Source: a virus
Virus record (IMG/VR): IMGVR_UViG_3300012582_000005
Span: 224,573-288,572 of that record
DNA length: 64,000 nucleotides
Strand: one strand, 5' to 3'
Shown here: positions 1 through 64,000 of the stretch, one piece after another
Layout of the letters: each line of letters starts with the position of its first letter
Position numbering within the stretch: the first letter of the stretch is position 1
Notes under the pieces: generated by a model
Told to the model about the DNA's origin: nothing
Seen by the model: the letters and a program-made list of their open reading frames with translations, nothing else
Databases searched by the model: none
Position numbers and translations under genes: made by a program

Positions 1-68
1 CTAATAAAACTAACATCGTTATTACAGATTCTTATAGCTTCAAAGCTGATATTGATAAAGCATTGTAA
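1..68 (+). CDS. 3' end of a gene truncated by the window edge
   Basis: Frame 3 is open from the window edge to a TAA at 66-68 and encodes about 21 C-terminal residues ending in FKADIDKAL. A strong hairpin-T-tract terminator follows at once, which supports a real gene end. Nothing can be said about function from this fragment. Confidence 0.6.
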   Translation, partial: NKTNIVITDSYSFKADIDKAL

Positions 69-86
69 TAAATGCTTACATTTATG

Positions 87-120
87 AAAAAGGCTAAAGT
101 AATTTAGCCTTTTTTTATTT
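87..120 (+). terminator. Intrinsic terminator
   Basis: The inverted repeat AAAGGCTAAA / TTTAGCCTTT with a 4-base GTAA loop is followed by a T run. It closes the upstream partial gene and separates it from the methyltransferase gene. Confidence 0.85.
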
Positions 121-167
121 AAAACTAATTATACATTTTCTATATAATTAGAAAATATTGTTAATTA

Positions 168-1175
168 ATGTCTAATTTAAAAAAGCAATATGGTCAATTC
201 TATACTACAAATAGCCATTATATAATAAACACTCTAATAAATGATGTCCCCTCAGATACTATGCTTATTGAGCCTTTTGTTGGTGCTGGAGATTTAGTAA
301 AATTGTTTCCTACACACTTCTTTGATATATATGATATTGAACCTAAAATTGAAGGCACTATTCAAAGAGATACATTAAATAATCCATTAGATTATACAGA
401 TAAATGGGTTATAACAAACCCACCGTATCTTGCAAAAAATAAGAATAAAGATAAATCATTATACGAAAAATGGAATGTCTCGGACTTATACAAAGCTTCT
501 CTTAAATCATTTATTAGTTGTGATGGTGGTATTGTAATTATACCAATAAATTTCTTCTCTGATGAAGATAATGAATTTAGAAAAGAATTTCTATCTAAAT
601 ATAAAGTAATTAATCTCAATATATTTGAAGAAACTGTATTTGACGATACTACATATACGGTATGTTCATTTTCTTTTAAAAAAGAAGATAATATTGAACA
701 AAATATAACAGCTACATTATACCCTAAAATGAGTAATATTTCTATCACTATTAAATATGATGAAGGGTATAGATTTGGTAATGAATTTTATGAAATATTA
801 AATGCTTATAAAGAACATAACATAAATAGATTACAAAAAGAAGGTAAGCACAATAAACCAAATAGCAATATTAAATTAAGAGCTATTGATACTGGTTCTA
901 ATGATGGGAGAATAAAACTTTTTATGGATTCTAATCACTTATACGCTAAGAATACAGAAAGGACACATGCTACCATCATTCTTCCAAGAGAGTACTCTAT
1001 AGTTGAGCAAAATAAGATTTGTGATATGTTTAATGACACATTAGAACACTATAGAAATAAATATAATTCTTTATTTCTAACAAATTTTAGAAATTCTACT
1101 GAACATTATTCAAGGAAAAGAATTTCATTTGATGTTGCGTATTATTTAATAAATTATTGTTTAGATAAGTTATAA
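168..1175 (+). CDS. N6-adenine DNA methyltransferase (Eco57I/TaqI-like fold)
   Basis: The 335-residue protein has a SAM-binding motif I (IEPFVGAGDLV, about residues 34-45), an acidic motif II (DIYDIEP) and the catalytic NPPY at 84-87. This is the gamma-type order of N6-adenine methyltransferases, and the early GQFYTT segment is typical of them. No restriction or helicase partner lies beside it, so an orphan phage enzyme protecting virion DNA or modulating expression is the likely role. The start ATG follows an AT-rich leader after the preceding terminator. A bidirectional terminator lies directly after the stop. The catalytic class is well supported; the target sequence cannot be predicted. 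Confidence 0.88.
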   Translation: MSNLKKQYGQFYTTNSHYIINTLINDVPSDTMLIEPFVGAGDLVKLFPTHFFDIYDIEPKIEGTIQRDTLNNPLDYTDKWVITNPPYLAKNKNKDKSLYEKWNVSDLYKASLKSFISCDGGIVIIPINFFSDEDNEFRKEFLSKYKVINLNIFEETVFDDTTYTVCSFSFKKEDNIEQNITATLYPKMSNISITIKYDEGYRFGNEFYEILNAYKEHNINRLQKEGKHNKPNSNIKLRAIDTGSNDGRIKLFMDSNHLYAKNTERTHATIILPREYSIVEQNKICDMFNDTLEHYRNKYNSLFLTNFRNSTEHYSRKRISFDVAYYLINYCLDKL

Positions 1176-1200
1176 AAAATGCCCTTTTTAAGGGCATTTT
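1176..1200. terminator. Bidirectional terminator between convergent genes
   Basis: AAAATGCCCTT / AAGGGCATTTT forms a perfect hairpin with T tracts on both strands. It sits between the rightward methyltransferase and the leftward gene ending at 1204, so it can serve both. Confidence 0.85.
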
Positions 1201-1203
1201 CAT

Positions 1204-1659
1204 TTATAATATTTCTTTGCTTAATGCAAATTCATAGAAAGAATCTAAGTTTAAATGCTTTTTAAAATGCTTTCTAATATCTGATAATTTAGTTTTCTTA
1301 CTTGCTTCAAATATTTTATTTTCAAACTTTTTCAATATTTCTGGTAAAACTTCAACCCATCCTTTATTTAACTCTGGACTCTTCCAGAATACATCACCAC
1401 CACTTAACCAATAAATAGAATTAATAGGATTAATAATAATATTGGAATCAAATTTATAATCCCATATTTTCAATTTATCCCATTTAGGATTTCTCATTAA
1501 AACTGCTACAGCCTCTAATAAGTCATGTGTGAATAATTCACCAATTTCGAAACAAAAACCTTCGATGTCTTTATAAACAGTAATAACATCATCTTTATAA
1601 ATAACTGCGGGTGATGCAGTTTTTTTCAATACAACAGATTTTCTATTATTTGCATTCAT
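1204..1659 (-). CDS. Hypothetical protein, 151 aa
   Basis: I do not recognise this family. The protein is soluble, rich in aromatic residues in its centre (W and Y around WDYKFD and IYWLSGG) and lysine-rich at the C-terminus, with no signal peptide or membrane segment. It lies 10 bases downstream of the MORN-like repeat gene on the same strand, so the two are probably co-transcribed. Termination is at the shared hairpin 1176-1200. Confidence 0.75.
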   Translation of the reverse strand: MNANNRKSVVLKKTASPAVIYKDDVITVYKDIEGFCFEIGELFTHDLLEAVAVLMRNPKWDKLKIWDYKFDSNIIINPINSIYWLSGGDVFWKSPELNKGWVEVLPEILKKFENKIFEASKKTKLSDIRKHFKKHLNLDSFYEFALSKEIL

Positions 1660-1669
1660 TTTAATAAAC

Positions 1670-2065
1670 TTATTTTTTAAAATATTCAGAAAATTTTAAT
1701 ACATCATCGTTTTTTATTTCACCTTTCATAATTCCTTTCCTAAACTCACCTTTTAAGAATTCACCACTCTCGAAATTACCATTCATCCATATACCACTAA
1801 ACGTGCCGTTTTTAAATAGCCCATTGTGCCACACACCAATAAAATTACCATATTTAAATATACCATCTATCCATATACCATATCCGAAGTCACCGTAATA
1901 CCATACACCGCTGTACCAATACAATTTATCATCTTTAATTTCGATAATAACATTTTCAATTTCAGCTTTATTAAGCCAATTGAAGCCGTGTTTGTACAAG
2001 TAATTTTCAATTAATACTTGATCAGTATAAGATTTACCTTTATAAATTAATTCTTTAATACGCAT
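1670..2065 (-). CDS. MORN-like tandem repeat protein, 131 aa
   Basis: From about residue 50 to 115 the protein consists of short repeats of the form G-x-W-x-x-G-x-F (WYSGVWYYGDFGYGIWIDG, then further units), giving a periodic pattern of Gly, Trp and Phe. This resembles MORN or pentapeptide-like beta-ladder repeats, which usually mediate protein or membrane contacts. The N-terminal 45 residues are not repetitive. It is first in a two-gene leftward unit. The repeat reading is direct; the family name is by resemblance only. Confidence 0.78.
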   Translation of the reverse strand: MRIKELIYKGKSYTDQVLIENYLYKHGFNWLNKAEIENVIIEIKDDKLYWYSGVWYYGDFGYGIWIDGIFKYGNFIGVWHNGLFKNGTFSGIWMNGNFESGEFLKGEFRKGIMKGEIKNDDVLKFSEYFKK

Positions 2066-2162
2066 GTTTGCTTATAAAAATTTATACCTTATATATTTTT
2101 TATTGGATGTGAATGTTTAGAAAAAATGAAAAAATGAAAAATATTTTTAAGATATATACTTA

Positions 2163-2410
2163 TTATAATTTTAGTAATAACATAGTATCAGTGATATACC
2201 TAATATAAAATTCATAAATTTCATGCTCAACAATATAAAGGAAGTAGTGGCTATTTAAAATATCCTTTAATATACTTGATTGTTTACCTACTAAATATCC
2301 ATCCTTAGAATTTTTTAAAATCATATTGTCGTTATTCTTTAGTGCTATAATGATAGCAGAACGGAATTTATCATTTTCTTCTTCTGTTTTATATGGAGTG
2401 TATTTTTTGC
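2163..2410 (-). pseudogene. Second-frame continuation of the 2345-2677 gene
   Basis: This -1 frame is open from the A6 run to a TAA at 2163-2165 and encodes about 80 residues, including KYTPYKTEEENDKF and SSILKDILNSHYFLYIVEHE. It has no start codon of its own near its beginning. It is best read as the C-terminal part of the same protein, joined by a -1 frameshift or by correcting a one-base deletion. Confidence 0.6.
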
Positions 2411-2677
2411 TACGTTATGTGCATCAAGCTCCCCAGTAATTCCTATCTTGCCTAATAGGATGATATATTCAACCAATTGTCCATTTTTAGTAAATATAGT
2501 GAAATAATCATACCCTTTGTGTATTAGATTTTCATTAAACTCTATTTCAGACATTTGTGCATCACAAAGATATTTACCATCCTTACGAAACATAATCCCT
2601 TTAGACGAAAGGGCATAGTTCAGAACTTCATTAAATTCTTTTTGGATATCCATTAAATTAATGTAAATATTGTCCAT
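2345..2677 (-). CDS. Hypothetical protein, 5' frame of a frameshifted gene
   Basis: This frame encodes 110 residues. Its last 20 or so (after LDAHNVAK, beginning NTLHIKQKKK) are low-complexity and unlike the rest. At the A6 run on the minus strand (2403-2408, reading GCA AAA AAT) a -1 shift enters a second open frame that continues to a TAA at 2163-2165. The second frame begins KYTPYKTEEENDKF and is of normal composition. The intact product would be about 171 residues. The A-AAA-AAT context fits the X-XXY-YYZ slippery heptamer, but a missing A in the read would look the same. Function is unknown. Confidence 0.65.
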   Translation of the reverse strand: MDNIYINLMDIQKEFNEVLNYALSSKGIMFRKDGKYLCDAQMSEIEFNENLIHKGYDYFTIFTKNGQLVEYIILLGKIGITGELDAHNVAKNTLHIKQKKKMINSVLLSL

Positions 2678-2769
2678 TAAAAAAATGCACTTATTAAAAA
2701 TACTCCTTTAAAAATAAATAGTAAATCTACAATGTATTTTATATTATTCCCTTTTGTATTTTTACTTAA

Positions 2770-3276
2770 TTATTTTAATCTCTTTCTGAGTTTTTTTATT
2801 TTTTTAATAATATTACCCAAATATAATAATTTACTTTCTGTACTAGAATTATATTGCCATACTTTTCTTGCACTATTTGGGTTAATTTCAGATGGTAAAA
2901 TATCATTTTTTGTATAGTCCCAAAATAATGTTATTTCAGGATAAGCATCTATCAACGAATTACCCTTTTTTGGAATGGTTTGGTTGTAATCTGTAATTTT
3001 TCTATGACATTTATTACATCCGATATGAGCACTTATATTTCTTTTGAAAATTTCACACTGCCATTCAAATTTACAATATGTACATATCCACCAAACCTTT
3101 GTTCTACTATTTGGATAGAAATATTGTGGTTTAATATTGGAATTTTTTATATAATTCCATTCAGATGATAGTAATGGATTAACATTTAGTAATGAATTTT
3201 CTATTTCTATATTTTTGTAATTATCTAATATTTCTATTCTATGTATATTTAAATTAATATCAATTTTTTTATTCAA
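2770..3276 (-). pseudogene. C-terminal part of a zinc-ribbon/Vsr-like nuclease gene (out of frame)
   Basis: The 168-residue frame carries two more copies of the zinc-ribbon-type repeat seen at the start of the upstream frame. One has the pattern SEW-(x)n-KVWWICTYCKFEW-(x)n-GCNKC; the second begins LIDAYPEITLFWDYTKN and stops after ARKVW, so it is truncated. The same frame is open upstream past its first ATG to about 3360, reading VFFRENDTDVSLENV. It therefore continues the 3350-3826 protein after a +1 shift at or just before the T6 run (plus-strand A6, 3352-3357). Not an independent gene in my reading. Confidence 0.6.
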
Positions 3277-3349
3277 TGTAAATTTCTCATTAATATATAA
3301 TATTATATTTTTAATTACATTTTCTAAAGATACATCAGTATCATTTTCT

Positions 3350-3826
3350 CTAAAAAATACAGTCTGTATCCATTATATCGGGTAAATTATATTCCCTAAT
3401 TCGCAATAGATTTGTTTCTTCTTTTAATATTTTTGATTTTAATATATCTTTTTCTACTTTATTTTTGTGATAATTTTCACCATCGTATTCTATAGATAAA
3501 TTAATTTCAGGAATGTGTATATCTACTTCGATATTACCAATACCAATTTTTTTACGATTTTCACAATTAAAAATTTTTAACATGTAAAAAAATATTGCTT
3601 GTTCGGGGAATGATGTTCTAATTGCTTTGCTACATTCTGGACAATTCCAACCCTCAGTTCTAACATTAACTCTTGTTTTCCATACATGTTCTCTCCAACA
3701 TTTCCACCACACCATTATATGTGAACCTTTCGTCACATCTAATGGTGTTAATGTTCCATTTTTTGTAATATCCCATTCTTTAATTAAATGTGGATGTGTG
3801 ATTGTTATAGGTGGTGTTTTTTTCAT
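3350..3826 (-). CDS. Zinc-ribbon plus Vsr-like endonuclease, N-terminal frame
   Basis: Residues 11-65 match the repeat found in DUF4379-type zinc-ribbon proteins (LIKEWDITKNGTLTPLDV, VWWKCWREHVW, NCPEC). Residues 73-150 look like a Vsr/restriction-type nuclease core: FPEQAIFFYMLKIF, an acidic IEIDIHIPE-like strand and IEYDGENYH (E113, D115, H120). The frame stops at TAG in DTDCIF just after the core, but a +1 shift continues into 3360-2770 with further zinc ribbons. Such proteins are often selfish or homing-like DNA endonucleases in phages. It lies 10 bases downstream of a methyltransferase gene. Confidence 0.7.
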   Translation of the reverse strand: MKKTPPITITHPHLIKEWDITKNGTLTPLDVTKGSHIMVWWKCWREHVWKTRVNVRTEGWNCPECSKAIRTSFPEQAIFFYMLKIFNCENRKKIGIGNIEVDIHIPEINLSIEYDGENYHKNKVEKDILKSKILKEETNLLRIREYNLPDIMDTDCIF

Positions 3827-3836
3827 ATAATGAAAA

Positions 3837-4514
3837 TCAATTAAAATAATCTATTTTATTACCTTTATTATTTTTTTCAAACACCCAGAACCAACTGCTA
3901 TATTTTCTGGCGTGAAATTGGTTAGCATGTTTACCGCTAATCATTCTATTTTTAGCTAACAATACAAACAAATCTTTAGGATAAAAACCAATCTTAACTG
4001 CAATATTCATAATATATGAATGTGAGAAATATTGTTTTGAACTACTGACAGTATCTTGACATTTGAATATAAAAACGCCATTTTCATTTAAAACTCTATA
4101 TCCTTCTTCTAAAGAAGCTTTATAGAAATCCCATAATTTCTTAGGCGATTCAAATGATGAAAATCGTTGATGTATTAAATTACTTTTTCCATCAATTTTT
4201 TTAGAAGCATCTGTTTGTTTCAGAGATGGCCCAACAGAAATCAAAAAAGGCGGGTCGAATAGGAGGCTATTTATAGAATTATTCTCTAACGGTAATTTAT
4301 CTGCGCTTGCTTGCTCAACTCCTTCTGCTTGTGGTACAATATCAAATTTATATTTGGGGGCTTCTATACCAGTTTTTTTATAAAAATTTCCAATACTGTA
4401 TGTAGGATCACAGTCAATAACACCTGATGGAATGTGTAATTTTATTATGTTTTTAATTATCTCTTCTTGATCATATGATGTAGATTTAATAACATCTATT
4501 TGTTTCATTCCCAT
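3837..4514 (-). CDS. DNA methyltransferase-like protein with DPPF motif
   Basis: The 225-residue protein has a catalytic DPPF (87-90) after a hydrophobic strand, an acidic DCDPTYSIGNFY segment (35-45), and a C-terminal half with LNENGVFIFKCQD typical of Rossmann methyltransferases. A canonical glycine-rich motif I is missing, which sets it apart from the other methyltransferases in this window. Related phage proteins are annotated as adenine-specific methyltransferases. It is followed closely by the zinc-ribbon nuclease gene. The fold is likely; the exact substrate is not established. Confidence 0.75.
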   Translation of the reverse strand: MGMKQIDVIKSTSYDQEEIIKNIIKLHIPSGVIDCDPTYSIGNFYKKTGIEAPKYKFDIVPQAEGVEQASADKLPLENNSINSLLFDPPFLISVGPSLKQTDASKKIDGKSNLIHQRFSSFESPKKLWDFYKASLEEGYRVLNENGVFIFKCQDTVSSSKQYFSHSYIMNIAVKIGFYPKDLFVLLAKNRMISGKHANQFHARKYSSWFWVFEKNNKGNKIDYFN

Positions 4515-4565
4515 TTTAATAAATTCATTTTGAAATTATATTCAAAATGATATAAAAGTTGAGTA

Positions 4566-4982
4566 TTATTTTAATAAATCATCAATTCTTTTTCCTCTTG
4601 TTAATTTTCTCCACTCTTCTATTGATATATCAGCAGAATATTTAGTCAAATCCAAGTTCTCTTTTATTATTATTTCAGATACTAAATCTATTAATGCTTC
4701 ATACGCAGAACTGTAATCATCAATAGTATTCTCTAATTCATCTACATATTTCTTATTTCTTAGAATATAGTGGTTTATTTTACTCAATTCATCGTATATT
4801 GCATCATCATCATTTTTATGATGTTCTTTAGCATATTTTAAATTAATAAGTATCTTTTCAAGATTACCTTTTAAATCATCCAATGTTGTTCCTGGATAAT
4901 CAGGTTTTCTATCTAAATTAAAAAAATCATCGAACCTAGTTCTCTTATTTTGTAAGATAATCTCCAATATATTCTTCTTCAT
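4566..4982 (-). CDS. Hypothetical helical protein, 138 aa
   Basis: An acidic and lysine-rich, mostly helical protein with an extended heptad-like stretch at about 40-115, and no membrane or signal segment. I recognise no family. It stands between the methyltransferase and the 125-aa gene of the same leftward block, with gaps of about 25-50 bases. Confidence 0.75.
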   Translation of the reverse strand: MKKNILEIILQNKRTRFDDFFNLDRKPDYPGTTLDDLKGNLEKILINLKYAKEHHKNDDDAIYDELSKINHYILRNKKYVDELENTIDDYSSAYEALIDLVSEIIIKENLDLTKYSADISIEEWRKLTRGKRIDDLLK

Positions 4983-5006
4983 ATAAGTATATATTAGAAA
5001 TGTAGT

Positions 5007-5384
5007 CTATTTACTTTTCAATATATCATAAACCTTAGTTAGTCTATCTAAAGTCTTCTCTGTAACATGTTCACCAATACTTAAACGTTTATCAATTTCT
5101 TCTTTTAATTGTGGGTATAATAATTTTATACCTTGATTTTCATCTACAGGTGTAGTTACAATAAAATTGTGTATTTTATACCCACGTATTTTTTTCTCTA
5201 CTATACGCATTGAATCATTCAAGTTATTTTGATATATGGCAATTTTTTCTACTGCCATTGCTTTAGATAAACCTTCTACTGATATGCTATGTACTAGTAA
5301 AATTATTTCTTCCTTTTTTAATTTACCTTTTTTAGAAAATTTAATAGGAGTTGAACTAACATTATATTTCTTTTTGTGTTTCAT
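5007..5384 (-). CDS. Hypothetical protein, 125 aa
   Basis: Basic N-terminus (MKHKKKY) followed by a helical body. No recognised motif. Its ATG (5384-5382) shares one base with the TAA of the upstream fusion gene (TAATG), so it is probably translationally coupled to it. Confidence 0.77.
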   Translation of the reverse strand: MKHKKKYNVSSTPIKFSKKGKLKKEEIILLVHSISVEGLSKAMAVEKIAIYQNNLNDSMRIVEKKIRGYKIHNFIVTTPVDENQGIKLLYPQLKEEIDKRLSIGEHVTEKTLDRLTKVYDILKSK

Positions 5385-7186
5385 TATTTTGCAAATCTTT
5401 TTCTAGCATTTTCTGTGATGTGAATATATTCAACTTGACCTTTATATTCTGTAAGATTTCTTTTACCACAATAAGACATATTTGATTTTAAGTAGTCTAT
5501 GAAATTTTCAGTCCACCCTGCTAATGTATATTCAACTTTATTATATTTTGAAATTCCTTCGGCGGTTTTTAATGTTGTTCTACCCCATTTAGCTTGAACT
5601 TCTTTAGTTGACATACCTCGATAATATTTAAATGTTTCAACATCCTCTTCAAAAAATTTATTAGCTTCATCAATAGTAATTTTTTTATATTCTGTTTCAC
5701 CAATTTTAACATAATTATCACCACAAGATTCTAATGTTTTGTTTAATATACCACCTAACATAACAGAATGTGCGCCTATAGCGATTGCTTTTATAATTTC
5801 ATCATAGTTTCTAAATCCACCATCTGCTATAATTTTTGGTGGATTTTCGTAATGACATGATATATCATAACATTCTTCTATCAAAGACGCCATAGGATAA
5901 TGAATTCCTGTATTAGACGATGTTGTACAAACACTTCCTCCGCCAATTCCACATCTAACCCAATCAACGCCAATTTCACAATATAATCTATACGTTTCAG
6001 GGTTAGCAATATTACCAACCATCAATTCAATATGTTTTTGTTCTTTTTTAATTCTCTTAGCAATTAAAAAAAGTTTTAACATATTTCCATTTGCAACATC
6101 AATTAAAACTTTTTTAGGTAATTTTATATTGGAATCTAATAATAAAACTATTTCATCTATTCCAAATGAGTGAAATACCTTATCATAAAATTCCTCTTGT
6201 ATTTTTTCGCCTCTAGGCATACAGATTTCTAATCCTATATTTAAAAACTTAGATATATTACTACTATCTATCAGAGTGTCCATTGGCGCACAAACGATAG
6301 GAATATACTCCAAATCAATATCTGTTCTACTATCAATATCGCTCATTTTAATAGGAACTATTGCTATATCATTAAAATCATATTTCATTTTTTTCATTTT
6401 TTTATTTTTTGTTCTATCATTTATATATTTAATAATTTCATCTTTAATTGTATGTGTAAAACATTCATATCTACCACCAAATTTTGTATGTGGTATAACT
6501 TGATATTCCTTAAATTTATTCATAATTTCTTTTTCTAAAATATAGCAAAACGATGGAACATTTTCTAATGTAAATAATATTTTCTTGCTATAAAAATTTG
6601 TTATTTGTGCCATTCTTTTTTTAACATTTGTATTAGTTATTCCACACTTAATGAATTTTTCATTGAGCGATTCCATTTCTATTATGTAAAAAAATCCTTT
6701 TCCCTTACCACTTATGCACCACCCTTCTAATGACCAACGTTCTTTTTTTTCATTAAAACACTTTCTACATATTTTACCTTCTAATAAACTTCTAGGTATT
6801 ACTGAGTAATCTCCATGTTTTTTACAAGTTACAATAACTTTAGTGTTTTTATTAATATATTCAGTTTTACTGAAGTCCAAATTTGAATTAACTTTTTCAC
6901 AACTTTTTATAAAAGTATTACATCTATTTTTATTATTTTTAATACTTCCTTTAAGAATAAAAGTTGTTAGACTTTTTTCGTCTTTACATTTTGGACATCC
7001 ACTTCCATAATGGATTTTAGGCTTTTGTAAAAATTCTCCATGTTTTTTACATATTATAATAGATTTTTCATTGTATCCATTATAAATAAATTTAGAATAA
7101 TCATATATATGTTGATGTATTTTTATAAATTTATTTATAACATCCTCTTGTTTTAATTTCATATATTTTATTTCATAAAATTTCAT
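5384..7186 (-). CDS. GIY-YIG-type nuclease fused to an IMPDH/GMP reductase domain
   Basis: Residues 1-263 form a homing-endonuclease-like part. Two zinc-finger-type repeats (IHQHIYDYSKFIYNG...CKKHGEF...GCPKC and a similar one at 93-143) precede a T5orf172/GIY-YIG-like core (FFYIIEM...FIKCGIT, 166-184). From Met264 (6397) a complete IMPDH/GMPR barrel follows, without CBS domains. It contains ADGG, MLGGIL, the catalytic loop GGGSVCTTSSNTG and a GMPR-like IEECYD, and would interconvert purine nucleotides. Met264 is a plausible native start. The junction contains A6 and A7 runs; with one A fewer the nuclease would end at a TGA overlapping that ATG. The fusion may thus be real, recent or a read error. 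Confidence 0.85.
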   Translation of the reverse strand: MKFYEIKYMKLKQEDVINKFIKIHQHIYDYSKFIYNGYNEKSIIICKKHGEFLQKPKIHYGSGCPKCKDEKSLTTFILKGSIKNNKNRCNTFIKSCEKVNSNLDFSKTEYINKNTKVIVTCKKHGDYSVIPRSLLEGKICRKCFNEKKERWSLEGWCISGKGKGFFYIIEMESLNEKFIKCGITNTNVKKRMAQITNFYSKKILFTLENVPSFCYILEKEIMNKFKEYQVIPHTKFGGRYECFTHTIKDEIIKYINDRTKNKKMKKMKYDFNDIAIVPIKMSDIDSRTDIDLEYIPIVCAPMDTLIDSSNISKFLNIGLEICMPRGEKIQEEFYDKVFHSFGIDEIVLLLDSNIKLPKKVLIDVANGNMLKLFLIAKRIKKEQKHIELMVGNIANPETYRLYCEIGVDWVRCGIGGGSVCTTSSNTGIHYPMASLIEECYDISCHYENPPKIIADGGFRNYDEIIKAIAIGAHSVMLGGILNKTLESCGDNYVKIGETEYKKITIDEANKFFEEDVETFKYYRGMSTKEVQAKWGRTTLKTAEGISKYNKVEYTLAGWTENFIDYLKSNMSYCGKRNLTEYKGQVEYIHITENARKRFAK

Positions 7187-7727
7187 CTATACATCCTAAT
7201 TCTTTAGCTTCAATAGAAGTTAAAAACCAATCTTGTTTCATATGATAAACTTCTTTTATTTTCTTCTTAGAAATTTTAGTTTTTTTCATTGTAACACTTT
7301 CTAAAATTTTCTGTAATCTTTTACTCTCTTCTACACTTTCTTCAATAGCTTTTAAAGTATCCCATTTAGAAGAAGATATTTGATGATACATCAATGTTGA
7401 ATGTTCATAACAAAATCTTTTATGTCCTGAAATAGCTATCATAAATCCAGCACTCATAGCAGTCCCAGTTACTACTGTATGTACTGGTGTTTCACTTGCA
7501 TCTATTATAGAAATTAATCCTAAACATTGGTATACTGCACCACCATAAGAATCAATATAAATCTTAATAGGCTTTGGTTTATATTCAGCGTCATAAAAAT
7601 TTTTAAGATAACTTTTAATTTTTTTATCATGTTCATTAATTTCAACAATCTTAGAAACAACTTCTTTTATTGAAGTTTGATCTACTTGTTGGGCAAGAAA
7701 AATGTCTCTATACTTCGGTGCATCCAT
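7173..7727 (-). CDS. clpP: ClpP-like serine protease
   Basis: The 184-residue protein has the ClpP core: IDSYGGAVYQCLGL, nucleophile Ser92 in GTAMSAGFMIAISG, His115 in LMYHQ and Asp166 in KQDWFLTSIEAKELGCIDEI. It lacks a long N-terminal propeptide and has an insertion-like N-terminal segment of about 50 residues. No Clp ATPase is visible in the window, so it may work with host ClpX/ClpA or as a processing protease. It overlaps the fusion gene downstream (14 bases) and the 115-aa gene upstream (20 bases), so it sits in a tightly coupled operon. Confidence 0.9.
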   Translation of the reverse strand: MDAPKYRDIFLAQQVDQTSIKEVVSKIVEINEHDKKIKSYLKNFYDAEYKPKPIKIYIDSYGGAVYQCLGLISIIDASETPVHTVVTGTAMSAGFMIAISGHKRFCYEHSTLMYHQISSSKWDTLKAIEESVEESKRLQKILESVTMKKTKISKKKIKEVYHMKQDWFLTSIEAKELGCIDEIL

Positions 7728-8055
7728 CGTCTATATGTTTAATTTTTAATATTCTGTTGTATAACATTGTTTTCGCTTGAACATCTTTAAATGAAATTTT
7801 TTCAGAATTACTATTTAAAAATTTAATAGCATTATCAAGTATAATATATCTTTTTTGAGATACATCCATTAATTCATTAATAAATTGACTAAATTCATCT
7901 AATTTATTTTCCTCTTTAATATTTAATATTTCTAAAAATGAAATTATGTCTTGATTGATTTCATTTAAATATCTATTATAATTAATAGACTGTTTAAATT
8001 CTTCTGTCAAATATTTTTTATATTTTTCAATTTGTTCTTCTCTTGTTTTATTCAT
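7708..8055 (-). CDS. Hypothetical helical protein, 115 aa
   Basis: Lysine/glutamate-rich and almost entirely helical, with coiled-coil-like spacing. No known family recognised. It starts exactly at the stop codon of sbcD (shared base at 8055) and overlaps clpP by 20 bases, so the three are one translational unit. Confidence 0.78.
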   Translation of the reverse strand: MNKTREEQIEKYKKYLTEEFKQSINYNRYLNEINQDIISFLEILNIKEENKLDEFSQFINELMDVSQKRYIILDNAIKFLNSNSEKISFKDVQAKTMLYNRILKIKHIDDGCTEV

Positions 8056-9179
8056 TATTCCATAATTTGTGCTCTATCATCAGAAGCAGTTTGAATTACT
8101 TCCTCAAGAATTCCTATTATTTTCTCTTTTACTATTTCATCTTTGAAATCCTGTTTCTTAACATAATCTCTTACCATATCAGGTATGGATAAAGATACAC
8201 CAATTTCTTCAAGTGAAATATCTTCAACTGTATCTTTTATTTCAAAATCATCAATTTGTTTTATGGTTGTTAAAGATTTCTTTTTTGAGAAATCCATAAG
8301 CTTTCTAACAAGTTCTGGTTTTTCCATAATCAAAGAATTATTTACAGTTACATCATACCAATCATCCATTGGTTTATCCGCTAATACTCTTTCTATAGAA
8401 ATAATTCTATCTAACTTTTCGACATCTTCAATAGTTACAATTTCTATATTTTTATATTCAGGTGATCTATCATTGGGAATAAACTTCTCTTTTCCTGTTT
8501 CTATATCAACAATATAAATACCTTTTTTATCACCTTTATCATTTCTATCAAGATGATATGGACAACCAATAAATGTAAAATTTTGTAATTTCTGATGTAA
8601 GTGAATATGACTGGCGTACACTTGTGGGAACGTTACAAAATCCGCAACTGATGGTCCATGTGTAAGAGGTCCTGAATTGATATTATTCTTAGCGCCAGCT
8701 AAATCAGAATGACAAAATAGATAATTTACTTTACCTTGATACTTTTTAAGTTCTTCTTTTTGTTCATCTACATCATTAAAATATGGCATCATTAATGCTT
8801 TCTTAGTACCGATATTTACTACAGTAGGTACTGAATGTATCGTTACATTTCTATGTCTACTCAAAATTTTTAATGAGTTAAATTCTGATGAAGATGAATT
8901 ATAAAGATCATGATTTCCTAAAATAATATCAATTTGTATATCATTTTCTTCAAGCCAATCAAAAATATCTAAAGCATATGAAATAACTTTTAAATTCAAA
9001 TGACTTCTATTATCAAACACATCACCTAAAATAAATAATCTATCTCCTTTTTTATAATGTTCTTTTAATATGGGGAAATAAAAATTAAAGAAATAATCCT
9101 TAGATATATCTAAATAAATGTCAAGTTTTAATTGATGTATACCTAAATGAATATCGCCCAATAAGAATAATTTAGACAT
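8055..9179 (-). CDS. sbcD: SbcD/Mre11-type nuclease subunit (T4 gp47-like)
   Basis: The 374-residue protein contains the calcineurin-like metallophosphoesterase motifs in order: GDIHLG (D9, H11), GDVFDN (51-57), GNHDL (88-92), CHSDL (156-160) and SHIHLHQ (190-196). These place it with SbcD/Mre11/T4 gp47, the nuclease half of the SbcCD (gp46/47) end-processing complex in recombination-dependent replication. The SbcC/gp46 partner is not in this window. It is the first gene of a leftward operon and diverges from the gene at 9314 over a 134-base spacer in which I see no Bacteroidetes-type promoter. Confidence 0.92.
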   Translation of the reverse strand: MSKLFLLGDIHLGIHQLKLDIYLDISKDYFFNFYFPILKEHYKKGDRLFILGDVFDNRSHLNLKVISYALDIFDWLEENDIQIDIILGNHDLYNSSSSEFNSLKILSRHRNVTIHSVPTVVNIGTKKALMMPYFNDVDEQKEELKKYQGKVNYLFCHSDLAGAKNNINSGPLTHGPSVADFVTFPQVYASHIHLHQKLQNFTFIGCPYHLDRNDKGDKKGIYIVDIETGKEKFIPNDRSPEYKNIEIVTIEDVEKLDRIISIERVLADKPMDDWYDVTVNNSLIMEKPELVRKLMDFSKKKSLTTIKQIDDFEIKDTVEDISLEEIGVSLSIPDMVRDYVKKQDFKDEIVKEKIIGILEEVIQTASDDRAQIME

Positions 9180-9313
9180 GCATACTTTTTCTTTTAATCA
9201 TTTTACCACATTTTTAATAAAAGTTTAATTATATTATTCGAAATATTCTAATTTAAATATTATATAATGTTAAACATGTGTAATTATGATATATAAAGAA
9301 AATTTATAATAAC

Positions 9314-9931
9314 ATGGCTAAAAGAAAGAAAAAGCCCATTATTCATAAAGTTAATCCTGTTATAATCAGAGAAGTTAATGAAGTAGATGATATAGTAAAG
9401 AATCACTATATCCCTATGATTGAAGAAAATATTTCAAAAAGTGAACCCGATACTGAACCTATGGAAATTGAACCTACTGAAGAAGTATCTATTATAGAAG
9501 AACTTGTTATTGAAATCCCAACAGAAATAATAACAGATACACAATCTGTAGAAACAGAAGCAATAGAAAAACTTAAAAAACCGAAAAAATCCAAGCCAAA
9601 AAAATCTGAAGAAAGGGTAGTAATATCTGAACAAACAACAGAATTAATACAAGATCATGATATAATATACTATAATATTAATGATTATTTTAATACTTTA
9701 GATAATTTAGAAGAAATTGAAGACTCGAAAGTTGTTATTAACCCTAATATAGATTTATCAATTGTTCATAGATTTATTGAAATATCAAGGAGTCCATTTG
9801 AACTTAGGTATAAAACTACTAAAATATATGATTCGAGAACAAGTGTATGTGATATAACTTTTAATGAAAACCATGTTGCGGTTGATGGTAAGAAATATCC
9901 ATATTCAAATTTGAGAATTATTAATAAATAA
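9314..9931 (+). CDS. Hypothetical protein, acidic middle and basic ends, 205 aa
   Basis: A basic N-terminus (MAKRKKKP) is followed by an acidic, Glu/Thr/Ile-rich low-complexity stretch (about 25-80), a KKPKKSKPKKS patch, and a folded C-terminal part from about 100. No family recognised. It is first in the rightward operon that runs to 15876. Confidence 0.78.
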   Translation: MAKRKKKPIIHKVNPVIIREVNEVDDIVKNHYIPMIEENISKSEPDTEPMEIEPTEEVSIIEELVIEIPTEIITDTQSVETEAIEKLKKPKKSKPKKSEERVVISEQTTELIQDHDIIYYNINDYFNTLDNLEEIEDSKVVINPNIDLSIVHRFIEISRSPFELRYKTTKIYDSRTSVCDITFNENHVAVDGKKYPYSNLRIINK

Positions 9932-9950
9932 ATTATTAATATATAGAAAT

Positions 9951-11441
9951 ATGAAATATTTAAAATCATTTAGGCTATTTGAAGCAAGTAATTCGGGTGG
10001 TTGGTCTATAAAAGACTCATCTACAGCTAAAATTTTTAGTACGATATTTGGAAGTTTAGGATTTGGAATAAAATCCAGAAAATTGAAAAATATAGCTAAA
10101 GAATATGATGAATATTTACAAGTAGTATATGATGAATATTTAAAAGAAAGAAAAGCACCTGTAAATAAGAATAATTTAACAGATAAACCTGATACAATTA
10201 TTAATGTACCAAAGATTAAACCAGAATTTGATTACAATTATGTGCCTGAAATTGAACCAAAATCAAATTCTAATCCAGATAACGAAAGATTTAAAAAAGA
10301 ACAGCAGGAATTTGTGGATTTGGGATTAGATGTTCATGAATTAGAAGGTTTATTACATTATTCTAAAACACCAGAAGAAGTTGAAAAGCATTTAAATGAA
10401 TTAAAATCTTTATTAACACAAACACAGAAAGATATGGATGATATAATGAATAAAATATCAAATGGTGAAGATGATGAAAATCATACTTTAGCTAATTCAT
10501 ACGATAAAAAGAAATCAAAAGTAGATAAAATAAATACTATTCTTAAAAAAGTAAAAGTAAAACCTAATAATTCTTCATCAGGTTATGTTAATTATTTTGA
10601 GTCTATAGATTGGATGGCTGGTGCTATACAAGCACCTACTGATTGGAGTGAAGAAGATAAGAAAAATATTACTGCTAAGGTTAACCCATATAAAATAGAA
10701 GAATTTTCTTTAAGAAAAAGAAGTATAGTTGATTCGGAAGAGGATCAAAAGAAAGCTAAAAAATTAGAACATGCTTGGGCGTTATTAATAAATGATATAC
10801 ATAAAAAGTGGTTCTATGTTTTTGAAATAACAAAACTTGATGATAAATATAAATCTACTACAAAAAAAGAAAGTCCCGCAGCAGTAAAAAGTGCAAAAAC
10901 TTTAGAAGTATTAAAGACATCATTTAATGAAAATTCACAATTAATATACTCAGCGAGTCAAATAGGATTTAATAAGTCTTATTATGTTTTATCTAATTTC
11001 AATAACGATTTGATTTTATTGTATAAAATAGAAGGTTCTAATAAATTATTTAAAGTTATTGGTAATATGGGTATTTCGGAAAATAAATCTAAAATAGACT
11101 ACTTTGATTCTGATAAAAGTTCATTTGCTTGGAATGTGAATACAAATAAGTATAGAAATTTTGCTAAAGATACATTTATTATGTCGGATGATATTAATGG
11201 TTTTAAATATAAATTACGTATGAGTACTGCTTTAGGTAAAGACTATCCTTGTATAGAAATGGTAGATGAAGCAGGATATTTAAATATTGTATCTTATTAC
11301 AAAGAAGGGGATGAAATTAAGAAAAGTATTGTAACTATAAGACAAGTACCATTTTCATTATATAATGTGAAAGAAACACAACATATTGATGTAAAAGAAC
11401 CAATTTCTGAAATAAGTACTGAATTAAAAAAATCTATCTAA
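9951..11441 (+). CDS. Hypothetical protein with capsid-targeting-like N-terminus, 496 aa
   Basis: The first 11 residues, MKYLKSFRLFE, followed by AS, match the peptide shared by at least ten proteins in this window and end in L-F-E, the T4 prohead-protease type of site. A Gly/Ser-rich segment, charged helices (about 60-215) and a folded C-terminal domain follow (about 215-490). No catalytic motif is recognised. I infer a packaged or internal virion protein. The next two genes, 4 bases apart each, start with the same type of peptide, so this is a co-expressed group. Confidence 0.8.
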   Translation: MKYLKSFRLFEASNSGGWSIKDSSTAKIFSTIFGSLGFGIKSRKLKNIAKEYDEYLQVVYDEYLKERKAPVNKNNLTDKPDTIINVPKIKPEFDYNYVPEIEPKSNSNPDNERFKKEQQEFVDLGLDVHELEGLLHYSKTPEEVEKHLNELKSLLTQTQKDMDDIMNKISNGEDDENHTLANSYDKKKSKVDKINTILKKVKVKPNNSSSGYVNYFESIDWMAGAIQAPTDWSEEDKKNITAKVNPYKIEEFSLRKRSIVDSEEDQKKAKKLEHAWALLINDIHKKWFYVFEITKLDDKYKSTTKKESPAAVKSAKTLEVLKTSFNENSQLIYSASQIGFNKSYYVLSNFNNDLILLYKIEGSNKLFKVIGNMGISENKSKIDYFDSDKSSFAWNVNTNKYRNFAKDTFIMSDDINGFKYKLRMSTALGKDYPCIEMVDEAGYLNIVSYYKEGDEIKKSIVTIRQVPFSLYNVKETQHIDVKEPISEISTELKKSI

Positions 11442-11445
11442 TTAA

Positions 11446-11730
11446 ATGAAAGGTATCAAAAAATTTACACAGGTTTTTGAAGCAGAAGACCAAATCACAG
11501 TTCTTAATACTAAAATGGCTGAATATAATGCGAATAAATCAAGATTAACATCATTTTTAGGAAAAACTGATCAAGATCAACAATTTACTAATTTATTGGC
11601 TTCCCTGAAATATAAAGACAATGATTTATTAAGATTTGAATGGGCTTATCAAAAAGCTGCTGCTGATATGAAGAAATATAAAGAATTAATAGATAATACT
11701 ATAAAAGAATATAACACAAAGAAAATTTAA
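11446..11730 (+). CDS. Small helical protein with capsid-targeting-like N-terminus, 94 aa
   Basis: It begins MKGIKKFTQVFE followed by AED, fitting the shared N-terminal peptide with a V-F-E end. The rest is a charged helical protein without recognised motifs. It lies 4 bases after the 496-aa gene and 4 bases before the papain-like gene. Proposed as a packaged protein by analogy to T4 internal proteins. Confidence 0.78.
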   Translation: MKGIKKFTQVFEAEDQITVLNTKMAEYNANKSRLTSFLGKTDQDQQFTNLLASLKYKDNDLLRFEWAYQKAAADMKKYKELIDNTIKEYNTKKI

Positions 11731-11734
11731 TAAT

Positions 11735-12199
11735 ATGAAGTATATAAAACCTTTTATATTTGAAGCTAAAGGCGATATATTAGATTTAGCTAAATTGCAA
11801 ACTGATGTTGAAATTTTTAGAAAAAGACTTGAACATGATTGGGATTGGAATGATGATAAAACATGTCTTAAAGGACATTGTGGTATGGTATCAGAAGAAT
11901 TAGAAAAATTCCTTCAAAAATTAGGTTATAATGTAGTTAGAGTTAGGGGTTATTATTTAGATGCTGAAGATGAATTTGAACCAGATACCCACAATTGGGA
12001 ATTTAATGATATAGAAAATTATAATAAAAAATGGGAAAGAAATGGTGAAAGTGCGAAAGGTTTAAAATTTCCGCATTGGTGGATAGAAGTTGGTAGTTAT
12101 ATTGTTGATGTAACAGAAGATCAATTCCATCCATCAGAAGCAGATGTATATAGAATAGGAATTCATAAAAAACCTGTATCATATTATAAAAAAGGATAA
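11735..12199 (+). CDS. Papain/transglutaminase-like cysteine hydrolase, candidate packaged protein
   Basis: After the N-terminal peptide MKYIKPFIFE (I-F-E, then AKG) the 154-residue protein shows Cys49 in KGHCGMVSEELEKFL, His114 in FPHWWIEV and Asp125 in IVDVTEDQF. This Cys-His-Asp order with the H-x-W-x-E and D-x-T-x-x-Q-F patterns is seen in papain-like or transglutaminase-like folds. It could be a protease or amidase delivered with the DNA or used in particle maturation. The motif assignment is by eye; the substrate is unknown. Confidence 0.75.
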   Translation: MKYIKPFIFEAKGDILDLAKLQTDVEIFRKRLEHDWDWNDDKTCLKGHCGMVSEELEKFLQKLGYNVVRVRGYYLDAEDEFEPDTHNWEFNDIENYNKKWERNGESAKGLKFPHWWIEVGSYIVDVTEDQFHPSEADVYRIGIHKKPVSYYKKG

Positions 12200-12204
12200 T
12201 GTAA

Positions 12205-13686
12205 ATGGAAGATATTAATAAAAATATTGAAAATTTAATTGATAATGTAGATTATTTGATTGAATTTTTAGAAAGAACAAATAGAGAGAAGTCTGATGAA
12301 ACAGACTTCTCTTCTTTAGAACTTAATCAAAATATTAAGGGGTTCGAGAAGTATCTAAAATCAATCCAAGAAAATACATCTCATATAAAAGAAATTAAGG
12401 ATAATTTAAATGCTTATTTTCAAAATATTGAACCCCTTCAACCTAAAGTGGAAGAAGCAGTAAATAAACCTTTAAATACAGATTTAGAACAATCACACTT
12501 TATTGAAATTCAAAACGAAATTCAATTACTTACTGATAAAATAGGGGATTTAGCTAATACTTTAAATCAAGCTGGTATTAAACTCGATTTGAATGTTGAT
12601 TCTGCCAATTTAGAACAAATTAAACAACAATTAGAAGAACTTAAACTTGCACCTCAAATTAATTTTGATGCTGTTATTACTCAATTAGAAGAGGTTAGGA
12701 AGAACTTTGAGTCTCTACAGAACTTAGACTTTAATAATGTTGATTTCGAAGTCTTAAACGTTGATAAAATTGATTCTATACTTAAAAAAGTAAGTGAGTT
12801 TAAAAATATATCAATAGGATTCAATAAAGAAGATATGGCTAATTTAGACAAATTAGAACAATCATTACAATCTATTAAAGGAATTGATTTCAAAAACTTA
12901 GAGTCTTTAAAAGAGCTTGATAATTTACAATTACTAAAAGAAATTGATTTTGGTAAGATATCAAAAGATATTTCTAATATTGATTTAAGTTCTAAATTTA
13001 AGGATTTGGAAAATCTTAATATTGATCCTATTATTGAAAAAATTAATACATTAAAAGATATTAAGCTTGATAATTTAGCTCTTGATATAGATGTTAAAGA
13101 AGATATTATTAAAAAGGTGGATAATATTAATACTAAAATATCTGAATTAAAAGATAATTTATCTAACATAGATTTCACTTCTGATTTATTTGTAAATGTT
13201 GATACTGAAAAAGTTAAAGATAATATTAGAGAAGATTTAAAGAATGTGGATGTTAATATAAAACCAACAATAGATTTAACGGAAATAGAGTCTATTGAAA
13301 GAAAAGAGTATAAAATAAAAATTAAAACAGAAGTTGATGATTCTAACTTAGATTTCAAAAATGTTTCTATAAAACCTATACAAAATCAGAAAGAATATAA
13401 CGACAATAATACTAAAATATTAGAACAACTTACAGTTAATAACGAAATAATGAGAAATATAGCAACACATTTAGCTACAACATCTCAACAATCTATAGAA
13501 AATAATGTTACTAATATATCATCAATTGGTGAAAATAAAAATATAACAGAAGTAAAACCAGTTGAAAATATTATAGATACTAATACTGCTTTATTACAAG
13601 CAACCTTAGCATTACTTGAAAAAACAAATGCTATACATTTAGAACTTATGAAGTCTAATTTTGATAATAGTTCACCACTTGGTTAA
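12205..13686 (+). CDS. Long coiled-coil protein, 493 aa
   Basis: Almost the whole length shows leucine/isoleucine heptads with repeated LKELDN, DFKNLES and similar segments. This predicts an extended coiled coil, probably a fibre, scaffold or tape-like structural protein. There are no cysteines, membrane segments or catalytic motifs. A near-repeat of about 11-18 residues with the pattern I/L-D-F/L-x-N/K occurs from about 170 to 340. It lies 5 bases after the papain-like gene in the operon. Confidence 0.8.
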   Translation: MEDINKNIENLIDNVDYLIEFLERTNREKSDETDFSSLELNQNIKGFEKYLKSIQENTSHIKEIKDNLNAYFQNIEPLQPKVEEAVNKPLNTDLEQSHFIEIQNEIQLLTDKIGDLANTLNQAGIKLDLNVDSANLEQIKQQLEELKLAPQINFDAVITQLEEVRKNFESLQNLDFNNVDFEVLNVDKIDSILKKVSEFKNISIGFNKEDMANLDKLEQSLQSIKGIDFKNLESLKELDNLQLLKEIDFGKISKDISNIDLSSKFKDLENLNIDPIIEKINTLKDIKLDNLALDIDVKEDIIKKVDNINTKISELKDNLSNIDFTSDLFVNVDTEKVKDNIREDLKNVDVNIKPTIDLTEIESIERKEYKIKIKTEVDDSNLDFKNVSIKPIQNQKEYNDNNTKILEQLTVNNEIMRNIATHLATTSQQSIENNVTNISSIGENKNITEVKPVENIIDTNTALLQATLALLEKTNAIHLELMKSNFDNSSPLG

Positions 13687-13742
13687 TCTTATTTTTTTTT
13701 TTAAAGAATGTCAACTTTTTTAGAAATAACTATATAATAGTA

Positions 13743-13982
13743 ATGAGCGATAAATATGAATTATGGTTAGATACACTTGTTAATAATTTAATGGTAGGTG
13801 CGCCAGTTACACCAAATCCACAATTATTAAAATGTTTGAATGATTTTTTTAAACTAAAAGAACAAGAAGATAGAGTAAACAAAAGAAATAATATTATTGA
13901 TTATTATACACAAGATGATAAAATAGAAATCTTGGAGAAAAGAATATCAGAATTAGAAGAGATTATAAAAAATAAAAAGTAA
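13743..13982 (+). CDS. Small protein with C-terminal coiled coil, 79 aa
   Basis: Residues 1-45 may form a compact helical unit, and the last 30 are a coiled coil (IEILEKRISELEEIIKNKK). It follows a T-rich 56-base gap after the coiled-coil protein and ends 2 bases before the next ATG. No family recognised. Confidence 0.75.
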   Translation: MSDKYELWLDTLVNNLMVGAPVTPNPQLLKCLNDFFKLKEQEDRVNKRNNIIDYYTQDDKIEILEKRISELEEIIKNKK

Positions 13983-13984
13983 TT

Positions 13985-14401
13985 ATGTTTAAAGCGATTA
14001 AAAATTATCTATTTTATAGAAAGATAATAAATAAACTAAAACCAACACTATTAACTAATTTTGGAGTTAAAGTTGATATGCTTAGTAGGTTATATACGGT
14101 ATTTACTATACCAGAAAGAGAATATAAAGAACTCGTATCACAGTATCAAGAACATAGTGATAAATTAATTGAAATTGAATTCAAAGGATATAAGAAGAAA
14201 TTAGATACTTATCTAATGAAGCAAGGATTAACTGAAATGTATGGAATCTATTTGGAAGAGAGAGCTAACGAAAGACAGTTTATGTTAGCTATAACATATA
14301 AACATTTAGATGTTTTGTTTTGGGGTAATATTTCCAGATTAATTTTAATTTCTCTATTGGTTGGTATGGGTATTGGTGGTATAATATTATTATTCATATG
14401 A
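13985..14401 (+). CDS. Tail-anchored membrane protein, 138 aa
   Basis: A basic, helical soluble part of about 110 residues is followed by one C-terminal transmembrane segment (LILISLLVGMGIGGIILLF). No signal peptide. The topology suggests a membrane-anchored cytoplasmic protein. It overlaps the next gene by 4 bases (ATGA), indicating translational coupling. Confidence 0.78.
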   Translation: MFKAIKNYLFYRKIINKLKPTLLTNFGVKVDMLSRLYTVFTIPEREYKELVSQYQEHSDKLIEIEFKGYKKKLDTYLMKQGLTEMYGIYLEERANERQFMLAITYKHLDVLFWGNISRLILISLLVGMGIGGIILLFI

Positions 14402-14685
14402 AAATATTAAATATTTATACACTAGATTATGATATGATAATTTTTGAATCAATTATAACAGAAGATAAGTTAGATGATTTTATCAATTATTATATTGATA
14501 AAAAATTGAATAAAAGTAAACTGAAATTTGAAGTTATTGAAATTATAAAAAAGGAATGTTTTGTTACTATTCTTGTTAAATATAATTCTTATATAAGAGG
14601 TGGTATAGATTTTTCTACTAAACCTTTCAACATAGGTTTTGAATATCAAATAATAGAATTAGATAAGATTAATAATTTCCAATAA
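14398..14685 (+). CDS. Hypothetical protein, 95 aa
   Basis: Small, acidic, mixed alpha/beta protein with no recognised motif. Its ATG overlaps the stop of the tail-anchored membrane protein gene, so the two products may act together. Confidence 0.75.
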   Translation: MKILNIYTLDYDMIIFESIITEDKLDDFINYYIDKKLNKSKLKFEVIEIIKKECFVTILVKYNSYIRGGIDFSTKPFNIGFEYQIIELDKINNFQ

Positions 14686-14748
14686 AATAACAAACTTTCT
14701 TTAAATAAAATGTACAATCATTGTAAATAACAAATAAATCAAATATAT

Positions 14749-15201
14749 ATGACAGACAAATTTTATGAACTTCAAGATGAAGTAAAAAGCAAGTTTAATG
14801 AAATCGCTAGTTCATTAGCATTTCCTGTTAAAATATCTTTTAAATTAATAGGAGATGTTAAACAGAAAAAATTAATCGTAGTTAAAAAAGTACCAGATGC
14901 TTACGTATATGTATCAGGATTTCAAGTATTAGTATCAATAAATGAACCACTATTTGATAAATTATCAGAAGATGAAAAATCTATTGAAGTTCTTTTATTT
15001 GATGAATTGAATAATATTAATGTAAATGTTGAATCAGGTATGGTTAAAATTGGAAAACCTAATTTTGTAACTAATACATCTGTTGCAGACAAATATACAT
15101 TTGATGAAGTTAAAAGAGTAAAAGAATTGGAAAGATTAGCAATGGAGCATTCTAAAGATGCGGAAAAAGTAAAAGAAGTAGACGTTAATACTACATACTA
15201 A
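14749..15201 (+). CDS. Conserved-type phage protein, 150 aa
   Basis: The central part (KLIVVKKVPDAYVYVSGF...VLLFDELNNINVN) resembles an uncharacterised phage family with alternating strands and an acidic helix; I cannot assign a function. The C-terminus is charged and helical. It is in the same rightward unit, 63 bases after the preceding gene. Confidence 0.75.
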   Translation: MTDKFYELQDEVKSKFNEIASSLAFPVKISFKLIGDVKQKKLIVVKKVPDAYVYVSGFQVLVSINEPLFDKLSEDEKSIEVLLFDELNNINVNVESGMVKIGKPNFVTNTSVADKYTFDEVKRVKELERLAMEHSKDAEKVKEVDVNTTY

Positions 15202-15222
15202 AAAATAAAATATTAATTAATT

Positions 15223-15876
15223 ATGGCACCAGATCAAAAAACGCAATTAGAATCAGTAGTTAAAGGATTGTTAGAAGGAGATGTTATACTATCACCTGAG
15301 TTTAAAACACCACTTGTAGACACAATTACAAAATTAGAAGAATTTATTGTTAAAGTATCATCTTTAGAAAAAGATGTATTAACAGAAGCAGAAAAAGATA
15401 TTCTATATTCTGAATATAAAGAATTGATGAAAACTTTACATGATTCTTTTAAAGTAGCTAAATATAATTTTACTTTAACTAAAAATGAATATAAGTTTTT
15501 ACATAAACAAATTTGTAGAAAACTAAAATATAATAGACAAGATAATGTTATTGCACTAAGAGTGAAAGAAAATTTCTTTAATGTAGCAGATGGAAAAGAT
15601 GTATATCAAACAACTATCTTAGAAACATTCCAAACATCAATTGATGATTTAACTCTAATTAGTCACCTAAATGCTAAAATTGAGTTGGAAGGTATCACGG
15701 AAGAAAATAATAGTTTTGCTACTATTACTGAAAAAATTGGCGCAATATCGAGAGTTTATGAATATATTGATATGAAAGGAAGTGATATTTCTGAAACTGT
15801 AATTAATTGGTTATCAGGATTAGAACCAGAAGCTAATGCTGTAGCAGTCTCTACAACAGAAGATGTCATAGTATAG
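15223..15876 (+). CDS. Hypothetical helical protein, 217 aa
   Basis: Mostly helical, with charged helices through about residue 110 and a more mixed C-terminal half (LSGLEPEANAVAVSTTED at the end). No recognised family. It is the last gene of the rightward operon that starts at 9314, and an intrinsic terminator follows 26 bases after the stop. Confidence 0.77.
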   Translation: MAPDQKTQLESVVKGLLEGDVILSPEFKTPLVDTITKLEEFIVKVSSLEKDVLTEAEKDILYSEYKELMKTLHDSFKVAKYNFTLTKNEYKFLHKQICRKLKYNRQDNVIALRVKENFFNVADGKDVYQTTILETFQTSIDDLTLISHLNAKIELEGITEENNSFATITEKIGAISRVYEYIDMKGSDISETVINWLSGLEPEANAVAVSTTEDVIV

Positions 15877-15901
15877 TAATTGTTTGCATGTTTTAATATA
15901 C

Positions 15902-15937
15902 AAAAAAGCCGAAAATTAATAATTCGGCTTTTTTTAT
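15902..15937 (+). terminator. Intrinsic terminator of the 9.3-15.9 kb operon
   Basis: AAAAAAGCCGAA / TTCGGCTTTTTTT forms a 12-bp stem around an AT-rich loop, followed by a T tract. It lies directly after the gene ending at 15876. Confidence 0.88.
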
Positions 15938-15945
15938 GAATTTAC

Positions 15946-15976
15946 TTTGTTTATATTATAAGTTTGTCTATATTTG
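15946..15976 (+). promoter_or_regulatory. Bacteroidetes-type promoter
   Basis: TTTG (15946-15949), a 19-base spacer and TATATTTG (15969-15976) match the Bacteroidetes primary sigma consensus TTTG-N17-20-TAnnTTTG. The gene start at 16004 lies 28 bases downstream. Confidence 0.75.
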
Positions 15977-16003
15977 TGAAAACTATTAAATGTGTCTTAA
16001 ATT

Positions 16004-16477
16004 ATGGAAGACGAAAAACAAAATATTGTATTTAAAAGAAAACCAAGAATAAAACCTGATATTATAGTAGGTAATGGTGGAACAGGTGTTGAAATGGCTA
16101 AAAAAATGGCTTTGACTAATGCTCCAAATATTATTATACATAAGCATGGTGATTGGGTAAAGTCTGAAATAACAGGCACTCTACTTGAAAGTAAAGTTGG
16201 TGCTGATGGTAGAAATCTACACACAGTAAAACTATTAGGTAGTAATGATATTCGTGTTTTTGAAAAAGTTGAATTTGTAGATATTTCTTTAGAATTTACA
16301 TTATTGGAATATGATATGAAAGTCATTTCATGGAAAGATGAAAGAACTTTTTATGGTGCAAAAAATGGTACGTCAAATGTATTTAAAATAGTTGAGGGTC
16401 ACGATAAACGAGCTTTTCTAAACTTTAATTATAAATGTGAAAATTATTCACTTATCGTACCATCGTTTATTAAATAA
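16004..16477 (+). CDS. Hypothetical protein, 157 aa
   Basis: A charged N-terminus (MEDEKQNIVFKRKPR) leads into a segment with GNGGTGVEMAKKMAL, followed by a beta-rich body. The Gly-rich segment is not a convincing nucleotide-binding motif. No known family. It is the first gene behind a good promoter, 18 bases upstream of the Nudix gene. Confidence 0.75.
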   Translation: MEDEKQNIVFKRKPRIKPDIIVGNGGTGVEMAKKMALTNAPNIIIHKHGDWVKSEITGTLLESKVGADGRNLHTVKLLGSNDIRVFEKVEFVDISLEFTLLEYDMKVISWKDERTFYGAKNGTSNVFKIVEGHDKRAFLNFNYKCENYSLIVPSFIK

Positions 16478-16494
16478 AAATTGAAAAAATATTC

Positions 16495-16854
16495 ATGAAA
16501 AAATCAGTTTGTGTAATTCTATTTAATGAAAATAAAATTCTTGGAGTATCAAGAAAACATGATCACAACGATTTTGGATTAGTGGGCGGTAAAAAAGAAG
16601 AATATGATAATGATGTTGAAGATACAGCCATTAGAGAAACTAAAGAAGAAACTGGATTAGATATCTATAATTTAGAACTTGTGGATAGCTGTGTGTATGG
16701 TGGTTATGATACTTATTGTTTCTATGCTGACTATAAAGGTGAAATTAATACAGAAGAAAATCATGTTGTTAAATGGTTAGAACCTATAGATTTAACAAAG
16801 GGTTCATTTGGTGATTATAATTTAGAACGTTTTAAACAGTTAGGAATATTATGA
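16495..16854 (+). CDS. Nudix hydrolase
   Basis: The 119-residue protein carries a full Nudix box, G-x5-E-x7-RE-x2-EE-x-G (GGKKEEYDNDVEDTAIRETK, then EETGLDI, about 31-56). These enzymes hydrolyse nucleoside diphosphates linked to another group, such as damaged dNTPs, dinucleoside polyphosphates, NAD or RNA caps. Substrate cannot be read from the sequence. Its stop overlaps the start of the next small gene by 4 bases. Confidence 0.92.
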   Translation: MKKSVCVILFNENKILGVSRKHDHNDFGLVGGKKEEYDNDVEDTAIRETKEETGLDIYNLELVDSCVYGGYDTYCFYADYKGEINTEENHVVKWLEPIDLTKGSFGDYNLERFKQLGIL

Positions 16855-17063
16855 AAAATTTATCTATCTCTGAAAAATTACAAGCTAAGTTTCAAGTTAA
16901 TTTTAATAAATTGATGGATAAACAAAATGTTACTAAGAAAGAAGAAGTATTCAAAGAAGCAGGTAGATTTTTCAAATATTGTGTGAGAAATGTTAGAGAT
17001 GGTGGTAATTGTCCATTTCCTGAATATCTTACAGAAGCTTATTTAGAAAAAATAAAAAAATAA
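16851..17063 (+). CDS. Small hypothetical protein, 70 aa
   Basis: Basic, helical protein with two cysteines (KYCVRNVRDGGNCPFPEY). The start overlaps the Nudix stop (ATGA), so it is translationally coupled. No family recognised. Confidence 0.75.
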   Translation: MKNLSISEKLQAKFQVNFNKLMDKQNVTKKEEVFKEAGRFFKYCVRNVRDGGNCPFPEYLTEAYLEKIKK

Positions 17064-17073
17064 TTGAAATTAT

Positions 17074-17104
17074 TTTGATAAATATAAAAACATTTGTATC
17101 TTTG
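17074..17104 (+). promoter_or_regulatory. Bacteroidetes-type promoter of the tRNA cluster region
   Basis: TTTG (17074-17077), a 19-base spacer and TATCTTTG (17097-17104) match the Bacteroidetes consensus. It precedes the 84-aa gene, which is followed by the first tRNAs with almost no spacing. It probably drives a mixed mRNA-tRNA transcript. Confidence 0.75.
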
Positions 17105-17132
17105 TATCGTTAAATAATTAAAATAACAAAGA

Positions 17133-17387
17133 ATGGAAAAATTTATAATAAAGCACGAAGATTTAGGATACTTAAATAATTCTAATCAACATACATCATT
17201 TGTTAATAAATTTGATACCAATATTGAATTAGCTAAATTATATGAGAATCCTAATCAAGGAAAAAAAGTAATAGGACATATATTAAAATATGGTTATCCA
17301 ATTGGTGGACCAACGATGCGTGATGTACGTGAAGATGAAAGAAAGTTAATAGTTATACCAGTAGAGGTTAATATAATAGAAAAATAA
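17133..17387 (+). CDS. Small hypothetical protein, 84 aa
   Basis: Compact protein with a GYPIGGPTMRDVRED segment; no recognised family. It lies 28 bases after a Bacteroidetes-type promoter and ends 6 bases before the first tRNA, so it shares the tRNA transcript. Confidence 0.75.
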   Translation: MEKFIIKHEDLGYLNNSNQHTSFVNKFDTNIELAKLYENPNQGKKVIGHILKYGYPIGGPTMRDVREDERKLIVIPVEVNIIEK

Positions 17388-17393
17388 TAATAT

Positions 17394-17468
17394 GGCGTGT
17401 TCGTCTAGAGGCTTAGGACGGTTAGCTTTTCAGCTTTCAAACGTGTGGTTCGAATCCCGCACACGCTA
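17394..17468 (+). tRNA. tRNA-Glu(TTC)-like, weak anticodon stem
   Basis: Acceptor GGCGTGT / ACACGCT, D-arm GTCT...GGAC and T-loop TTCGAAT are clear. The anticodon arm reads AGC-TTTTCA-GCT: only three good pairs and a six-base loop holding TTC. The tRNA at 17664 has the same six-base loop on a perfect stem. The body (TCGTCTAGAGGC) is Glu-like. Could be a decayed or unusual tRNA-Glu. Confidence 0.65.
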
Positions 17469-17470
17469 CT

Positions 17471-17543
17471 CGCAGGATGGAGAAGTTGGTATCTCGCAAG
17501 GCTCATAACCTTGAGGTCGTTGGTTCGAGTCCAACTCCTGCTT
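17471..17543 (+). tRNA. Initiator-type tRNA-fMet(CAT)
   Basis: Acceptor CGCAGGA / TCCTGCT has the C1:T72 mismatch found in Bacteroidetes initiator tRNAs. The anticodon arm is CAAGG-CTCATAA-CCTTG and the T-arm TTGG-TTCGAGT-CCAA. The initiator GGG/CCC stem signature is changed to AGG/CCT. It goes well with the phage IF-3 at 43557. Confidence 0.85.
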
Positions 17544-17550
17544 CTACAAT

Positions 17551-17650
17551 TGATGTAGTGAATGTTGGAAACAACAGTGGTATAATGAAGTAAAGCCTCT
17601 TGTATTCTTTTAGAATATAACGTAACGGAAGTACCATTTGAGCTACATCA
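17551..17650 (+). ncRNA. Candidate structured RNA inside the tRNA cluster
   Basis: An 8-bp perfect outer stem TGATGTAG (17551-17558) / CTACATCA (17643-17650) closes a 100-base element. Inside are TGTTG-GAAA-CAACA (GNRA loop, 17563-17576), TGGTA/TACCA (17578-17582 with 17632-17636) and TATTCT-TTT-AGAATA (17603-17617). It has no T-arm or anticodon arm and no ORF. It lies 7 bases after tRNA-fMet and 13 before tRNA-Glu, so it would be released by tRNA processing. T4 also carries small stable RNAs in its tRNA cluster. Confidence 0.5.
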
Positions 17651-17663
17651 CGATATTACAAAT

Positions 17664-17738
17664 GGCCCGTTCGTCTAGAGGCTTAGGACGACTACCTTTT
17701 CAGGTAGAAAACGTTAGGTTCGAATCCTGCACGGGCTA
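17664..17738 (+). tRNA. tRNA-Glu(TTC)-like with a six-base anticodon loop
   Basis: Acceptor GGCCCGT / ACGGGCT, D-arm GTCT...GGAC and T-loop TTCGAAT are present. The anticodon stem CTACC / GGTAG is perfect but closes a loop of only six bases, TTTTCA. TTC is the likely anticodon. The body is a paralogue of the tRNA at 17394. Confidence 0.72.
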
Positions 17739-17743
17739 CTATT

Positions 17744-18187
17744 ATGAAAAATATAGAACAAGAATTTGTGCCATATGTTGAATCTTTAGAATTAAAAAAT
17801 CTTGGATTTGATGAACAATGTTTTGGTGTTTATAGTATAACAGAAAATTTTCAATTTATTCAAGAATTTGAAAATCAACAATATATTAATAATAGTAATG
17901 AGATTATAGAAAAATGTAAATCTATTAGTTGTACAGCACCATTATTTCAACAAGCGTTTGAATATTTTAGAAAAAAATATAAATTGGAGGGGCTTATTTT
18001 ACCACAAGATAAATCTGCGTTATTACCTCTTCCTTCATATTTTATAGCAGTGATATCTTATAGAAACCAAGAATGGAAAGAATTATTCAATTCAACAAAT
18101 GAACATACGTTATTACATTATATAACCAATGAAGATGCTGAATTAGCTTGTTTAAAGAAATTAATTGAAATTGTTAAAACATTATAA
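17744..18187 (+). CDS. Conserved Bacteroidetes-type hypothetical protein, 147 aa
   Basis: The segments LKNLGFDEQCFGVYS and EDAELACLKKLIEIVK are typical of a widespread small protein of Bacteroidetes and their phages (often annotated only as hypothetical). It probably came from a host. The ATG is 5 bases after tRNA-Glu. Function unknown. Confidence 0.8.
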   Translation: MKNIEQEFVPYVESLELKNLGFDEQCFGVYSITENFQFIQEFENQQYINNSNEIIEKCKSISCTAPLFQQAFEYFRKKYKLEGLILPQDKSALLPLPSYFIAVISYRNQEWKELFNSTNEHTLLHYITNEDAELACLKKLIEIVKTL

Positions 18188-18254
18188 AAAATAATTCCTA
18201 AAAGAAAGAACAAAAGAAAGATATATACGTTATAATATTTAAATAACTAAGACA

Positions 18255-18350
18255 ATGACAACAATTATCAGAAATATGAATAATAATATTAATCGCACGA
18301 GAACAACTCTTGGGCTTTCTGATAAAGTATTGTCTTTTATGAAAAGATAA
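18255..18350 (+). CDS. Thr-codon leader peptide, 31 aa (attenuator A)
   Basis: The ORF starts MTTIIRN and contains NRTRTTLGLSDK, so five of its 31 codons are Thr (ACA, ACA, ACG, ACA, ACT at codons 2, 3, 15, 17, 18). Control-type codons lie just before CTTGGGCTTTCT, which can pair with the 5' arm of the following terminator. tRNA-Thr and the ThrRS gene come next. It has the design of a ribosome-dependent leader peptide. The ATG overlaps AAGACAA (18249-18255), complementary to TTGTCTT (18330-18336) near the ORF end; leader B has the same pair. Mechanism is inferred. Confidence 0.6.
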   Translation: MTTIIRNMNNNINRTRTTLGLSDKVLSFMKR

Positions 18351-18404
18351 TTAATTAAAAAACTTTATAATAGAAAGCCCGAAGCGATAAACTTCGGGTT
18401 TTTT
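18312..18404 (+). promoter_or_regulatory. Attenuator A: antiterminator/terminator pair before tRNA-Thr-thrS
   Basis: The terminator is CCCGAAG (18378-18384), loop CGATAAA, CTTCGGG (18392-18398) and a T6 tract. GGGCTTTCT (18312-18320), inside the leader ORF, is a perfect 9-base complement of AGAAAGCCC (18372-18380). The two pairings are mutually exclusive because they share CCC. A ribosome stalled on Thr codons 17-18 would partly cover 18312-18320, so the exact switching logic is not settled. Confidence 0.6.
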
Positions 18405-18413
18405 GTTTTATAT

Positions 18414-18484
18414 GCCTTTTTAGTTCAGTGGTAGAACACATCTTTGGTATGGATGTAACACGGATCCGATTTCCGTAGAAGGCT
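18414..18484 (+). tRNA. tRNA-Thr(GGT)
   Basis: Acceptor GCCTTTT / AGAAGGC, D-arm GTTC...GAAC, anticodon arm CATCT-TTGGTAT-GGATG with anticodon GGT, T-arm ACGGA-TCCGATT-TCCGT. It lies between the Thr-codon attenuator and the ThrRS gene, whose ATG is one base after the discriminator. Confidence 0.88.
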
Positions 18485-18485
18485 C

Positions 18486-19646
18486 ATGGAAGATCATAGA
18501 ATAATAGGTAGAAAGATGAATTTATTTCACTTTCAAGAAGAAAGTCAAGGCTCTGTGTTTTGGCATCATAACGGATATGTCTTGTATAGATTAATTGAGA
18601 ATTACATAAGAGAGAAAATATCGGAGCAAGATTATATTGAAGTAAAAAGTCCACAATTGGTTGATAAGAAATTATGGGAGAAGAGTGGACATTGGAGTAA
18701 GTTTAAAGAAAATATGTTTATCGTAAAGGATGAAGATAAAGAATTAGCAATTAAACCAATGAATTGTCCCTGTCATATAGAAATATTTAAACAAGGAATA
18801 GTTTCTTATAAAGAATTACCAATTAGAATGAGTGAATTTGGTTCTTGTCATAGAAATGAAAATTCAGGATCATTAAACGGATTATTCAGATTGCGTTCTT
18901 TTGTACAAGATGATGCTCATATATTCTGTATGAAAGAACAAATAGTTGAAGAAGCTGAGAAGTTTTGTAAATTATTAATTGATGTGTATAGTGAATTTGG
19001 ATTTAAAGAAGTTGAAGTAAAGCTTAGTGATAGACCAGAAAAAAGAATAGGTAGTGATGAATTGTGGGATTTAGCTGAGAGTAGTTTAAAAGAAGCTTCT
19101 AAGAATTTGAAGTGGGAATTGAATAAAGGTGAAGGTGCATTTTATGGTCCTAAATTAGAATTCATTCTCAAAGATAGTTTAGGTAGAGAATGGCAGTGTG
19201 GAACTTTGCAATTGGATTTCAATCTTCCTGTTAGGCTAGATGCATTCTATGTAAACCAAGAAGGTGAAAAAGAAAATCCTGTAATGATACATAGAGCAAT
19301 CTTAGGTTCTATGGAAAGATTTATAGGAATACTACTTGAGAATAGTGATGGTTGGTTACCATTTTGGTTAGCACCTGAACAAATTGTAATAGCAGGAATA
19401 AGTAATGAACAAGATGAATATTGTAAAGAAATATATGATATTCTTAAAAAGAAATATAGAGTTAAATTAGATATAAGATCAGAAAAAATAAATTCTAAAA
19501 TTGCTGAATTATATGAAAGAAAAGCTCAATATTTAATTGTAATAGGAAAAAGAGAAGTAAATGAAAATAAAGTATCAATTAAAAATTTGAAAGATAATTC
19601 ACAAATTAGTATTGATAAAAAAGATTTGATTGAATTTAAATTTTAA
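18486..19646 (+). CDS. thrS: Threonyl-tRNA synthetase, short form without editing domain
   Basis: The 386-residue class II synthetase has the ThrRS catalytic core: motif 1 with [17 protein letters not shown], zinc ligands Cys94 (MNCPCH), His145 (DDAHIF) and His269 (MIHRAILGS), motif 2 at CHRNENSG and motif 3 at [11 protein letters not shown]. The C-terminal anticodon-binding domain is present (from about 285). The N-terminal TGS and editing domains of the usual ~640-residue enzyme are missing, so mischarged Ser-tRNA-Thr would not be cleared in cis. It follows directly on tRNA-Thr and a Thr-codon attenuator, forming a self-contained threonine unit. Confidence 0.95.
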
Positions 19647-19652
19647 TTATAA

Positions 19653-19739
19653 GGGAGGGTTGCTTTAGAGACCGAAAAGTCCAGACTGTTAATCTGGTGA
19701 ATTAATATTCCATCGTGGGTTTGAATCCCACCCCTCCCT
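19653..19739 (+). tRNA. tRNA-Asn(GTT) with long variable arm
   Basis: Acceptor GGGAGGG / CCCTCCC, anticodon arm CCAGA-CTGTTAA-TCTGG (GTT) and T-arm GTGGG-TTTGAAT-CCCAC are perfect. The variable region is 17 bases with a GAAT-TAAT-ATTC hairpin, a class II feature not normal for tRNA-Asn. The D-arm is also atypical. The body recalls tRNA-Tyr, so its charging identity is open. Confidence 0.75.
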
Positions 19740-19745
19740 CAAAAT

Positions 19746-19832
19746 GCCTGTATCGCATAGATGGCCGATTGCACCTGATTTGTAACCAGGATGGTGATAA
19801 ACCACACGGGAGTTCGAATCTCTCTACAGGCT
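19746..19832 (+). tRNA. tRNA-Thr(TGT) with long variable arm
   Basis: Acceptor GCCTGTA / TACAGGC is perfect; the anticodon arm CCTGA-TTTGTAA-CCAGG gives TGT with one mismatch (A31:C39). T-arm GGGAG-TTCGAAT-CTCTC. The variable region is 17 bases with a TGGT/ACCA stem, which is unusual for tRNA-Thr. It decodes ACA, which the GGT tRNA at 18414 does not. Confidence 0.75.
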
Positions 19833-19876
19833 CAAACTTTTTCTAAATATTTCATATAAATGAAAATGTTTAGAAA

Positions 19877-20410
19877 ATGAAAAGTTGTAAAAAATGTAAT
19901 AATTACTATCCTAGTAGAATAAAAATAGATGGTAAAGTAAGAAATCTTAAAAATAGATCATATTGTTTAGATTGTTCACCATTTAATAAACATAATACTA
20001 AACAGCTTGATGTTTATATTAAAAATGATGTTTGTAAAGAATGTAATAATTCTTTAACGTTAGGTAGATGTCATGCTTGTTATAATAGAAAAAGAAGACA
20101 AAAAATGTCTAAAAAAGTTTATGATATTATAGGTTATAATTGTTGGATGTGTGGATATACAAAAGGTGAAATATCAAGTAAAATTTTAACATTTCATCAT
20201 ATAAATCCACAAGATAAAAAAATGAATTTAACTATTGATAATATGGCGAGATATGAGTGGTGTGTTGTATGGAATGAAATTAAAAAGTGTGTATCATTAT
20301 GTCCTACTTGCCATCAAGAATATCATTATACTAATTTAGTTACTGATGAAGATATTGAAAGGATTAAAAATGAAAATTGGAATAGAATACATGATGAAAT
20401 AAAATTGTAA
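19877..20410 (+). CDS. HNH endonuclease, likely homing type
   Basis: The 177-residue protein has an HNH/zinc core: Cys89 and Cys92 (CWMCG), the catalytic FHHINP (H107, H108), and the second zinc pair C142/C145 in LCPTCHQEYH. N-terminal CxxC knuckles (CKKC, CLDC, CKEC, CHAC) suggest extra zinc-finger DNA-binding units. It sits inside the tRNA array, a common place for freestanding homing endonucleases. Its stop codon lies within the acceptor stem of the next tRNA. Confidence 0.88.
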   Translation: MKSCKKCNNYYPSRIKIDGKVRNLKNRSYCLDCSPFNKHNTKQLDVYIKNDVCKECNNSLTLGRCHACYNRKRRQKMSKKVYDIIGYNCWMCGYTKGEISSKILTFHHINPQDKKMNLTIDNMARYEWCVVWNEIKKCVSLCPTCHQEYHYTNLVTDEDIERIKNENWNRIHDEIKL

Positions 20411-20548
20411 GGTGATGAAAAGGTAGACATATCTCCCTGTCTCGGAGATGGTGATAATGGGATAAACGCAGAATATTTGGATTGACCACAATTAATTATC
20501 TGTTCTGTAGCTAACTACACCGTGTTGGTTCGAATCCAACTCTTACAG
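20406..20548 (+). tRNA. tRNA-Asp(GTC)-like with a very long variable-region insertion
   Basis: Acceptor TGTAAGG (20406-20412) / TCTTACA (20541-20547), D-stem ATG/CAT, anticodon arm TCTCC-CTGTCTC-GGAGA (GTC) and T-arm GTTGG-TTCGAAT-CCAAC are all present. Between anticodon stem and T-arm lie about 75 bases in place of 4-5. They contain GGTG/CACC, CAGAA/TTCTG and TGTAG-CTAA-CTACA pairings. It could be an expanded variable arm, an intron-like insertion or a fusion of two tRNAs. The 5' end overlaps the HNH stop. Confidence 0.55.
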
Positions 20549-20594
20549 CATGGATTCTTAGATAAGATTGATGATATATTAAATGATTAAAAAT

Positions 20595-20667
20595 ACCTTC
20601 TTCGTCTAACGGATTAAGACTTCTGAATACGAATCAGAGAATAGGGGTTCGATTCCCTTAGAAGGTT
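20595..20667 (+). tRNA. tRNA-Arg(ACG)
   Basis: Acceptor ACCTTCT / AGAAGGT, D-arm GTCT...AGAC, anticodon arm TCTGA-ATACGAA-TCAGA (ACG) and T-arm AGGGG-TTCGATT-CCCTT. A regular cloverleaf reading CGN codons (after wobble modification). Confidence 0.85.
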
Positions 20668-20731
20668 CAAAAAGTAAAATAATAAAACAATATATAAGTT
20701 ATATCGTTTAAAGAATAAGACAAATAATATT

Positions 20732-20791
20732 ATGAAAACTATAGCAATGATTATTAGAATGAGAATTATTAGACCAAAAATGCTTGGGTGA
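20732..20791 (+). CDS. AGA-codon leader peptide, 19 aa (attenuator B)
   Basis: The ORF encodes MKTIAMIIRMRIIRPKMLG and stops at TGA. All three Arg codons (9, 11, 14) are AGA, the codon of the tRNA-Arg(TCT) encoded directly after the terminator; ArgRS follows further on. The final CTT GGG codons form the strand that competes with the terminator, as in leader A. After the stop the DNA still matches leader A (TGATAGAATATTGTCTTTT against TGATAAAGTATTGTCTTTT), so the two elements share ancestry. The flanking AAGACAA (20717-20723) / TTGTCTT (20799-20805) pair is conserved. AGA is also common in this genome, so leader function is inference. Confidence 0.5.
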   Translation: MKTIAMIIRMRIIRPKMLG

Positions 20792-20849
20792 TAGAATATT
20801 GTCTTTTAAAAAGAAATTCGAACCCAAGCAAATAAAGCTTGGGTTTTTT
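20782..20849 (+). promoter_or_regulatory. Attenuator B: antiterminator/terminator pair before tRNA-Arg
   Basis: The terminator is CCCAAGC (20823-20829), loop AAATAAA, GCTTGGG (20837-20843) and a T6 tract. An identical GCTTGGG (20782-20788) in the leader ORF can pair with the same CCCAAGC and so prevent the terminator. The layout matches attenuator A at 18312-18404. Confidence 0.55.
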
Positions 20850-20857
20850 GTTTATAT

Positions 20858-20930
20858 GCCCGATTGGTGTAATTGAATAGCACAATCTCCTTCTAAGTGA
20901 TTAGTCCAAGTTTGAATCTTGGATTGGGTA
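20858..20930 (+). tRNA. tRNA-Arg(TCT)
   Basis: Acceptor GCCCGAT / ATTGGGT (two wobble pairs), D-arm GTGT...GCAC, anticodon arm ATCTC-CTTCTAA-GTGAT (TCT, one mismatch). It reads AGA, the main Arg codon of this AT-rich genome, and follows attenuator B. Confidence 0.82.
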
Positions 20931-20938
20931 CATGAGTA

Positions 20939-21115
20939 ATGAAAAAAAATATAGTGGAAAGATTAAAAAGAATATTTACACATTTAGAGATAGTAATAGA
21001 AGAACATTATTTTAATGATGATGATTATGCTCCACCGATTAATGTTGATTGGTATTATGTAATTGAAGAATTAAAAAAGAATGGATTGGAAATAAGAAAT
21101 AGTAAAAATAAATAG
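20939..21115 (+). CDS. Small protein between tRNAs, 58 aa
   Basis: The ORF begins MKKNIVERLKRIF and has an acidic, aromatic C-terminal half (NDDDYAPPINVDWYYVIEEL). It starts 8 bases after tRNA-Arg(TCT), and its TAG stop lies inside the acceptor stem of tRNA-Ile. An alternative ATG at 20932 opens a short frame that stops early. No family recognised, but the composition looks coding. Confidence 0.6.
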   Translation: MKKNIVERLKRIFTHLEIVIEEHYFNDDDYAPPINVDWYYVIEELKKNGLEIRNSKNK

Positions 21116-21185
21116 TCTCGTAATTCAGTGGTAGAATGCTTCTCTGATAAGGAAGATGTCGTGTGTTCAATTCACACCGAGACTA
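21114..21185 (+). tRNA. tRNA-Ile(GAT)
   Basis: Acceptor AGTCTCG / CGAGACT, D-arm ATTC...GAAT, anticodon arm CTTCT-CTGATAA-GGAAG (GAT), T-arm GTGTG-TTCAATT-CACAC. The first two bases overlap the stop of the 58-aa ORF. Confidence 0.87.
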
Positions 21186-21190
21186 CTAAT

Positions 21191-21264
21191 AGCAATATAG
21201 TGTAATTGGCTAACACGCTGCTCTCATAAGGCAGAGATTATTGGTTCAAGTCCAATTATTGCTA
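21191..21264 (+). tRNA. tRNA-Met(CAT), elongator type (or Ile2)
   Basis: Acceptor AGCAATA / TATTGCT is fully paired, unlike the initiator at 17471. D-arm GTGT...ACAC, anticodon arm CTGCT-CTCATAA-GGCAG, T-arm ATTGG-TTCAAGT-CCAAT. A CAT anticodon modified to lysidine would make it tRNA-Ile2 for AUA; the sequence cannot decide. Confidence 0.82.
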
Positions 21265-21279
21265 CAGAAGAAATAGATT

Positions 21280-22461
21280 ATGAAAATTAGCATAAATGAT
21301 ATTAATATAATTCCTAAACAGTTCGGAAGCGGATTATGTGTTTACGGAAAACCAAAACATGAAATACAGGAGTGGATAAATTTTTGGGGATTTAAAACCG
21401 AAGAAAGCAAAGGTTTTACAAATATTTGCCTACCTTCTAATTTAGAAGATTTTTTTATTTCCACTCCGTATTTTAAATATTTAGATGGCTACAGCCCAAA
21501 TTTAAATAAATATTGCCATATTGGACATCTCTCGAATCTTGTTATAGCTAAAGCTATTCAAAACTTTGGGTATGCTGAACAAACTATCGCTATACTTGGT
21601 GATACGTTAGATGGTAAAGTGGAGAAGCAAGATGCATTCGATAAATATTTATCATATTGTAAAGAATTTAATTATAATGTAGGTGATATTTATTATGCAT
21701 CAAATCAAGAGTTAGATAATAAAGAATTATTACATGATGGTGAAGGTGATTATATTGGAACTAAAATATTTAATGTAGGTGAGAATAAAATAGTTGGAAT
21801 TAAATCAACAGGTGCTACAACATATTTTTATCAAGATGTTGCATTAGCATCTAAATTAAATGCTCCGACTATTTACATTACAGGATTAGAACAAGCACCA
21901 CACTTTTCTATACTTAAAGAAATATTTCCTGACATAAAGCATATCGGTTTGGGATTAGTACTTGCTAAAAGTAAAGATTCATTTGGTAAAATGAGTTCAA
22001 GTCTTGGTAATGTTATATGGATGCAAGATGTTATTGATATGCTTATGAAAGAATTTAATAACTTAGAATTAGTTTATAATGTTATTGCTGGTCAATTTTT
22101 GAAGTATGCACCTGGTTCGGATAAGAAGATTGATTTAGATCAATTTGCTAATGTGAAAACAAGTTATGGTTTATATGTTAGTTATACTTTAGCTAAATTA
22201 AAAAGTGCTGGTATGAAAGTGGAATTGAAAGATGATTTTAATAGTTTCCATATGAAGTTTAAATTTTTAAAAGCGAAAGATAATTTTTCACCTGCTATAT
22301 TTTTTGATGAATTGATTGATTCGTGTAAAACTATTAATCAGATGTATTTGAAATTTCATATCAAGGATAATCCTGAGAACCAAGAGATGTATAAACCATT
22401 AATGGAGGATTTAGAATTAGGTTTGAAGAAATTAGGAATGTTTTCTATTGATAAGGTTTAA
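21280..22461 (+). CDS. argS: Arginyl-tRNA synthetase, short form
   Basis: Class I synthetase with the ArgRS signature YSPNLNKYCHIGHL (HIGH at 80-83), the ArgRS-specific GATTYFYQDVALA (178-190) and a KMSKS variant GKMSSSLGNVI (236-246). At 393 residues it lacks the N-terminal Add1 domain that binds the tRNA elbow, and has a reduced DALR-like anticodon domain; host enzymes are about 560-600 residues. Loss of the elbow-binding domain may relax tRNA recognition and suit the phage's own tRNA-Arg species. It ends the tRNA cluster, with attenuator B, tRNA-Arg(TCT), tRNA-Ile and tRNA-Met upstream. Confidence 0.92.
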   Translation: MKISINDINIIPKQFGSGLCVYGKPKHEIQEWINFWGFKTEESKGFTNICLPSNLEDFFISTPYFKYLDGYSPNLNKYCHIGHLSNLVIAKAIQNFGYAEQTIAILGDTLDGKVEKQDAFDKYLSYCKEFNYNVGDIYYASNQELDNKELLHDGEGDYIGTKIFNVGENKIVGIKSTGATTYFYQDVALASKLNAPTIYITGLEQAPHFSILKEIFPDIKHIGLGLVLAKSKDSFGKMSSSLGNVIWMQDVIDMLMKEFNNLELVYNVIAGQFLKYAPGSDKKIDLDQFANVKTSYGLYVSYTLAKLKSAGMKVELKDDFNSFHMKFKFLKAKDNFSPAIFFDELIDSCKTINQMYLKFHIKDNPENQEMYKPLMEDLELGLKKLGMFSIDKV

Positions 22462-22487
22462 TATATACATAAAATAATAATAGATAA

Positions 22488-23150
22488 ATGAAAAATATTA
22501 AAAAATTTATAGATTTTATTAATGAAAGTCTTCGTATAGATAATACTGATAAAAATATATTTTTTTTAAAAGAAGTAGTTAAAAAATGCGGATTTGAACA
22601 AACATATCATTTTTTCTTAAAAGAGCCATTAAAAATTGGAACATGTCAATATGGAGATTTTTATCTTAATTATTATGATGTTAATGAATATGATGGTAAT
22701 TTAGCATTTTGGATTATATTTAATCAACATGAAGATAATCTATATGGTAAATCGTGGGATTCTTCTGTTATTTGGGTGGAAGATGGTATATTACAATATT
22801 CAGATAAAATTGAAGAATCAGATTTTAAACTTGATGATAATTTTATTGCTAAAATTGTACAAACAATAAAATCATATAATTATTTAGATAAATGGTGTGA
22901 ATTTATAAAAGAAATTGGTATTAAAGGTAGGAAATATCATAGAATGGCGATACATAATAAAGAATTTACATGGGAGCAACAAATTGATTGGATTAAAAAT
23001 AAAATAGAAATTAATAAATTATTAAATAGATACACAGAACCTTACGAACAAAGGACTTTAGATAAAATGATAGATTTAGGTGAAACTGCATATAAAGAGA
23101 AAGCAAAGAAAGATAATGATATTATGATGAAAATATTAAAGGGTATGTAA
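22488..23150 (+). CDS. Hypothetical protein with capsid-targeting-like N-terminus, 220 aa
   Basis: It begins MKNIKKFIDFINE followed by S, a close match to the shared peptide with I-N-E. The rest is a charged alpha/beta protein with many aromatic residues (NYYDVNEYDG, GKSWDSSVIWVEDG) and a helical C-terminus. No known family. Proposed to be packaged in the capsid. It follows argS by 26 bases. Confidence 0.8.
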   Translation: MKNIKKFIDFINESLRIDNTDKNIFFLKEVVKKCGFEQTYHFFLKEPLKIGTCQYGDFYLNYYDVNEYDGNLAFWIIFNQHEDNLYGKSWDSSVIWVEDGILQYSDKIEESDFKLDDNFIAKIVQTIKSYNYLDKWCEFIKEIGIKGRKYHRMAIHNKEFTWEQQIDWIKNKIEINKLLNRYTEPYEQRTLDKMIDLGETAYKEKAKKDNDIMMKILKGM

Positions 23151-23214
23151 TTTGACATTCTCTCATTTTTACTATTGTAGTTCAATTTAAAAAAACATTT
23201 AAAAAGACTACAAA

Positions 23215-23409
23215 ATGGATAAAAACACTTTAGGATTTGGAAGTAAGACATACGATTTTTTAAAACGCTATTATGAGTCAAATGGACAGAGTATTTGCAA
23301 TATTAAAATTAGTGGTTCTATAAGGATAAAATCTATTAGTAAAAATAATTTATCAGTTGGTTTAAAAAGAAAATTGATAATAGAAGAATTAACAGAAGAA
23401 ATAAATTAA
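23215..23409 (+). CDS. Small protein with a TLG-F-K motif, 64 aa
   Basis: The N-terminus MDKNTLGFGSKTYDFLKR closely resembles the C-terminal part of leader A (TTLGLSDKVLSFMKR) and the start of the M42 peptidase (STLGLRQESFDFLKQ). The remainder is basic and beta-rich, without a known family. It converges on the gene at 23406-23804 with a 4-base overlap. Confidence 0.65.
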   Translation: MDKNTLGFGSKTYDFLKRYYESNGQSICNIKISGSIRIKSISKNNLSVGLKRKLIIEELTEEIN

Positions 23410-23804
23410 ATTATTGTTTTTAACCAATGTATTTTAAATCCATAATATTGAAATTCGCCATCTTCTATACCACCTTCAATATCATTAGGTAAGTTATTAA
23501 ATATATTTTCCCAAGCTTTTTTAGCATATCTATTTTTATTAACTGACCATATTTTTTGACCATTTAAATCTCTAACTATGCAAAAGATAGCTAATTTATA
23601 TAAACCTTTACCTCTCAATTTTTCTATTATCTCTGAATCTTTAATAATATAACGGCTATTTTCTTTTTCTAATTTTATTTTACCTATATTAATATCATTT
23701 GACATTATATCATAATGAATATTAAAATCATCTATGATATGTCGTATTACATAAATATTATTCTTATGTAAATTAAAATTTTCATAATGTTTAATATATT
23801 TCAT
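23406..23804 (-). CDS. GNAT-like small protein, 132 aa
   Basis: EIIEKLRGKGLYKLAIFCIV resembles the acetyl-CoA-binding R-x-x-G-x-G/A segment and following helix of GNAT acetyltransferases, and VNKNRYAKKAWENIF resembles the next helix (N-x-x-A-x-x-x-Y/W). The start MKYIKHYENF is a partial version of the shared targeting peptide but has no [L/I]-x-E end. Catalytic activity is possible but not shown. Confidence 0.7.
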   Translation of the reverse strand: MKYIKHYENFNLHKNNIYVIRHIIDDFNIHYDIMSNDINIGKIKLEKENSRYIIKDSEIIEKLRGKGLYKLAIFCIVRDLNGQKIWSVNKNRYAKKAWENIFNNLPNDIEGGIEDGEFQYYGFKIHWLKTII

Positions 23805-23830
23805 CTAATTATATTTAATTTCTTTAAAAA

Positions 23831-24229
23831 TTACAGTGGTGGTAATCCTAAATTTGGATTATTTGATGCAATTATTTTTCCTTTGAAGTGTGATAAATGA
23901 TAAGATTTTGGTAAATGAACTTCGTTATCGTGATAATTTGGACCAACTTCAGATTTATTCACAACTTCTACATTAAATACATTATTATAAGAATCCATAT
24001 CACCATTTAAATTTGCTGTTGGATATGTTTTATCCGTAGTTATTTTAATTATAAGCGGATAATATATACCGTTAATAGAACTATTGGAAGATGCTGGTAA
24101 ATAAGCATAATCACCCGCTTTAACTTTTTCATTAAAATTAACTAAATAATTATATCCATCTGCATGTATTATTTTATTTGATTTTTTACTTTCATTTAGA
24201 AAATCATTAAACTTTTTAATAAAAGACAT
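23831..24229 (-). CDS. Hypothetical protein with capsid-targeting-like N-terminus, 132 aa
   Basis: It begins MSFIKKFNDFLNE followed by S, with an L-N-E end typical of the shared peptide. The body is beta-rich (GDYAYLPASSNSSINGIYYP). No family recognised. Leftward gene, 26 bases upstream of the GNAT-like gene. Confidence 0.77.
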   Translation of the reverse strand: MSFIKKFNDFLNESKKSNKIIHADGYNYLVNFNEKVKAGDYAYLPASSNSSINGIYYPLIIKITTDKTYPTANLNGDMDSYNNVFNVEVVNKSEVGPNYHDNEVHLPKSYHLSHFKGKIIASNNPNLGLPPL

Positions 24230-24323
24230 AATATTGCTTATTTTATCTATATATAATTTTTATTTTTAAAGAATTTATGTTATATTTGATTTTATTATAT
24301 TGTATTAATTAATTTTATAAAAA

Positions 24324-25421
24324 ATGGATAAAGCAAAAAGCACGTTGGGATTAAGGCAGGAAAGCTTTGATTTTTTGAAACAGTATTTAAACAACTTCTC
24401 GCCTGTTGGGTATGAATCGAGTGGTCAACAAATTTGGATGGATTATTTAAAGCCATACGTTAATGAATTTAAAACTGATGCTTATGGTACTGCTGTAGGT
24501 ATTATTAATCCTGATGCGCCTTATAAGGTAGTTATTGAGGCTCATGCTGATGAAATTTCATGGAGAGTTAGTTACATTAGCGAGAAAGGTTATCTTTACG
24601 TTAAAAAGAATGGTGGTTCTGATTGTACTATTGCACCATCTAAGAGAGTGAAAATTTTCACTGAAGAGGGTGATGTTGTAGATGGATTTTTTGGCTGGCC
24701 AGCAGTTCACGTAAGAACAGGTGATGATAAACCACCTAAGATTGAAAACCTTACTATTGATATTGGTGCTTCATCTAAAAAAGAAGCAGAAGAAATGGGT
24801 ATCCATATTGGTGCGGTTGTAGTATTCGATGAATACATGCAAATTCTTAATGATAAGTTCCTTACAGGTAGAGCTTTGGATAACAGAATTGGTGGTTTCA
24901 TGATTGCTGAGGTTGCGAGAATGTTGCATGAGTCAGGAAATAAACTTCCATTTGGACTTTATATTGTAAATTCTGTTCAGGAAGAAGTTGGTTTGCGTGG
25001 TGCTGAAATGATTTCAAGAGCCATTAAGCCTAATGTTGCTATCGTTACTGATGTTACACATGATACACAATCACCGATGTATAATAAAATTGCTAGTGGT
25101 GATTTAGCGTGTGGATTGGGTCCAGTTTTGAAATACGCACCTGCTGTTCAGAACAATTTGAGAAAACTTATTATTGATACTGCGAGAGCTAATGAAATTC
25201 CTTTCCAAAGAGCCGTTGGAGAACGTGCTACAGGTACGGATACAGATTCATTTGCATACTCAGGTGAAGGTGTTCCATCAGCCCTTATATCGCTTCCATT
25301 GAAGTATATGCATACTACAGTTGAAACTGTTCATAAGGATGATATTCATGCAGTGATTAATCTTATTTACAAATCCATTTTAAATATACAGGATGAGCAA
25401 GATTTTAGATATATTAAGTAA
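24324..25421 (+). CDS. M42-family metallo-aminopeptidase
   Basis: The 365-residue protein has the co-catalytic metal motifs of M42 peptidases: EAHADEISW (H74, D76), GRALDNRIGG, the catalytic QEEVGLRGAE, TDVTHD and the C-terminal metal histidine in LKYMHTTVE. M42 enzymes are cytoplasmic, often dodecameric aminopeptidases that trim peptides. It is strikingly bacterial in character and probably host-derived, and could recycle amino acids late in infection. A TATATTTG element (24281-24288) lies upstream. Confidence 0.93.
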   Translation: MDKAKSTLGLRQESFDFLKQYLNNFSPVGYESSGQQIWMDYLKPYVNEFKTDAYGTAVGIINPDAPYKVVIEAHADEISWRVSYISEKGYLYVKKNGGSDCTIAPSKRVKIFTEEGDVVDGFFGWPAVHVRTGDDKPPKIENLTIDIGASSKKEAEEMGIHIGAVVVFDEYMQILNDKFLTGRALDNRIGGFMIAEVARMLHESGNKLPFGLYIVNSVQEEVGLRGAEMISRAIKPNVAIVTDVTHDTQSPMYNKIASGDLACGLGPVLKYAPAVQNNLRKLIIDTARANEIPFQRAVGERATGTDTDSFAYSGEGVPSALISLPLKYMHTTVETVHKDDIHAVINLIYKSILNIQDEQDFRYIK

Positions 25422-25587
25422 TTTATTTGTCAAGAAACAATGTTTCGAGGTTTATTATGTTGATAAACATAATAATGAAGGACGTATAAAAGTATATGTA
25501 AAAAATGTTAATGATGTTGATTCATATTTCAAAAAGAAGTATCCGCATTTAGAATTATATGATATTGGTGAAAAAGGGAGTTTTTAA
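25393..25587 (+). CDS. Small hypothetical protein, 64 aa
   Basis: Starts inside the end of the M42 gene in another frame (29-base overlap) and encodes a compact, basic protein with an aromatic beta-like core (CFEVYYVDKHNNEGRIKVYV). Its stop lies in the loop of the following terminator. No family recognised. Confidence 0.7.
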   Translation: MSKILDILSNLFVKKQCFEVYYVDKHNNEGRIKVYVKNVNDVDSYFKKKYPHLELYDIGEKGSF

Positions 25588-25600
25588 CTCCCTTTATCTT
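25573..25600. terminator. Bidirectional terminator
   Basis: AAAGGGAGTT / AACTCCCTTT with a TTT loop sits between convergent genes and overlaps the end of the 64-aa gene and the last codons of the gene at 25594. Confidence 0.82.
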
Positions 25601-26304
25601 TTTGGCTCAATTAATATTTTTATATCTTTGCTTCTACTTTGAGAAATAAACAAAGTTTTATATTTGTTTATAATTGACATATCCAATACTTCTTCTCTCA
25701 TTATAAAAGGTTTCAATTCTGTGTATATCTGACAGATACTTTCTTTTGAATATAACTCGCTACCAATAAACAAACCTAATGCTTGCCCAAGTTGAAAGCC
25801 GATAGTTTTATACACGTCTTGTTTTTCTGTGTTTTTTGTTCCTAAGTCCGTAATTTTTGTGAAATCTATTTGTTCCAATGCTTCTAATTTATCAATAAAA
25901 TTGCCTTGAAGGGCTTTTTTTACAATTTCTCTATATTGAGTACGAGAAATAAATGAAAGAATAATTCTTGCAGAACGAATAATTTTCAAATCAACATCAC
26001 GATCAACCATTCTAACAATTTGGTTTGGTAGAAATTGTGGATGATTTTTATAAGTCAGAAACATTGAGTTGTTTACTTCATCGGCTGTTCCTTTGTGAAC
26101 GTCTGTAATAACACCGCTATTTAAAATTGCAATGTTTACGTTAATTTTTTTATCAGGAAGTCCAGCATCTTTTAAAATTATAGCAATTTCATTACCATAC
26201 GTATCACAAAGAATTGATGCTTCTTTGACAATTGGTATTGTATCAACAAATACCATTATATCATAATCTTGACTAGTTATAGATCCGAATAGTTGAAATT
26301 TCAT
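25594..26304 (-). CDS. Nucleotidyltransferase-fold protein, 236 aa
   Basis: The N-terminus reads MKFQLFGSITSQDYDIMVFVD, the G-S-x(n)-D-x-D pattern of the polymerase-beta-type nucleotidyltransferase core (G7, S8, D13, D15). The remainder is helical and not assigned. The core begins almost at residue 1. A Bacteroidetes-type -7 element TATCTTTG (minus strand, 26316-26309) ends 4 bases before the ATG, which would give a leaderless mRNA. An alternative is an unseen upstream promoter. Confidence 0.77.
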   Translation of the reverse strand: MKFQLFGSITSQDYDIMVFVDTIPIVKEASILCDTYGNEIAIILKDAGLPDKKINVNIAILNSGVITDVHKGTADEVNNSMFLTYKNHPQFLPNQIVRMVDRDVDLKIIRSARIILSFISRTQYREIVKKALQGNFIDKLEALEQIDFTKITDLGTKNTEKQDVYKTIGFQLGQALGLFIGSELYSKESICQIYTELKPFIMREEVLDMSIINKYKTLFISQSRSKDIKILIEPKR

Positions 26305-26406
26305 AATACAAAGATATTATATTTTTAATTGAAAACCAAGTAATTATAAAAATATTATATAACATTTATAGAATATTTACGTTATAATAGTTAAAATTAT
26401 ACGAAA

Positions 26407-26634
26407 ATGGAGTGGATTAAATCTAAATTAGAAGGTGATACTAATACATATTTTTTAATGGAGATTAATAAACTTCTAATACATTTGTATTGGCATAAGC
26501 ATTCAAATGTGTGGTATGCTGAAATGTTAAATGGTGATTTGAGAGTTAAATTAAATCTTAAACTTGATGAATTAGAGAAAGTTAAAGTGAAATCTCTCGA
26601 ATATTATTTTAAATTTTTAGAAGTTAAAATATAA
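26407..26634 (+). CDS. Small hypothetical protein, 75 aa
   Basis: Tryptophan-rich small protein (MEWIKSKLEGD, LYWHKHSNVWYAEML) of unknown function. An upstream TTTACGTTATAATAGTTAAA resembles sequences before both leader peptides and may be a phage promoter. It converges with the gene ending at 26636. Confidence 0.7.
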   Translation: MEWIKSKLEGDTNTYFLMEINKLLIHLYWHKHSNVWYAEMLNGDLRVKLNLKLDELEKVKVKSLEYYFKFLEVKI

Positions 26635-26635
26635 T

Positions 26636-27481
26636 TTACTTTATAAAATTCAAAATGTAGCTACGCATAACTAATTGAGTTTTATTATTACTCAATGTAT
26701 CAGTACTTTGGAATAACATTTTATCATATGATAGATTTTGAAATTTATGTAAATCCGATTTAAGTACTTTTGTAAAATTTTCAGAACATTCTTCTTTAGG
26801 TACACCATTCCATATACCATTACAACCTCTTTTCTCACCAGATGAAGAAAGATATAAATATTTATCGTCTATTGCTGAAATTATACCATAATGACCATAT
26901 TTAAGAAGTATCCCTTCAATTAGCCATTCTGGAAGTTTATTAATATCTATATTATTAGCTTTTATATATTGAGCTAATTTAGTCTTAGTATCAGAGTATG
27001 ATGGTGTGCCCATTTCTCCATCTTTTGAGTTTCTATTAAATTCTATAAATTCAAATACCCAAAAATTGATAGCATCCCCAACTTTAGCTTGTTCCACGGG
27101 GACTATTGTACCTAATTTATATTTATTATTTACATATTCTAAACCTCTCATAGTTTCTGGCATTGTTGGTACTTGAAGAGCATCTTTTGCCAATTTATAG
27201 GATTCGGTACTTAAAAGTTTATTAATGTCCTTTTTATAAGCCATTTTAAAGTCATTTACTATAAGTGGATTTAAGTTTGGTATATATTCTTTTATAAAAT
27301 TATAGACATATTGATAACAAGGCATATGTTTCCATTCTGGTTTTGTATCATCTATTTTTTTCATTTTTTGGGTAAAAGCAAAGCCATTTTTATTAATTTC
27401 GATAGCTGTATTCGCAGTATTTGATAAATTATCTTCATTCAAAAAGTCGTTAAAAGATAAAATTTTAGACAATTTATTCAT
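26636..27481 (-). CDS. NlpC/CHAP-like protein with capsid-targeting-like N-terminus, 281 aa
   Basis: N-terminal MNKLSKILSFNDFLNE followed by D fits the shared peptide (L-N-E). Cys55 in MPCYQYVYNF at a helix start, VGDAINFWVF and His197 in KYGHYGIIS match the Cys...GD...GH order of NlpC/P60 or CHAP amidases and peptidases. It could cleave cell-wall peptides, perhaps as a virion-borne enzyme. It diverges from a second protein of the same apparent fold at 27543. Fold assignment is by motif order. Confidence 0.72.
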   Translation of the reverse strand: MNKLSKILSFNDFLNEDNLSNTANTAIEINKNGFAFTQKMKKIDDTKPEWKHMPCYQYVYNFIKEYIPNLNPLIVNDFKMAYKKDINKLLSTESYKLAKDALQVPTMPETMRGLEYVNNKYKLGTIVPVEQAKVGDAINFWVFEFIEFNRNSKDGEMGTPSYSDTKTKLAQYIKANNIDINKLPEWLIEGILLKYGHYGIISAIDDKYLYLSSSGEKRGCNGIWNGVPKEECSENFTKVLKSDLHKFQNLSYDKMLFQSTDTLSNNKTQLVMRSYILNFIK

Positions 27482-27485
27482 TTTA

Positions 27486-27517
27486 TTTGGATGTGATATA
27501 TTTTCTTTATATATTTG
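27486..27517 (+). promoter_or_regulatory. Bacteroidetes-type promoter
   Basis: TTTG (27486-27489), a 20-base spacer and TATATTTG (27510-27517), 26 bases before the ATG at 27543. Confidence 0.7.
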
Positions 27518-27542
27518 TATTTATATTTCAAAAATTATAATT

Positions 27543-28085
27543 ATGAAGGTATTGCTAATAGCATCTTTGATATCATCAATGGTAATTTATCGTTCGAATA
27601 TTTATAATGATGTTCCATTGAAAAATATTGAATTGCTTAAGTATGTTGAGAAAAATGGAAAGAGTTTAGCACCAACTTACGAGAAGACTAATTGTGTTGA
27701 GTTTCTTGATAAAGTTTTAACTGATTTTTCAAATATTGATGAAAAAACTTCGGAACGAATTTACATTAATTACGATTTAAAAAGAGTAAAGAAATTCTTA
27801 TATCGTGGCGATTCAACTGTTGTTAGTGGTGTTTGCTGGGCATTGGTGTCTTGTAATAAAGCTCGATGGGTTTCACCTTCCGATGTAAAAATAGGAGATA
27901 TTGTACAATACTGGTCAACTGATATGGGGTTTATTAATGGTCATTGTGGTGTAATATGTGGTGAGGATAAAACAGGTTATTTATTATACTCTTCACATCA
28001 GGATAGTAAAGGATTTGGTGTAATGCAAGTTAAAAATAAAACACTATATCCGAATACTAAATTTTTTATAGTGAGATTGAATTAA
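27543..28085 (+). CDS. Exported NlpC/CHAP-like hydrolase, 180 aa
   Basis: A hydrophobic N-terminus (MKVLLIASLISSMVIY) looks like a signal peptide or anchor. Cys51 in KTNCVEFLDKVL, KIGDIVQYW and His134 in GHCGVICG match the NlpC/P60-CHAP order. GYLLYSSHQDSKGFGVM resembles the strand pair after the histidine. A secreted peptidoglycan amidase or peptidase role is plausible. Unlike the divergent gene at 26636 it has an export-type start in place of the packaging-type peptide. Confidence 0.75.
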   Translation: MKVLLIASLISSMVIYRSNIYNDVPLKNIELLKYVEKNGKSLAPTYEKTNCVEFLDKVLTDFSNIDEKTSERIYINYDLKRVKKFLYRGDSTVVSGVCWALVSCNKARWVSPSDVKIGDIVQYWSTDMGFINGHCGVICGEDKTGYLLYSSHQDSKGFGVMQVKNKTLYPNTKFFIVRLN

Positions 28086-28101
28086 ATTTATTAAAAATCA
28101 T

Positions 28102-28131
28102 AAAAAAAGGGAGTTTTAACTCCCTTTTTTT
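28102..28131. terminator. Bidirectional terminator
   Basis: AAAAAAGGGAGTT / AACTCCCTTTTTT with T tracts on both strands, between convergent genes ending at 28085 and 28135. The stem core GGGAGTT/AACTCCC is the same as in the terminator at 25573. Confidence 0.86.
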
Positions 28132-28134
28132 ATA

Positions 28135-28830
28135 TCATTTTGTAGTAGCATCTTGTTCATCATCATCGAATAAATTACCGTTTGATACGCTTTGAACTCT
28201 AGCTGCTCTATATCTCATAGACATTTTACTAACATTCGAATAGGCAGTATTAATACTATCACTAGTAGAAGAGAAGTTCATTGTATTACCTCTTGAAATA
28301 GAAATATTTTCAGCAGCCTTCATAGCATCTTGGTTAGCTGCTAAAAAGACAAATTCCCAATTATAATTTTCTCTTTGGTGAGTAATCATATAATTGATTT
28401 TTTCTTGTGTATAAAAAGGCTCATTTTTTTCATTAACTTGATGATGGCTTGCATTTTCTTCACCATCGGTAAGAATAATGAAAAGAATTTTATTAGGCCT
28501 TTCATCTTCGTTAGTATTAGCAAGTCTAATTCCTACATTATCTATAGTTTTTCCTATAGCATAGAATAAAGCTGTTGTACCTGTCGTTTTATATATTTTG
28601 TCTGTAAGAGGTTCAATTGTATCTAATGGTGCATTATTATACACAATATCATATCTATTGCTAAATAGAGCTAATGTTAAGCTTGCGCTACCTGGTAATG
28701 TTTTTTGTTCTGTTAAAAAGCTATTAAATCCTCCTATAGCATCAGATTTAATCTGTGTCATTGATCCTGAGCGGTCAATCAGACAAATAATTTCGGTATG
28801 TTCTCTCATTTTTTGATAATATTTATACAT
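28135..28830 (-). CDS. VWA-domain protein, 231 aa
   Basis: A single von Willebrand A domain with a full MIDAS: DRSGS (19-23), TGTTALF and LTDGEEN. The C-terminal 50 residues are Ser/Asn-rich. VWA proteins bind metal and protein partners, often with AAA ATPases; PrkA lies 5 kb away with its own VWA-type partner. Alternative start at Met8. The partner cannot be named. Confidence 0.85.
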   Translation of the reverse strand: MYKYYQKMREHTEIICLIDRSGSMTQIKSDAIGGFNSFLTEQKTLPGSASLTLALFSNRYDIVYNNAPLDTIEPLTDKIYKTTGTTALFYAIGKTIDNVGIRLANTNEDERPNKILFIILTDGEENASHHQVNEKNEPFYTQEKINYMITHQRENYNWEFVFLAANQDAMKAAENISISRGNTMNFSSTSDSINTAYSNVSKMSMRYRAARVQSVSNGNLFDDDEQDATTK

Positions 28831-28916
28831 TATATAAATAAAATTAAAATTGTTTCATATTTTTAAAACTTTGAGAAATTATTTTTCTATAATCTAAAGA
28901 AAATATATAAATAATA

Positions 28917-29339
28917 ATGGAAACAGTATTAATAGATTTAGATGATACAATTTGTGATTTCACAAGTAGTTTTAAATTACGTTTAAAAAAACATCCAGAA
29001 ATTGTTTATCCACAATCTCAATGGGGATTTTTCCTTGGTTTAGAACCATTACCAGATGCCATTGATGTGATTAATATGTTAAGAACAAAGTATAAAGTTT
29101 ATATTTTAACAAGACCTTCTTATAAAAATCCATTATGTTATACAGAAAAAAGAGTATGGGTAGAGAAACATTTTGATTTAGATTTCTGTAAGAATTTAAT
29201 CTTATGTTATGATAAATCTATGGTAAAAGGTAATTATCTTATAGATGATAATATACATGTTGGTTTTGAAGGAGAACATATACATTTTGGTAAAGAAAAA
29301 TTTACTAATTGGCAAGCGGTTAAAAATTATCTTTTGTAA
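28917..29339 (+). CDS. 5'(3')-deoxyribonucleotidase, HAD family
   Basis: HAD motif I is DLDDT (7-11), motif II is YILTRPS and the C-terminal motifs are KSMVKGNYLIDDN. This matches the NT5C/deoxyribonucleotidase group, which removes phosphate from dNMPs, at the usual short length (140 aa). In phages such enzymes help nucleotide scavenging. It is followed after one base by the 2H phosphoesterase gene. Confidence 0.85.
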   Translation: METVLIDLDDTICDFTSSFKLRLKKHPEIVYPQSQWGFFLGLEPLPDAIDVINMLRTKYKVYILTRPSYKNPLCYTEKRVWVEKHFDLDFCKNLILCYDKSMVKGNYLIDDNIHVGFEGEHIHFGKEKFTNWQAVKNYLL

Positions 29340-29340
29340 T

Positions 29341-29874
29341 ATGGGAGAGTTTAAAGGTTATTGTAAATGTGGTGATGGTATAGAGAAGGTATATAAATAT
29401 TCTTGTCTAATGGCTATTGTAGATAGCATAGTACCTACATTAAAATATGTACAAGATAATATTTTGCCAGAGGATATTTATAAGGAAGATGGGTATGGTG
29501 TAGTTATTAAACCACATGTAAGTGTTTTATATGGTTTCCATGATGATAAAGTAGATATAGATATATTAAAAGAATTGATAAGTAATTATAAAACTTTTGT
29601 AATAAATATTAATAAACTTTCTTGTTTTGAAAATGAAGAATTTGATGTATTAAAATTTGAAGTTAGTTCTGATTCATTAACAGGATTGAACAAAGATTGT
29701 AGAGATACATTTGAACATACATTACAATTTCCGTATAATCCACACATTACAATAGCTTATTTAAAAAAGGGAACAGCTAAAAAATATGAGTCTATAATCA
29801 GTTCTTTATCTATAGATGTTTTTAAAATGGTTTACTCAAGAGTGGATGGTTCTAATATTAAATTTAATTTATAA
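29341..29874 (+). CDS. 2H phosphoesterase (LigT/Acb1-like fold), 177 aa
   Basis: Two H-x-S/T motifs, KPHVSVLYGF (H59-S61) and YNPHITIAYL (H135-T137), about 75 residues apart, define the 2H phosphodiesterase fold. Relatives act on 2'-5' or cyclic phosphodiester bonds: RNA ligase/CPDase, and the anti-CBASS Acb1 enzymes of T4-like phages. The ATG at 29341 directly follows the upstream stop and is preferred over in-frame upstream starts within the nucleotidase gene. It overlaps the convergent WG-repeat gene by 6 bases. Confidence 0.8.
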   Translation: MGEFKGYCKCGDGIEKVYKYSCLMAIVDSIVPTLKYVQDNILPEDIYKEDGYGVVIKPHVSVLYGFHDDKVDIDILKELISNYKTFVININKLSCFENEEFDVLKFEVSSDSLTGLNKDCRDTFEHTLQFPYNPHITIAYLKKGTAKKYESIISSLSIDVFKMVYSRVDGSNIKFNL

Positions 29875-32412
29875 TAAATCATCAATTTTATATTGAATTG
29901 GTTCATCTCCTTCGTTTTGTTTAATTGTTATAAAATTATCATTAACTTGAATATCAAAACAATTTTTAAATAATAGATTACCTTCATTATCGTAAATATC
30001 TCTCAATGCAATTTTATCAGTTGTAAAACAAAATACAAATACAATTCTATTGTTTCTAACTGATAAAGGTTGTATATGTTGATAAGTGTTTATAGATTCT
30101 ATAAATTTATTATTTTTAAACATTAATAATTTCACATATTCTATATTGCTATACGTTATTCCTTTATAAAAAGATGCTTTATCATTTAAAAATAATGATA
30201 TATCATCATATTTATTTGTTATTTCTTTTGTTTCAGTATTAAATAATGAATATTTATTATTTTCACCAACTATAAATATCTTTTCGCTATCATTACCATT
30301 ACCTCTGATAGAATCAAATTTATAATCTAAAATAGTTTCACAACTTGGTAATTTAATTAATTTACATTTCTTACTAGTAGAATTTTTAAGTGAAAAAACA
30401 CCATTTGTTATTTTTAGTATTTGACTGTATTCACATGGTAATATGAATTCATTATCGATAGTCATTATACCGAATGTATCATCAGTTTTATAAACTTTGA
30501 AACATGGTTTATCATAAATTGATGCGAATGATTGAAAATATTGAATGTAATACCATTTATCAGGAATTATAATATCTAAGTTTTTATTACAAACGCCATA
30601 TTTATTTTCAGTATTATTAGAATTAGTAAATATAACAGCATCATTGTTTATTATATTTTGAATTTTAATATTAGCAATTTTACCAGTTAATACATTTATA
30701 GTCTGTTCATTATCCGTAGTACTTAGATATGCTTGTGCCATAGGATAATTTCTCATATCCAATGATGTATATTTACATGGTACAATTATTTTATAGTTAG
30801 TGAATACTCCCCATTTCTCGGAACTATTTTGAATAAGGAATGTATTATTTTTACTATCAGTTATGTTTATATACTCACACGGTAATAATTCTTTCATATC
30901 GTTACAAGAATAAATTCCATACATATCATCTTTTAAAACTATAACAATACCATTATTAATATCTCTATAATTTGCGAATTTATTATACTCACAAGGAATA
31001 AGAATTTTACCATCAGCGGATATTAATCCAATTTTTTCATTTTTTTGAATTGCGAAATCATCACCCCATTTATATTTAATTTCATCGGCTATAGAAGAAT
31101 CTATAATTACTTCACTCTTAAATGTATCTCTATCTAATAAACCAATTTTATCACCAATTTTAAATGAATAATTTTTTGAAATTTTATCATAAGTAGGTGG
31201 TAGTAATATAGTGTTATTCATATTGATTATACCATATTTACCATTATCTCTGAATATTAAATACTTAGTACCTGTTATGTATTCTAAGAATTCATACATT
31301 GGTTCTGTTTTAAGTAATATATTACCATTACCATTACCATTTAATTTAATAAATCCATATTTTCTATTTTTCTTTAAAAGAATAAGATAATCATAACTAT
31401 CGTTAGGAATATCAATACTATCATAATCACATTCTAAAATTATTTCACCTCTATTATTAATTAATCCATACTTACCGTCTTTTATACATATCATTATAGT
31501 ACCACCGTATATGGTTTCAATGATATTATCATATATTAATGGTATTATAATATCATTATATTTATTAACCATGCCACATTTACCATCTTTATATACAAAA
31601 AATATATCATTATAGGTATTTTTATACACATCATCATAATCATTAAACCATTGATAGAAAGTTCTATCAGTACTACTATCAGAATAAAGTTTATGATGAA
31701 GTCTAAAATTACCGACAATATTTGGTTGAATATTTCTTAGCCATTTTTCAACACTTTCTTTATATCCATTAACATTATCACCATATATTCTATCTTCTGT
31801 CCATAAAATAACTTTACCATCATCAGTACTAACGAATGGTTTTATTAGAAGTCTAGCTAAAGGATGTTCAATATTTTTATCTGACTTATTAATTAAATAT
31901 GTTACTAAAGAGCCTTCCATAACATCATTAGTGACGTAAGTTCTATTAGAACCTGTTCTAAACTCCATACATGATGTATTATGCCACTTTCTATCAGTGG
32001 TCATTGATGCAATATCATAAGCATGTCTAGATACAACTATAGTTAAATCTCCTTGTGCGCGTTTAGCTTTTTCTCTATCATTATCATATTTAGATTTTAA
32101 TTCTGGATTAAATCTTGCTAAAATCTTGCTAATTTTTGGTTGTTGATTTGGGTTTTTAGAATCTTTACAATTACCTTCAATATAATCAATATCCACATAT
32201 CCATGTTCCTTTAAAAATTTAAGTACTTGTATTTGAATAGGTGATACCATAGGTTGGAATGGGATAAGTATTCTATGCTTACCTTTAAATATTTCATCAT
32301 ATCTTTTATCACCACCAGCCTCTTTCCAATTTTTAACTAAGTTTCTAACTTCACTTAATTTCAATTTTTCTAAAAGCAAATTGTAATCTCTAAACGATTT
32401 TATTCTTTTCAC
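29869..32412 (-). CDS. WG-repeat protein with capsid-targeting-like N-terminus, 847 aa
   Basis: N-terminus MKRIKSFRDYNLLLE fits the shared peptide (L-L-E). Residues of about 60-250 form a domain with VVSRHAYDIASMTTDRKWHNTSC and RLLIKPFV, of a type seen in large-phage proteins without known function. From about 270 to 830 there are roughly twelve WG/KYG repeats (KYGLINNRGEIILECDYDSI and relatives), which form beta-propeller-like or solenoid surfaces. It is one of the largest candidate packaged proteins here. Confidence 0.82.
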   Translation of the reverse strand: MKRIKSFRDYNLLLEKLKLSEVRNLVKNWKEAGGDKRYDEIFKGKHRILIPFQPMVSPIQIQVLKFLKEHGYVDIDYIEGNCKDSKNPNQQPKISKILARFNPELKSKYDNDREKAKRAQGDLTIVVSRHAYDIASMTTDRKWHNTSCMEFRTGSNRTYVTNDVMEGSLVTYLINKSDKNIEHPLARLLIKPFVSTDDGKVILWTEDRIYGDNVNGYKESVEKWLRNIQPNIVGNFRLHHKLYSDSSTDRTFYQWFNDYDDVYKNTYNDIFFVYKDGKCGMVNKYNDIIIPLIYDNIIETIYGGTIMICIKDGKYGLINNRGEIILECDYDSIDIPNDSYDYLILLKKNRKYGFIKLNGNGNGNILLKTEPMYEFLEYITGTKYLIFRDNGKYGIINMNNTILLPPTYDKISKNYSFKIGDKIGLLDRDTFKSEVIIDSSIADEIKYKWGDDFAIQKNEKIGLISADGKILIPCEYNKFANYRDINNGIVIVLKDDMYGIYSCNDMKELLPCEYINITDSKNNTFLIQNSSEKWGVFTNYKIIVPCKYTSLDMRNYPMAQAYLSTTDNEQTINVLTGKIANIKIQNIINNDAVIFTNSNNTENKYGVCNKNLDIIIPDKWYYIQYFQSFASIYDKPCFKVYKTDDTFGIMTIDNEFILPCEYSQILKITNGVFSLKNSTSKKCKLIKLPSCETILDYKFDSIRGNGNDSEKIFIVGENNKYSLFNTETKEITNKYDDISLFLNDKASFYKGITYSNIEYVKLLMFKNNKFIESINTYQHIQPLSVRNNRIVFVFCFTTDKIALRDIYDNEGNLLFKNCFDIQVNDNFITIKQNEGDEPIQYKIDDLL

Positions 32413-32434
32413 AAAAAGAGTTATTTTTTATAGA

Positions 32435-32719
32435 CTACAGTCCATTTTCTATTTTACCTGATGCTATTTCTGATGGTAAATTTGGATTGTATGGACTTTG
32501 TATGAAATTACTATCTTCTTCTCCTATTGATGCTACAACAGCCTTTAAATCTAATATTATATCATCCAACTCTTTTTCGCCCATATTACACAATTCATCT
32601 TTAGAGTAAGTATGATATTTATTAGTATGTATACTTTTCTGAAGACTTAGTACATCTTCGATTTTAGACTCACTTTTATTTTCATTTAAAAAAGTGTTAT
32701 ATTTCTTTAAATATTTCAT
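32435..32719 (-). CDS. Small protein with capsid-targeting-like N-terminus, 94 aa
   Basis: Begins MKYLKKYNTFLNE followed by N (L-N-E end). The mature part is small and acidic, ending LPSEIASGKIENGL. No family recognised. Upstream of the WG-repeat gene by 22 bases. Confidence 0.74.
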   Translation of the reverse strand: MKYLKKYNTFLNENKSESKIEDVLSLQKSIHTNKYHTYSKDELCNMGEKELDDIILDLKAVVASIGEEDSNFIQSPYNPNLPSEIASGKIENGL

Positions 32720-32765
32720 TATTTAGTTAATGTTTTTTGTATATATTAAACGTGTAGTAATATTT

Positions 32766-33164
32766 TTAGTCAACATTTGGATACTTTTTAGAATGTAGAT
32801 AAGCATCTCTATATATTTGTTCTTTTTCTTTATTCTTTTTTTCAATATCGAGTTCTTTCATAATTTCAATTCTATCTTTGAACTCTCCTTTCGTCTCCAC
32901 ATAATTTTTATTTATTTCTATGATATTTACTTGTTTACTAGGAAATATCACAATATCATTTTGATATGGTTTAAATTGTGGTGAATAATTAGCCCAATGT
33001 TTACCATTTCTAAATCCACGATAATATACAACCCTGTCTTTATCTTCATTATGTTTTGTTATTATAATCTTAGTTCCATTCGCAGTTTTACGTAAAATAG
33101 ATTCAATATCATCGAATTGAATACTTTCGTTTAAGAATTCTTTAAAACTTTGTATATTTTTCAT
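32766..33164 (-). CDS. Hypothetical protein with capsid-targeting-like N-terminus, 132 aa
   Basis: Begins MKNIQSFKEFLNE followed by S, one of the clearest copies of the shared peptide. A beta-rich centre (NGTKIIITKHNEDKDRVVYY) and a lysine-rich helical C-terminus follow. No family recognised. First gene of a leftward group of three targeting-peptide genes, divergent from prkA. Confidence 0.76.
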   Translation of the reverse strand: MKNIQSFKEFLNESIQFDDIESILRKTANGTKIIITKHNEDKDRVVYYRGFRNGKHWANYSPQFKPYQNDIVIFPSKQVNIIEINKNYVETKGEFKDRIEIMKELDIEKKNKEKEQIYRDAYLHSKKYPNVD

Positions 33165-33271
33165 ATAGTATATATTAGGAAAACTTAATTTTTTAATACA
33201 TATTTTTCAAACATTTTCACTTTTTTTAATAAAAGTAAAAGTGCAAACAAAAAATATTTAAAGATTTAATT

Positions 33272-35209
33272 ATGTCAATACTAAAAGACTACAAAAATCG
33301 TCACTTACATGTACCAAAAGAATTTTCATTGCTAGAATATTTGGACTTGTGTAAGAAATCAGACAAATGGTATTCGCTTCCTGCTGAGAGGTTATTGGAA
33401 GCAATAGGTAGTGAAGAAACTATAGATACCAAAGATGATCCTAGATTATCTAGATTATTCTTCAATAAAATTATCAAAAGATATCCAGCTTTTAGAGAAT
33501 TTTATGGTATGGAAGATACTATAGAACAAATTGTTGGTTTCTTTAGACATGCTTCACAAGGCCTGGAAGAAAAGAAACAAGTTCTATATCTTTTGGGTCC
33601 AGTTGGTGGTGGTAAATCTTCTTTAGCTGAGAAAATAAAAAGCTTGATGGAAAAATGTCCTATTTATGTGGTTAAAGTTGGTGAAGAAACATCACCTGTA
33701 TTTGAATCACCATTTGGTATTTTCTCATCAGATGAAGATTCTAAAATGTTATTGGATGAATACGGAATTAATAAAAGATATATTCCATCTTGTATGTCTC
33801 CGTGGCTTACTAAAAGATTAGATGAAATTGATTATGATTTATCTAAAATAAAAGTAATTGAAATGTATCCAAGTATTCAACATCAAGTTGGAATAGCAAA
33901 AGTAGAACCAGGTGATGAAAACAATTCTGATATATCATCTCTTGTTGGTAAAGTAGATATTAGAAAACTTGCACATTTCAGTCAAGATGATCCTGATTGC
34001 TATTCATATTCTGGCGGCTTGTGTAGAGCAAACCAAGGAATCTTAGAGTTTGTTGAGATGTTTAAAGCTCCAATTAAAACGTTACATCCATTATTAACTG
34101 CAACACAAGAAGGAAATTTTAAAGGAACTGAAGGGCTACCCGCAATTCCATACCAGGGTATTATCATGGCCCATTCGAATGAGTCAGAATGGGAGCTCTT
34201 TGTAAGAGATAAGAAGAATGAAGCTTTCTTAGATCGTATTAACGTAGTAAGAGTACCATATTGTTCACGTGTTGATGAAGAAGTAAAAATTTACGAAAAG
34301 ATTTTGGCACACTCATCATTATCAAAAGCGTCTTGCGCACCAAAGACACTTGATTTACTTGCTAAGTTTATTATCATGACTCGTTTGGTTGAGCCTGAGA
34401 ATTCGAATATTTTTTCTAAGCTTAGAGTATATAATGGTGAGAATTTAAAAGATAAAGATCCAAAAGCAAAATCATTACAAGAATATAAAGATTATGCAGG
34501 TTTGAATGAAGGTATGAATGGTTTATCAACACGTTTTGCTTATAAAGTTCTATCTAAAGTATTTAATTATGATCAACATGAAATTTCTGCTAACCCAATT
34601 CATTTATTTTATGTGTTGGAAAAAGAAGTGCAAAAATTACAATTAGCAAAAGAAGTAGAAGGTAAATATTTAGATTATCTAAAAACACATATTGTTTCTG
34701 ATTACGTTCAATATATTGGTAATGAAATTCAAAGAGCTTATGTTGAATCTTATTCTGATTATGGTCAAAATCTATTTGAAAGATATGTTGCTTATGCTGA
34801 TAATTGGATTCAAGATAATGATTTTAGAGATCCTGAAACTAATGCTATGATGAATAGAGAAACTCTTAATTCGGAATTAGAGAAAATGGAGAAACCAGCA
34901 GGTATTGTAAATCCTAAAGATTTCAGACATGAAACTGTTAATTTTACATACAGATATAGAGCAAATAATAGTGGTAAATCTCCAAAATGGAATGCTTTTG
35001 AAAAAATAAGAACTGTTATAGAAAAGAGAATTTTCACTAATACAGAAGATTTGCTACCTGTTATTTCTTTCTCACCTAAAAATAGCACTGATGATAAGAA
35101 GAAACACGAAAGCTTCATATCAAGAATGGAAAACTTGGGATATACTAAGAGACAGATTCAATTAATAGTTGAATGGTATGTAAGAGTTTATAAACATGAT
35201 TTGAGTTAA
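33272..35209 (+). CDS. prkA: PrkA/YeaG serine protein kinase
   Basis: The 645-residue protein matches PrkA/YeaG over its length. An AAA-type N-terminal half has Walker A LGPVGGGKSSLAEK (108-121) and the conserved GLCRANQGILEFVEMFKAP and IMAHSNESEW segments; the C-terminal part is kinase-like. In bacteria prkA is linked with yeaH and spoVR/ycgB in starvation and sporulation responses, and all three occur here between 33.3 and 41.7 kb. A terminator follows, so prkA may be transcribed apart from the other two. Confidence 0.94.
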   Translation: MSILKDYKNRHLHVPKEFSLLEYLDLCKKSDKWYSLPAERLLEAIGSEETIDTKDDPRLSRLFFNKIIKRYPAFREFYGMEDTIEQIVGFFRHASQGLEEKKQVLYLLGPVGGGKSSLAEKIKSLMEKCPIYVVKVGEETSPVFESPFGIFSSDEDSKMLLDEYGINKRYIPSCMSPWLTKRLDEIDYDLSKIKVIEMYPSIQHQVGIAKVEPGDENNSDISSLVGKVDIRKLAHFSQDDPDCYSYSGGLCRANQGILEFVEMFKAPIKTLHPLLTATQEGNFKGTEGLPAIPYQGIIMAHSNESEWELFVRDKKNEAFLDRINVVRVPYCSRVDEEVKIYEKILAHSSLSKASCAPKTLDLLAKFIIMTRLVEPENSNIFSKLRVYNGENLKDKDPKAKSLQEYKDYAGLNEGMNGLSTRFAYKVLSKVFNYDQHEISANPIHLFYVLEKEVQKLQLAKEVEGKYLDYLKTHIVSDYVQYIGNEIQRAYVESYSDYGQNLFERYVAYADNWIQDNDFRDPETNAMMNRETLNSELEKMEKPAGIVNPKDFRHETVNFTYRYRANNSGKSPKWNAFEKIRTVIEKRIFTNTEDLLPVISFSPKNSTDDKKKHESFISRMENLGYTKRQIQLIVEWYVRVYKHDLS

Positions 35210-35234
35210 TTTATTTATTTTTTGTTTGACAGGT

Positions 35235-35270
35235 AAAAAGGTGGACTTTAAAAGGTTCACCTTTTTTATT
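35235..35270 (+). terminator. Terminator after prkA
   Basis: AAGGTGGAC / GTTCACCTT forms a 9-bp stem around TTTAAAAG, followed by a T tract, 26 bases after the prkA stop. Confidence 0.8.
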
Positions 35271-35305
35271 TTATTTTAAAACTTTTAATTTTTCTATAAT
35301 AAATT

Positions 35306-35695
35306 ATGAGAATATTTACATTAGAATACGAATATTGGGATGATTACCAATATTATCAATTTCAACATGACACAAAATCGAAAGAAGATTTTGAAAATGA
35401 TGTTAACTATTTAATTAAACATTATGGTGAAGAATACATTGATGGTGAATGTCATTGGGTTGGAATGCCTGGGTGGATAGAATTTGTAGCAGGTAAATTA
35501 CCAGAATTGGGTTATGATAAAGTTGAGGTTGATGTAGTATCATTTTCAGGTGGTAGTATTATTAATCCATTTATGTCAAATTCTGATGTTTTATGGAAAG
35601 ATTTTGTAGGAGCAGAACTTTTTTCTAAGGCGGTGGATAAAAATAGACAGTTAAAGGAAGATATGGACACAAATAGACAGAAGCGAAATAAGTGA
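35306..35695 (+). CDS. Hypothetical protein, 129 aa
   Basis: Acidic and very aromatic N-terminus (LEYEYWDDYQYYQFQHDT), central GECHWVGMPGWIEF, charged C-terminus. No family recognised. It lies between prkA and yeaH on the same strand. Confidence 0.76.
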   Translation: MRIFTLEYEYWDDYQYYQFQHDTKSKEDFENDVNYLIKHYGEEYIDGECHWVGMPGWIEFVAGKLPELGYDKVEVDVVSFSGGSIINPFMSNSDVLWKDFVGAELFSKAVDKNRQLKEDMDTNRQKRNK

Positions 35696-35716
35696 TTTTT
35701 TTTATTTTAATATATA

Positions 35717-36322
35717 GTGAAATATAATTCTATATTAGAGATGAAAAAGAATGTCAAAAAAACAGGTTTAGTTAAAGAATCTGCCGATTTACTGAGAAGA
35801 GTAAATAATGCTCTTCATAATTTTGTTGTATCAAAACCATCGTTATTAACTGAAATAGAACCATCACAAGAGTTAAAATTAGAAGAACTTATTGGTGAAT
35901 GGGAAAAATATGCTTCTTCTGAAACTACTCCATCAAAAAGTAGTCCTGATTATGATAGAATCATGAATATGAGAAAAGATGTCGAAGAAGAAATTCTTTC
36001 TATAATTGAACAACCATCTGATATAGATGATTATGATATTGACGAAGAAATGGAAATGTCCGAAAGAAAGCATGTAATGTCTTTTAGTGAAATGTTGAAA
36101 TTACAAGAAAAAATAACATTGAGAATTCCATCAAATTCTAAAGTTGAAAATAATACAAATTCTGACAGAAACAGAGTTAATCAGGTAAAGTCGGAAATTA
36201 ACCAAAAATTAAAGCAATTAGATACCATACTTGCGACATCTGAACCTACTGTAACTATAGAAACTGAGCCAGTGAGAGAATTATTAGAAAGATTGAATTT
36301 TTTATTTAAAAAAATAAAATAA
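35717..36322 (+). CDS. Hypothetical acidic helical protein, about 193-201 aa
   Basis: The frame opens with GTG at 35717; an ATG at 35741 (MKKNVKKTGLVKES) is an equally good or better start. An acidic middle (SDIDDYDIDEEMEMSERKHVMSF) and a helical C-terminus end in LNFLFKKIK. No family recognised. A terminator follows directly. Confidence 0.74.
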   Translation: MKYNSILEMKKNVKKTGLVKESADLLRRVNNALHNFVVSKPSLLTEIEPSQELKLEELIGEWEKYASSETTPSKSSPDYDRIMNMRKDVEEEILSIIEQPSDIDDYDIDEEMEMSERKHVMSFSEMLKLQEKITLRIPSNSKVENNTNSDRNRVNQVKSEINQKLKQLDTILATSEPTVTIETEPVRELLERLNFLFKKIK

Positions 36323-36326
36323 TTAT

Positions 36327-36357
36327 AAAGGAAGTTAAAACTTCCTTTATTTTTTTA
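36327..36357 (+). terminator. Intrinsic terminator
   Basis: AAAGGAAGTT / AACTTCCTTT with a T7 tract, directly after the gene ending at 36322. Confidence 0.82.
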
Positions 36358-36391
36358 AATATATATAGTAAATCTTTATGAAACTATCATT

Positions 36392-36526
36392 ATGTTTGGT
36401 ATATTTCTTATATTGGTTACGTTAGGTATTTTAGTTAAACGCTTCAAACTATATACTTTAATCAGAGTACTTGCATTTTTTAAAGTGTATTATAAATCCA
36501 TTATTAAATTCTTCAAAAAATTTTAA
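36392..36526 (+). CDS. Small membrane protein, 44 aa
   Basis: ATG at 36392 opens a short frame starting MFGIFLILVTLGILVKRFK, one clear transmembrane segment followed by a basic, aromatic tail. It fills the gap between the terminator at 36327 and yeaH. Composition and topology look real; function unknown. Confidence 0.55.
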   Translation: MFGIFLILVTLGILVKRFKLYTLIRVLAFFKVYYKSIIKFFKKF

Positions 36527-36576
36527 AACTTTAATCTATTTTTTGTTAAAATAATAAACGATAAAAGTAGATAAAC

Positions 36577-37893
36577 ATGTCTAGAAGTTTTATAATCGAC
36601 AGAAGGCTTAATAGCAAGGGGAAATCAATAACAAATAGAAATAAATTCTTAAAACGTGTTGAAGAACAAATTAAGAATAACATTCCTAATGTATTAAATA
36701 ATCAATCAATTAAAGATATTAATAATAATGGTTCTATTAAAGTACCAATTAAAGGTATAGAAGAACCTACATTTGTTTATGATAATTCTAAAGGAACTAA
36801 GCATAGAATTCTTCCAGGTAATCCAGCTGAAGTTAAAACATCAAAATTCGTAGAAGGTGATCAAATACCTAAACCACCCTCATCAGGAGGAAAAGGAAGT
36901 GGTAAAGGAAAGGGTTCTAATGACCCAAGTGTGGGTGAAGATGAATTTATAATTTCTATTTCGAAGGATGAATTTTTAAATTACTTTTTTGATGATTTAG
37001 AACTTCCAGATTTAGCAAAAAAGTATTTAATGAGTGAAGATGCTAAAAAATATAAGAGACACGGTTTTAAAACTGATGGACCATTCTCTTCTATGGATAT
37101 GGTTAAATCTTATAAGAATTCTTTAGCTAGAAGAATAGGGATGCAAGTTTCTATTGAAGAGAAATTAAAAAAATTAAAACAGGAATTGGAATCAGAATTA
37201 TTAAAAAGTAATACTGATTCAGATAGAATAAATTATTTAATGTTAGAGATTGAAAATACTGAAAAGCAGTTAAAATCAATTCCATATTTAGATGATAAAG
37301 ATTTATCATATAAGAATTTTGAACCTAAGCCTGTACCTAACACACAAGCAGTAATGTTTTGTATTATGGATATTTCTGGTTCAATGGGTAAAAAAGAAAA
37401 AGATATTGCTAGAAGATTTTTTACATTATTGTATTTATTTTTATCAAAACAATATCCTAATGTTGAAATAGTATTCATTCAACATCATACAGAAGCTAAA
37501 GAAGTAAATGAAGAAGCATTCTTTAATTCTAAAGAAAATGGCGGTACTAAAATTAAACCAGCATTAGAATTAGCTATAAAAATAATGCAAGAAAGATTCT
37601 CATCTGAATGGAACGTTTATGTTTGTCAAGCATCTGATGGTGATGTGTGGGATAAATCTGATGCTAAAGCATCAGCGGAATTATTAAATACTATGATGCC
37701 TTTATTACAATATATGGCATATATAGAAATTCCTAATAATGGTTTTACTAAAATTAAATCAGATTTATGGAAAGCATATAGACCAGTCGCCACAGAGAAT
37801 CCAAATTTAGCAATGAAATCCATAAAAGAAATAAATGAAATATGGACAGTGTTTAAAAAATTATTTGAGAAAAAAGTACCAATTACAAACTAA
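36577..37893 (+). CDS. yeaH: YeaH/YhbH family (DUF444) VWA-type protein
   Basis: The N-terminal IIDRRLNSKGKSITNRNKFLKR and the following KVPIKG...EPTF are hallmark segments of YeaH/YhbH. A Gly/Lys/Ser linker (about 101-114) leads to the GEDEFIISISKDEFLNYFFDDLELPDL segment and a VWA domain with DISGSMG (265-271) and an ASDGDVW motif. YeaH is the partner of the PrkA kinase in the enterobacterial yeaGH stress operon. At 438 aa it is close to the family length. Confidence 0.92.
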   Translation: MSRSFIIDRRLNSKGKSITNRNKFLKRVEEQIKNNIPNVLNNQSIKDINNNGSIKVPIKGIEEPTFVYDNSKGTKHRILPGNPAEVKTSKFVEGDQIPKPPSSGGKGSGKGKGSNDPSVGEDEFIISISKDEFLNYFFDDLELPDLAKKYLMSEDAKKYKRHGFKTDGPFSSMDMVKSYKNSLARRIGMQVSIEEKLKKLKQELESELLKSNTDSDRINYLMLEIENTEKQLKSIPYLDDKDLSYKNFEPKPVPNTQAVMFCIMDISGSMGKKEKDIARRFFTLLYLFLSKQYPNVEIVFIQHHTEAKEVNEEAFFNSKENGGTKIKPALELAIKIMQERFSSEWNVYVCQASDGDVWDKSDAKASAELLNTMMPLLQYMAYIEIPNNGFTKIKSDLWKAYRPVATENPNLAMKSIKEINEIWTVFKKLFEKKVPITN

Positions 37894-37894
37894 T

Positions 37895-38719
37895 ATGATA
37901 AATACTATTACTTGTGGGGATTGTTTTGAACTAATGGATAAATTAGAAGATAATAGTATTAATCTAATTATTACATCACCGCCATATTTTAATTGTAGAG
38001 TATATGGTAATGAAACTGTTGGTAGAGAAATTCACCCAAAAGAATATGTTGAAAATTTTCTAACATATACAGAAAAATTAAAAAGAGTGTTAGCTAAAGA
38101 TGGTAGTTTTTATTTAAATATAGGTGATGTATATTTTGGAACAAAAGGATTTTCAAGAAATACTGGAAAGTATAAAAGAAAAACTGATGAACATTATAAA
38201 GAACATAAGATAGCGAAACAAGATGGTAAATGGCTTCAACATAAACAGCTTTTAATGATACCTGAACGTGTTGCTATAGGTATGCAAGAACAAGGTTGGA
38301 TTTTAAGAAACAAATTAATTTGGGAAAAATCAAATCCTATACCAGTACACTCAGCCGATAGAAGGTATCCTGTTTACGAACATATATTTCATTTTGTTAA
38401 ATCAAGAAAATATTATTTTGATTTACCACTTGCTAAAAAGTTGGGAAATCATAGAGATGTAATACGAACAAGTGTACATGCATTTGGTGAGCATCAAGCA
38501 TCATTTCCATTATCTTTAATAAAGCCTTTAATTGAAACTACATCTAAAGTTGATGATGTTATATTGGACCCATTCATGGGAAGTGGTACTACAGCAATTG
38601 CTTGTATAGAGTTGAATAGAAAATATATTGGTTTTGAAATTAATCCAGAATATTGCTATTTATCTAATGTTAAAATTAAAACTTTTAGAGAAAATTTAAT
38701 AAAAACTAAAAGTGAATAA
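37895..38719 (+). CDS. Beta-class DNA methyltransferase (SPPY), 274 aa
   Basis: Catalytic SPPY (28-31) precedes the SAM-binding DPFMGSGTT near the C-terminus, the order of beta-class N4-cytosine or N6-adenine methyltransferases. The ATG at 37895 lies directly after the yeaH stop; upstream in-frame starts inside yeaH are less likely. No restriction gene is adjacent. It is followed after 5 bases by a second enzyme of the same type. Confidence 0.9.
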   Translation: MINTITCGDCFELMDKLEDNSINLIITSPPYFNCRVYGNETVGREIHPKEYVENFLTYTEKLKRVLAKDGSFYLNIGDVYFGTKGFSRNTGKYKRKTDEHYKEHKIAKQDGKWLQHKQLLMIPERVAIGMQEQGWILRNKLIWEKSNPIPVHSADRRYPVYEHIFHFVKSRKYYFDLPLAKKLGNHRDVIRTSVHAFGEHQASFPLSLIKPLIETTSKVDDVILDPFMGSGTTAIACIELNRKYIGFEINPEYCYLSNVKIKTFRENLIKTKSE

Positions 38720-38724
38720 TTAAA

Positions 38725-39519
38725 ATGGATTTAAATAAGATTTACAATGAGAATTGTTTAGATACTATGACTAAGATGGAAGATAACTTTATTGATTTAA
38801 CAGTTACTTCTCCTCCTTACGATGATTTAAGATCATATTTAGGATACTCATTTGATTTCGAACCTATAGCAAAAGAATTATATAGAGTTACTAAACCAGG
38901 TGGTTGCGTAGTATGGGTAGTTGGTGATGCTGTAGTAAAAGGAAGTGAAACTGGTACATCATTTAAACAAGCATTATATTTTATGGAATGTGGGTTTAAT
39001 TTACACGATACTATGATATATGAAAAAAATGGTACATCATTTCCTGCTAGAAGAGATGGTAATAGATATTCTCAAATATTCGAATATATGTTTGTATTTA
39101 GCAAAGGTAAACCAAATAAAGCAAAACTTATTTGTGATAAACCCAATAGATGGGCTGGGTGGACAAGTTTTGGAAAAGCAAAAGTTAGAAATAAAAATGG
39201 TGAATTGATTGAAAGAGATATGAAACCAATTCCTGATTTTTCTCCAAGAAATAATATTTGGAAGTATAATACTGGTAAAGGGTATTCAACAAAGGATGAT
39301 ATAGCATTTGGACATCCTGCTATTTTCCCAGAAGAACTTGCAAAAGATCATATATTATCATGGTCAAACGATGGTGATGTTGTTTATGATCCTTTTAGTG
39401 GTAGTGGTACTACAGCTAAAGTAGCATTACTTAATAATAGAAATTATATAGGATCTGAGTTATCTGTAGAGTATTGTGAAATAATTACAGAAAGATTAAA
39501 AAAATATGGAAAGGTATGA
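38725..39519 (+). CDS. Beta-class DNA methyltransferase (SPPY), 264 aa
   Basis: SPPYDD (29-34) and DPFSGSGTTAKVALL mark a beta-class N4-cytosine or N6-adenine methyltransferase. It is a distant paralogue of the preceding gene, with a different target-recognition region (about 90-190). It overlaps the next gene at ATGATG. Confidence 0.9.
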   Translation: MDLNKIYNENCLDTMTKMEDNFIDLTVTSPPYDDLRSYLGYSFDFEPIAKELYRVTKPGGCVVWVVGDAVVKGSETGTSFKQALYFMECGFNLHDTMIYEKNGTSFPARRDGNRYSQIFEYMFVFSKGKPNKAKLICDKPNRWAGWTSFGKAKVRNKNGELIERDMKPIPDFSPRNNIWKYNTGKGYSTKDDIAFGHPAIFPEELAKDHILSWSNDGDVVYDPFSGSGTTAKVALLNNRNYIGSELSVEYCEIITERLKKYGKV

Positions 39520-39815
39520 TGTTTAAAAAATTATACAATATGCTTATAGTAAAACCATTTCAATTGTTATATGGTATTATAACTATATGTATATACATAT
39601 TTATGTCATTAGCACCTTTCATATCAATAATGACATTTGCGAAAGTTGAACATGGAATTCCTATTTGGTTCATTTATTTATGTTGGGGAGTCTCAATAAT
39701 AGACTTCATATATTTATCTAATCTTATTATATCTGATAGAAATAAAAGCAATCCACATAAAGTAACTAAAAAGAAAATAAAAGAAATTGTATATGAACAA
39801 GAAGAAAAAAAGTAA
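39516..39815 (+). CDS. Membrane protein, 99 aa
   Basis: Two to three transmembrane segments (LLYGIITICIYIFMSLAPFI, IPIWFIYLCWGVSIIDFIYL) and a charged cytoplasmic tail (KKKIKEIVYEQEEKK). It overlaps the methyltransferase upstream and the spoVR gene downstream (23 bases), which indicates coupling to SpoVR expression. Function unknown. Confidence 0.78.
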   Translation: MMFKKLYNMLIVKPFQLLYGIITICIYIFMSLAPFISIMTFAKVEHGIPIWFIYLCWGVSIIDFIYLSNLIISDRNKSNPHKVTKKKIKEIVYEQEEKK

Positions 39816-41694
39816 TATCATTCCTACAGACAATGTATGGACATTCGAATTCATAGATGATGTCTATAACGAAATCGAAAGAATTGGTAAAGATTATTTG
39901 AAGTTAGATATTTATCCGAATCAAATCGAGATTATTTCTGCTGACCAAATGATTGATGCTTACGCATCACATGGATTACCTATTATGTATAATCACTGGA
40001 AATTCGGCAAAGATTATCTTATTAATATGAATAAGTATAAGAAAGGTACTATGGGACTTGCTTACGAAATAGTTCTAAATACAAACCCATGTATATCTTT
40101 TAATATGGAAGATAATACTGCGTGTATGACTACATTAGTAATTGCTCACGCTGCTATGGGACATAACCATTTATTTAAAAATAATTATATGTTTAAAGAG
40201 TGGACAGATGCTTCTTCTATTGTAGATTATTTAAGTTTTGCTAAGAATTACATAAAAGAATGTGAACAAAAATATGGAGAAAAAGAAGTTGAAGTAGTTT
40301 TAGATGCTTGTCATGCTTTACAATATTGGGGTGTAGATAAATATAAAAGAACATATAAATCAAAAACTAGTAAAGCAGAATTTAATAATAAAGTAAGTGA
40401 AGAAAATGATAAGCTTTATGATTACTTAATGGAAATGACTGCGCCTATTAAAAAGAAAGATACCATTAAAGAATATAAATTCCCTGTGCAAAGAGAAGAA
40501 AATATTCTATACTTTGTAGAAAAATACGCACCGAGATTAGAAACATGGAAAAGAGAATTGATAAGAATAACAAGAAAGTTGTCTCAATATTTTATGCCCC
40601 AAATTTCTACAAAAGTTTTAAATGAAGGCTGTTTAGTAGAAGGTTCTTTAATATCAACTGAAGATGGACTAATAGATATTAAATACATTGTAGACAATAA
40701 ATATAGTGGTAAAGTATGGGATGGTGAAAAATGGGAAGTTATATATGATTGGTTTAAACATGAAAATAAAAAAAGAATTAAAATAAAAACCAAGAATGGA
40801 TATACTTTACATGGTGGTGAAAATCATAAAATTTTAATAAATTCTAATTGGGTTGAATTGTTAAATTTGGTAATTAGTAATATTGTTGATGTTATTATAG
40901 ATGGTGAGAAATGTGAAGATGAAATAATTTCTATTGAAGAAGATTATGGTACTACATATGATTTTAGTGTAACTAATTCACATAAATATCAATCTGGTCC
41001 ATTTATAAATCATAATTGTGCAACATTTGTACACTATCATATTTTAAATAAAATGTTTGATGAAGGATTAGTAGATGATGGATTTATGTTAGAATTCTTA
41101 GCATCACATACTTCTGTAGTATTCCAACCAGAATTTAATTCACCATACTATTCAGGTTTCAATCCTTATGCACTTGGGTTTGCTATGTTAATGGATATTA
41201 AAAGAATATGTCAAGAGCCTACTGATGAAGACAGAGAATGGTTTCCTGATATAGTTGGTAAAGATTGGTTAGATGTATTCCATGATATAATAAAAAATTA
41301 TAAAGATGAAACATTTATATTACAATTCTTATCACCCAAAGTAATAAGAGATTTCAAAATGTTTTATTTGCTTGATGATTCTGAGGAAAAAAATTATATG
41401 GTTAAGAGGATTCATAATGATAGAGGTTATAGAGAAATTAGAGAAAAATTAGCATCTACATATAATTGGAGTCAACATTTTCCTGATATACAAGTTGACT
41501 CGGTAGATTTATTAGGTGATAGAAAACTTAAATTGGTTTATGAATCCCATAATAATTTACCATTACATGAAGATATGAAAAATAAAACTTTAAAATATTT
41601 AGAATATCTATGGGGTTATGAAGTAGAGTTAAAAACGATAGGTATAGAGAATTCTGCTAAAATACCAGAAGAAGATTATCATGATTATGATTAA
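39793..41694 (+). CDS. spoVR: SpoVR/YcgB family protein interrupted by a mini-intein
   Basis: The extein parts (279 residues before and 225 after the insertion, about 504 together) match SpoVR in length and motifs: WTFEFIDDVYNEIERIGKDYL, DQMIDAYASHGLP, YNHWKFGKDY, MGHNHLFKNNYMF and the NEG-(W)ATFWHY-type motif, here NEG-CATFVHY. A 129-residue intein splits that motif. Start chosen at ATG 39793; a TTG two codons earlier is less likely. SpoVR acts with PrkA and YeaH in host stress or sporulation pathways, and all three are on this phage. Confidence 0.93.
   Translation: MNKKKKSNIIPTDNVWTFEFIDDVYNEIERIGKDYLKLDIYPNQIEIISADQMIDAYASHGLPIMYNHWKFGKDYLINMNKYKKGTMGLAYEIVLNTNPCISFNMEDNTACMTTLVIAHAAMGHNHLFKNNYMFKEWTDASSIVDYLSFAKNYIKECEQKYGEKEVEVVLDACHALQYWGVDKYKRTYKSKTSKAEFNNKVSEENDKLYDYLMEMTAPIKKKDTIKEYKFPVQREENILYFVEKYAPRLETWKRELIRITRKLSQYFMPQISTKVLNEGCLVEGSLISTEDGLIDIKYIVDNKYSGKVWDGEKWEVIYDWFKHENKKRIKIKTKNGYTLHGGENHKILINSNWVELLNLVISNIVDVIIDGEKCEDEIISIEEDYGTTYDFSVTNSHKYQSGPFINHNCATFVHYHILNKMFDEGLVDDGFMLEFLASHTSVVFQPEFNSPYYSGFNPYALGFAMLMDIKRICQEPTDEDREWFPDIVGKDWLDVFHDIIKNYKDETFILQFLSPKVIRDFKMFYLLDDSEEKNYMVKRIHNDRGYREIREKLASTYNWSQHFPDIQVDSVDLLGDRKLKLVYESHNNLPLHEDMKNKTLKYLEYLWGYEVELKTIGIENSAKIPEEDYHDYD
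40630..41016 (+). mobile_element. Mini-intein in SpoVR, 129 aa, no endonuclease
   Basis: The insertion begins with Cys (CLVEGSLISTEDGLIDIKYI, block A) and contains a block-B-like segment with NGYTLHGGENHKILI. It ends with block F/G residues TTYDFSVTNSHKY and INHN followed by Cys, the +1 extein residue. There is no homing endonuclease domain, and at 129 residues it is near the smallest natural inteins. It sits in the most conserved SpoVR motif, a typical intein target. Confidence 0.9.
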
Positions 41695-41699
41695 AAAAG

Positions 41700-41725
41700 A
41701 AAAGGAGCTAATTAGCTCCTTTTTT
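41700..41725. terminator. Bidirectional terminator after spoVR
   Basis: AAAAGGAGCTAA / TTAGCTCCTTTT is a near-perfect palindrome with T tracts on both strands, between convergent spoVR and the leftward gene ending at 41724. Confidence 0.87.
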
Positions 41726-43091
41726 ATTCTTCTTTATCTTCTTTATTTTCATCCTCTGTTTCTATTGGTTCAACGGGTTCTTGTTGTTCAATTTCAGCTT
41801 CGATTATTTCTTCTTCTTTTGCTTTTTGTTCTTCGTCTTCTTCATTAGGCTTATCTGTTTTTTTAATACCCTTTTTAACAACTTTCTTAGTATCTGTATA
41901 CTCTATTGGTAGTTCAACTGATAGTCGTAGTATCCTTCTTCTAAATGATTCAATCTGTTCATCGAAATATTTAAGAAGTTTTAAGAATATACTTCTTGGA
42001 TTTTCGGTATTTAAATTATATTTACTGAAAATTTCTTCTCTCTTATCAACTTTAGGAATTATGGGACGATTAGGAACATCAACTTTTCTCTTATTGATAG
42101 CTTTTTCTTCTTTCTCTTCTTGTGCATCAATAGCTCTATCAACATCTTGAAGAATTCCTTTTAAGTCATCATCGGTGAATTTCATTTTAACTCGTTTACC
42201 ATCTTCAATCATAACAACAGTATGTCCGTGTTTAATTAAATCATACAGAGTATCCAAATTAAAGATATATGCTTGTAAAGACTCCCAGTGAGTAGTCTTT
42301 TTAAGTTTGTCCATTAAATCTTTTTGATTAATAGAGCCTGTTTTTGGATCTTTCGAAGGTTTAATTGCTTTTTCTTTTAGCAGTTCATAGTAAGTCTGGG
42401 TAACTTTAGCACCAATTTCTTTTTCACTGAAATAGTAAATAGCTTTAGAAATATAGTTAGTTAAAAATTGTCTTGCTTCACTATCATTCTTCTCTGATTT
42501 AGTTACTCCTTTTTTATCGGCGGCTTGTTTATTCCAAATAGCAACTCTACCAAATTCTTTTTTGGCAACTTGTCTATTTTTTTCATAGTCAACTTTATCC
42601 TTCCACTTATAGTGTTGGTACACATGTGTTAATTCGTGTGGAACTCTTGAGTAAGCTAAATCTCTAACTTCGATTGGATTTTTAAAACTGTCTAATTTAA
42701 TTTCAAGTTTTAAACCTATAGTAGCTTGTATAATTCTACCATCATCATCAAAGTGTGTTCTTTCTTTTTTGTATGTAGCCTTGGCACTACCTCTTACTTC
42801 ATCAAAAACTATAGTTAATTTATGTAAAGGGAATTCTGCGGGTGGATTTTCAATGTCAATAACTATGGGTACGTTAATAACTTTTTCTTCTAATGCTTTT
42901 ATACAAGCATTGAATCTATCTTCTGGTTTTTTGAATCTTTTATTTGCATATTGATCCCTGATAGTGATTATTTCCTTCTTTACACGAAATAATTCTTTTT
43001 TAACTAATTCAACGAAAAAGTCCATACCAGGTACTACACCTCTATTTTCATTGATTGAATTATGTTCATCAAAAGACATTATATTTGACAT
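41724..43091 (-). CDS. HExxH metalloprotease with capsid-targeting-like N-terminus, 455 aa
   Basis: N-terminus MSNIMSFDEHNSINE followed by N is a diverged copy of the shared peptide (I-N-E). SRVPHELTHVYQH (HELTH at 152-156, H160) is a zinc-metalloprotease active site of the HExxH type. Helical segments follow, and the last 60 residues are extremely acidic (runs of E, P and K). A protease carried in the capsid, for maturation or for use after injection, is a reasonable inference. Substrate unknown. Confidence 0.8.
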   Translation of the reverse strand: MSNIMSFDEHNSINENRGVVPGMDFFVELVKKELFRVKKEIITIRDQYANKRFKKPEDRFNACIKALEEKVINVPIVIDIENPPAEFPLHKLTIVFDEVRGSAKATYKKERTHFDDDGRIIQATIGLKLEIKLDSFKNPIEVRDLAYSRVPHELTHVYQHYKWKDKVDYEKNRQVAKKEFGRVAIWNKQAADKKGVTKSEKNDSEARQFLTNYISKAIYYFSEKEIGAKVTQTYYELLKEKAIKPSKDPKTGSINQKDLMDKLKKTTHWESLQAYIFNLDTLYDLIKHGHTVVMIEDGKRVKMKFTDDDLKGILQDVDRAIDAQEEKEEKAINKRKVDVPNRPIIPKVDKREEIFSKYNLNTENPRSIFLKLLKYFDEQIESFRRRILRLSVELPIEYTDTKKVVKKGIKKTDKPNEEDEEQKAKEEEIIEAEIEQQEPVEPIETEDENKEDKEE

Positions 43092-43159
43092 GTTCTATAT
43101 ATTATATTCCAAATTATTTTTTAAACTTATATTTAGCAATATACCAAATATATTTCAGT

Positions 43160-43501
43160 TTATCTATTGAATAATGTTTTTAATGTATTAACTTTATCGC
43201 TCTTTTTTTGAATAGACACCTTAAAATTACAATTATAAGGCATAAACATTGATTGGAAAGAAATGAATATATTATCTTTAATGAATATATTATACATCGT
43301 GATTGTTTGCTTTGGAAGTCCTTTAATTTTACGGGACATGGTAAACCCTTTAGCATCGGATTGTGATACTGTCCATTTTTGAATAGTACTTTTTTGTATG
43401 GGAAATGCTTTATCTGGAATTTCATCCATACATTCAAGTACTATAAAATCACCTTTAACTAATTGTTTAAAATTTTCGGAATATGATAAATATTTACTCA
43501 T
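43160..43501 (-). CDS. Hypothetical protein, 113 aa
   Basis: Beta-rich small protein with KGDFIVLECMDEIPDKAFPI at the start. No family recognised. It has its own Bacteroidetes-type promoter 5 bases upstream of the ATG region. A shadow frame on the same strand (43180-43437) is not considered real. Confidence 0.74.
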   Translation of the reverse strand: MSKYLSYSENFKQLVKGDFIVLECMDEIPDKAFPIQKSTIQKWTVSQSDAKGFTMSRKIKGLPKQTITMYNIFIKDNIFISFQSMFMPYNCNFKVSIQKKSDKVNTLKTLFNR

Positions 43502-43505
43502 AGGA

Positions 43506-43536
43506 CAAATATAACAAAATTAATTTACTTTACAAA
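43506..43536 (-). promoter_or_regulatory. Bacteroidetes-type promoter (minus strand)
   Basis: On the minus strand TTTG (43536-43533), a 19-base spacer and TATATTTG (43513-43506) match the consensus. The ATG at 43501 is very close, so the 5' leader must be only a few bases long. Confidence 0.62.
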
Positions 43537-43556
43537 ATTTATATAATATTTTTAAA

Positions 43557-44108
43557 TTACTTTTTTGGACTTATCATCATATGCATATTTTTACCTTCTA
43601 ATTTAGGCAAACTATCAATTTTTCCAACTTCTTGAATATCGTTAGCTAAACTTAAAAGAAGATATTCACCCCTTTCTTTATGTTGTATTTCTCTACCTTT
43701 AAAAACAACAAGAGTTTTAACTTTGTGTCCTTTTTCCAAGAATTCAATTATTTTCTTCTTTTTTACTTCAACATCATTTTCATCTGTATTAGCAGTAAAA
43801 CGAATTTCTTTAAGCTCTTTATTAATCAGCTTTTGTTTTTGAACATTTTCTTTTTCTCTTTTTTTCTGTTCATATAAAAATTTCTGATAATCTACTATTC
43901 TACAAACGGGAGGGTTTGCATTAGGTGATATTTCAACTAAATCTAAATGTAATTCTTGAGCTAATCTTAAAGCTTCTCTATTAGAATAAACTCCTTGTTC
44001 AATATTATCACCAACTAATCTTATTTCATGTGTAGTAATATATGAATTAATTCTGTGTTTATTTTCTTGTTGTTTTTTTCTGAAATCTTTTTTGAAATTT
44101 TGATTCAT
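43557..44108 (-). CDS. infC: Translation initiation factor IF-3
   Basis: The 183-residue protein is a full-length IF-3. The N-terminal domain has INSYITTHEIRLVGDN, YSNREALRLAQELHLDLVEI and NANPPVCRIVDYQKFLYEQ; a lysine-rich linker and C-terminal domain follow with KEIRFTANTDENDVEVKKKK and HKVKTLVVFKGRE. IF-3 monitors start-codon and initiator tRNA choice on the 30S subunit. Together with the phage tRNA-fMet it could bias initiation to phage mRNAs. Its ATG shares a base with the stop of the carrier-protein-like gene upstream. Confidence 0.96.
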   Translation of the reverse strand: MNQNFKKDFRKKQQENKHRINSYITTHEIRLVGDNIEQGVYSNREALRLAQELHLDLVEISPNANPPVCRIVDYQKFLYEQKKREKENVQKQKLINKELKEIRFTANTDENDVEVKKKKIIEFLEKGHKVKTLVVFKGREIQHKERGEYLLLSLANDIQEVGKIDSLPKLEGKNMHMMISPKK

Positions 44109-44380
44109 TAACGTTTGATTTTTTGTTGAACATAGTTATAAATATCACCTACTGTTAAAATTTTTTCGACTTCATCATCTTTAAAAATAACATTCATTCT
44201 TCTTTCAATTAACATTATTATTTCTATTAAGTCGAGTTCGTCTATATTTAATTCTTCATATAGTATTGAATTTTTATTTAATGTATCTAATTTATCTATA
44301 TTTATTCTTAATACTTCCGAAATAGAAGTTTTCACTATCTTTTCAGAGCTTCTTTTATTTCTTAAAGATATTATATCCAT
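44108..44380 (-). CDS. Acyl-carrier-protein-like protein lacking the modified serine (1), 90 aa
   Basis: The four-helix ACP pattern is clear (ILYEELNIDELDLIEIIMLI, then VGDIYNYVQQKI), but the DSL motif that carries phosphopantetheine reads D47-E48-L49. Glu replaces the essential Ser, so it cannot be modified in the usual way. It may be a structural or binding mimic of host ACP. Coupled to infC by a one-base overlap. Confidence 0.82.
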   Translation of the reverse strand: MDIISLRNKRSSEKIVKTSISEVLRINIDKLDTLNKNSILYEELNIDELDLIEIIMLIERRMNVIFKDDEVEKILTVGDIYNYVQQKIKR

Positions 44381-44677
44381 CTAATTTAAACTTCTATTTT
44401 TTCCACCAGTGGCATTTCTAACATAATCATAGAAATCACCAACAGTTTTAAATTCTGAAAATAAATTATCGGGTATTTGAATATCAAATTCAGTTTCTAT
44501 TCCAATTATAATTTCTAAAATATCTATTTCGTCAGCTTTATGAAATCCTTTTATAACAGTGTCAGCGTTAAAATCAATTTCATTAACACTTAAAACATCT
44601 GCAATTATTCGACTTATTCTCGCATTAAATCTTCGTTTACGTCTTATATTATTTATAATTTCATTTTGATCTGCCAT
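44381..44677 (-). CDS. Acyl-carrier-protein-like protein lacking the modified serine (2), 98 aa
   Basis: The ACP-type core HKADEIDILEIIIGIETEFDIQIP followed by VGDFYDYV matches ACP helix II-IV, with Asp49-Glu50-Ile51 in place of Asp-Ser-Leu. It lies directly upstream of the other carrier-like gene with no spacer. The same Ser-to-Glu change in both copies suggests selection, not decay. Confidence 0.83.
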   Translation of the reverse strand: MADQNEIINNIRRKRRFNARISRIIADVLSVNEIDFNADTVIKGFHKADEIDILEIIIGIETEFDIQIPDNLFSEFKTVGDFYDYVRNATGGKNRSLN

Positions 44678-44788
44678 TTAATGCGCTATAGTTTTTTATT
44701 GTGGGTATCACCACCAATAAACCATAACAATTTATTTGAACATGGTATATTTTACATTATATGCATTATTTAATATTTGTTTTAAGTA

Positions 44789-45001
44789 TTAAAATACGAA
44801 TATTCTTATTACCATATATTTAAGTATATTCCAATTTATGATCCATATTATTATAATTCCGAAAAAGTTATAAATTAGCAATATAAACCACAAAACATCC
44901 ATATCTTTTTTGTTTGCCAATTTCTCTAATATAACAGAGATAGAAATAGGTATAACATAAGATAGGAAGAATATTATAGTGTAAACAATTTCTTCAATCA
45001 T
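44789..45001 (-). CDS. Small membrane protein, 70 aa
   Basis: Two transmembrane segments (TIIFFLSYVIPISISVIL and WFILLIYNFFGIIIIWII) with a short charged loop. Overlaps the end of the CCA-adding enzyme gene by 8 bases. Function unknown. Confidence 0.72.
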   Translation of the reverse strand: MIEEIVYTIIFFLSYVIPISISVILEKLANKKDMDVLWFILLIYNFFGIIIIWIINWNILKYMVIRIFVF

Positions 45002-46154
45002 TTAATAAATCTTCTATAATGTTTTTCTTTTTTCCTTGTAGAACTTCGAATAATAAAAGTTTTAATTTATCACCAATTTCTTTACCTTTTAATCCTTTGT
45101 TCATTAAAATATCACCATTAATAGCTAAATCTGTAATTTTAGATGGAAATTCTTTATTTCTAAATTGTGTTATTTCAGTCTCCAATCCTTTTAAAATTGA
45201 AAAATTTAAAACATCGTTAGATTTAGTAATAAGTTCTACCATCAGAAATCTTTTTTCAATTTCTGATAAATCTGTTGTAAATTTATTTCTGAAAATATTC
45301 AAAGCTTTGATTCCTTTTATGGTATCAACATCACCATTCAATCTTTTTTCAAATATTGATTCGGGAGAATGAGAACCTTGAAATAATAAGAAGAAGAATT
45401 CTGAGCGTGTTATTTTTGAATCTAATTGAAAGTCAATAGGTTCTGAGCCTGTTATTTGTTTAAGAACTTTAGAGTCTTTTAAAAGTTTAAATCCTTTTTG
45501 AATGTCTCCTTTTGTGAAAATTTTATCAAGTTCGGTAGTAATTCTTTCTCCGCTTATTTCATCTAAAGATTGAACATTTTTTAAAATAAGATCAAATGTT
45601 TCATCTTCAATATCAAAATCAAAGCGAGAAGCAAATTGAATTACTCTGAGAATTCTTAATGGATCCTCTATAAAAGATTGATTAGATGTGGCTTTAATGA
45701 GTTTATTTTTAATATCAGAAATACCATTAAACGGATCAATCACTCTTCCATCTTTTAATGATATAGCAATAGAGTTTATCGTTATGTCACGGCGAATTAA
45801 ATCCTCTTCGATTTCAAGAAATGGATTTGCGTCAATTTTAAAGCCTTTATGTCCAATATCAATCTTTTTTTCTGTTCTAGGTAAAGCAATGTCAATTGGT
45901 TCTTTAGTCCATCCTTTGGGAATAAATTTGATTACACTAAAAGATTTACCAACATCTTTTTTAACAAAACCATGAGGCAATAGTATTTTTTCAATAACAT
46001 CTATTTCTAATAATCTTACTATTAAATCTATATCTTTAGACTCTTTATTCAAAAATGAATCTCTAACTATACCACCAACAAGAAAAATTTCACCACCTTT
46101 AGCTGTTAAAGCTTTAATTCCATCAATGTTATTTATGTCTTTTAAAATATTCAT
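44994..46154 (-). CDS. cca: CCA-adding tRNA nucleotidyltransferase
   Basis: Class II nucleotidyltransferase with LVGGIVRDSFLNKESKDIDLIV (G-G-x-V-R-D and the D-x-D metal site), the basic RRDITINSIAI motif and DPLRILRVIQFASRF, which together define the bacterial CCA/poly(A) polymerase family. At 386 residues it has the N-terminal catalytic and helical domains. The phage tRNAs do not encode CCA after the discriminator, so this enzyme can complete them. Start chosen at ATG 46154, two codons after a TTG. Confidence 0.94.
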   Translation of the reverse strand: MNILKDINNIDGIKALTAKGGEIFLVGGIVRDSFLNKESKDIDLIVRLLEIDVIEKILLPHGFVKKDVGKSFSVIKFIPKGWTKEPIDIALPRTEKKIDIGHKGFKIDANPFLEIEEDLIRRDITINSIAISLKDGRVIDPFNGISDIKNKLIKATSNQSFIEDPLRILRVIQFASRFDFDIEDETFDLILKNVQSLDEISGERITTELDKIFTKGDIQKGFKLLKDSKVLKQITGSEPIDFQLDSKITRSEFFFLLFQGSHSPESIFEKRLNGDVDTIKGIKALNIFRNKFTTDLSEIEKRFLMVELITKSNDVLNFSILKGLETEITQFRNKEFPSKITDLAINGDILMNKGLKGKEIGDKLKLLLFEVLQGKKKNIIEDLLND

Positions 46155-46157
46155 ATA

Positions 46158-46188
46158 CAAATTTACAGAATTATTTCGTTATTTCAAA
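46158..46188 (-). promoter_or_regulatory. Bacteroidetes-type promoter of the cca operon
   Basis: Minus strand TTTG (46188-46185), a 19-base spacer and TAAATTTG (46165-46158). It lies directly before the cca start, so the leader is very short. It is back-to-back with the rightward promoter at 46174-46205. Confidence 0.62.
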
Positions 46189-46205
46189 AAATATACATAT
46201 CTTTG
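46174..46205 (+). promoter_or_regulatory. Bacteroidetes-type promoter (near-consensus)
   Basis: TTTC (46174-46177, one off TTTG), a 20-base spacer and TATCTTTG (46198-46205), 17 bases before the ATG at 46223. Confidence 0.6.
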
Positions 46206-46222
46206 TAGAAAAATATTTAAGA

Positions 46223-47467
46223 ATGTCAAACGTAAAGAGTTGGGGTATATTTCTTGGTGGGTTAAACCACGCTGGAAAAACGGGGAAGGTTATTAAAACC
46301 ATTCCTGATTTTTCTCCTGATGCTGATCCAGAAATGGTTAAATTTAACATTGCTTTAGTTAATGCTAAAAAATATGGACATTGTGTAATTACGAGGAAGA
46401 ATAAAGATACAGGTTATTTATCAGATACATACAATGATTTAGAACCATTCTTAAATAATGATTATGTTGGTGTTCTTACAACTAAAAGTGGTGATATATT
46501 CATTTCTGAATTTAATAAAATATCATCAAGAGCATATGTTAAGGATGTTGAGTGTCAACCTCTTGAAAAAGTATCTTCTATAGAACCCATTGAGCATGAT
46601 GTTAAAAAAGAGTATAAAGATTTTAATAGAGCATTAACAGCAGCAGCAACTTATCAAATCATTATTAAAGATAAAAATGGATATAATAGTGAAGGAAAAA
46701 CTGGTTTTGATGTTCTAAAGAAAATTATTAAATATAAATACTTTGGATTTTTCTCAAAGAAGCCTAATTTACTGGAATATGTAAGATTTGGATATAGAAA
46801 ACTTTCTGATGATTCGGAAGCACCTTTAATTTATGGTGGTAATGATTATTCAAATAGCGGAACAAGTATTGGTGAATTTCTAAAAATAGAAACAAAAATT
46901 ATTTCAGAACCGAAAAATATTAAATCAAAAAATACATTTTCAAAAGCTTTAATGAGTATTGATGATAATGGTTTTGGTTATATTAAAAGAAAGAGCGATA
47001 GTAAAGCTTATGAATGTAATTTTAGAAGTAATACAATATTTACCAATAAGATATTTCCGACTAAAATGATTGATAGTTTCATGAGTAGTGAATATAATGC
47101 TATCGTGACGAAAGATACTATATACGAATATTGGAGAGTTGATATTCGTCCTATTGCACATAATATGGAAGTTAATGATGTTCTTACCGAAAAATTAAAA
47201 CATCAAGGTGTTTGGGAAGGTGTGAAATTTGAAACTGAAGATTTCAATAAAGTTCTTGACGAATCCATTATTTTTGTTAGAGATAAGGATGGATTTAGAG
47301 GTGATAAACTAACTCAAGGACAAACAGAATTTATAGAAAAATTAATTAAAGAGGAATTTGAGTATTTTGCCGTAAGAAGTACTACTAATAAACTATATGA
47401 ATTTATCTTAGTTGATAAAAGAGATAGAAAAACTGCTGAAGAAGAACCTGTAATTTACCGCAAATAA
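46223..47467 (+). CDS. Tandem paralogue 1 of a repeat family, 414 aa
   Basis: Shares the N-terminal signature (W/Y)GxFLxxLNxxGxxGxIxK with the next two genes (here WGIFLGGLNHAGKTGKVIK). It contains about four copies of an ~85-residue unit with a conserved strand pair NNDYVGVLTTKSGDIFISEF / YFGFFSKKPNLLEYVRFGYRKL. Function is unknown; the repeated beta units and shared N-terminus suggest a structural or secreted-surface role. It has its own promoter. Confidence 0.8.
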   Translation: MSNVKSWGIFLGGLNHAGKTGKVIKTIPDFSPDADPEMVKFNIALVNAKKYGHCVITRKNKDTGYLSDTYNDLEPFLNNDYVGVLTTKSGDIFISEFNKISSRAYVKDVECQPLEKVSSIEPIEHDVKKEYKDFNRALTAAATYQIIIKDKNGYNSEGKTGFDVLKKIIKYKYFGFFSKKPNLLEYVRFGYRKLSDDSEAPLIYGGNDYSNSGTSIGEFLKIETKIISEPKNIKSKNTFSKALMSIDDNGFGYIKRKSDSKAYECNFRSNTIFTNKIFPTKMIDSFMSSEYNAIVTKDTIYEYWRVDIRPIAHNMEVNDVLTEKLKHQGVWEGVKFETEDFNKVLDESIIFVRDKDGFRGDKLTQGQTEFIEKLIKEEFEYFAVRSTTNKLYEFILVDKRDRKTAEEEPVIYRK

Positions 47468-47476
47468 AGATATTTT

Positions 47477-49150
47477 ATGACAATCGTAAGAACATATGGG
47501 CAGTTTCTTGGGAATCTTAATCATTCAGGAAGAATGGGAAAGATTATTAAGACTATGCCTGATTTTGAACCTGGTACTGATATTGAGATTTTTAAATTAA
47601 ATCATGCAATATGTACTGCTAAAAAAATTGGAACATGTATAATCACACGATTAGATAAGAACGATAACTATAATATTGGTATAGGTGATACAACATTGCT
47701 ATCTACATTTTTAAATAATGAATATATCGGTATTTTATCTAACATAGGAAATATACATGAATATCAAAATTTAGGTTCAAGAGAATATACTTATGGTAAA
47801 GATATTGATATGCTATCTTGTTTTGTTGATAATGTTGAAAATTATGATACTGATAAGAAAAATTACAATGATGCTATTAAAGCAGCACATAAATATCAAA
47901 TAGTCATAAGAAATGACAGTAAGTATAAAAATGAATATAAAGGAACTGATGATGGTATGATAACATACGCACTCAATTCCGATTATTTAGGAATATTTAC
48001 TAAAAGTGGAAATATTGCAGAATTTAGAAAGATAGGTATTAGAAAAATTTCGGAAAAAACTCCAACGCCAATTTTGTATAATAATGATGTAGTATCAGAT
48101 GAATCTTTAACTATACACACAGTTATTATACCACCACCAATTCCTATTATACCACCTACAAAAAAAGAGACAGTTGAAAGTAGGCTTTATACAAAATTTA
48201 ATGAATGTGTTAGAAGAACTAGTGATTTTAATTTAATTAAATATAAAGATGGTGAGTTTATAGATGTGTTTGGGTATATTGATAGTGTAAATTTATTAAG
48301 TAGTCTACTTGATGGTAATTATGTTGGATTTCGTTCTAAAAATAAATTAGTTGAATATTACAATCTTGGTACAAAAGATTTGATAGATGATATAGTTCAA
48401 AATCCAATTCTTATTAATATGGGATTTACTGAAGAGACAATTAGTTTTTTAAAATCTATTAATGATGCCGTAGAAAAACAGGGGTGGTTTATATATAGAT
48501 GGAAGAATGGTTCATTCACTTCTAATTATTACGAAAACGGTACTAAAGCGCAAACAATATTAAATGGTGTTGATTATTTTGCTCACATTAGTGATTGTGG
48601 TAGAATTACAGAATTTGTAAAAATAGGAGAAAGGGAAATTGAAATGGATGGTATTCCATTACCTAATTTAAATATTAATAAAGAAATTACTCAGCTTGAA
48701 ATTGATTTTAAAGAAATTATTAAAAGAAATTTATCAATTATAAAATATAAAAATGATATATTAACTGGTGATACTAATGTAATGTGGAATTATAGAATTA
48801 AAGGTTCAAAATATTTTGCATTCAGAGTTGGTAATACTCTTGTTGAATATTCTTTATTAGAAGTAAGAAGTATAACAAGTTCAATATTTCCTAATTCAAA
48901 ATTGAGGAATTATAAAATGGAATTTGAATATGTATTTGCATTTCAAGATGTATTAAAAAATGCGTCTCATAAATTTCTTACAAGAACTAAATCTACAACA
49001 TATATTGGTGGATGTCATATGAATATTAGTGATTTTGGAAAAGCTGATTATATTGGTATAATTGATAATGATAGAGAAAAAATTTATGAGTATATAAAAA
49101 CAGGTGTAAGAGAAATTACGCCCGATATGGAACTACCAAAATTTATTTAA
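47477..49150 (+). CDS. Tandem paralogue 2 of a repeat family, 557 aa
   Basis: N-terminus YGQFLGNLNHSGRMGKIIK matches its neighbours, followed by about six ~85-residue units of the form NxEYIGIL...GNIHEYQNLGSREY, with a proline-rich linker (IIPPPIPIIPPTKK) after unit 2. Nine bases separate it from paralogue 1 and one base from paralogue 3, so the family arose by tandem duplication and differs mainly in repeat number. Confidence 0.8.
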   Translation: MTIVRTYGQFLGNLNHSGRMGKIIKTMPDFEPGTDIEIFKLNHAICTAKKIGTCIITRLDKNDNYNIGIGDTTLLSTFLNNEYIGILSNIGNIHEYQNLGSREYTYGKDIDMLSCFVDNVENYDTDKKNYNDAIKAAHKYQIVIRNDSKYKNEYKGTDDGMITYALNSDYLGIFTKSGNIAEFRKIGIRKISEKTPTPILYNNDVVSDESLTIHTVIIPPPIPIIPPTKKETVESRLYTKFNECVRRTSDFNLIKYKDGEFIDVFGYIDSVNLLSSLLDGNYVGFRSKNKLVEYYNLGTKDLIDDIVQNPILINMGFTEETISFLKSINDAVEKQGWFIYRWKNGSFTSNYYENGTKAQTILNGVDYFAHISDCGRITEFVKIGEREIEMDGIPLPNLNINKEITQLEIDFKEIIKRNLSIIKYKNDILTGDTNVMWNYRIKGSKYFAFRVGNTLVEYSLLEVRSITSSIFPNSKLRNYKMEFEYVFAFQDVLKNASHKFLTRTKSTTYIGGCHMNISDFGKADYIGIIDNDREKIYEYIKTGVREITPDMELPKFI

Positions 49151-49151
49151 T

Positions 49152-49865
49152 ATGTCAGATACCCAAAAATATGGAAAGTTTTTAAGTAGGTTGAATCAAA
49201 GTGGTAAGATGGGTAGGATTTTAAAAGTTGAAAGAAAACTTTTAAAAACTGATATTATACCATTAAGAAAAGATGGTGTAGTTAAACCTGCTTCAAAAAG
49301 TGATATGACTCTACTGGATAGTGCAATGTCTGCTATAAAAAGTATCGTTTCTAATAGTTCTGAGAAAGAACAATTTAATAATATTATCACCGAGGCAATA
49401 AATAACGGATATAGTCTCATTAGTAAGAAGACTAAAACATCTGAATATTCATATGATATTAGGGGTACTATTATTGATACAATTTTAAATAATGAATATT
49501 CAGGTATTATAACACCTAATGGAGAAATTGTAGAAATTGTAAAAAAATATAATCGTCCAATTAAAGATAATTTAGAGCCACCTAAAGAGATATTTAACAT
49601 TACACCTAAACTTGGTAAACATGAGAGGGAATCATATAATCATATGATAGATTTTGTAATATCTAAAAAAGAATATTTCTTTTCTAAAAAGAGCGGTATT
49701 GGTTATAGTTATGGATATTCTAAAAATTTATTGTATGAGTTGAGTAATTGTGATTATTTTGCTATCATCACAGTTAAAAGACATTTAATAGAATTTGTAA
49801 AGAAAGATAGTAGAAAAATTCAAACTAATATGTCACTACCATATTTTATGAGAGCTAAAGATTAG
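49152..49865 (+). CDS. Tandem paralogue 3 of a repeat family, 237 aa
   Basis: N-terminus YGKFLSRLNQSGKMGRILK followed by a variable linker and two repeat units (NNEYSGIITPNGEIVEIV and NCDYFAIITVKRHLIEFV, each followed by RxI). The shortest of three adjacent paralogues. Confidence 0.79.
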   Translation: MSDTQKYGKFLSRLNQSGKMGRILKVERKLLKTDIIPLRKDGVVKPASKSDMTLLDSAMSAIKSIVSNSSEKEQFNNIITEAINNGYSLISKKTKTSEYSYDIRGTIIDTILNNEYSGIITPNGEIVEIVKKYNRPIKDNLEPPKEIFNITPKLGKHERESYNHMIDFVISKKEYFFSKKSGIGYSYGYSKNLLYELSNCDYFAIITVKRHLIEFVKKDSRKIQTNMSLPYFMRAKD

Positions 49866-49888
49866 ATAATAAATCGAATATATATGGA

Positions 49889-50044
49889 ATGAAAAGAAAG
49901 AAAAGTTCTCAGTTAGAAATGAATCAACAGCTTTTAAATATTCTTAGAAAAATTAAAATTTTAGAGGCAAGAATATTGTTTTTGGAAGAAGATGGTATAA
50001 ATTTGAAAAAGATTATTGAAAATCTACAAACAAATACCCAATAA
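49889..50044 (+). CDS. Small coiled-coil protein, 51 aa
   Basis: ATG at 49889 opens a frame with a basic start (MKRKKSSQLEMNQQ) and a clear leucine/isoleucine coiled coil (ILRKIKILEARILFLEED). It fills the gap after paralogue 3. Too short for family assignment. Confidence 0.6.
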   Translation: MKRKKSSQLEMNQQLLNILRKIKILEARILFLEEDGINLKKIIENLQTNTQ

Positions 50045-50045
50045 A

Positions 50046-50077
50046 TTTGTTTATTTAAAATATTTTAATTATTTTTG
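50046..50077 (+). promoter_or_regulatory. Bacteroidetes-type promoter
   Basis: TTTG (50046-50049), a 20-base spacer and TATTTTTG (50070-50077), 19 bases before the ATG at 50097. Confidence 0.7.
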
Positions 50078-50096
50078 TATAAATTAAGTTAAAATC

Positions 50097-50405
50097 ATGA
50101 GTAAAATATACACTATTCTAAAAAAACATATCAATAAACATTACGTACAATACGGTGATGTTATCAAAAATAAAGTTACTATACCGAAAGATGTAACTGA
50201 AAATATGAAAGCTATCGCAAGGGAAAACCCAGAAGAAATTAAAAAGCTTATTGATAGAGTTAAGAATCTCAATAATATTACCGAAAGAATGTGTATTATA
50301 ACAATTGTTATTGACTATTCGGATGATAAAGATTTACATACTCTATGGAATGAATTTCTGAGAGAAGTTAAAAAAGAAACTACTCTTTTAGGACAAATAA
50401 GTTAA
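50097..50405 (+). CDS. Hypothetical protein, 102 aa
   Basis: Lysine-rich N-terminus and a helical body (DVTENMKAIARENPEEIKKLIDRVKNL), then a hydrophobic strand (MCIITIVIDYSDD). No family recognised. A single-gene unit with its own promoter and terminator. Confidence 0.76.
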   Translation: MSKIYTILKKHINKHYVQYGDVIKNKVTIPKDVTENMKAIARENPEEIKKLIDRVKNLNNITERMCIITIVIDYSDDKDLHTLWNEFLREVKKETTLLGQIS

Positions 50406-50408
50406 TAA

Positions 50409-50440
50409 TAAAAAAGAGAAGATTAATCTTCTCTTTTTTA
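50409..50440. terminator. Bidirectional terminator
   Basis: AAAAAGAGAAGATTAATCTTCTCTTTTTT palindrome (two 14-base arms) with T tracts on both strands, between the rightward 102-aa gene and the leftward fibre genes. Confidence 0.87.
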
Positions 50441-50500
50441 TTTTATCATTTTAATATTCTAATAGAATTCGTGAACCTAATGTTGATTTAAATGACATTA

Positions 50501-53500
50501 TTAAAAGCTACTTTTTTGATATTCTACAACAATTTCAACATTACCTGCTGTTATATCAGCGATAGTAGGTACAACTATAATTTTTCTATTTGCTATAGTT
50601 GATTTACTATATGTGATAATACCTGGTGTTATTATATTATTTAAAGCTGATGTAGCTGTGTCAATCATTACATTTTGATTATCATCCGTTTCTGTACCAA
50701 TTTGTAATCGTGCGCCTACACCATATGTTAAATTATTAAATTCTATCATAGCTCTAACTGGATAAACACCAGCAAGAGGTATATAACCCATTTCTATATT
50801 AGAACCAACTTGACCATTATTTATTGTACCATTTAAGCCATTTTTCAATAATCTCATTTTTATACTATTATCTGCTAACCAATGAATATTTTCAACCCTA
50901 AGAAGAGTGGTTACAGTTGTTATACCATTAAGTGATGCATTTAATGCATCTAATATTATTCTACCTATAAACCCGCTATTTGATATTGTACAATTAGTAA
51001 TTGATGTACTTGGACCATTTAATGTACAATCAATTATACCTTGTGCTGTTCCTGATGGGCTGTTTATAGTATTTAAGCTGATAAATGAGCCTTTACCATT
51101 AAGTACACAATCATATATACCTGGGCTTGTACCACCAGATATAATATTACTAAGTATTGATGTTTGTCCACCAAACAATCTATTATTTCTAATTCTACCA
51201 CTTGATACAGAAATAGTATTACTATCAATACTACTACCTTCGCCTGATAAAACATTACCCCAAATAATTGCATTACTAGCACTTAAAATATTATTAGATA
51301 TTTTTGTATGTGCTGTACTAACATTACCAGAATTTAAAATATTATAAGCAATTAAAGCTAATGAACCACTTAATGTATTACCTGTAATACCACTTATAAT
51401 ATATGTTGCATCCGATTTAACATATAAACTATTTGTTGAAATTTTTGATTGTGAACCAGATAAAATATTATTTGTAATTGGACCTCTTATTTCATTTCTG
51501 ATTATTTGTGTAAATGTTCCTAACATCAAGTTATTTCGCATAACTGCTTCTGAACCTGAACATGAATTAATACCAAAATATGATGAACTTGTTCCAACTA
51601 CGTTTCTAATAAAAGAAAAATCATCCAATGAATTGGCTTCAAATAAACCATCACCAGCAATATAAACGTCTTTAATATATCCTTTCTTAACTCTTGTGTC
51701 AATAAATGCTCCATCACCCCATCTAAAATCTAAAATAGGAGAAGCACCTAATGTACTATTAGCATAAGCAATATAAGACTTAGAAGATTCAATTTTATTA
51801 TTAAGAATAGGATCATAACATGACATAATTACATCACCAGTTAAATCATATTTAATTTCAAGTGGATATAAAACAGGATCAGAACCTCTTACAGTATTTT
51901 GTATATTACCAAGTGTTATTGTTGTTGCTGTACCAGATATTGTTTGTGCATTATTTGCCGATGCTGCTGTTTTTGATAGTAAAACAATAGTATCTAACAT
52001 TGCTACCGCAGTATAACCTGCCGAACCATTAGAATTTATATTTGTTGCAACTAATGTTACTGTATTTATAAGACTAGTTGTATAGTTAACTGATGCTGTC
52101 ATTTGATTTACACCTGCAACAGTAATTGTATCTACTGATCCAGATGCACCACCTGTCAATCTTATCCAACCAAATGATTTAAGATTTGTATTTCTTAACC
52201 AAATAGCATTATTTTCTAATTTATTTATAGCGTCTGCTACAACTAAGATTTTACCGCCATTAGTACTATCTGTAATAGCATATTTCTTATTGGGTATTAA
52301 AGCATTAGTAGTAATTAAAGTAGCTAGTGAAGTTTTTGTAATATTCTCTGGTGCTAATCTAAAATCAGAGACAATCCCTTCGCTTGGTTTAAGCATAATT
52401 GATTGTTGATATTGTAATTTATTATATCTTGCAACTTTAGCTGGACTTTGCCAATAAGTAAAATAATGATTTTTATTATCAAATAAATATTCATTAGGTA
52501 TATCTTCTCCTGTAGGTGTAGTATAAATATTTGCTATAAATGTTTCGGTATCAATTCTTATTATATTACCAGGTGTAGTTGCTGCTAAACACCATAAATA
52601 TTCACCGTCATAAACCATACCATAACAACTACCTTTAATTGTTGGAATAGTAAGATAATCGACAGTACTAAGTGATGTTTTACTTGCTCTTGCTATAGTT
52701 AATGTATCAACTGCATTAAAAATATATTCCATACCTAAATATACATAATCACCAACTATGGTTAAATCATCAGTATATGACTCACCAATTAAAGCTCCTT
52801 GATCAACCAAAGTAAAAGTTAATATATCAATTCTTAAAACGTATTGTTGTACTGCTACAGTTCTATAAGAAGTAGTAACAAATAATGAACCATGTCCATC
52901 ATACTTAACAGCATGTCCACCAGCAACAATACCTGTATCAAGTTCAGATACAAATGCATAATTTGACAAGTCATACTTTCTAATTTTAAGTGTAACCCCT
53001 ACTGTTTGTACACCAGAAATAACATACAAATAAGTTCCATCAGATGTGTTAGTTGGATAATACATTTTATAACCAATAGCTAAGTCAGATATAACTCTTG
53101 TATATGACATAGTTTCTGGATCAAGTTCAGTTACATTTAAATCATTACCTGTGCTATGATGTGCAATATAAATTTTCTTTTTACTTGGTACATATGTAAG
53201 CTGTTCACAACCATTATAAGTTGCATCGGGAAAAATAACTGTTGATTGTATTGTTATATCATTTAAATTAAATCTAATAACTCTACCAGGTTGACCTGAT
53301 GCTTTTCTGCACCCAGCAAATAAATATTTACCTGCTATACAAGAACCATGTAAGTATTCATATCCAGATGCCAATGTTACAATTTGCTTATCTGATGTTG
53401 TTAAGGGAGTTCCTTCGTATTGTGTAGAAATTGTATAATCCGTAATTGGTGGTGTAACTAAATCTAATGGTATTTTAGAATCTATCATTTTACCATCAGA

Positions 53501-53596
53501 GCCAAAAACTGAAATATTATTAACAATAATATCTTCCGATTTTATTACTGCTTCTTCTTTTACTTTATGAGAACCTGTTGATGATTTAAATGTCAT
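50501..53596 (-). CDS. Fibre/receptor-binding-type protein, 1031 aa
   Basis: Residues of about 65-420 look like a beta-propeller: repeated units with YLHGSCIAGKYLFAGCRK, GDYVYLGMEYIF, YLWCLAATTPGNIIRID. A linker region follows. From about 690 to 930 there is a beta-helix made of short Asn/Ser/Gly-rich turns (NILSGSQSKISTN and many like it), as in tail spikes and fibres. This domain order suggests adsorption or polysaccharide binding. It is last in the leftward structural operon. No host specificity can be read. Confidence 0.82.
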   Translation of the reverse strand: MTFKSSTGSHKVKEEAVIKSEDIIVNNISVFGSDGKMIDSKIPLDLVTPPITDYTISTQYEGTPLTTSDKQIVTLASGYEYLHGSCIAGKYLFAGCRKASGQPGRVIRFNLNDITIQSTVIFPDATYNGCEQLTYVPSKKKIYIAHHSTGNDLNVTELDPETMSYTRVISDLAIGYKMYYPTNTSDGTYLYVISGVQTVGVTLKIRKYDLSNYAFVSELDTGIVAGGHAVKYDGHGSLFVTTSYRTVAVQQYVLRIDILTFTLVDQGALIGESYTDDLTIVGDYVYLGMEYIFNAVDTLTIARASKTSLSTVDYLTIPTIKGSCYGMVYDGEYLWCLAATTPGNIIRIDTETFIANIYTTPTGEDIPNEYLFDNKNHYFTYWQSPAKVARYNKLQYQQSIMLKPSEGIVSDFRLAPENITKTSLATLITTNALIPNKKYAITDSTNGGKILVVADAINKLENNAIWLRNTNLKSFGWIRLTGGASGSVDTITVAGVNQMTASVNYTTSLINTVTLVATNINSNGSAGYTAVAMLDTIVLLSKTAASANNAQTISGTATTITLGNIQNTVRGSDPVLYPLEIKYDLTGDVIMSCYDPILNNKIESSKSYIAYANSTLGASPILDFRWGDGAFIDTRVKKGYIKDVYIAGDGLFEANSLDDFSFIRNVVGTSSSYFGINSCSGSEAVMRNNLMLGTFTQIIRNEIRGPITNNILSGSQSKISTNSLYVKSDATYIISGITGNTLSGSLALIAYNILNSGNVSTAHTKISNNILSASNAIIWGNVLSGEGSSIDSNTISVSSGRIRNNRLFGGQTSILSNIISGGTSPGIYDCVLNGKGSFISLNTINSPSGTAQGIIDCTLNGPSTSITNCTISNSGFIGRIILDALNASLNGITTVTTLLRVENIHWLADNSIKMRLLKNGLNGTINNGQVGSNIEMGYIPLAGVYPVRAMIEFNNLTYGVGARLQIGTETDDNQNVMIDTATSALNNIITPGIITYSKSTIANRKIIVVPTIADITAGNVEIVVEYQKSSF

Positions 53597-53613
53597 TTAT
53601 TATATTTTATTTT

Positions 53614-53874
53614 TTATAATAGGCTTTGTAAAAAAGCTATTTTATTTTGTTCTTCTTCTGTTAAAACACACAGTGATGCTAAATACAACTCTTCATTTTG
53701 TGCTAATGATGAAATTGAATTAATATAATTATCACCATCAAATATATTGTGTTTGATAGTATAAATATTTAGTATAATATTATTTTGTTTAACTATAGCA
53801 GCAATATTAAATACGATAATTTTATTATACACATCATTTAATATATTTGTTATTTCCACTGAAATTGTTTTCAT
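53614..53874 (-). CDS. Small protein between fibre genes, 86 aa
   Basis: Hydrophobic strands, then a helical C-terminus (LTEEEQNKIAFLQSLL). Position between two large fibre genes suggests a fibre chaperone or accessory protein, but no family is recognised. Confidence 0.72.
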   Translation of the reverse strand: MKTISVEITNILNDVYNKIIVFNIAAIVKQNNIILNIYTIKHNIFDGDNYINSISSLAQNEELYLASLCVLTEEEQNKIAFLQSLL

Positions 53875-53890
53875 ATATTATTTTTATTTT

Positions 53891-56221
53891 TTAAAATAAT
53901 TCTAATCCGTTGTCTATAATAAAACCACTTCCTGAAATCAAATTAGTTACTGTGTATGTACCTGTGTTGGAATTTTCACTCCAATTATTTATTAATTTAT
54001 AATCCACACCAGCTGTTTCATTAACAACCCAACCACGTGAATCATTTGTGAATTTATTATCATATATGTAAAGATGTTTATTAGTTCCACCACTACCACC
54101 AAATCCATTACCTATCCATAAACTACCATATGCTGATTTAAAAGTACATCTTTCAAATATTGCTTTATATTCGGCAGAAGAGTCGTAATAATCTAAAAAT
54201 GCTATATTGTAATTCAAACTATTAGAATTTGTTCCTGCTTCAAAGATAGTATTTGTAGCTTTTATTATATAAGGATAATTTTTAGAATTATCAGTAGTTG
54301 ACATTATTAAACCTTTAAAATAACAATTATCTAATGTTAATTGTATATTGCCTGACATATTACCAGCATTAACAGTAGTGGAAACATTATTATCATACGA
54401 TTCAATTCTACTATTTTTAATATTTATTTTTTTAGTGTAAATATACGAACCATTACCATTAGTGGATGCATTATTTAATTCTCCAACAGTACCAATAAAA
54501 GGAAAATTACCTGCATAGAAATCAATACCATCAATATTTAAATTTAATCCTGCTGTATAAGGTGTAATCATAGCCCAAGGATTACTATCTGGTGTACTAT
54601 TATTACTTCTCCTAAATGAACCTTTACCAAATATTTTACATGTTATGTTATCAACTGCACTAATAGTACCCATTAAAGCTGCATAACCTGTATAAGTTAC
54701 TTCAGCATTCAAGAAATAATAATCTATATTATTTCCTAAAGGTAATCCAAATGCGCTGCCACCATTATGTGTTCCAGGCATTAAAAATATTAAATCACCT
54801 GATGATGATGCATTGAATGCTGTATTAAGGCTTTTATATGGTTTTAAAATAGAGCCTTTTTGACCATTGCTATCATTACCGTTTACTGAATCTACGAATG
54901 CTACTTTATTATATTTATTACCAAACAGTGATATATTAATACCCGAATCTACTAATTGTTCACCAGCAGTATCCATTATAGTTAGATTATTAGTTGTATA
55001 TGATGATGGTTTAAGTGCGTAAGATGTTAAATCTATTACACCATTAACCCAGTTAGTACCATCAAATATTATGGTATCGCCAATATTTAATGTAGTTATT
55101 TCAACATCTGCTAATTCATATAAATAAAGATAACCACTTGAACTTGCTATAGAACTAACCTTCCCACCACCCATTATTCTCAATTGTGATAATGGATTAG
55201 TTAATGATTTAACTCTTAATTCTTTAGTGGATCTATTTACTTCGAAATCGGCAGATACTAATTCAAAATCATTACCTGAAATTTGTGTCCATAATTGAAC
55301 AGAACCAATTTCTTTAAATCCTAATACGGTATAATTAATAATATCAAATTCATAAACACCCGAATTTAATACCCAATCGGATGTATTAATATCAACAATT
55401 TTTAGTGATGCATTTCCTGTACCACTAGCACCAGATGCAATTTGAAAAACATCGTTGTTTATATCATAAATAAAAATGTAATTAACACCAGCTTTAATAT
55501 CATCTGCTTCTAAGTCTATTAAATTACCATCATCATTTTTCTTTATAGTTTTAGTACCTAAAGAATTTATATTAATTGTTGATATACCTGTATTTGTGTT
55601 TGCAACTTTAATTACATAAACTATATTAGGAGAATAAAATCTTAAATCGGAAGATAGAATATAATCATCTGCTACTGCTCCCGCAGAACTTTCATTTAAT
55701 GTTAATACTGGATTATTTTTAGCACCAATATAACTCCAACATGTTATTCTAGGTCTTAAAGATGTACTATTTACACCTGTAGGAAATGCGGGAGAACCAC
55801 CATTAAAGAATGTTAAAACACCACCTTCTGAATCTAAATACCAATCATTAGTACCCATTGGTATAACAGTAGTTCCGTTATTTAAAAATAATTGATAATT
55901 ATATGAACCATTAGTACCATAATTAAATGGGATAATATCTTTTAATTCAGCATGTGTAAATGCGAACGTACCAGGAACCCAATCTAATAATAATGTTTTT
56001 ATTACTCTTAATACTCCTTGTGATTGACCATGAGTACCTGATGCTAATGGATTAATATCTGGTATTAAAGCTGAATCAACCCAATAATCTTTACTTATAA
56101 TACTTTTATTAGCATTTATACTTTCTTCAAAAAAAGCAAATGGTAATGAACCACTATCAGTTTTACCTGTAGCAACCTTTTTAAATAGAATGTCTGCAAT
56201 TTGTTGTGATGTTAATGCCAT
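53891..56221 (-). CDS. Fibre-type protein with pectate-lyase-like beta-helix, 776 aa
   Basis: The N-terminal region (about 1-180) contains ADILFKKVATGKTDSGSLPF and a domain with NNGTTVIPMGTNDWYLDSEGGVLTFF, typical of phage fibre or base proteins. DTIIFDGTNWVNG (about 385) is a short motif also found in the gene at 56244. From about 445 a right-handed beta-helix begins (FVDSVNGNDSNGQKGSILKPYKSL, the usual N-cap), as in pectate-lyase-like tail spikes. Confidence 0.82.
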   Translation of the reverse strand: MALTSQQIADILFKKVATGKTDSGSLPFAFFEESINANKSIISKDYWVDSALIPDINPLASGTHGQSQGVLRVIKTLLLDWVPGTFAFTHAELKDIIPFNYGTNGSYNYQLFLNNGTTVIPMGTNDWYLDSEGGVLTFFNGGSPAFPTGVNSTSLRPRITCWSYIGAKNNPVLTLNESSAGAVADDYILSSDLRFYSPNIVYVIKVANTNTGISTININSLGTKTIKKNDDGNLIDLEADDIKAGVNYIFIYDINNDVFQIASGASGTGNASLKIVDINTSDWVLNSGVYEFDIINYTVLGFKEIGSVQLWTQISGNDFELVSADFEVNRSTKELRVKSLTNPLSQLRIMGGGKVSSIASSSGYLYLYELADVEITTLNIGDTIIFDGTNWVNGVIDLTSYALKPSSYTTNNLTIMDTAGEQLVDSGINISLFGNKYNKVAFVDSVNGNDSNGQKGSILKPYKSLNTAFNASSSGDLIFLMPGTHNGGSAFGLPLGNNIDYYFLNAEVTYTGYAALMGTISAVDNITCKIFGKGSFRRSNNSTPDSNPWAMITPYTAGLNLNIDGIDFYAGNFPFIGTVGELNNASTNGNGSYIYTKKINIKNSRIESYDNNVSTTVNAGNMSGNIQLTLDNCYFKGLIMSTTDNSKNYPYIIKATNTIFEAGTNSNSLNYNIAFLDYYDSSAEYKAIFERCTFKSAYGSLWIGNGFGGSGGTNKHLYIYDNKFTNDSRGWVVNETAGVDYKLINNWSENSNTGTYTVTNLISGSGFIIDNGLELF

Positions 56222-56243
56222 TTACTATTTTACTTTTTTATTT

Positions 56244-58214
56244 TTATAATGGTAATTCGGTTATTGAAGCAAAGCTTATACCAGTAATACCATTTGCAAT
56301 ACCAATTCTCACGTATATATTTCCTGATACTGTACCACCAAATGTTACTCTTCTATTAGTTGTACCATTTAATGAACCTCCTATATCTAATGCACCAGAA
56401 CCATTTGTATTAACATTAAATGAACCTGAGTTATATGCCAAATTACCATCTAACCAAGCTGTTGCTGTACCACATTTAACATACACTTTCATATTATCTA
56501 AAATTTTAGTTGTAAGTGCATCAAATGTAAATCCAGTTGGTGTATTAAATCCAAATCTTATAGCTGGTACATTACTATGTGATCCTAAATCAAATGTTAC
56601 CCACCTGTATCCTGAACTAGAATTCATCCCTGATGAGTAATCTGGACCAACTTCTGGCCAGTTTGTTGTAAAATTATCTGTATTTGATGGAAATCTAAAT
56701 AGCCCATTTATTAATAATAATTCTTCTGTGTATCCAATATCTGTTTTAATATTCTTTGTTGAATCAAATGTATTACCATATCCTGATGTTGGATATAAAC
56801 TAGTATCGGATGTTTTTCTAATTGTTTCATTACTCACTGTATCGATTCTCATTTTTTTACCAGATTGAGTTGTAGCAATAGCTCCTGTTGTTTGTACAAA
56901 GTTTCCTGTTGTTATAGTTTGATATTTAGAATTATATCCATTATTAGTAAGTACAATATCTTCTGTATATTTATTAATTAAAGTTGCAACATTTATGTTA
57001 GCATTATAATTACTACTATATGTTTTAATTCCTGTTTCTAAAGCATCTACAGATGTTGTCCACGTTGAATTGACATTAACAATTTTAGAATTATAAAATG
57101 TTTTAATTGCATTGTGTAATACAAACTGTGAATTGATAATATCACCAGTACTTAATGATGGTACACCACTAATATGTCTTGGTTGAGGTGATGTAGCAGT
57201 AGTGCTAATTAATAAATTTGTAATACTTGGTGTTGATGGATCATCAATAAAGAATGTTAAACTTGAAGTTCCTGTAATAGAATGTGTCATTGAAACATTA
57301 TGTTGCTCAGTTGGATAATATGTTAAAGGATTTAAAATTTGAACTCTTGATAAGAAAGCTTTCCAAAATCCTTGTTTACCTACTACACCAAAATGATAAT
57401 CAAAATCATCAGTTACAGTTAAACTATGAGTTGTGTCTATGTCTATACTAGATTGACCAGCTTCGCTCGCTGTTGTAAATGTAATACCAGGTGTTGTGAA
57501 AGTTGTATTGCTACCACCTTGATCAACAATTAAAACTGAATTTAAAACTCCTGCATCAGCATTATATACACCATTATTTGTTGATGCTGGTGTATTTGTA
57601 TAAGGTGTAATTTCTATTATAGGTGTTGTATCATCTGTAATATAAGTTCTCGCTGTACCTGTTTTACTTTGAATTATAGATATAGGACTTGTGGTATATA
57701 TTGGTGATACAGTTAGAGACTTAGTACTTAAATTACCTGGTTTTGAAGGTGCTAATAAACCTAAAATTTCATCTAAAGTAGAAATTGTGGTTGTATATGT
57801 ATCACCATCATTAATGAAAATATTTGATGTATAATCATTATTTTCTGAAATACCATTAACCCAGTTAGTACCATTATATAATAATACATCTTTTGTTTGT
57901 AGATTAGTTAATTCAACATCACCTAATGTTGCAAGTAGTGGATATGAATTGACCCAATTTGTACCATTGTAAATTATTGTCTGACCTACTTGTGAGTTTG
58001 TTAAATGAATATCTGTTAATGATGCAAGAGAAATTGGTACTACTACTTGTATGGTATCTAAATTAGTATAAAATGTCAAAACTGTACCCGATGTGCCATT
58101 TAGCTCTGCGCTAACATCATAAATAGTTCTATCAACTAATAAATTATATTTATCACGAAAAGCCGTAATACCAAGATTACTACCAATCATTTTTAAATAA
58201 TCTAAAGGGTTCAT
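56244..58214 (-). CDS. Fibre-type protein with IYNGTNWVN repeats, 656 aa
   Basis: Two near-identical short units early in the protein (LTNSQVGQTIIYNGTNWVNS and LTNLQTKDVLLYNGTNWVNG) are typical connector repeats of phage tail fibres. A long beta-rich Thr/Ser region follows. Its C-terminal domain (about 530-656) is rich in Gly, Asn and aromatics, as in carbohydrate-binding tips. It lies 22 bases from its downstream neighbour. Confidence 0.8.
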   Translation of the reverse strand: MNPLDYLKMIGSNLGITAFRDKYNLLVDRTIYDVSAELNGTSGTVLTFYTNLDTIQVVVPISLASLTDIHLTNSQVGQTIIYNGTNWVNSYPLLATLGDVELTNLQTKDVLLYNGTNWVNGISENNDYTSNIFINDGDTYTTTISTLDEILGLLAPSKPGNLSTKSLTVSPIYTTSPISIIQSKTGTARTYITDDTTPIIEITPYTNTPASTNNGVYNADAGVLNSVLIVDQGGSNTTFTTPGITFTTASEAGQSSIDIDTTHSLTVTDDFDYHFGVVGKQGFWKAFLSRVQILNPLTYYPTEQHNVSMTHSITGTSSLTFFIDDPSTPSITNLLISTTATSPQPRHISGVPSLSTGDIINSQFVLHNAIKTFYNSKIVNVNSTWTTSVDALETGIKTYSSNYNANINVATLINKYTEDIVLTNNGYNSKYQTITTGNFVQTTGAIATTQSGKKMRIDTVSNETIRKTSDTSLYPTSGYGNTFDSTKNIKTDIGYTEELLLINGLFRFPSNTDNFTTNWPEVGPDYSSGMNSSSGYRWVTFDLGSHSNVPAIRFGFNTPTGFTFDALTTKILDNMKVYVKCGTATAWLDGNLAYNSGSFNVNTNGSGALDIGGSLNGTTNRRVTFGGTVSGNIYVRIGIANGITGISFASITELPL

Positions 58215-58262
58215 TAAATCTATACCTATTTTATTTATATATTAAAAAACAGTAAGTGATTT

Positions 58263-59915
58263 TTAGAAAGAGCGGTATATTTTGTAGTTACTTGTCGGAA
58301 ATTGAAAAATTGTATTATCAAATCCAGTTTTTCTTAATCTGAAATGTGTTGAATCGTTTTCATTATTTGTAGCATTAATGTCAGTGCCTTTGCTGATAAT
58401 TATCCAATCAGTTGCATAATAACCATTTATTATAGCAAAATCAGAAATAGTTACACTATCACCAGGATACCAAAATACATTTTCATTTATTCTAACTATA
58501 ATATCGGTATTTATATCTGTAGGATAATAGAAATATTCTATAGTATAGTTGAAATCATTCAATTCACAAAATTGAATCACACGAATAGGAAATTTCATCA
58601 TTTCCACACCATAATTTCTATAATCATAACAAGGATTTGTTATATCGGCAATATACCAATGATATTTAAGTTGTGAATAATCTCCAATCCAAGTCCATGT
58701 GCTACCATTAGTACCAAATTCGTTTGTTGTCCAAACGGATGTATCAATTAGATGAATTTCATCACCCATACAGAATGGTCCACCATCACCAGAACAAATA
58801 CCAACCGTTGGATCATTGGGATCAATATTTCTTTTAACAATATATTTTGTTATTATACCATCTCCTGCCAATTTAACCTGCCCAAAAATATTACCACCAC
58901 CATCAAACAAAGATGGTGTATTAGAAAGTTCGTAATCTTTATATTCTATTCCATCAAAACACCAAACAATTTGTTCATATCCTTTATATTTAACTTTACA
59001 TAAATTTGATACTAATGCTTTATCTTTTGTGTGATTTAAATAAATTAAAATTTTGAATGGATCATTATTAGCAAATGTATTACCTAATTCTATTACGAAT
59101 CTTAAATCATAAACATTTAAAGCAATGCTTATTTCATTAGTTATTAAATCTTTATTTACATATGCAACACTTGGATTACTTAATTGATTAAATAAATTAA
59201 TATCTTCTGCTTTTTGTAATACCAAGTTAAAATTAGTATTTGAAAGAGTACCAAGCCCTATATATTTTAAATAAGCTTTAAGCCAATCTTGTTTTAATTG
59301 TGATGACCAATCGGATGATAATAAACTTTCAATTGTTAAATCACCACTTAAAAAGTCAACACTTTCTGATGTATACCAATTTAAACCTATTTTAGCAATA
59401 TCACCAGGTCCACAAATAGAACCTGTTGGAATACTAGGTAAAGTTGTAGTTGTAATATCTCTAAGAGAAACATTGGTAATAATCATTTCAGTCCCACTTG
59501 CTATAATTCCAATTCTATTATTACCAGAAGCACCAAAAGAAAAGTCATATGTAAATGTTCCAATTGATGGTGTACTAACAGTTGTTAATAATTGTTGTGT
59601 TGAAAAAAAATCTCCTTTTTCAATTATAAAAGATGCTGTATTAACATTTAAAATATCAAATGAAAGTCTATATGTTTTAGCACCATTAACTGTAATAAAT
59701 CCACTAATAAATTTACCATTATGTATACCTAATAAGTCATATTGACCATTTAAACCAGTAATAAGAGTATTAAATTGTGAATACCAAAATAATGAAGGAT
59801 TGCTTAAATCATTATTACTAAATAATTCAGTTCCGAGAAGTACCCCAAAAGAAGTAGAAGCTTCATAGCTCCCTGAATAAGTACCAGTAGAAGTAAATGG
59901 GAAATACTTTATCAT
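58263..59915 (-). CDS. Structural/fibre-associated protein, 550 aa
   Basis: Begins MIKYFPFTSTGTYSGSYEAS, with beta-rich segments resembling carbohydrate-binding modules (about 30-155, including RIGIIASGTEMIITNVSLRD). A helical segment lies at about 200-260, and a C-terminal part has WTTNEFGTNGSTWTWIGDY. Three clustered cysteine-containing segments (ICSGDGGPFCMGDE, ITNPCYDYRNY, RVIQFCEL) are unusual for this proteome. Presumed virion protein by context. Confidence 0.76.
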   Translation of the reverse strand: MIKYFPFTSTGTYSGSYEASTSFGVLLGTELFSNNDLSNPSLFWYSQFNTLITGLNGQYDLLGIHNGKFISGFITVNGAKTYRLSFDILNVNTASFIIEKGDFFSTQQLLTTVSTPSIGTFTYDFSFGASGNNRIGIIASGTEMIITNVSLRDITTTTLPSIPTGSICGPGDIAKIGLNWYTSESVDFLSGDLTIESLLSSDWSSQLKQDWLKAYLKYIGLGTLSNTNFNLVLQKAEDINLFNQLSNPSVAYVNKDLITNEISIALNVYDLRFVIELGNTFANNDPFKILIYLNHTKDKALVSNLCKVKYKGYEQIVWCFDGIEYKDYELSNTPSLFDGGGNIFGQVKLAGDGIITKYIVKRNIDPNDPTVGICSGDGGPFCMGDEIHLIDTSVWTTNEFGTNGSTWTWIGDYSQLKYHWYIADITNPCYDYRNYGVEMMKFPIRVIQFCELNDFNYTIEYFYYPTDINTDIIVRINENVFWYPGDSVTISDFAIINGYYATDWIIISKGTDINATNNENDSTHFRLRKTGFDNTIFQFPTSNYKIYRSF

Positions 59916-59942
59916 TAAATGAATATATTTTACTTATATATT

Positions 59943-60335
59943 CTATTTTATAATATGAAATACGGTATTTTTTATAGTATAAAGTAAAATTGCAATTAGA
60001 TAGGATAAAGCATAGCTCATAATAGGTACTTTCATATCCATACCAGCCATTTCATTTAATAGTCCCATTGTTGGTAACATCAAAAGTGTAAATGCTATTA
60101 TAGATAACAAATTTCTAACAGAATTAGTTATAAGATTATCTTTTTTATAATTACCAATAAAAATAAAAACACAGCATATGAATAACAAAAAAATGTCTCT
60201 AAAAGAAATAACTATTTCAAATTTAGTCATGAAGATAGTTAGTGGTGGTATTAAAGCACTAATGCCACCACTAAAAGTCAATACAATAAAAAATTCTTGC
60301 TTTAACTCTTTTAAAACTCTTTTAGCATATTCCAT
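59943..60335 (-). CDS. Multi-pass membrane protein, 130 aa
   Basis: Four predicted transmembrane segments (FIVLTFSGGISALIPPLTIF; DIFLLFICCVFIFIG; LLSIIAFTLLMLPTMGLL; SYALSYLIAILLYTI). Size and position within the structural/lysis end of a leftward operon make a holin-like role possible, but no holin family is recognised. Confidence 0.75.
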   Translation of the reverse strand: MEYAKRVLKELKQEFFIVLTFSGGISALIPPLTIFMTKFEIVISFRDIFLLFICCVFIFIGNYKKDNLITNSVRNLLSIIAFTLLMLPTMGLLNEMAGMDMKVPIMSYALSYLIAILLYTIKNTVFHIIK

Positions 60336-60341
60336 AGTTAG

Positions 60342-60740
60342 TTATACATCAAATTCAAAGAAATGAAGTAATTTATCTGAAAATTCTAGAGGGATTTCAA
60401 CATCATCTAAATCCTCCCAAATTAAAGGTGTAAATGAAATGCTATGCTTAGTATTTAATATTTCGTTAAATTCGGATACGAAATCTTGTATATTTTCATT
60501 GGATACAAAATAGTTACCATCGACATCGACAACACCATATTTATCTTTTATAAGATTTTTTCTTGTTTCTTCTGCTATAGATGCGAAATCTTTTAATTTT
60601 AATTTCAAAAGAGAAATTTTTAAAGCAGTTTTTCCTTTAAATTTAAGATTTAAATTTTTTATTGAATTTGGTATTTCTGTACCACCTTCTAAAATTTCAT
60701 AAGCTCCTATTATTTTGCTTAATTCCAATTCTATTACCAT
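60342..60740 (-). CDS. Hypothetical protein, 132 aa
   Basis: Helical middle with LKDFASIAEETRKNLIKDKYGVVDVDGNYFV and an acidic C-terminus. The pattern recalls short tail-region proteins of the DUF1617 type, but I am not sure. It ends 6 bases before the membrane protein gene. Confidence 0.73.
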   Translation of the reverse strand: MVIELELSKIIGAYEILEGGTEIPNSIKNLNLKFKGKTALKISLLKLKLKDFASIAEETRKNLIKDKYGVVDVDGNYFVSNENIQDFVSEFNEILNTKHSISFTPLIWEDLDDVEIPLEFSDKLLHFFEFDV

Positions 60741-60840
60741 ATTAAATATACTTTTTTATTTATATGAATAATATTAAAAAAGTTGAATTATATTTATAAA
60801 AAAAATGAGTTTAAAATTGCTATCTTCTTTGAAGATTACA

Positions 60841-63800
60841 TTATCTTATACGTCTAGCACTTATAGTACCAGAGAATTGAGGATTAAGTAATGTGAATGT
60901 TGATTGTGTATTCAAATAATATGAAGTAGTTGATGAGATACTAACACGTATACGCATTGAACCACAAGTTTCAATGGATGTTCCTAGTAATGCTGCTTGT
61001 GGTATATAAGAAATAGTTTTACCTTCTATAGCACCTGTTGCGCTTGCTGTTGCTGTTGCTATATTAAATATAGCATTAGCACCCGCTGTTATTGTCGCTG
61101 TATTTGAATTAAATGTACCAAAACCATAGATATCCCAATCACCAGCAGTTAAAGATATTGATGTGATATTTTGATACGTTGCAGTTGTGGTATAATTAGT
61201 AAATGTACTTATTGTACTTTCTATCACTTCACCAACATTACCAGCCGATGCACTAGAAGCATCAGCAAATCCTTTCGATGTAATCGTACCAGAGAATAAG
61301 CTCGGTGCTGTACCCGCATGATATTGAGCATATGCAGTACCACCACCAGTTGGAGCTGCACCTGAAATATTAGAGTAATAACCAACAAACCTACCAGAAA
61401 CATTAGTTAAAGCAGCAGGTATTGCCGAAAACATTGATATTTGAGTACTTCCAGAAGTTTGATTTATAGTATTGTTTGCAACAAATGATGCAGCATCAGC
61501 AGTCGATGAGCCTACTGTTATTGTTCCACTAGATAGAAATGCATAACTGAATCCTGACGCATTTTGAAATGCATAAGTAGAAGCAATTGCACCATTTGGA
61601 ATAGTAATTTGAGCAGCCACTAAACTAAACGCTTGAATAGATACGCCATTTGTATAACTAAAACTGGCATTAGAAAAGTTAAATCTATTTGAACCAACTG
61701 GTATAGAAGTAGTACCAAACCCACTACCTACAAATAATTGATTTGTTGTACCAGAATTTGTTAAAGCATTTTTATATGTAATACCATCAAAATCTAAAAT
61801 TTGTATTGTTGGTGATTGAATAATCCCAGTAGTACCTGCTACTGTTATATTCCCTGTAAATTTATGTGTACCTGTACCTTTTGTAAAATAGCTTATACTT
61901 ACATTAGTATCACCAGATGCGGAATGTGCGCCTATTGATATATCATTAGTAGCAGAACTATTATTAATTCCAAAGTAATTAGTTGCACTACCTACTGTAG
62001 TGGGTATTCTAGCCACAAAAACACCGTTAGAATCTGCTATACCTGTACCAGAACCTAATTGTATTTTGTGATTAAAGAAAGTAGATGCTGCACCATTATG
62101 ATATCCAGAATAAGTTGTACCACCACCTGTACTAAACGAAGCGACATTTGAATAATAACCTACATATTTTAAAGCTGCTTCTATCCTTGTGAAAGAAGGT
62201 GAAGCATTAAAACTATAAATATCACCTAAAGCACCTGATGGTTGATTGATAGTATTTATGGCTGAAAACGATGCTGATGTTCCTGTTGCACCACTCGTAC
62301 CAGTAAGTGTTGCACTGGTTCTTATACCATAAGAGTTTGTTGAACCAGCCGCCGCGAAATTTTTAGAAATATCTATTAAACTGGATGGAACTAAAATTGT
62401 GGCAAATGAAGATCCAAAATTAATAGCATTTACACTTGGTGAATCAAAAAGAGTACGTACAGTACCACCTGTATCAGCCATCAACAAATTACCTGCTATG
62501 TATGTCGTAGAATACCCAATACCAATGTTTAATCTATTAGTTGTTGTAGAAGATAGAGCAGTTTTATATGTAACACCATCAAAATCTAAAACTCTATGTA
62601 TTGGAGCATCTAAAGTAGCACCACTTGAACTACCACCAATAACTGTATTACCAGCCAAGTAATTTGGTGCAGTACCATCAATGTATAAATTATAACCTGT
62701 ATTACCACTAGTACTATTATTAACACTAGATCTTAAACCAATTACTTGAGTTGAAAGTGGTGATGATATAGTTGGGTTAATGTATATACCATATACTGGT
62801 TGATTAATACCAGTTGATGTTTGACTAATAGTATGATTGATATATAAAGATGCTTGTATACCAACACCAGTTCCAGATTGTGTGAAAGTTCCACTTATTT
62901 GTGCTATTTGATGACTATTTGTAGTGGCAGTAATGTTTCCATTTTTTACAAGATAAATACCATTGCTTGGATTTGCATTAGCGAATGTTTGTAATAGAAC
63001 GTTAAAATTACCAGAAGATTGTATGGTTAATTGACCACCAGTATTTGCAATAACATTATTACCACCAGTAAAATTTAAAGTAGAAGTAGGTGTTGTTAAA
63101 GTAGTAAATCCGTTACCTAATCTTAATGTATTTAGTGCTGATGAATCTAATGCTGTTCTATAAGTAACTCCATCAAAATCTAAAACTCTATGTATAGGTG
63201 CATCTAAAGTAGCACCACTTGAACTACCACCGATAACTGTATTACCAGCAAAATAATTTGGTGCTGTACCATCAACATAAATATTATAGGTGATTGCGCC
63301 ACTCGTATCGGTATTAATTCTACTTCTTAACCCATATAATGTAGAACCATTTGTAAGACTATTTGTAATACCAGGATTAATTTCTACCATAGTCATTACT
63401 TGGTTTGCGGTACTGCTAAGAGTTAAAACTGGTGATACACTTACAGCCTTTAAAGTTCCCACACCAGATGTACCTATCACATAAGAAGGGTTCACAGTTA
63501 ATATGTTTCTAATAGCTGTAGCACTTGTTAAATTACCATCAGTAGTTATTATAACTCCTTGTGAATTGTTATTACCACCTAAAACACCCAAACTAAGGGT
63601 GGATCCAACTGTTCTATTAGATATAAAAGTATTTCCACCTGTAAGTTGAATTAATGTTACTGGTGATGTTAGTGTTGTGAAACCATTTCCTAATCTTAAT
63701 GTATTAGCTGCTGATAGATCTAATGCTGTTTTATAAGTGGTGTCTAATAAATTATAAATAGTAAAATTTGAAGATGTACCATATAAAGCACCCCCAATCC

Positions 63801-64000
63801 CCACACCACCAGCAACAATTAGCGCACCAGAAGAACTAGAAGTAGAAGCAGTTGTATTGCTAATACTCAAAGCACCAATACCAGTATCACCAGCTTTATT
63901 TACTGGTGTATAACCTAATGCTAGTTGATAACCAGCAGTTGAATGATTACCCCAGCTATATGCTGTAGCACCATTAATAACATTTGAATTTGCATTTACT
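60841..64000 (-). CDS. Very long fibre-type protein, 5' end outside the window
   Basis: The frame is open from the window edge (64000) to 60841, more than 1050 residues. The TTG at 63870 is not the start: the frame upstream reads on with AYSWGNHSTAGYQLALGYT and GDTGIGALSIS, a standard fibre repeat. The body contains repeated units with DAPIHRVLDFDGVTYRTAL, TLRLGNGFTTLT and NYFAGNTVIGGSSSGA. The C-terminal ~130 residues resemble the trimerising head of long tail fibres (ISLTAGDWDIYGFGTF, MRIRVSISSTTSYYLN). Confidence 0.85.
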   Translation of the reverse strand, partial: VNANSNVINGATAYSWGNHSTAGYQLALGYTPVNKAGDTGIGALSISNTTASTSSSSGALIVAGGVGIGGALYGTSSNFTIYNLLDTTYKTALDLSAANTLRLGNGFTTLTSPVTLIQLTGGNTFISNRTVGSTLSLGVLGGNNNSQGVIITTDGNLTSATAIRNILTVNPSYVIGTSGVGTLKAVSVSPVLTLSSTANQVMTMVEINPGITNSLTNGSTLYGLRSRINTDTSGAITYNIYVDGTAPNYFAGNTVIGGSSSGATLDAPIHRVLDFDGVTYRTALDSSALNTLRLGNGFTTLTTPTSTLNFTGGNNVIANTGGQLTIQSSGNFNVLLQTFANANPSNGIYLVKNGNITATTNSHQIAQISGTFTQSGTGVGIQASLYINHTISQTSTGINQPVYGIYINPTISSPLSTQVIGLRSSVNNSTSGNTGYNLYIDGTAPNYLAGNTVIGGSSSGATLDAPIHRVLDFDGVTYKTALSSTTTNRLNIGIGYSTTYIAGNLLMADTGGTVRTLFDSPSVNAINFGSSFATILVPSSLIDISKNFAAAGSTNSYGIRTSATLTGTSGATGTSASFSAINTINQPSGALGDIYSFNASPSFTRIEAALKYVGYYSNVASFSTGGGTTYSGYHNGAASTFFNHKIQLGSGTGIADSNGVFVARIPTTVGSATNYFGINNSSATNDISIGAHSASGDTNVSISYFTKGTGTHKFTGNITVAGTTGIIQSPTIQILDFDGITYKNALTNSGTTNQLFVGSGFGTTSIPVGSNRFNFSNASFSYTNGVSIQAFSLVAAQITIPNGAIASTYAFQNASGFSYAFLSSGTITVGSSTADAASFVANNTINQTSGSTQISMFSAIPAALTNVSGRFVGYYSNISGAAPTGGGTAYAQYHAGTAPSLFSGTITSKGFADASSASAGNVGEVIESTISTFTNYTTTATYQNITSISLTAGDWDIYGFGTFNSNTATITAGANAIFNIATATASATGAIEGKTISYIPQAALLGTSIETCGSMRIRVSISSTTSYYLNTQSTFTLLNPQFSGTISARRIR
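62577..62692. repeat. Internal direct repeat in the fibre gene, copy 1
   Basis: About 116 bases closely match 63171-63286 (94-100 percent over long stretches by eye, including TCTAAAGTAGCACCACTTGA). Encodes the unit DAPIHRVLDFDGVTY plus VIGGSSSGAT. Spacing between copies is 594 bases (198 codons), so a whole repeat block was duplicated. Confidence 0.8.
63171..63286. repeat. Internal direct repeat in the fibre gene, copy 2
   Basis: Second copy of the unit at 62577-62692. The low divergence at DNA level implies a recent duplication or ongoing gene conversion within the fibre gene. Confidence 0.8.

Follow-up and report, generated by a model that had tools for sequence, protein, structure and literature searches.

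The closest precedent for a packaging label on phage proteins is the leader of the T4 internal proteins. The first ten residues of T4 IPIII are enough for packaging, and mutations have shown that targeting depends on residues 4 and 7 and processing on residues 8 and 10, the prohead protease gp21 cutting after L/I-x-E (PMC9026906). T4 Ip1-3, which have only the leader in common, block GmrSD nucleases (PMC12373910). N-terminal residues are also sufficient to package the anti-restriction protein DarB of phage P1 (PMC9024508), and phage SPN3US prefers Ser at P1' (PMC10052503).

We analyzed a window of 64,000 nucleotides of viral DNA, which is part of LR756504.1 (636,363 bp) in reverse orientation, with a 100% match over the 21 kb tested; a window position equals 153,861 minus the position in that record. 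In Al-Shayeb et al. 2020, LR756504.1 ranks among the four largest complete phage genomes and belongs to the Mahaphage clade, with Bacteroidetes as predicted host (PMC7162821). The phage is uncultured, and it is from sequence that we infer packaging, cleavage, and injection of the proteins described below. Approximately 760 to 800 genes were called on the whole record with a simple script, as were the genes of three relatives, LR745206, LR756502, and LR756501 (the last up to ∼609 kb), so that gene starts in the four genomes are approximate.

A common N-terminal peptide in the window and beyond

An earlier note on this DNA had named ten window genes whose otherwise unrelated proteins begin with a similar peptide. 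All ten genes and N-termini exist, and all ten carry the peptide, hereafter the tag. Tags were scored with a two-block model (residues 1 to 7, then P4 to P1' around a Glu), in which a score of ≥6, the threshold, corresponds to ∼3.5% false positives in LR756504.1. The tags in the window are as follows, with a slash after the terminal Glu.

9951-9983 (+): tag MKYLKSFRLFE/ASN of a 496-aa protein (9951-11441), score 18.8
11446-11481 (+): tag MKGIKKFTQVFE/AED of a 94-aa protein (11446-11730), score 12.7
11735-11764 (+): tag MKYIKPFIFE/AKG of a 154-aa cysteine-hydrolase-like protein (11735-12199), score 14.1
14398-14448 (+): weaker tag MKILNIYTLDYDMIIFE/SII of a 95-aa protein (14398-14685), score 6.7
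22488-22526 (+): tag MKNIKKFIDFINE/SLR of a 220-aa protein (22488-23150), score 17.8
24191-24229 (-): tag MSFIKKFNDFLNE/SKK of a 132-aa protein (23831-24229), score 13.9
27434-27481 (-): tag MNKLSKILSFNDFLNE/DNL of a 281-aa NlpC/CHAP-like protein (26636-27481), score 3.9
32368-32412 (-): tag MKRIKSFRDYNLLLE/KLK of an 847-aa WG-repeat protein (29869-32412, GTG start), score 7.7
32681-32719 (-): tag MKYLKKYNTFLNE/NKS of a 94-aa protein (32435-32719), score 18.9
33126-33164 (-): tag MKNIQSFKEFLNE/SIQ of a 132-aa protein (32766-33164), score 14.6
43047-43091 (-): tag MSNIMSFDEHNSINE/NRG of a 455-aa HELTH metalloprotease-like protein (41724-43091), score 9.1

The shared peptide is real, with nine of the ten named genes scoring 7.7 to 18.9; the 26636 tag (MNKLSKILSFNDFLNE) reaches only 3.9 because of its longer head. 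An orthologue of the 26636 protein on another viral contig (58% identical) keeps the tag (MFQKVLSFSEFIKE), as does an orthologue of the 11735 protein (another viral contig, body 50% identical), which starts MIYKFKEFLNE/SKK; in both cases the letters of the tag have changed. The homologue of the 32435-32719 protein at 310092-310727 of the LR756504.1 record starts MKHLKRFKTFINE/S. Trimmed by 20 residues, nine of the ten proteins fall into nine different BLAST families (26636 is not individually listed), in line with the claim of unrelated bodies. The HELTH motif lies in the 41724 protein as had been claimed, and the WG repeats of the 847-aa protein are recognized with E = 2.7e-18. While the set of ten stood in full, the earlier note had overlooked the weaker window member at 14398-14685 and the genome-wide extent: the profile search over the whole genome that it had proposed yielded dozens of further tagged proteins, of which its ten genes are a sample.

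A protein encoded at 23406-23804 (-) has a tag head, MKYIKHYENFNLHKN, with no clear [LIV]xE site. For two of the tagged window proteins, structure models built from single sequences were unusable (mean pLDDT 53 and 36), and the fold search returned nothing below E = 0.1. In a phmmer comparison with phiKZ, the 9951 protein weakly matched a protein annotated as thymidylate kinase, which is not a homology of interest.

Across LR756504.1, the pattern ^MK.[IL]K.[FY] occurs 38 times; shuffling of the N-termini gives 0.22 occurrences, and positions at internal Met give 0.00. With the two-block model, LR756504.1 has ∼57 tagged proteins (∼2 expected) from 50 unrelated families, two relatives have more than 100 each (118 and 148), and the third has ∼31; shuffles gave 2.0, 1.2, 1.0, and 0.6 for the genomes with 57, 118, 148, and 31. 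After trimming of 20 residues, the 354 tagged proteins of the four genomes form 291 BLAST families. In the model, position 4 is L/I in 93% and position 7 is Y/F in 89%; the tag is 9 to 18 residues long and usually ends in [LIVF]-x-E/[SAN], with F, I, L, Y, or V at P3, in place of the small S/A of phiKZ/SPN3US, and S, N, E, or A at P1'. The tagged set contains a few percent false positives, and variant heads such as MIKKYLEFMKE/S and MNFYSNFDDFLLE/K are missed. The NIF-phosphatase match MKHLLILDLDE is probably a false-positive tag; its DLDE looks catalytic.

Since the two-block model was trained on the same proteins, an independent set (n = 195) was chosen by the first seven residues alone. Within residues 7 to 14, [LIVFY]xE is present in 67% of these head-selected proteins versus 23% of the others, and at residues 25 to 32 its frequency is equal in both groups. 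The Glu at the tag end is thus not an artifact of selection. About one-third of the head-selected proteins have no clear site within residues 7 to 14, and heads without a clear [LIV]xE exist, e.g., MKYLKTYEGFWGN and MKHIKTFESFKTPK. AAA/AAG use is 0.76/0.24 inside the tag and 0.75/0.25 in the genome; with codon use so near that of the genome, it is the peptide that is conserved and not a copied DNA element. Comparing tag dialects by genome is a weak test among the close relatives, which have one common consensus; a clearly different dialect is seen only in more distant phages (LR756500, PAU).

The tag also behaves as a module among homologues. Comparison between genomes gave 1,012 reciprocal-best pairs, of which 39 have the tag on both partners (4.8 expected) and 61 on a single partner, so that packaging, if this is what the tag confers, would be dispensable or often gained and lost. 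Identity in tagged pairs is 45% in the head, 60% at P3 to P1 (where one of the three positions is nearly fixed by the model), and 21% in the 12 residues after the Glu. Five M42-like peptidase paralogues of LR756504.1 start directly at the domain, mostly with MDFKKTF; a sixth starts MKYYHKYENFFKE/SIENQENRG-FDFKKTF and differs from them by this N-terminal extension. Similarly, two genomes encode an RNA ligase that begins right at the domain, and two others encode one with an additional tag (MKLFKYIEFINE/N and MKKLHRYNSFIKE/S). LR756504.1 also holds ∼29 genes (BLAST cluster 104) of linked repeated families (IILSDELxxxLK, M42-like peptidase, ALRDE/LPKHH), a few of them tagged and most not.

Prohead protease, predicted cut sites, and upstream element

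A gp21-like prohead protease, which the earlier note had predicted to lie outside the window, is present there, fused to a scaffold. The protein has 712 residues (record positions 185342-187480) and an N-terminal S77/S80 protease domain, which scores 23.6 bits with Peptidase_S80 (cut-off 23.4) and 22.4 bits with Peptidase_S77, under the cut-off of 27. In an alignment of nine proteases, the His of GEFDHP (GExxHP) and the Ser of SSR align with T4 gp21. The scaffold part repeats [LIV]AE every 14 residues in 11 to 12 copies in all four genomes, compared with an average of 0.6 copies when the scaffold segment of the window's phage is shuffled. In most of the nine aligned proteins, T4 gp21 (ITE/S) included, a site [LIV][NTS]E/[SA] comes after the protease domain, and the motif [LIVFM][NA]E[SANH] is 35 to 49 times denser in the protease-scaffold than in the remaining proteome. 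Genes for a Gp20-like portal and a Gp23-like major capsid protein lie near that of the protease-scaffold. The capsid protein has IHE/N in the window's phage and INE/N, INE/N, and MNE/N in the relatives, in one alignment column and directly before a glycine- and proline-rich linker. Sites of one type, E followed by S, A, or N, are thus found within the protease-scaffold, at the border of its domains, and in the capsid protein, so that sequence like that of the tag end is present at places where cleavage by a prohead protease would be expected.

One short element is common upstream of tagged genes and is found in the window at the following position.

9938-9945 (+): AATATATA, late-promoter-like element upstream of the 9951 gene

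In composition, AATATATA is similar to the T4 late promoter, and we treat it as a candidate promoter. It occurs within 40 bases upstream of 157 of the 354 tagged genes (44%), 12 of 21 virion genes chosen by homology (57%), 362 of 2664 other genes, and only 3 of 59 homologues of replication, DNA-metabolism, and RNA-ligase genes (5%; tagged versus replication set, P = 5e-10). No tag was found on replisome homologues in the four genomes, and the sole tagged member of the replication-type set (n = 59) is the RNA ligase, in two relatives.

Explanations of the tag and possible cargo

Most likely, the tag directs its carriers into the virus head, in the way that T4 loads a handful of proteins. We regard it as highly probable that the peptide is a T4-type capsid-targeting propeptide used genome-wide, with docking, cleavage, packaging, and ejection as predicted steps. 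Dozens of late proteins would carry the tag, whose hydrophobic face (L/I at 4, F/Y at 7, and a later F/L/I) would dock them on the scaffold core while the prohead assembles. Next, the gp21-like protease, in one chain with the scaffold, would cleave scaffold repeats, capsid protein, and tags alike after [LIVF]-x-E; the scaffold would be shredded, and the cargo would be left free in the head with the DNA, to be ejected with the genome into the next host. The sequence-based support comes from the tag statistics, the repeated sites in the protease-scaffold, the capsid site, the conservation, gain, and loss of the tag among homologues, its absence from the replisome, and the upstream element. What counts against the propeptide reading are the heads without a clear [LIV]xE, the few tagged proteins that resemble enzymes of DNA or RNA metabolism (though not of the core replisome), the difference in tag in 61 of 100 tag-bearing pairs, a P1' unlike that of T4, and the unstated basis of the annotations in phage PAU (see below).

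It is unlikely, although the least so among the alternatives, that the tag docks and is cut while its carriers serve in assembly or fill the core and are degraded or lost from the head instead of being ejected as cargo. In T4, gp21 acts in this way on the core proteins gp22 and gp67, which are mostly removed (PMC9026906), and several tagged proteins are short and acidic with no known function, e.g., MKYLKLFEDFSEDWDEEEEEE. Many carriers, however, can be recognized as enzymes for which no part in assembly is obvious (RNA ligase, CCA-adding enzyme, 2H phosphoesterase, cyclase, exonuclease), and a cut motif of the scaffold type is seldom found in proteins other than the protease-scaffold.

The L/I4-F/Y7-F/L10 spacing would fit an amphipathic helix that localizes proteins to a membrane or to a replication or assembly site, with the final Glu as a helix cap and not a cut site, and the heads without a clear cut site would be expected under it. 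We nevertheless consider such a helix quite improbable: the terminal [LIVF]-[NAF]-E/[SAN] matches the repeated sites of the protease-scaffold and the capsid protein, the positions agree with the mutational data on T4 IPIII, and the promoter-like element is shared with virion genes. Least credible, to the point of being nearly discounted, is a common start that arose from translation-initiation preference, copied gene starts, or paralogy. LR756504.1 is AT-rich with little Shine-Dalgarno signal, and Lys is common at residue 2 of all its proteins, as such a preference would have it. However, the tagged proteins belong to 291 separate families, codon use in the tag follows that of the genome at large, the peptide is nearly absent at internal Met and in shuffles, its Glu is position specific, and it recurs in relatives; these family, codon, shuffle, and position tests refute all three origins for the bulk of cases.

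If the tag is indeed a capsid-targeting propeptide, its carriers suggest what the head may contain. Recognizable tagged domains in the relatives include RNA ligase and CCA-adding enzyme; others are guanylate cyclase, exonuclease, NUDIX, methyltransferase, peptidases, and cell-wall enzymes. An Acb1-like 2H phosphoesterase is tagged in three genomes, with some of these tags under the score threshold. Two tagged proteins (LR756502 and LR756504.1) score 28.4 and 29.6 bits with the profile of Acb1, an anti-CBASS phosphodiesterase that degrades CBASS cyclic nucleotides (cut-off 27), with the general 2H family PF13563 scoring above Acb1 in both. Since T4 Ip1-3 block GmrSD, counter-defense and RNA repair would be a plausible theme of the tagged cargo.

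Several further observations concern these functions. Other Acb1-like copies in LR756504.1 and two relatives have tag-like starts, and an untagged 2H phosphoesterase (29245-29874, +; PF13563 E = 4e-10, Acb1 under the cut-off) adjoins the tagged WG-repeat gene. The tRNA nucleotidyltransferase of LR756504.1 is apparently split between two genes far apart (record positions 107707-108867 and 583108-583926), with a tag only on the second part; in two relatives it is one tagged gene. Nine predicted tRNAs cluster at 17471-21265 of the window, two with 88-base predictions and one with an unreadable anticodon. Tag-like orthologues at LR745206.1 182970, LR756502.1 207650, and LR756501.1 455943 resemble isochorismatase/nicotinamidase-fold hydrolases (VVDVQKxF); Pfam searches with two of them returned no match at E ≤ 0.001.

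The functions of most huge-phage genes are not known. Should the tag be a packaging label, the sequence by itself would assign dozens to more than 100 genes per genome to those carried in the virion, give the exact mature N-terminus of each carrier, and indicate the first-acting proteins; the purpose of very large genomes and heads would become testable, and labels would be available for loading chosen proteins into phage heads. The chances seem to us about even that the largest phages known inject a tegument-like arsenal of 60 to 150 different proteins per genome, recruited by one modular N-terminal label and including RNA ligase, CCA-adding enzyme, and Acb1-like phosphoesterase; tRNA repair and counter-defense would then act from the first minute of infection.

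Comparison with known systems

The principle is already known from the T4 internal proteins; the scale, and tRNA-repair enzymes and an Acb1-like phosphoesterase as cargo, appear to be new. The open-access literature yielded no description of such a tag in huge or Bacteroidetes phages. In RaK2, for which virion mass spectrometry data exist, no such shared tag was seen among the proteins inspected in the first 50 kb, and phiKZ, scanned for the tag, showed no excess. The inner-body or ejection proteins of phiKZ/SPN3US are comparable as numerous head proteins packaged with DNA and cut after x-x-E; they differ in cleavage at S/A-x-E or A-x-E and in mostly long propeptides (two are of 20 and 24 residues). 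The P1 Dar proteins differ in that BLAST found no common leader.

Starts of the MKNFFSFINE/A type are found in Chryseobacterium phage MA9V-2, in two cases close to the head genes, and starts of the MKYIKEYEEFLLE/A type in LR756500 (44 heads versus 4.5 expected). In Sphingomonas phage PAU, ∼10 genes by the capsid, portal, and protease genes start with MK[ST][LI]xxLYE or a close variant, often continuing to KLNE/A, and two tag-bearing genes are annotated "internal capsid protein," the basis of the annotation not being stated in the record. Published work places the host of PAU in Bacteroidetes, as predicted for that of the Mahaphage. PAU thus shares with the Mahaphage set a Gp23-like capsid and a common tag on genes adjoining capsid, portal, and protease; it differs in having separate protease and scaffold genes, another tag dialect, and fewer tagged genes, many of which are clustered by the head genes.

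The likeness to the T4 internal proteins that the earlier note had drawn is borne out by the spacing of the targeting sequence (residues 4 and 7 and the terminal Glu), and the same scan recovers T4 IPII and IPIII (MKTYQEFIAE). T4 gp61.1 (54 aa; NC_000866, 18966-19130) starts MKTFKEFIKE/D, an internal-protein-like leader, and is possibly an overlooked packaged protein. As in T4 IPI, IPII, IPIII, and Alt, unrelated proteins share only an N-terminal propeptide with hydrophobic or aromatic residues at 4 and 7 and a terminal [hydrophobic]-x-E, together with a gp21-type protease and a Gp23-type capsid. T4 cut sites have mainly A at P1', whereas the Mahaphage tags have S, N, E, or A. The Mahaphage tag further differs in its MK[YH][LI]K start, a protease fused to a repeat scaffold, and a wider P3 (L, I, V, F, Y). 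While there are three such internal proteins in T4, and at least 10 known across its relatives, the Mahaphage set has ∼31 to 148 tagged proteins per genome, RNA-repair enzymes among them.

Follow-up and report, generated by a model that had tools for sequence, protein, structure and literature searches.

Polyvalent leader ORFs precede phage tRNA and synthetase genes

Our analyses indicate that the cassettes preceding tRNA and aminoacyl-tRNA synthetase (aaRS) genes in a huge phage are, with high probability, polyvalent, ribosome-mediated transcription attenuators, in which a short leader ORF lists the amino acids of the tRNAs encoded downstream. The anatomy, cognate composition, alternative pairing and position dependence of these cassettes are seen in silico in many phages. 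The DNA that we analyzed (the window, 64,000 nucleotides) is 100% identical over the 5.3 kb searched to LR756504.1, a phage genome of 636,363 bp whose relatives are LR745206.1 (634,780 bp) and LR756502.1 (642,428 bp); each of the three was read from end to end. Al-Shayeb et al. 2020 (PMC7162821), in whose text neither "attenuat" nor "terminator" occurs, list complete genomes of huge phages with sizes of 634, 636, 642 and 735 kb.

The original prediction was that a 19-codon ORF with three AGA codons and a CTT GGG end forms an attenuator upstream of tRNA-Arg(TCT), and the ORF, the terminator and the tRNA were all found in this order (Table 1). The ORF, which ends in CTT GGG TGA and encodes MKTIAMIIRMRIIRPKMLG, also contains five Ile codons and three Met codons besides the start. 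Its residues are therefore cognate to all three downstream tRNAs (Arg, Ile and Met), Arg being one of three; the proposed matches of Arg with Arg and Thr with Thr are real, but that specificity was too narrow, as the leaders list the whole downstream tRNA set. At least three AGA codons occur in only 8 of 1754 random ORFs of 17-21 codons from the LR756504.1 genome, placing the AGA content of the leader well above that of random short ORFs, and its combined Arg, Ile and Met fraction of 0.61 (61%) was matched or exceeded by 4 of 5158 random ORFs from the same genome.

The end of the ORF can pair with the terminator, as had been proposed. Specifically, TGCTTGGGT, which overlaps the stop codon, is complementary at 9 of 9 positions to ACCCAAGCA (20822-20830), with a duplex energy of −18.6 kcal/mol, and ACCCAAGCA overlaps the 5′ arm of the terminator, AACCCAAGC, the partner of the 3′ arm GCTTGGGTT. 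The terminator hairpin has a predicted energy of −14.8 kcal/mol (z = −5.6). When folding was computed for successive ribosome positions, sequestration of the 5′ arm by the leader was 0.87-1.0 through the last AGA codon and 0.04 two codons on, which puts the predicted switch point right after the last AGA.

Table 1. Features of the Thr and Arg elements, in window coordinates
Feature	Position	Strand	Basis or remark
Promoter-like 16-mer ATATATACGTTATAAT	18221..18236	+	Common to three attenuator cassettes of LR756504.1
Thr/Asn/Arg leader ORF MTTIIRNMNNNINRTRTTLGLSDKVLSFMKR	18255..18350	+	Composition, P = 13/5158 random ORFs
Thr segment 1 TTATCAGAAA	18265..18274	+	10/10 complementary to 18316-18325
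Thr antiterminator 5′ strand GGGCTTTCT	18312..18320	+	Partner AGAAAGCCC, 18372-18380
Thr terminator CCCGAAG/CTTCGGG, T run	18378..18404	+	Sequence pairing
tRNA-Thr(GGT)	18414..18485	+
ThrRS, 386 aa	18486..19646	+	TIGR00418, 476 bits, over cutoff
tRNA-Asn(GTT)	19653..19740	+	Asn codons of Thr leader match
tRNA-Thr(TGT)	19746..19833	+
tRNA-Arg(ACG)	20595..20668	+	CGC of Thr leader matches
AAGACAA/TTGTCTT pair, Arg element	20717-20723/20799-20805
Arg/Ile/Met leader ORF MKTIAMIIRMRIIRPKMLG	20732..20791	+	19 codons; composition test
Arg antiterminator 5′ strand TGCTTGGGT	20781..20789	+	ORF end, stop codon overlapped
20-base block TGATAGAATATTGTCTTTTA, common to Thr element	20789..20808	+	Inside antiterminator hairpin (predicted fold)
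Arg terminator 5′ arm AACCCAAGC, alternative partner the leader	20821..20829	+	Pairing and predicted fold
Arg terminator 3′ arm GCTTGGGTT (20837-20845) and T run	20837..20850	+	Pairing; predicted fold
tRNA-Arg(TCT), decodes AGA	20858..20931	+
tRNA-Ile(GAT)	21114..21186	+
tRNA-Met(CAT)	21191..21265	+
ArgRS-like class I synthetase, 393 aa, last in unit	21280..22461	+	HIGH and KMSSS motifs

The Thr leader is likewise cognate to Thr, Asn and Arg, which are the amino acids of tRNA-Thr, -Asn, -Thr and -Arg(ACG), the tRNAs encoded up to the next attenuator. Pairing of segment 1 TTATCAGAAA with 18316-18325 is a possible protective stem. One feature of this leader counts against the attenuator model: a ribosome at the last two Thr codons would cover the antiterminator strand. 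The Rfam Thr_leader family (RF00506), which shares Thr codons and a terminator with this element, scored below its gathering threshold in the window (28.6 versus 55 bits), and the match spans only the stretch 3′ of the leader ORF; an Rfam search of the window gave no covariance-model match to a T-box. The thrS matches in other phage records consisted of two bacterial-like contigs and phage Phosso, in which inspection by eye revealed no Thr leader.

The original prediction placed argS last in the unit. An ORF does end there, at 22461, and it contains the class I motifs CHIGH and GKMSSS, both kept in a homologue. The product is 51% identical to an LR745206.1 protein. Its match to the TIGR00456 argS equivalog model falls below the cutoff (30.5 versus 261.65 bits; E = 1.2e-7), its match to PF00750 is weak, and a PDB search gave no match. 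We therefore refer to the product as ArgRS-like only. A viral_contigs homology search with the ArgRS and ThrRS as queries found no relatives.

Shared blocks point to duplication and re-specification

It had also been suggested that one regulatory cassette was duplicated and re-specified, and shared sequence blocks back this for LR756504.1. A stretch claimed as common to both elements, TGATANANTATTGTCTTTTA, has exactly two copies in the window, one in the Thr and one in the Arg element, against a chance expectation of 0.08. In addition, the two elements share the 20-base block TGATAGAATATTGTCTTTTA, and the exact 16-mer ATATATACGTTATAAT lies upstream of three cassettes and is absent elsewhere in the genome. 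These common promoter-like and spacer blocks support duplication followed by re-specification. The AAGACAA/TTGTCTT pair, which was to be a defining part of the element, is present and has its sole sites in the genome in the Thr and Arg cassettes; as a defining helix it was rejected, since its genome count equals that of the reversed control (2 versus 2). Because the pair does not exceed this control and is confined to two cassettes, any function of it is putative, and the role proposed for it is unsupported. The predicted folds place TTGTCTTTT within the antiterminator hairpin instead.

Cassettes re-specified for other tRNAs in related and unrelated phages

We found that nearly every tRNA cluster of LR756504.1 and its two ∼635-642-kb relatives has its own cassette, including cassettes before other synthetases and tRNAs with their codons changed accordingly. 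We scanned for terminators with a 5′ arm complementary to a segment further upstream as well, making no use of tRNA positions. Six loci were returned in LR756504.1, all directly upstream of tRNA genes; LR745206.1 also had six, of which five lie upstream of tRNA or synthetase genes. Further cassettes were found by reading upstream of tRNA clusters. The leaders and their arrays include FWHFHF (His,Phe), LSLCLSLSLSL (Leu,Leu,Ser,Cys,Ser,Ser,Leu,Leu), QDKQYQPQYD (Asp,Tyr,Tyr,Gln), KKKK (Lys), IAIVEIAVIGGAEEGV (Glu,Ala,Ile,Val,Gly), SKSSSRSSS (Arg,Ser), PVNPQPQDQDP (Pro,Asp,Gln) and QQIQQQQ (Gln), together with NNRNR upstream of AsnRS-ArgRS and a leader with two adjacent Asp codons upstream of AspRS; the HisRS leader, with a single His, is a weak case. 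Among homologous His/Phe/Lys leaders, the arms (GTTCGG, GATTCGA, AACTTGG, GTTCGGTT and TTCGGGGTT) each fit their own terminator, such that the arm sequences change and the antiterminator complementarity is kept. Across cassettes, the arms and leaders are too diverged for a covariance model. At 377730 of LR756502.1, a leader (MKTLHTYKNVIDWM) and its attenuator are kept and the next gene encodes a small basic protein. This leader resembles the HisRS leader of LR745206.1, and HisRS is not nearby, which counts against the model.

The same logic extends well beyond the Arg and Thr cassettes of this phage, the two that the original prediction covered. In a 595-kb phage with only distant similarity, MHTFSASLRLSSYSLSSLLYSN, with a GTG start, lies upstream of a Ser/Leu/Tyr cluster; another leader there, which contains almost all amino acids but Leu, precedes a cluster of more than 40 other tRNAs. 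This phage (LR756511.1) also encodes, at 179588, a tRNA called as Pyl with a CTA anticodon; possibly it recodes TAG, which would extend the two TAG-ending leaders there. A pattern scan of IMG/VR for terminators just 5′ of tRNA genes, in which leader content was not used, yielded many cassettes of the same logic in unrelated phage contigs, for example LQLQQVQGQQLQQLLAGL before Leu,Leu,Gln,Gln and ILVLCLCVLVLA before Cys,Val,Val,Val,Leu,Leu. One of these contigs is the cultured Cellulophaga phage phi38:1. Cellulophaga phage phi4:1 carries IQRLHLQELEQP before Pro,Glu,Gln,His,Leu,Leu,Arg, the counterpart of which in Maribacter phage Panino is QRLHQELEQP, and YCTYNNSNWSFSY before Tyr,Ser,Asn,Trp,Phe. 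In the 735-kb phage LR756503.1, SKHSKHFSSSSKWF precedes Trp,His,His,Phe,Lys,Ser. The Lak phage cluster at 120-140 kb lacks the terminator-leader cassette. A contig binned as cellular, in a Mollicutes MAG, has the Cys-array leader MQTVNNILCLGSLLVLLVGISGCVVM; it may be a prophage or phage contig.

Leader composition and pairing are matched to the downstream array

For statistics, leaders were picked by length and position only, and similar leaders were removed, leaving 58 non-redundant cassettes. The fraction of leader residues cognate to their own array was 0.414, compared to 0.254 after permutation (z = 13.7, which, like the other z-values across cassettes, overstates the number of independent events, given the distant kinship that remains among leaders). 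The 595-kb phage, the 635-kb family and the Cellulophaga phages nevertheless have different leaders, arrays and genomes. The match was also seen in another, independently drawn pattern sample (z = 3.8, n = 13). Codons readable by the anticodons of the own array made up 0.362 of the total versus 0.200 permuted (permuted maximum 0.235); the codon-box preference was clear for Arg and Ile and weak for Leu and Ser. Leaders also paired more strongly with the 5′ arm of their own terminator, at −10.4 versus −7.1 kcal/mol permuted (z = −13.6). In a few sampled cassettes the leader-array match was absent.

A point against the model is that folding of the complete RNA often favors the terminator at equilibrium, so that antitermination must be kinetic in many cassettes. 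Because antitermination is such a kinetic choice, the equilibrium fold of the full leader was replaced by folding of the RNA up to the terminator loop, that is, before the 3′ arm is made. A ribosome placed on cognate codons gave a predicted 5′-arm sequestration of 0.65; for one at the stop codon the value was 0.16. Dinucleotide-shuffled controls gave 0.44 and 0.29, and the real difference was larger than in all 20 shuffle rounds. We defined the switch point, from folding alone, as the most 3′ codon on which ribosome stalling leaves sequestration possible. In this folding model cognate enrichment is confined to the codons 5′ of the switch point: the cognate fraction was 0.522 before it (0.263 ± 0.018 expected) and 0.278 after it (0.246 ± 0.027 expected).

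Mechanism and alternative explanations

The cassettes thus combine a short ORF rich in cognate codons, a predicted U-run terminator between the leader and the first gene, an antiterminator that excludes the terminator, a fold set in silico by ribosome position, and regulatory codons that correspond to what the operon does. We infer that the leaders are translated, that ribosomes stall on them and that transcription terminates in vivo, with depletion of host tRNAs or amino acids as the physiological signal. In the proposed mechanism, RNA polymerase would start upstream and transcribe the leader ORF, whose codons correspond to the downstream tRNAs and synthetases. Were the charged tRNA for any listed codon in short supply, the ribosome would stall short of the ORF end, leaving this end available for pairing with the terminator's 5′ arm; the terminator would then not form and the tRNA/aaRS operon would be transcribed. 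Fast reading of all listed codons would bring the ribosome to the stop codon, where it would cover the ORF end, so that the terminator forms and transcription ends. Such a leader would work as an OR gate with several tRNAs as inputs, and the tRNAs and synthetases made would provide negative feedback. The likely function is transcription of tRNA and synthetase genes once any cognate charged tRNA is short; triggers may include amino-acid shortage, host tRNA decay, codon demand and tRNA-cleaving defence.

The match to the own array, the pairing with the own arm and the location of the switch are predictions of attenuation and hard to obtain otherwise. A reading in which each hairpin simply terminates an upstream gene and each short ORF is a chance frame is very improbable, contradicted by the permutation tests of composition, own-arm pairing and switch position. 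Such a reading can draw on the sampled cassettes with no leader-array match and on cellular genomes, which too have terminators 5′ of tRNA genes; among 116 cellular stretches searched with the same pattern, there were 12 terminators before tRNAs, and only 2 had such an ORF.

Somewhat less improbable, though still unlikely, is a post-transcriptional role of the leaders in mRNA stability, processing or Rho access, with stalled ribosomes protecting or exposing the tRNA precursor. Transcription-translation coupling is, to our knowledge, not well established in Bacteroidetes-type hosts, and this doubt favors such a role, but the T runs after the hairpins and the specific pairing of leaders with the 5′ arm of the terminator argue for transcription attenuation. 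A leader peptide working in trans, for instance as a micro-protein binding ribosomes or tRNAs, would have precedent in peTrpL and similar leader peptides with trans functions (PMC7298713). Here, however, the peptides change in sequence along with the tRNA array, the RNA switch being retained, and cognate enrichment ends at the RNA switch point, making a function of the peptide itself highly unlikely. Attenuation by a leader ORF with cognate codons, as first proposed for the Arg element, is strongly supported by the AGA content and by the cassettes of related phages.

Relation to known attenuators and implications

Like trpL, hisL, thrL and ilvL, the phage cassettes have a short ORF with cognate codons, an antiterminator competing with an intrinsic terminator, and ribosome position as the sensor. 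Those attenuators govern biosynthesis operons, whereas the phage cassettes control tRNA genes and synthetases. Their leaders can name about ten or more amino acids, compared with three in ilvL and two in thrL, and form no recognizable sequence family. In E. coli, the aminoacyl-tRNA synthetase operon pheST is controlled by leader-peptide attenuation (pheM), but that system is cellular, senses one amino acid and contains no tRNA genes. T-box riboswitches also control aaRS genes by tRNA charging; they differ in binding tRNA directly, with no translated leader. A search of open PMC full texts, a collection outside which preprints and most subscription papers lie, found attenuators of biosynthetic operons and no attenuator of phage tRNA or synthetase genes. 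The mechanism is of a classical class. What appears new is that viruses use it, on tRNA arrays and through polyvalent leaders, in what seems to be a widespread and undescribed viral control system.

What tRNA genes do for phages, and when they come into use, is an open question. Our data suggest that many phages may express tRNAs on demand rather than constitutively, sensing several aminoacyl-tRNAs at once. Since each leader spells out the tRNAs that its phage handles as limiting, function can be deduced from sequence. We propose tentatively, and with slightly more doubt than belief, a general viral class in which leaders are coded inventories of phage tRNA arrays that sense decoding loss and respond by activating replacement tRNAs and synthetases; host defences that cleave tRNAs are a plausible target of this inducible response. 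Because Cellulophaga phages phi38:1 and phi4:1 and Maribacter phage Panino are cultured carriers, the idea is directly testable, including host anticodon nucleases as the inducer.

Additional features of the window

An HNH endonuclease-like ORF, under the Pfam cutoff, is located within the tRNA operon at 19877-20410. Its end is overlapped by a tRNA-like element (20405-20553) with matching acceptor and T arms and a long interruption, called by neither ARAGORN nor Rfam. Two tRNA-Glu-like genes (17394-17468 and 17664-17739) have an apparent 8-base anticodon loop (CTTTTCAG); ARAGORN skips one and leaves the other unassigned, and no leader cassette was found upstream of them. Finally, 33272-35209 encodes a phage PrkA-type serine protein kinase with 65-67% identity in huge-phage relatives.
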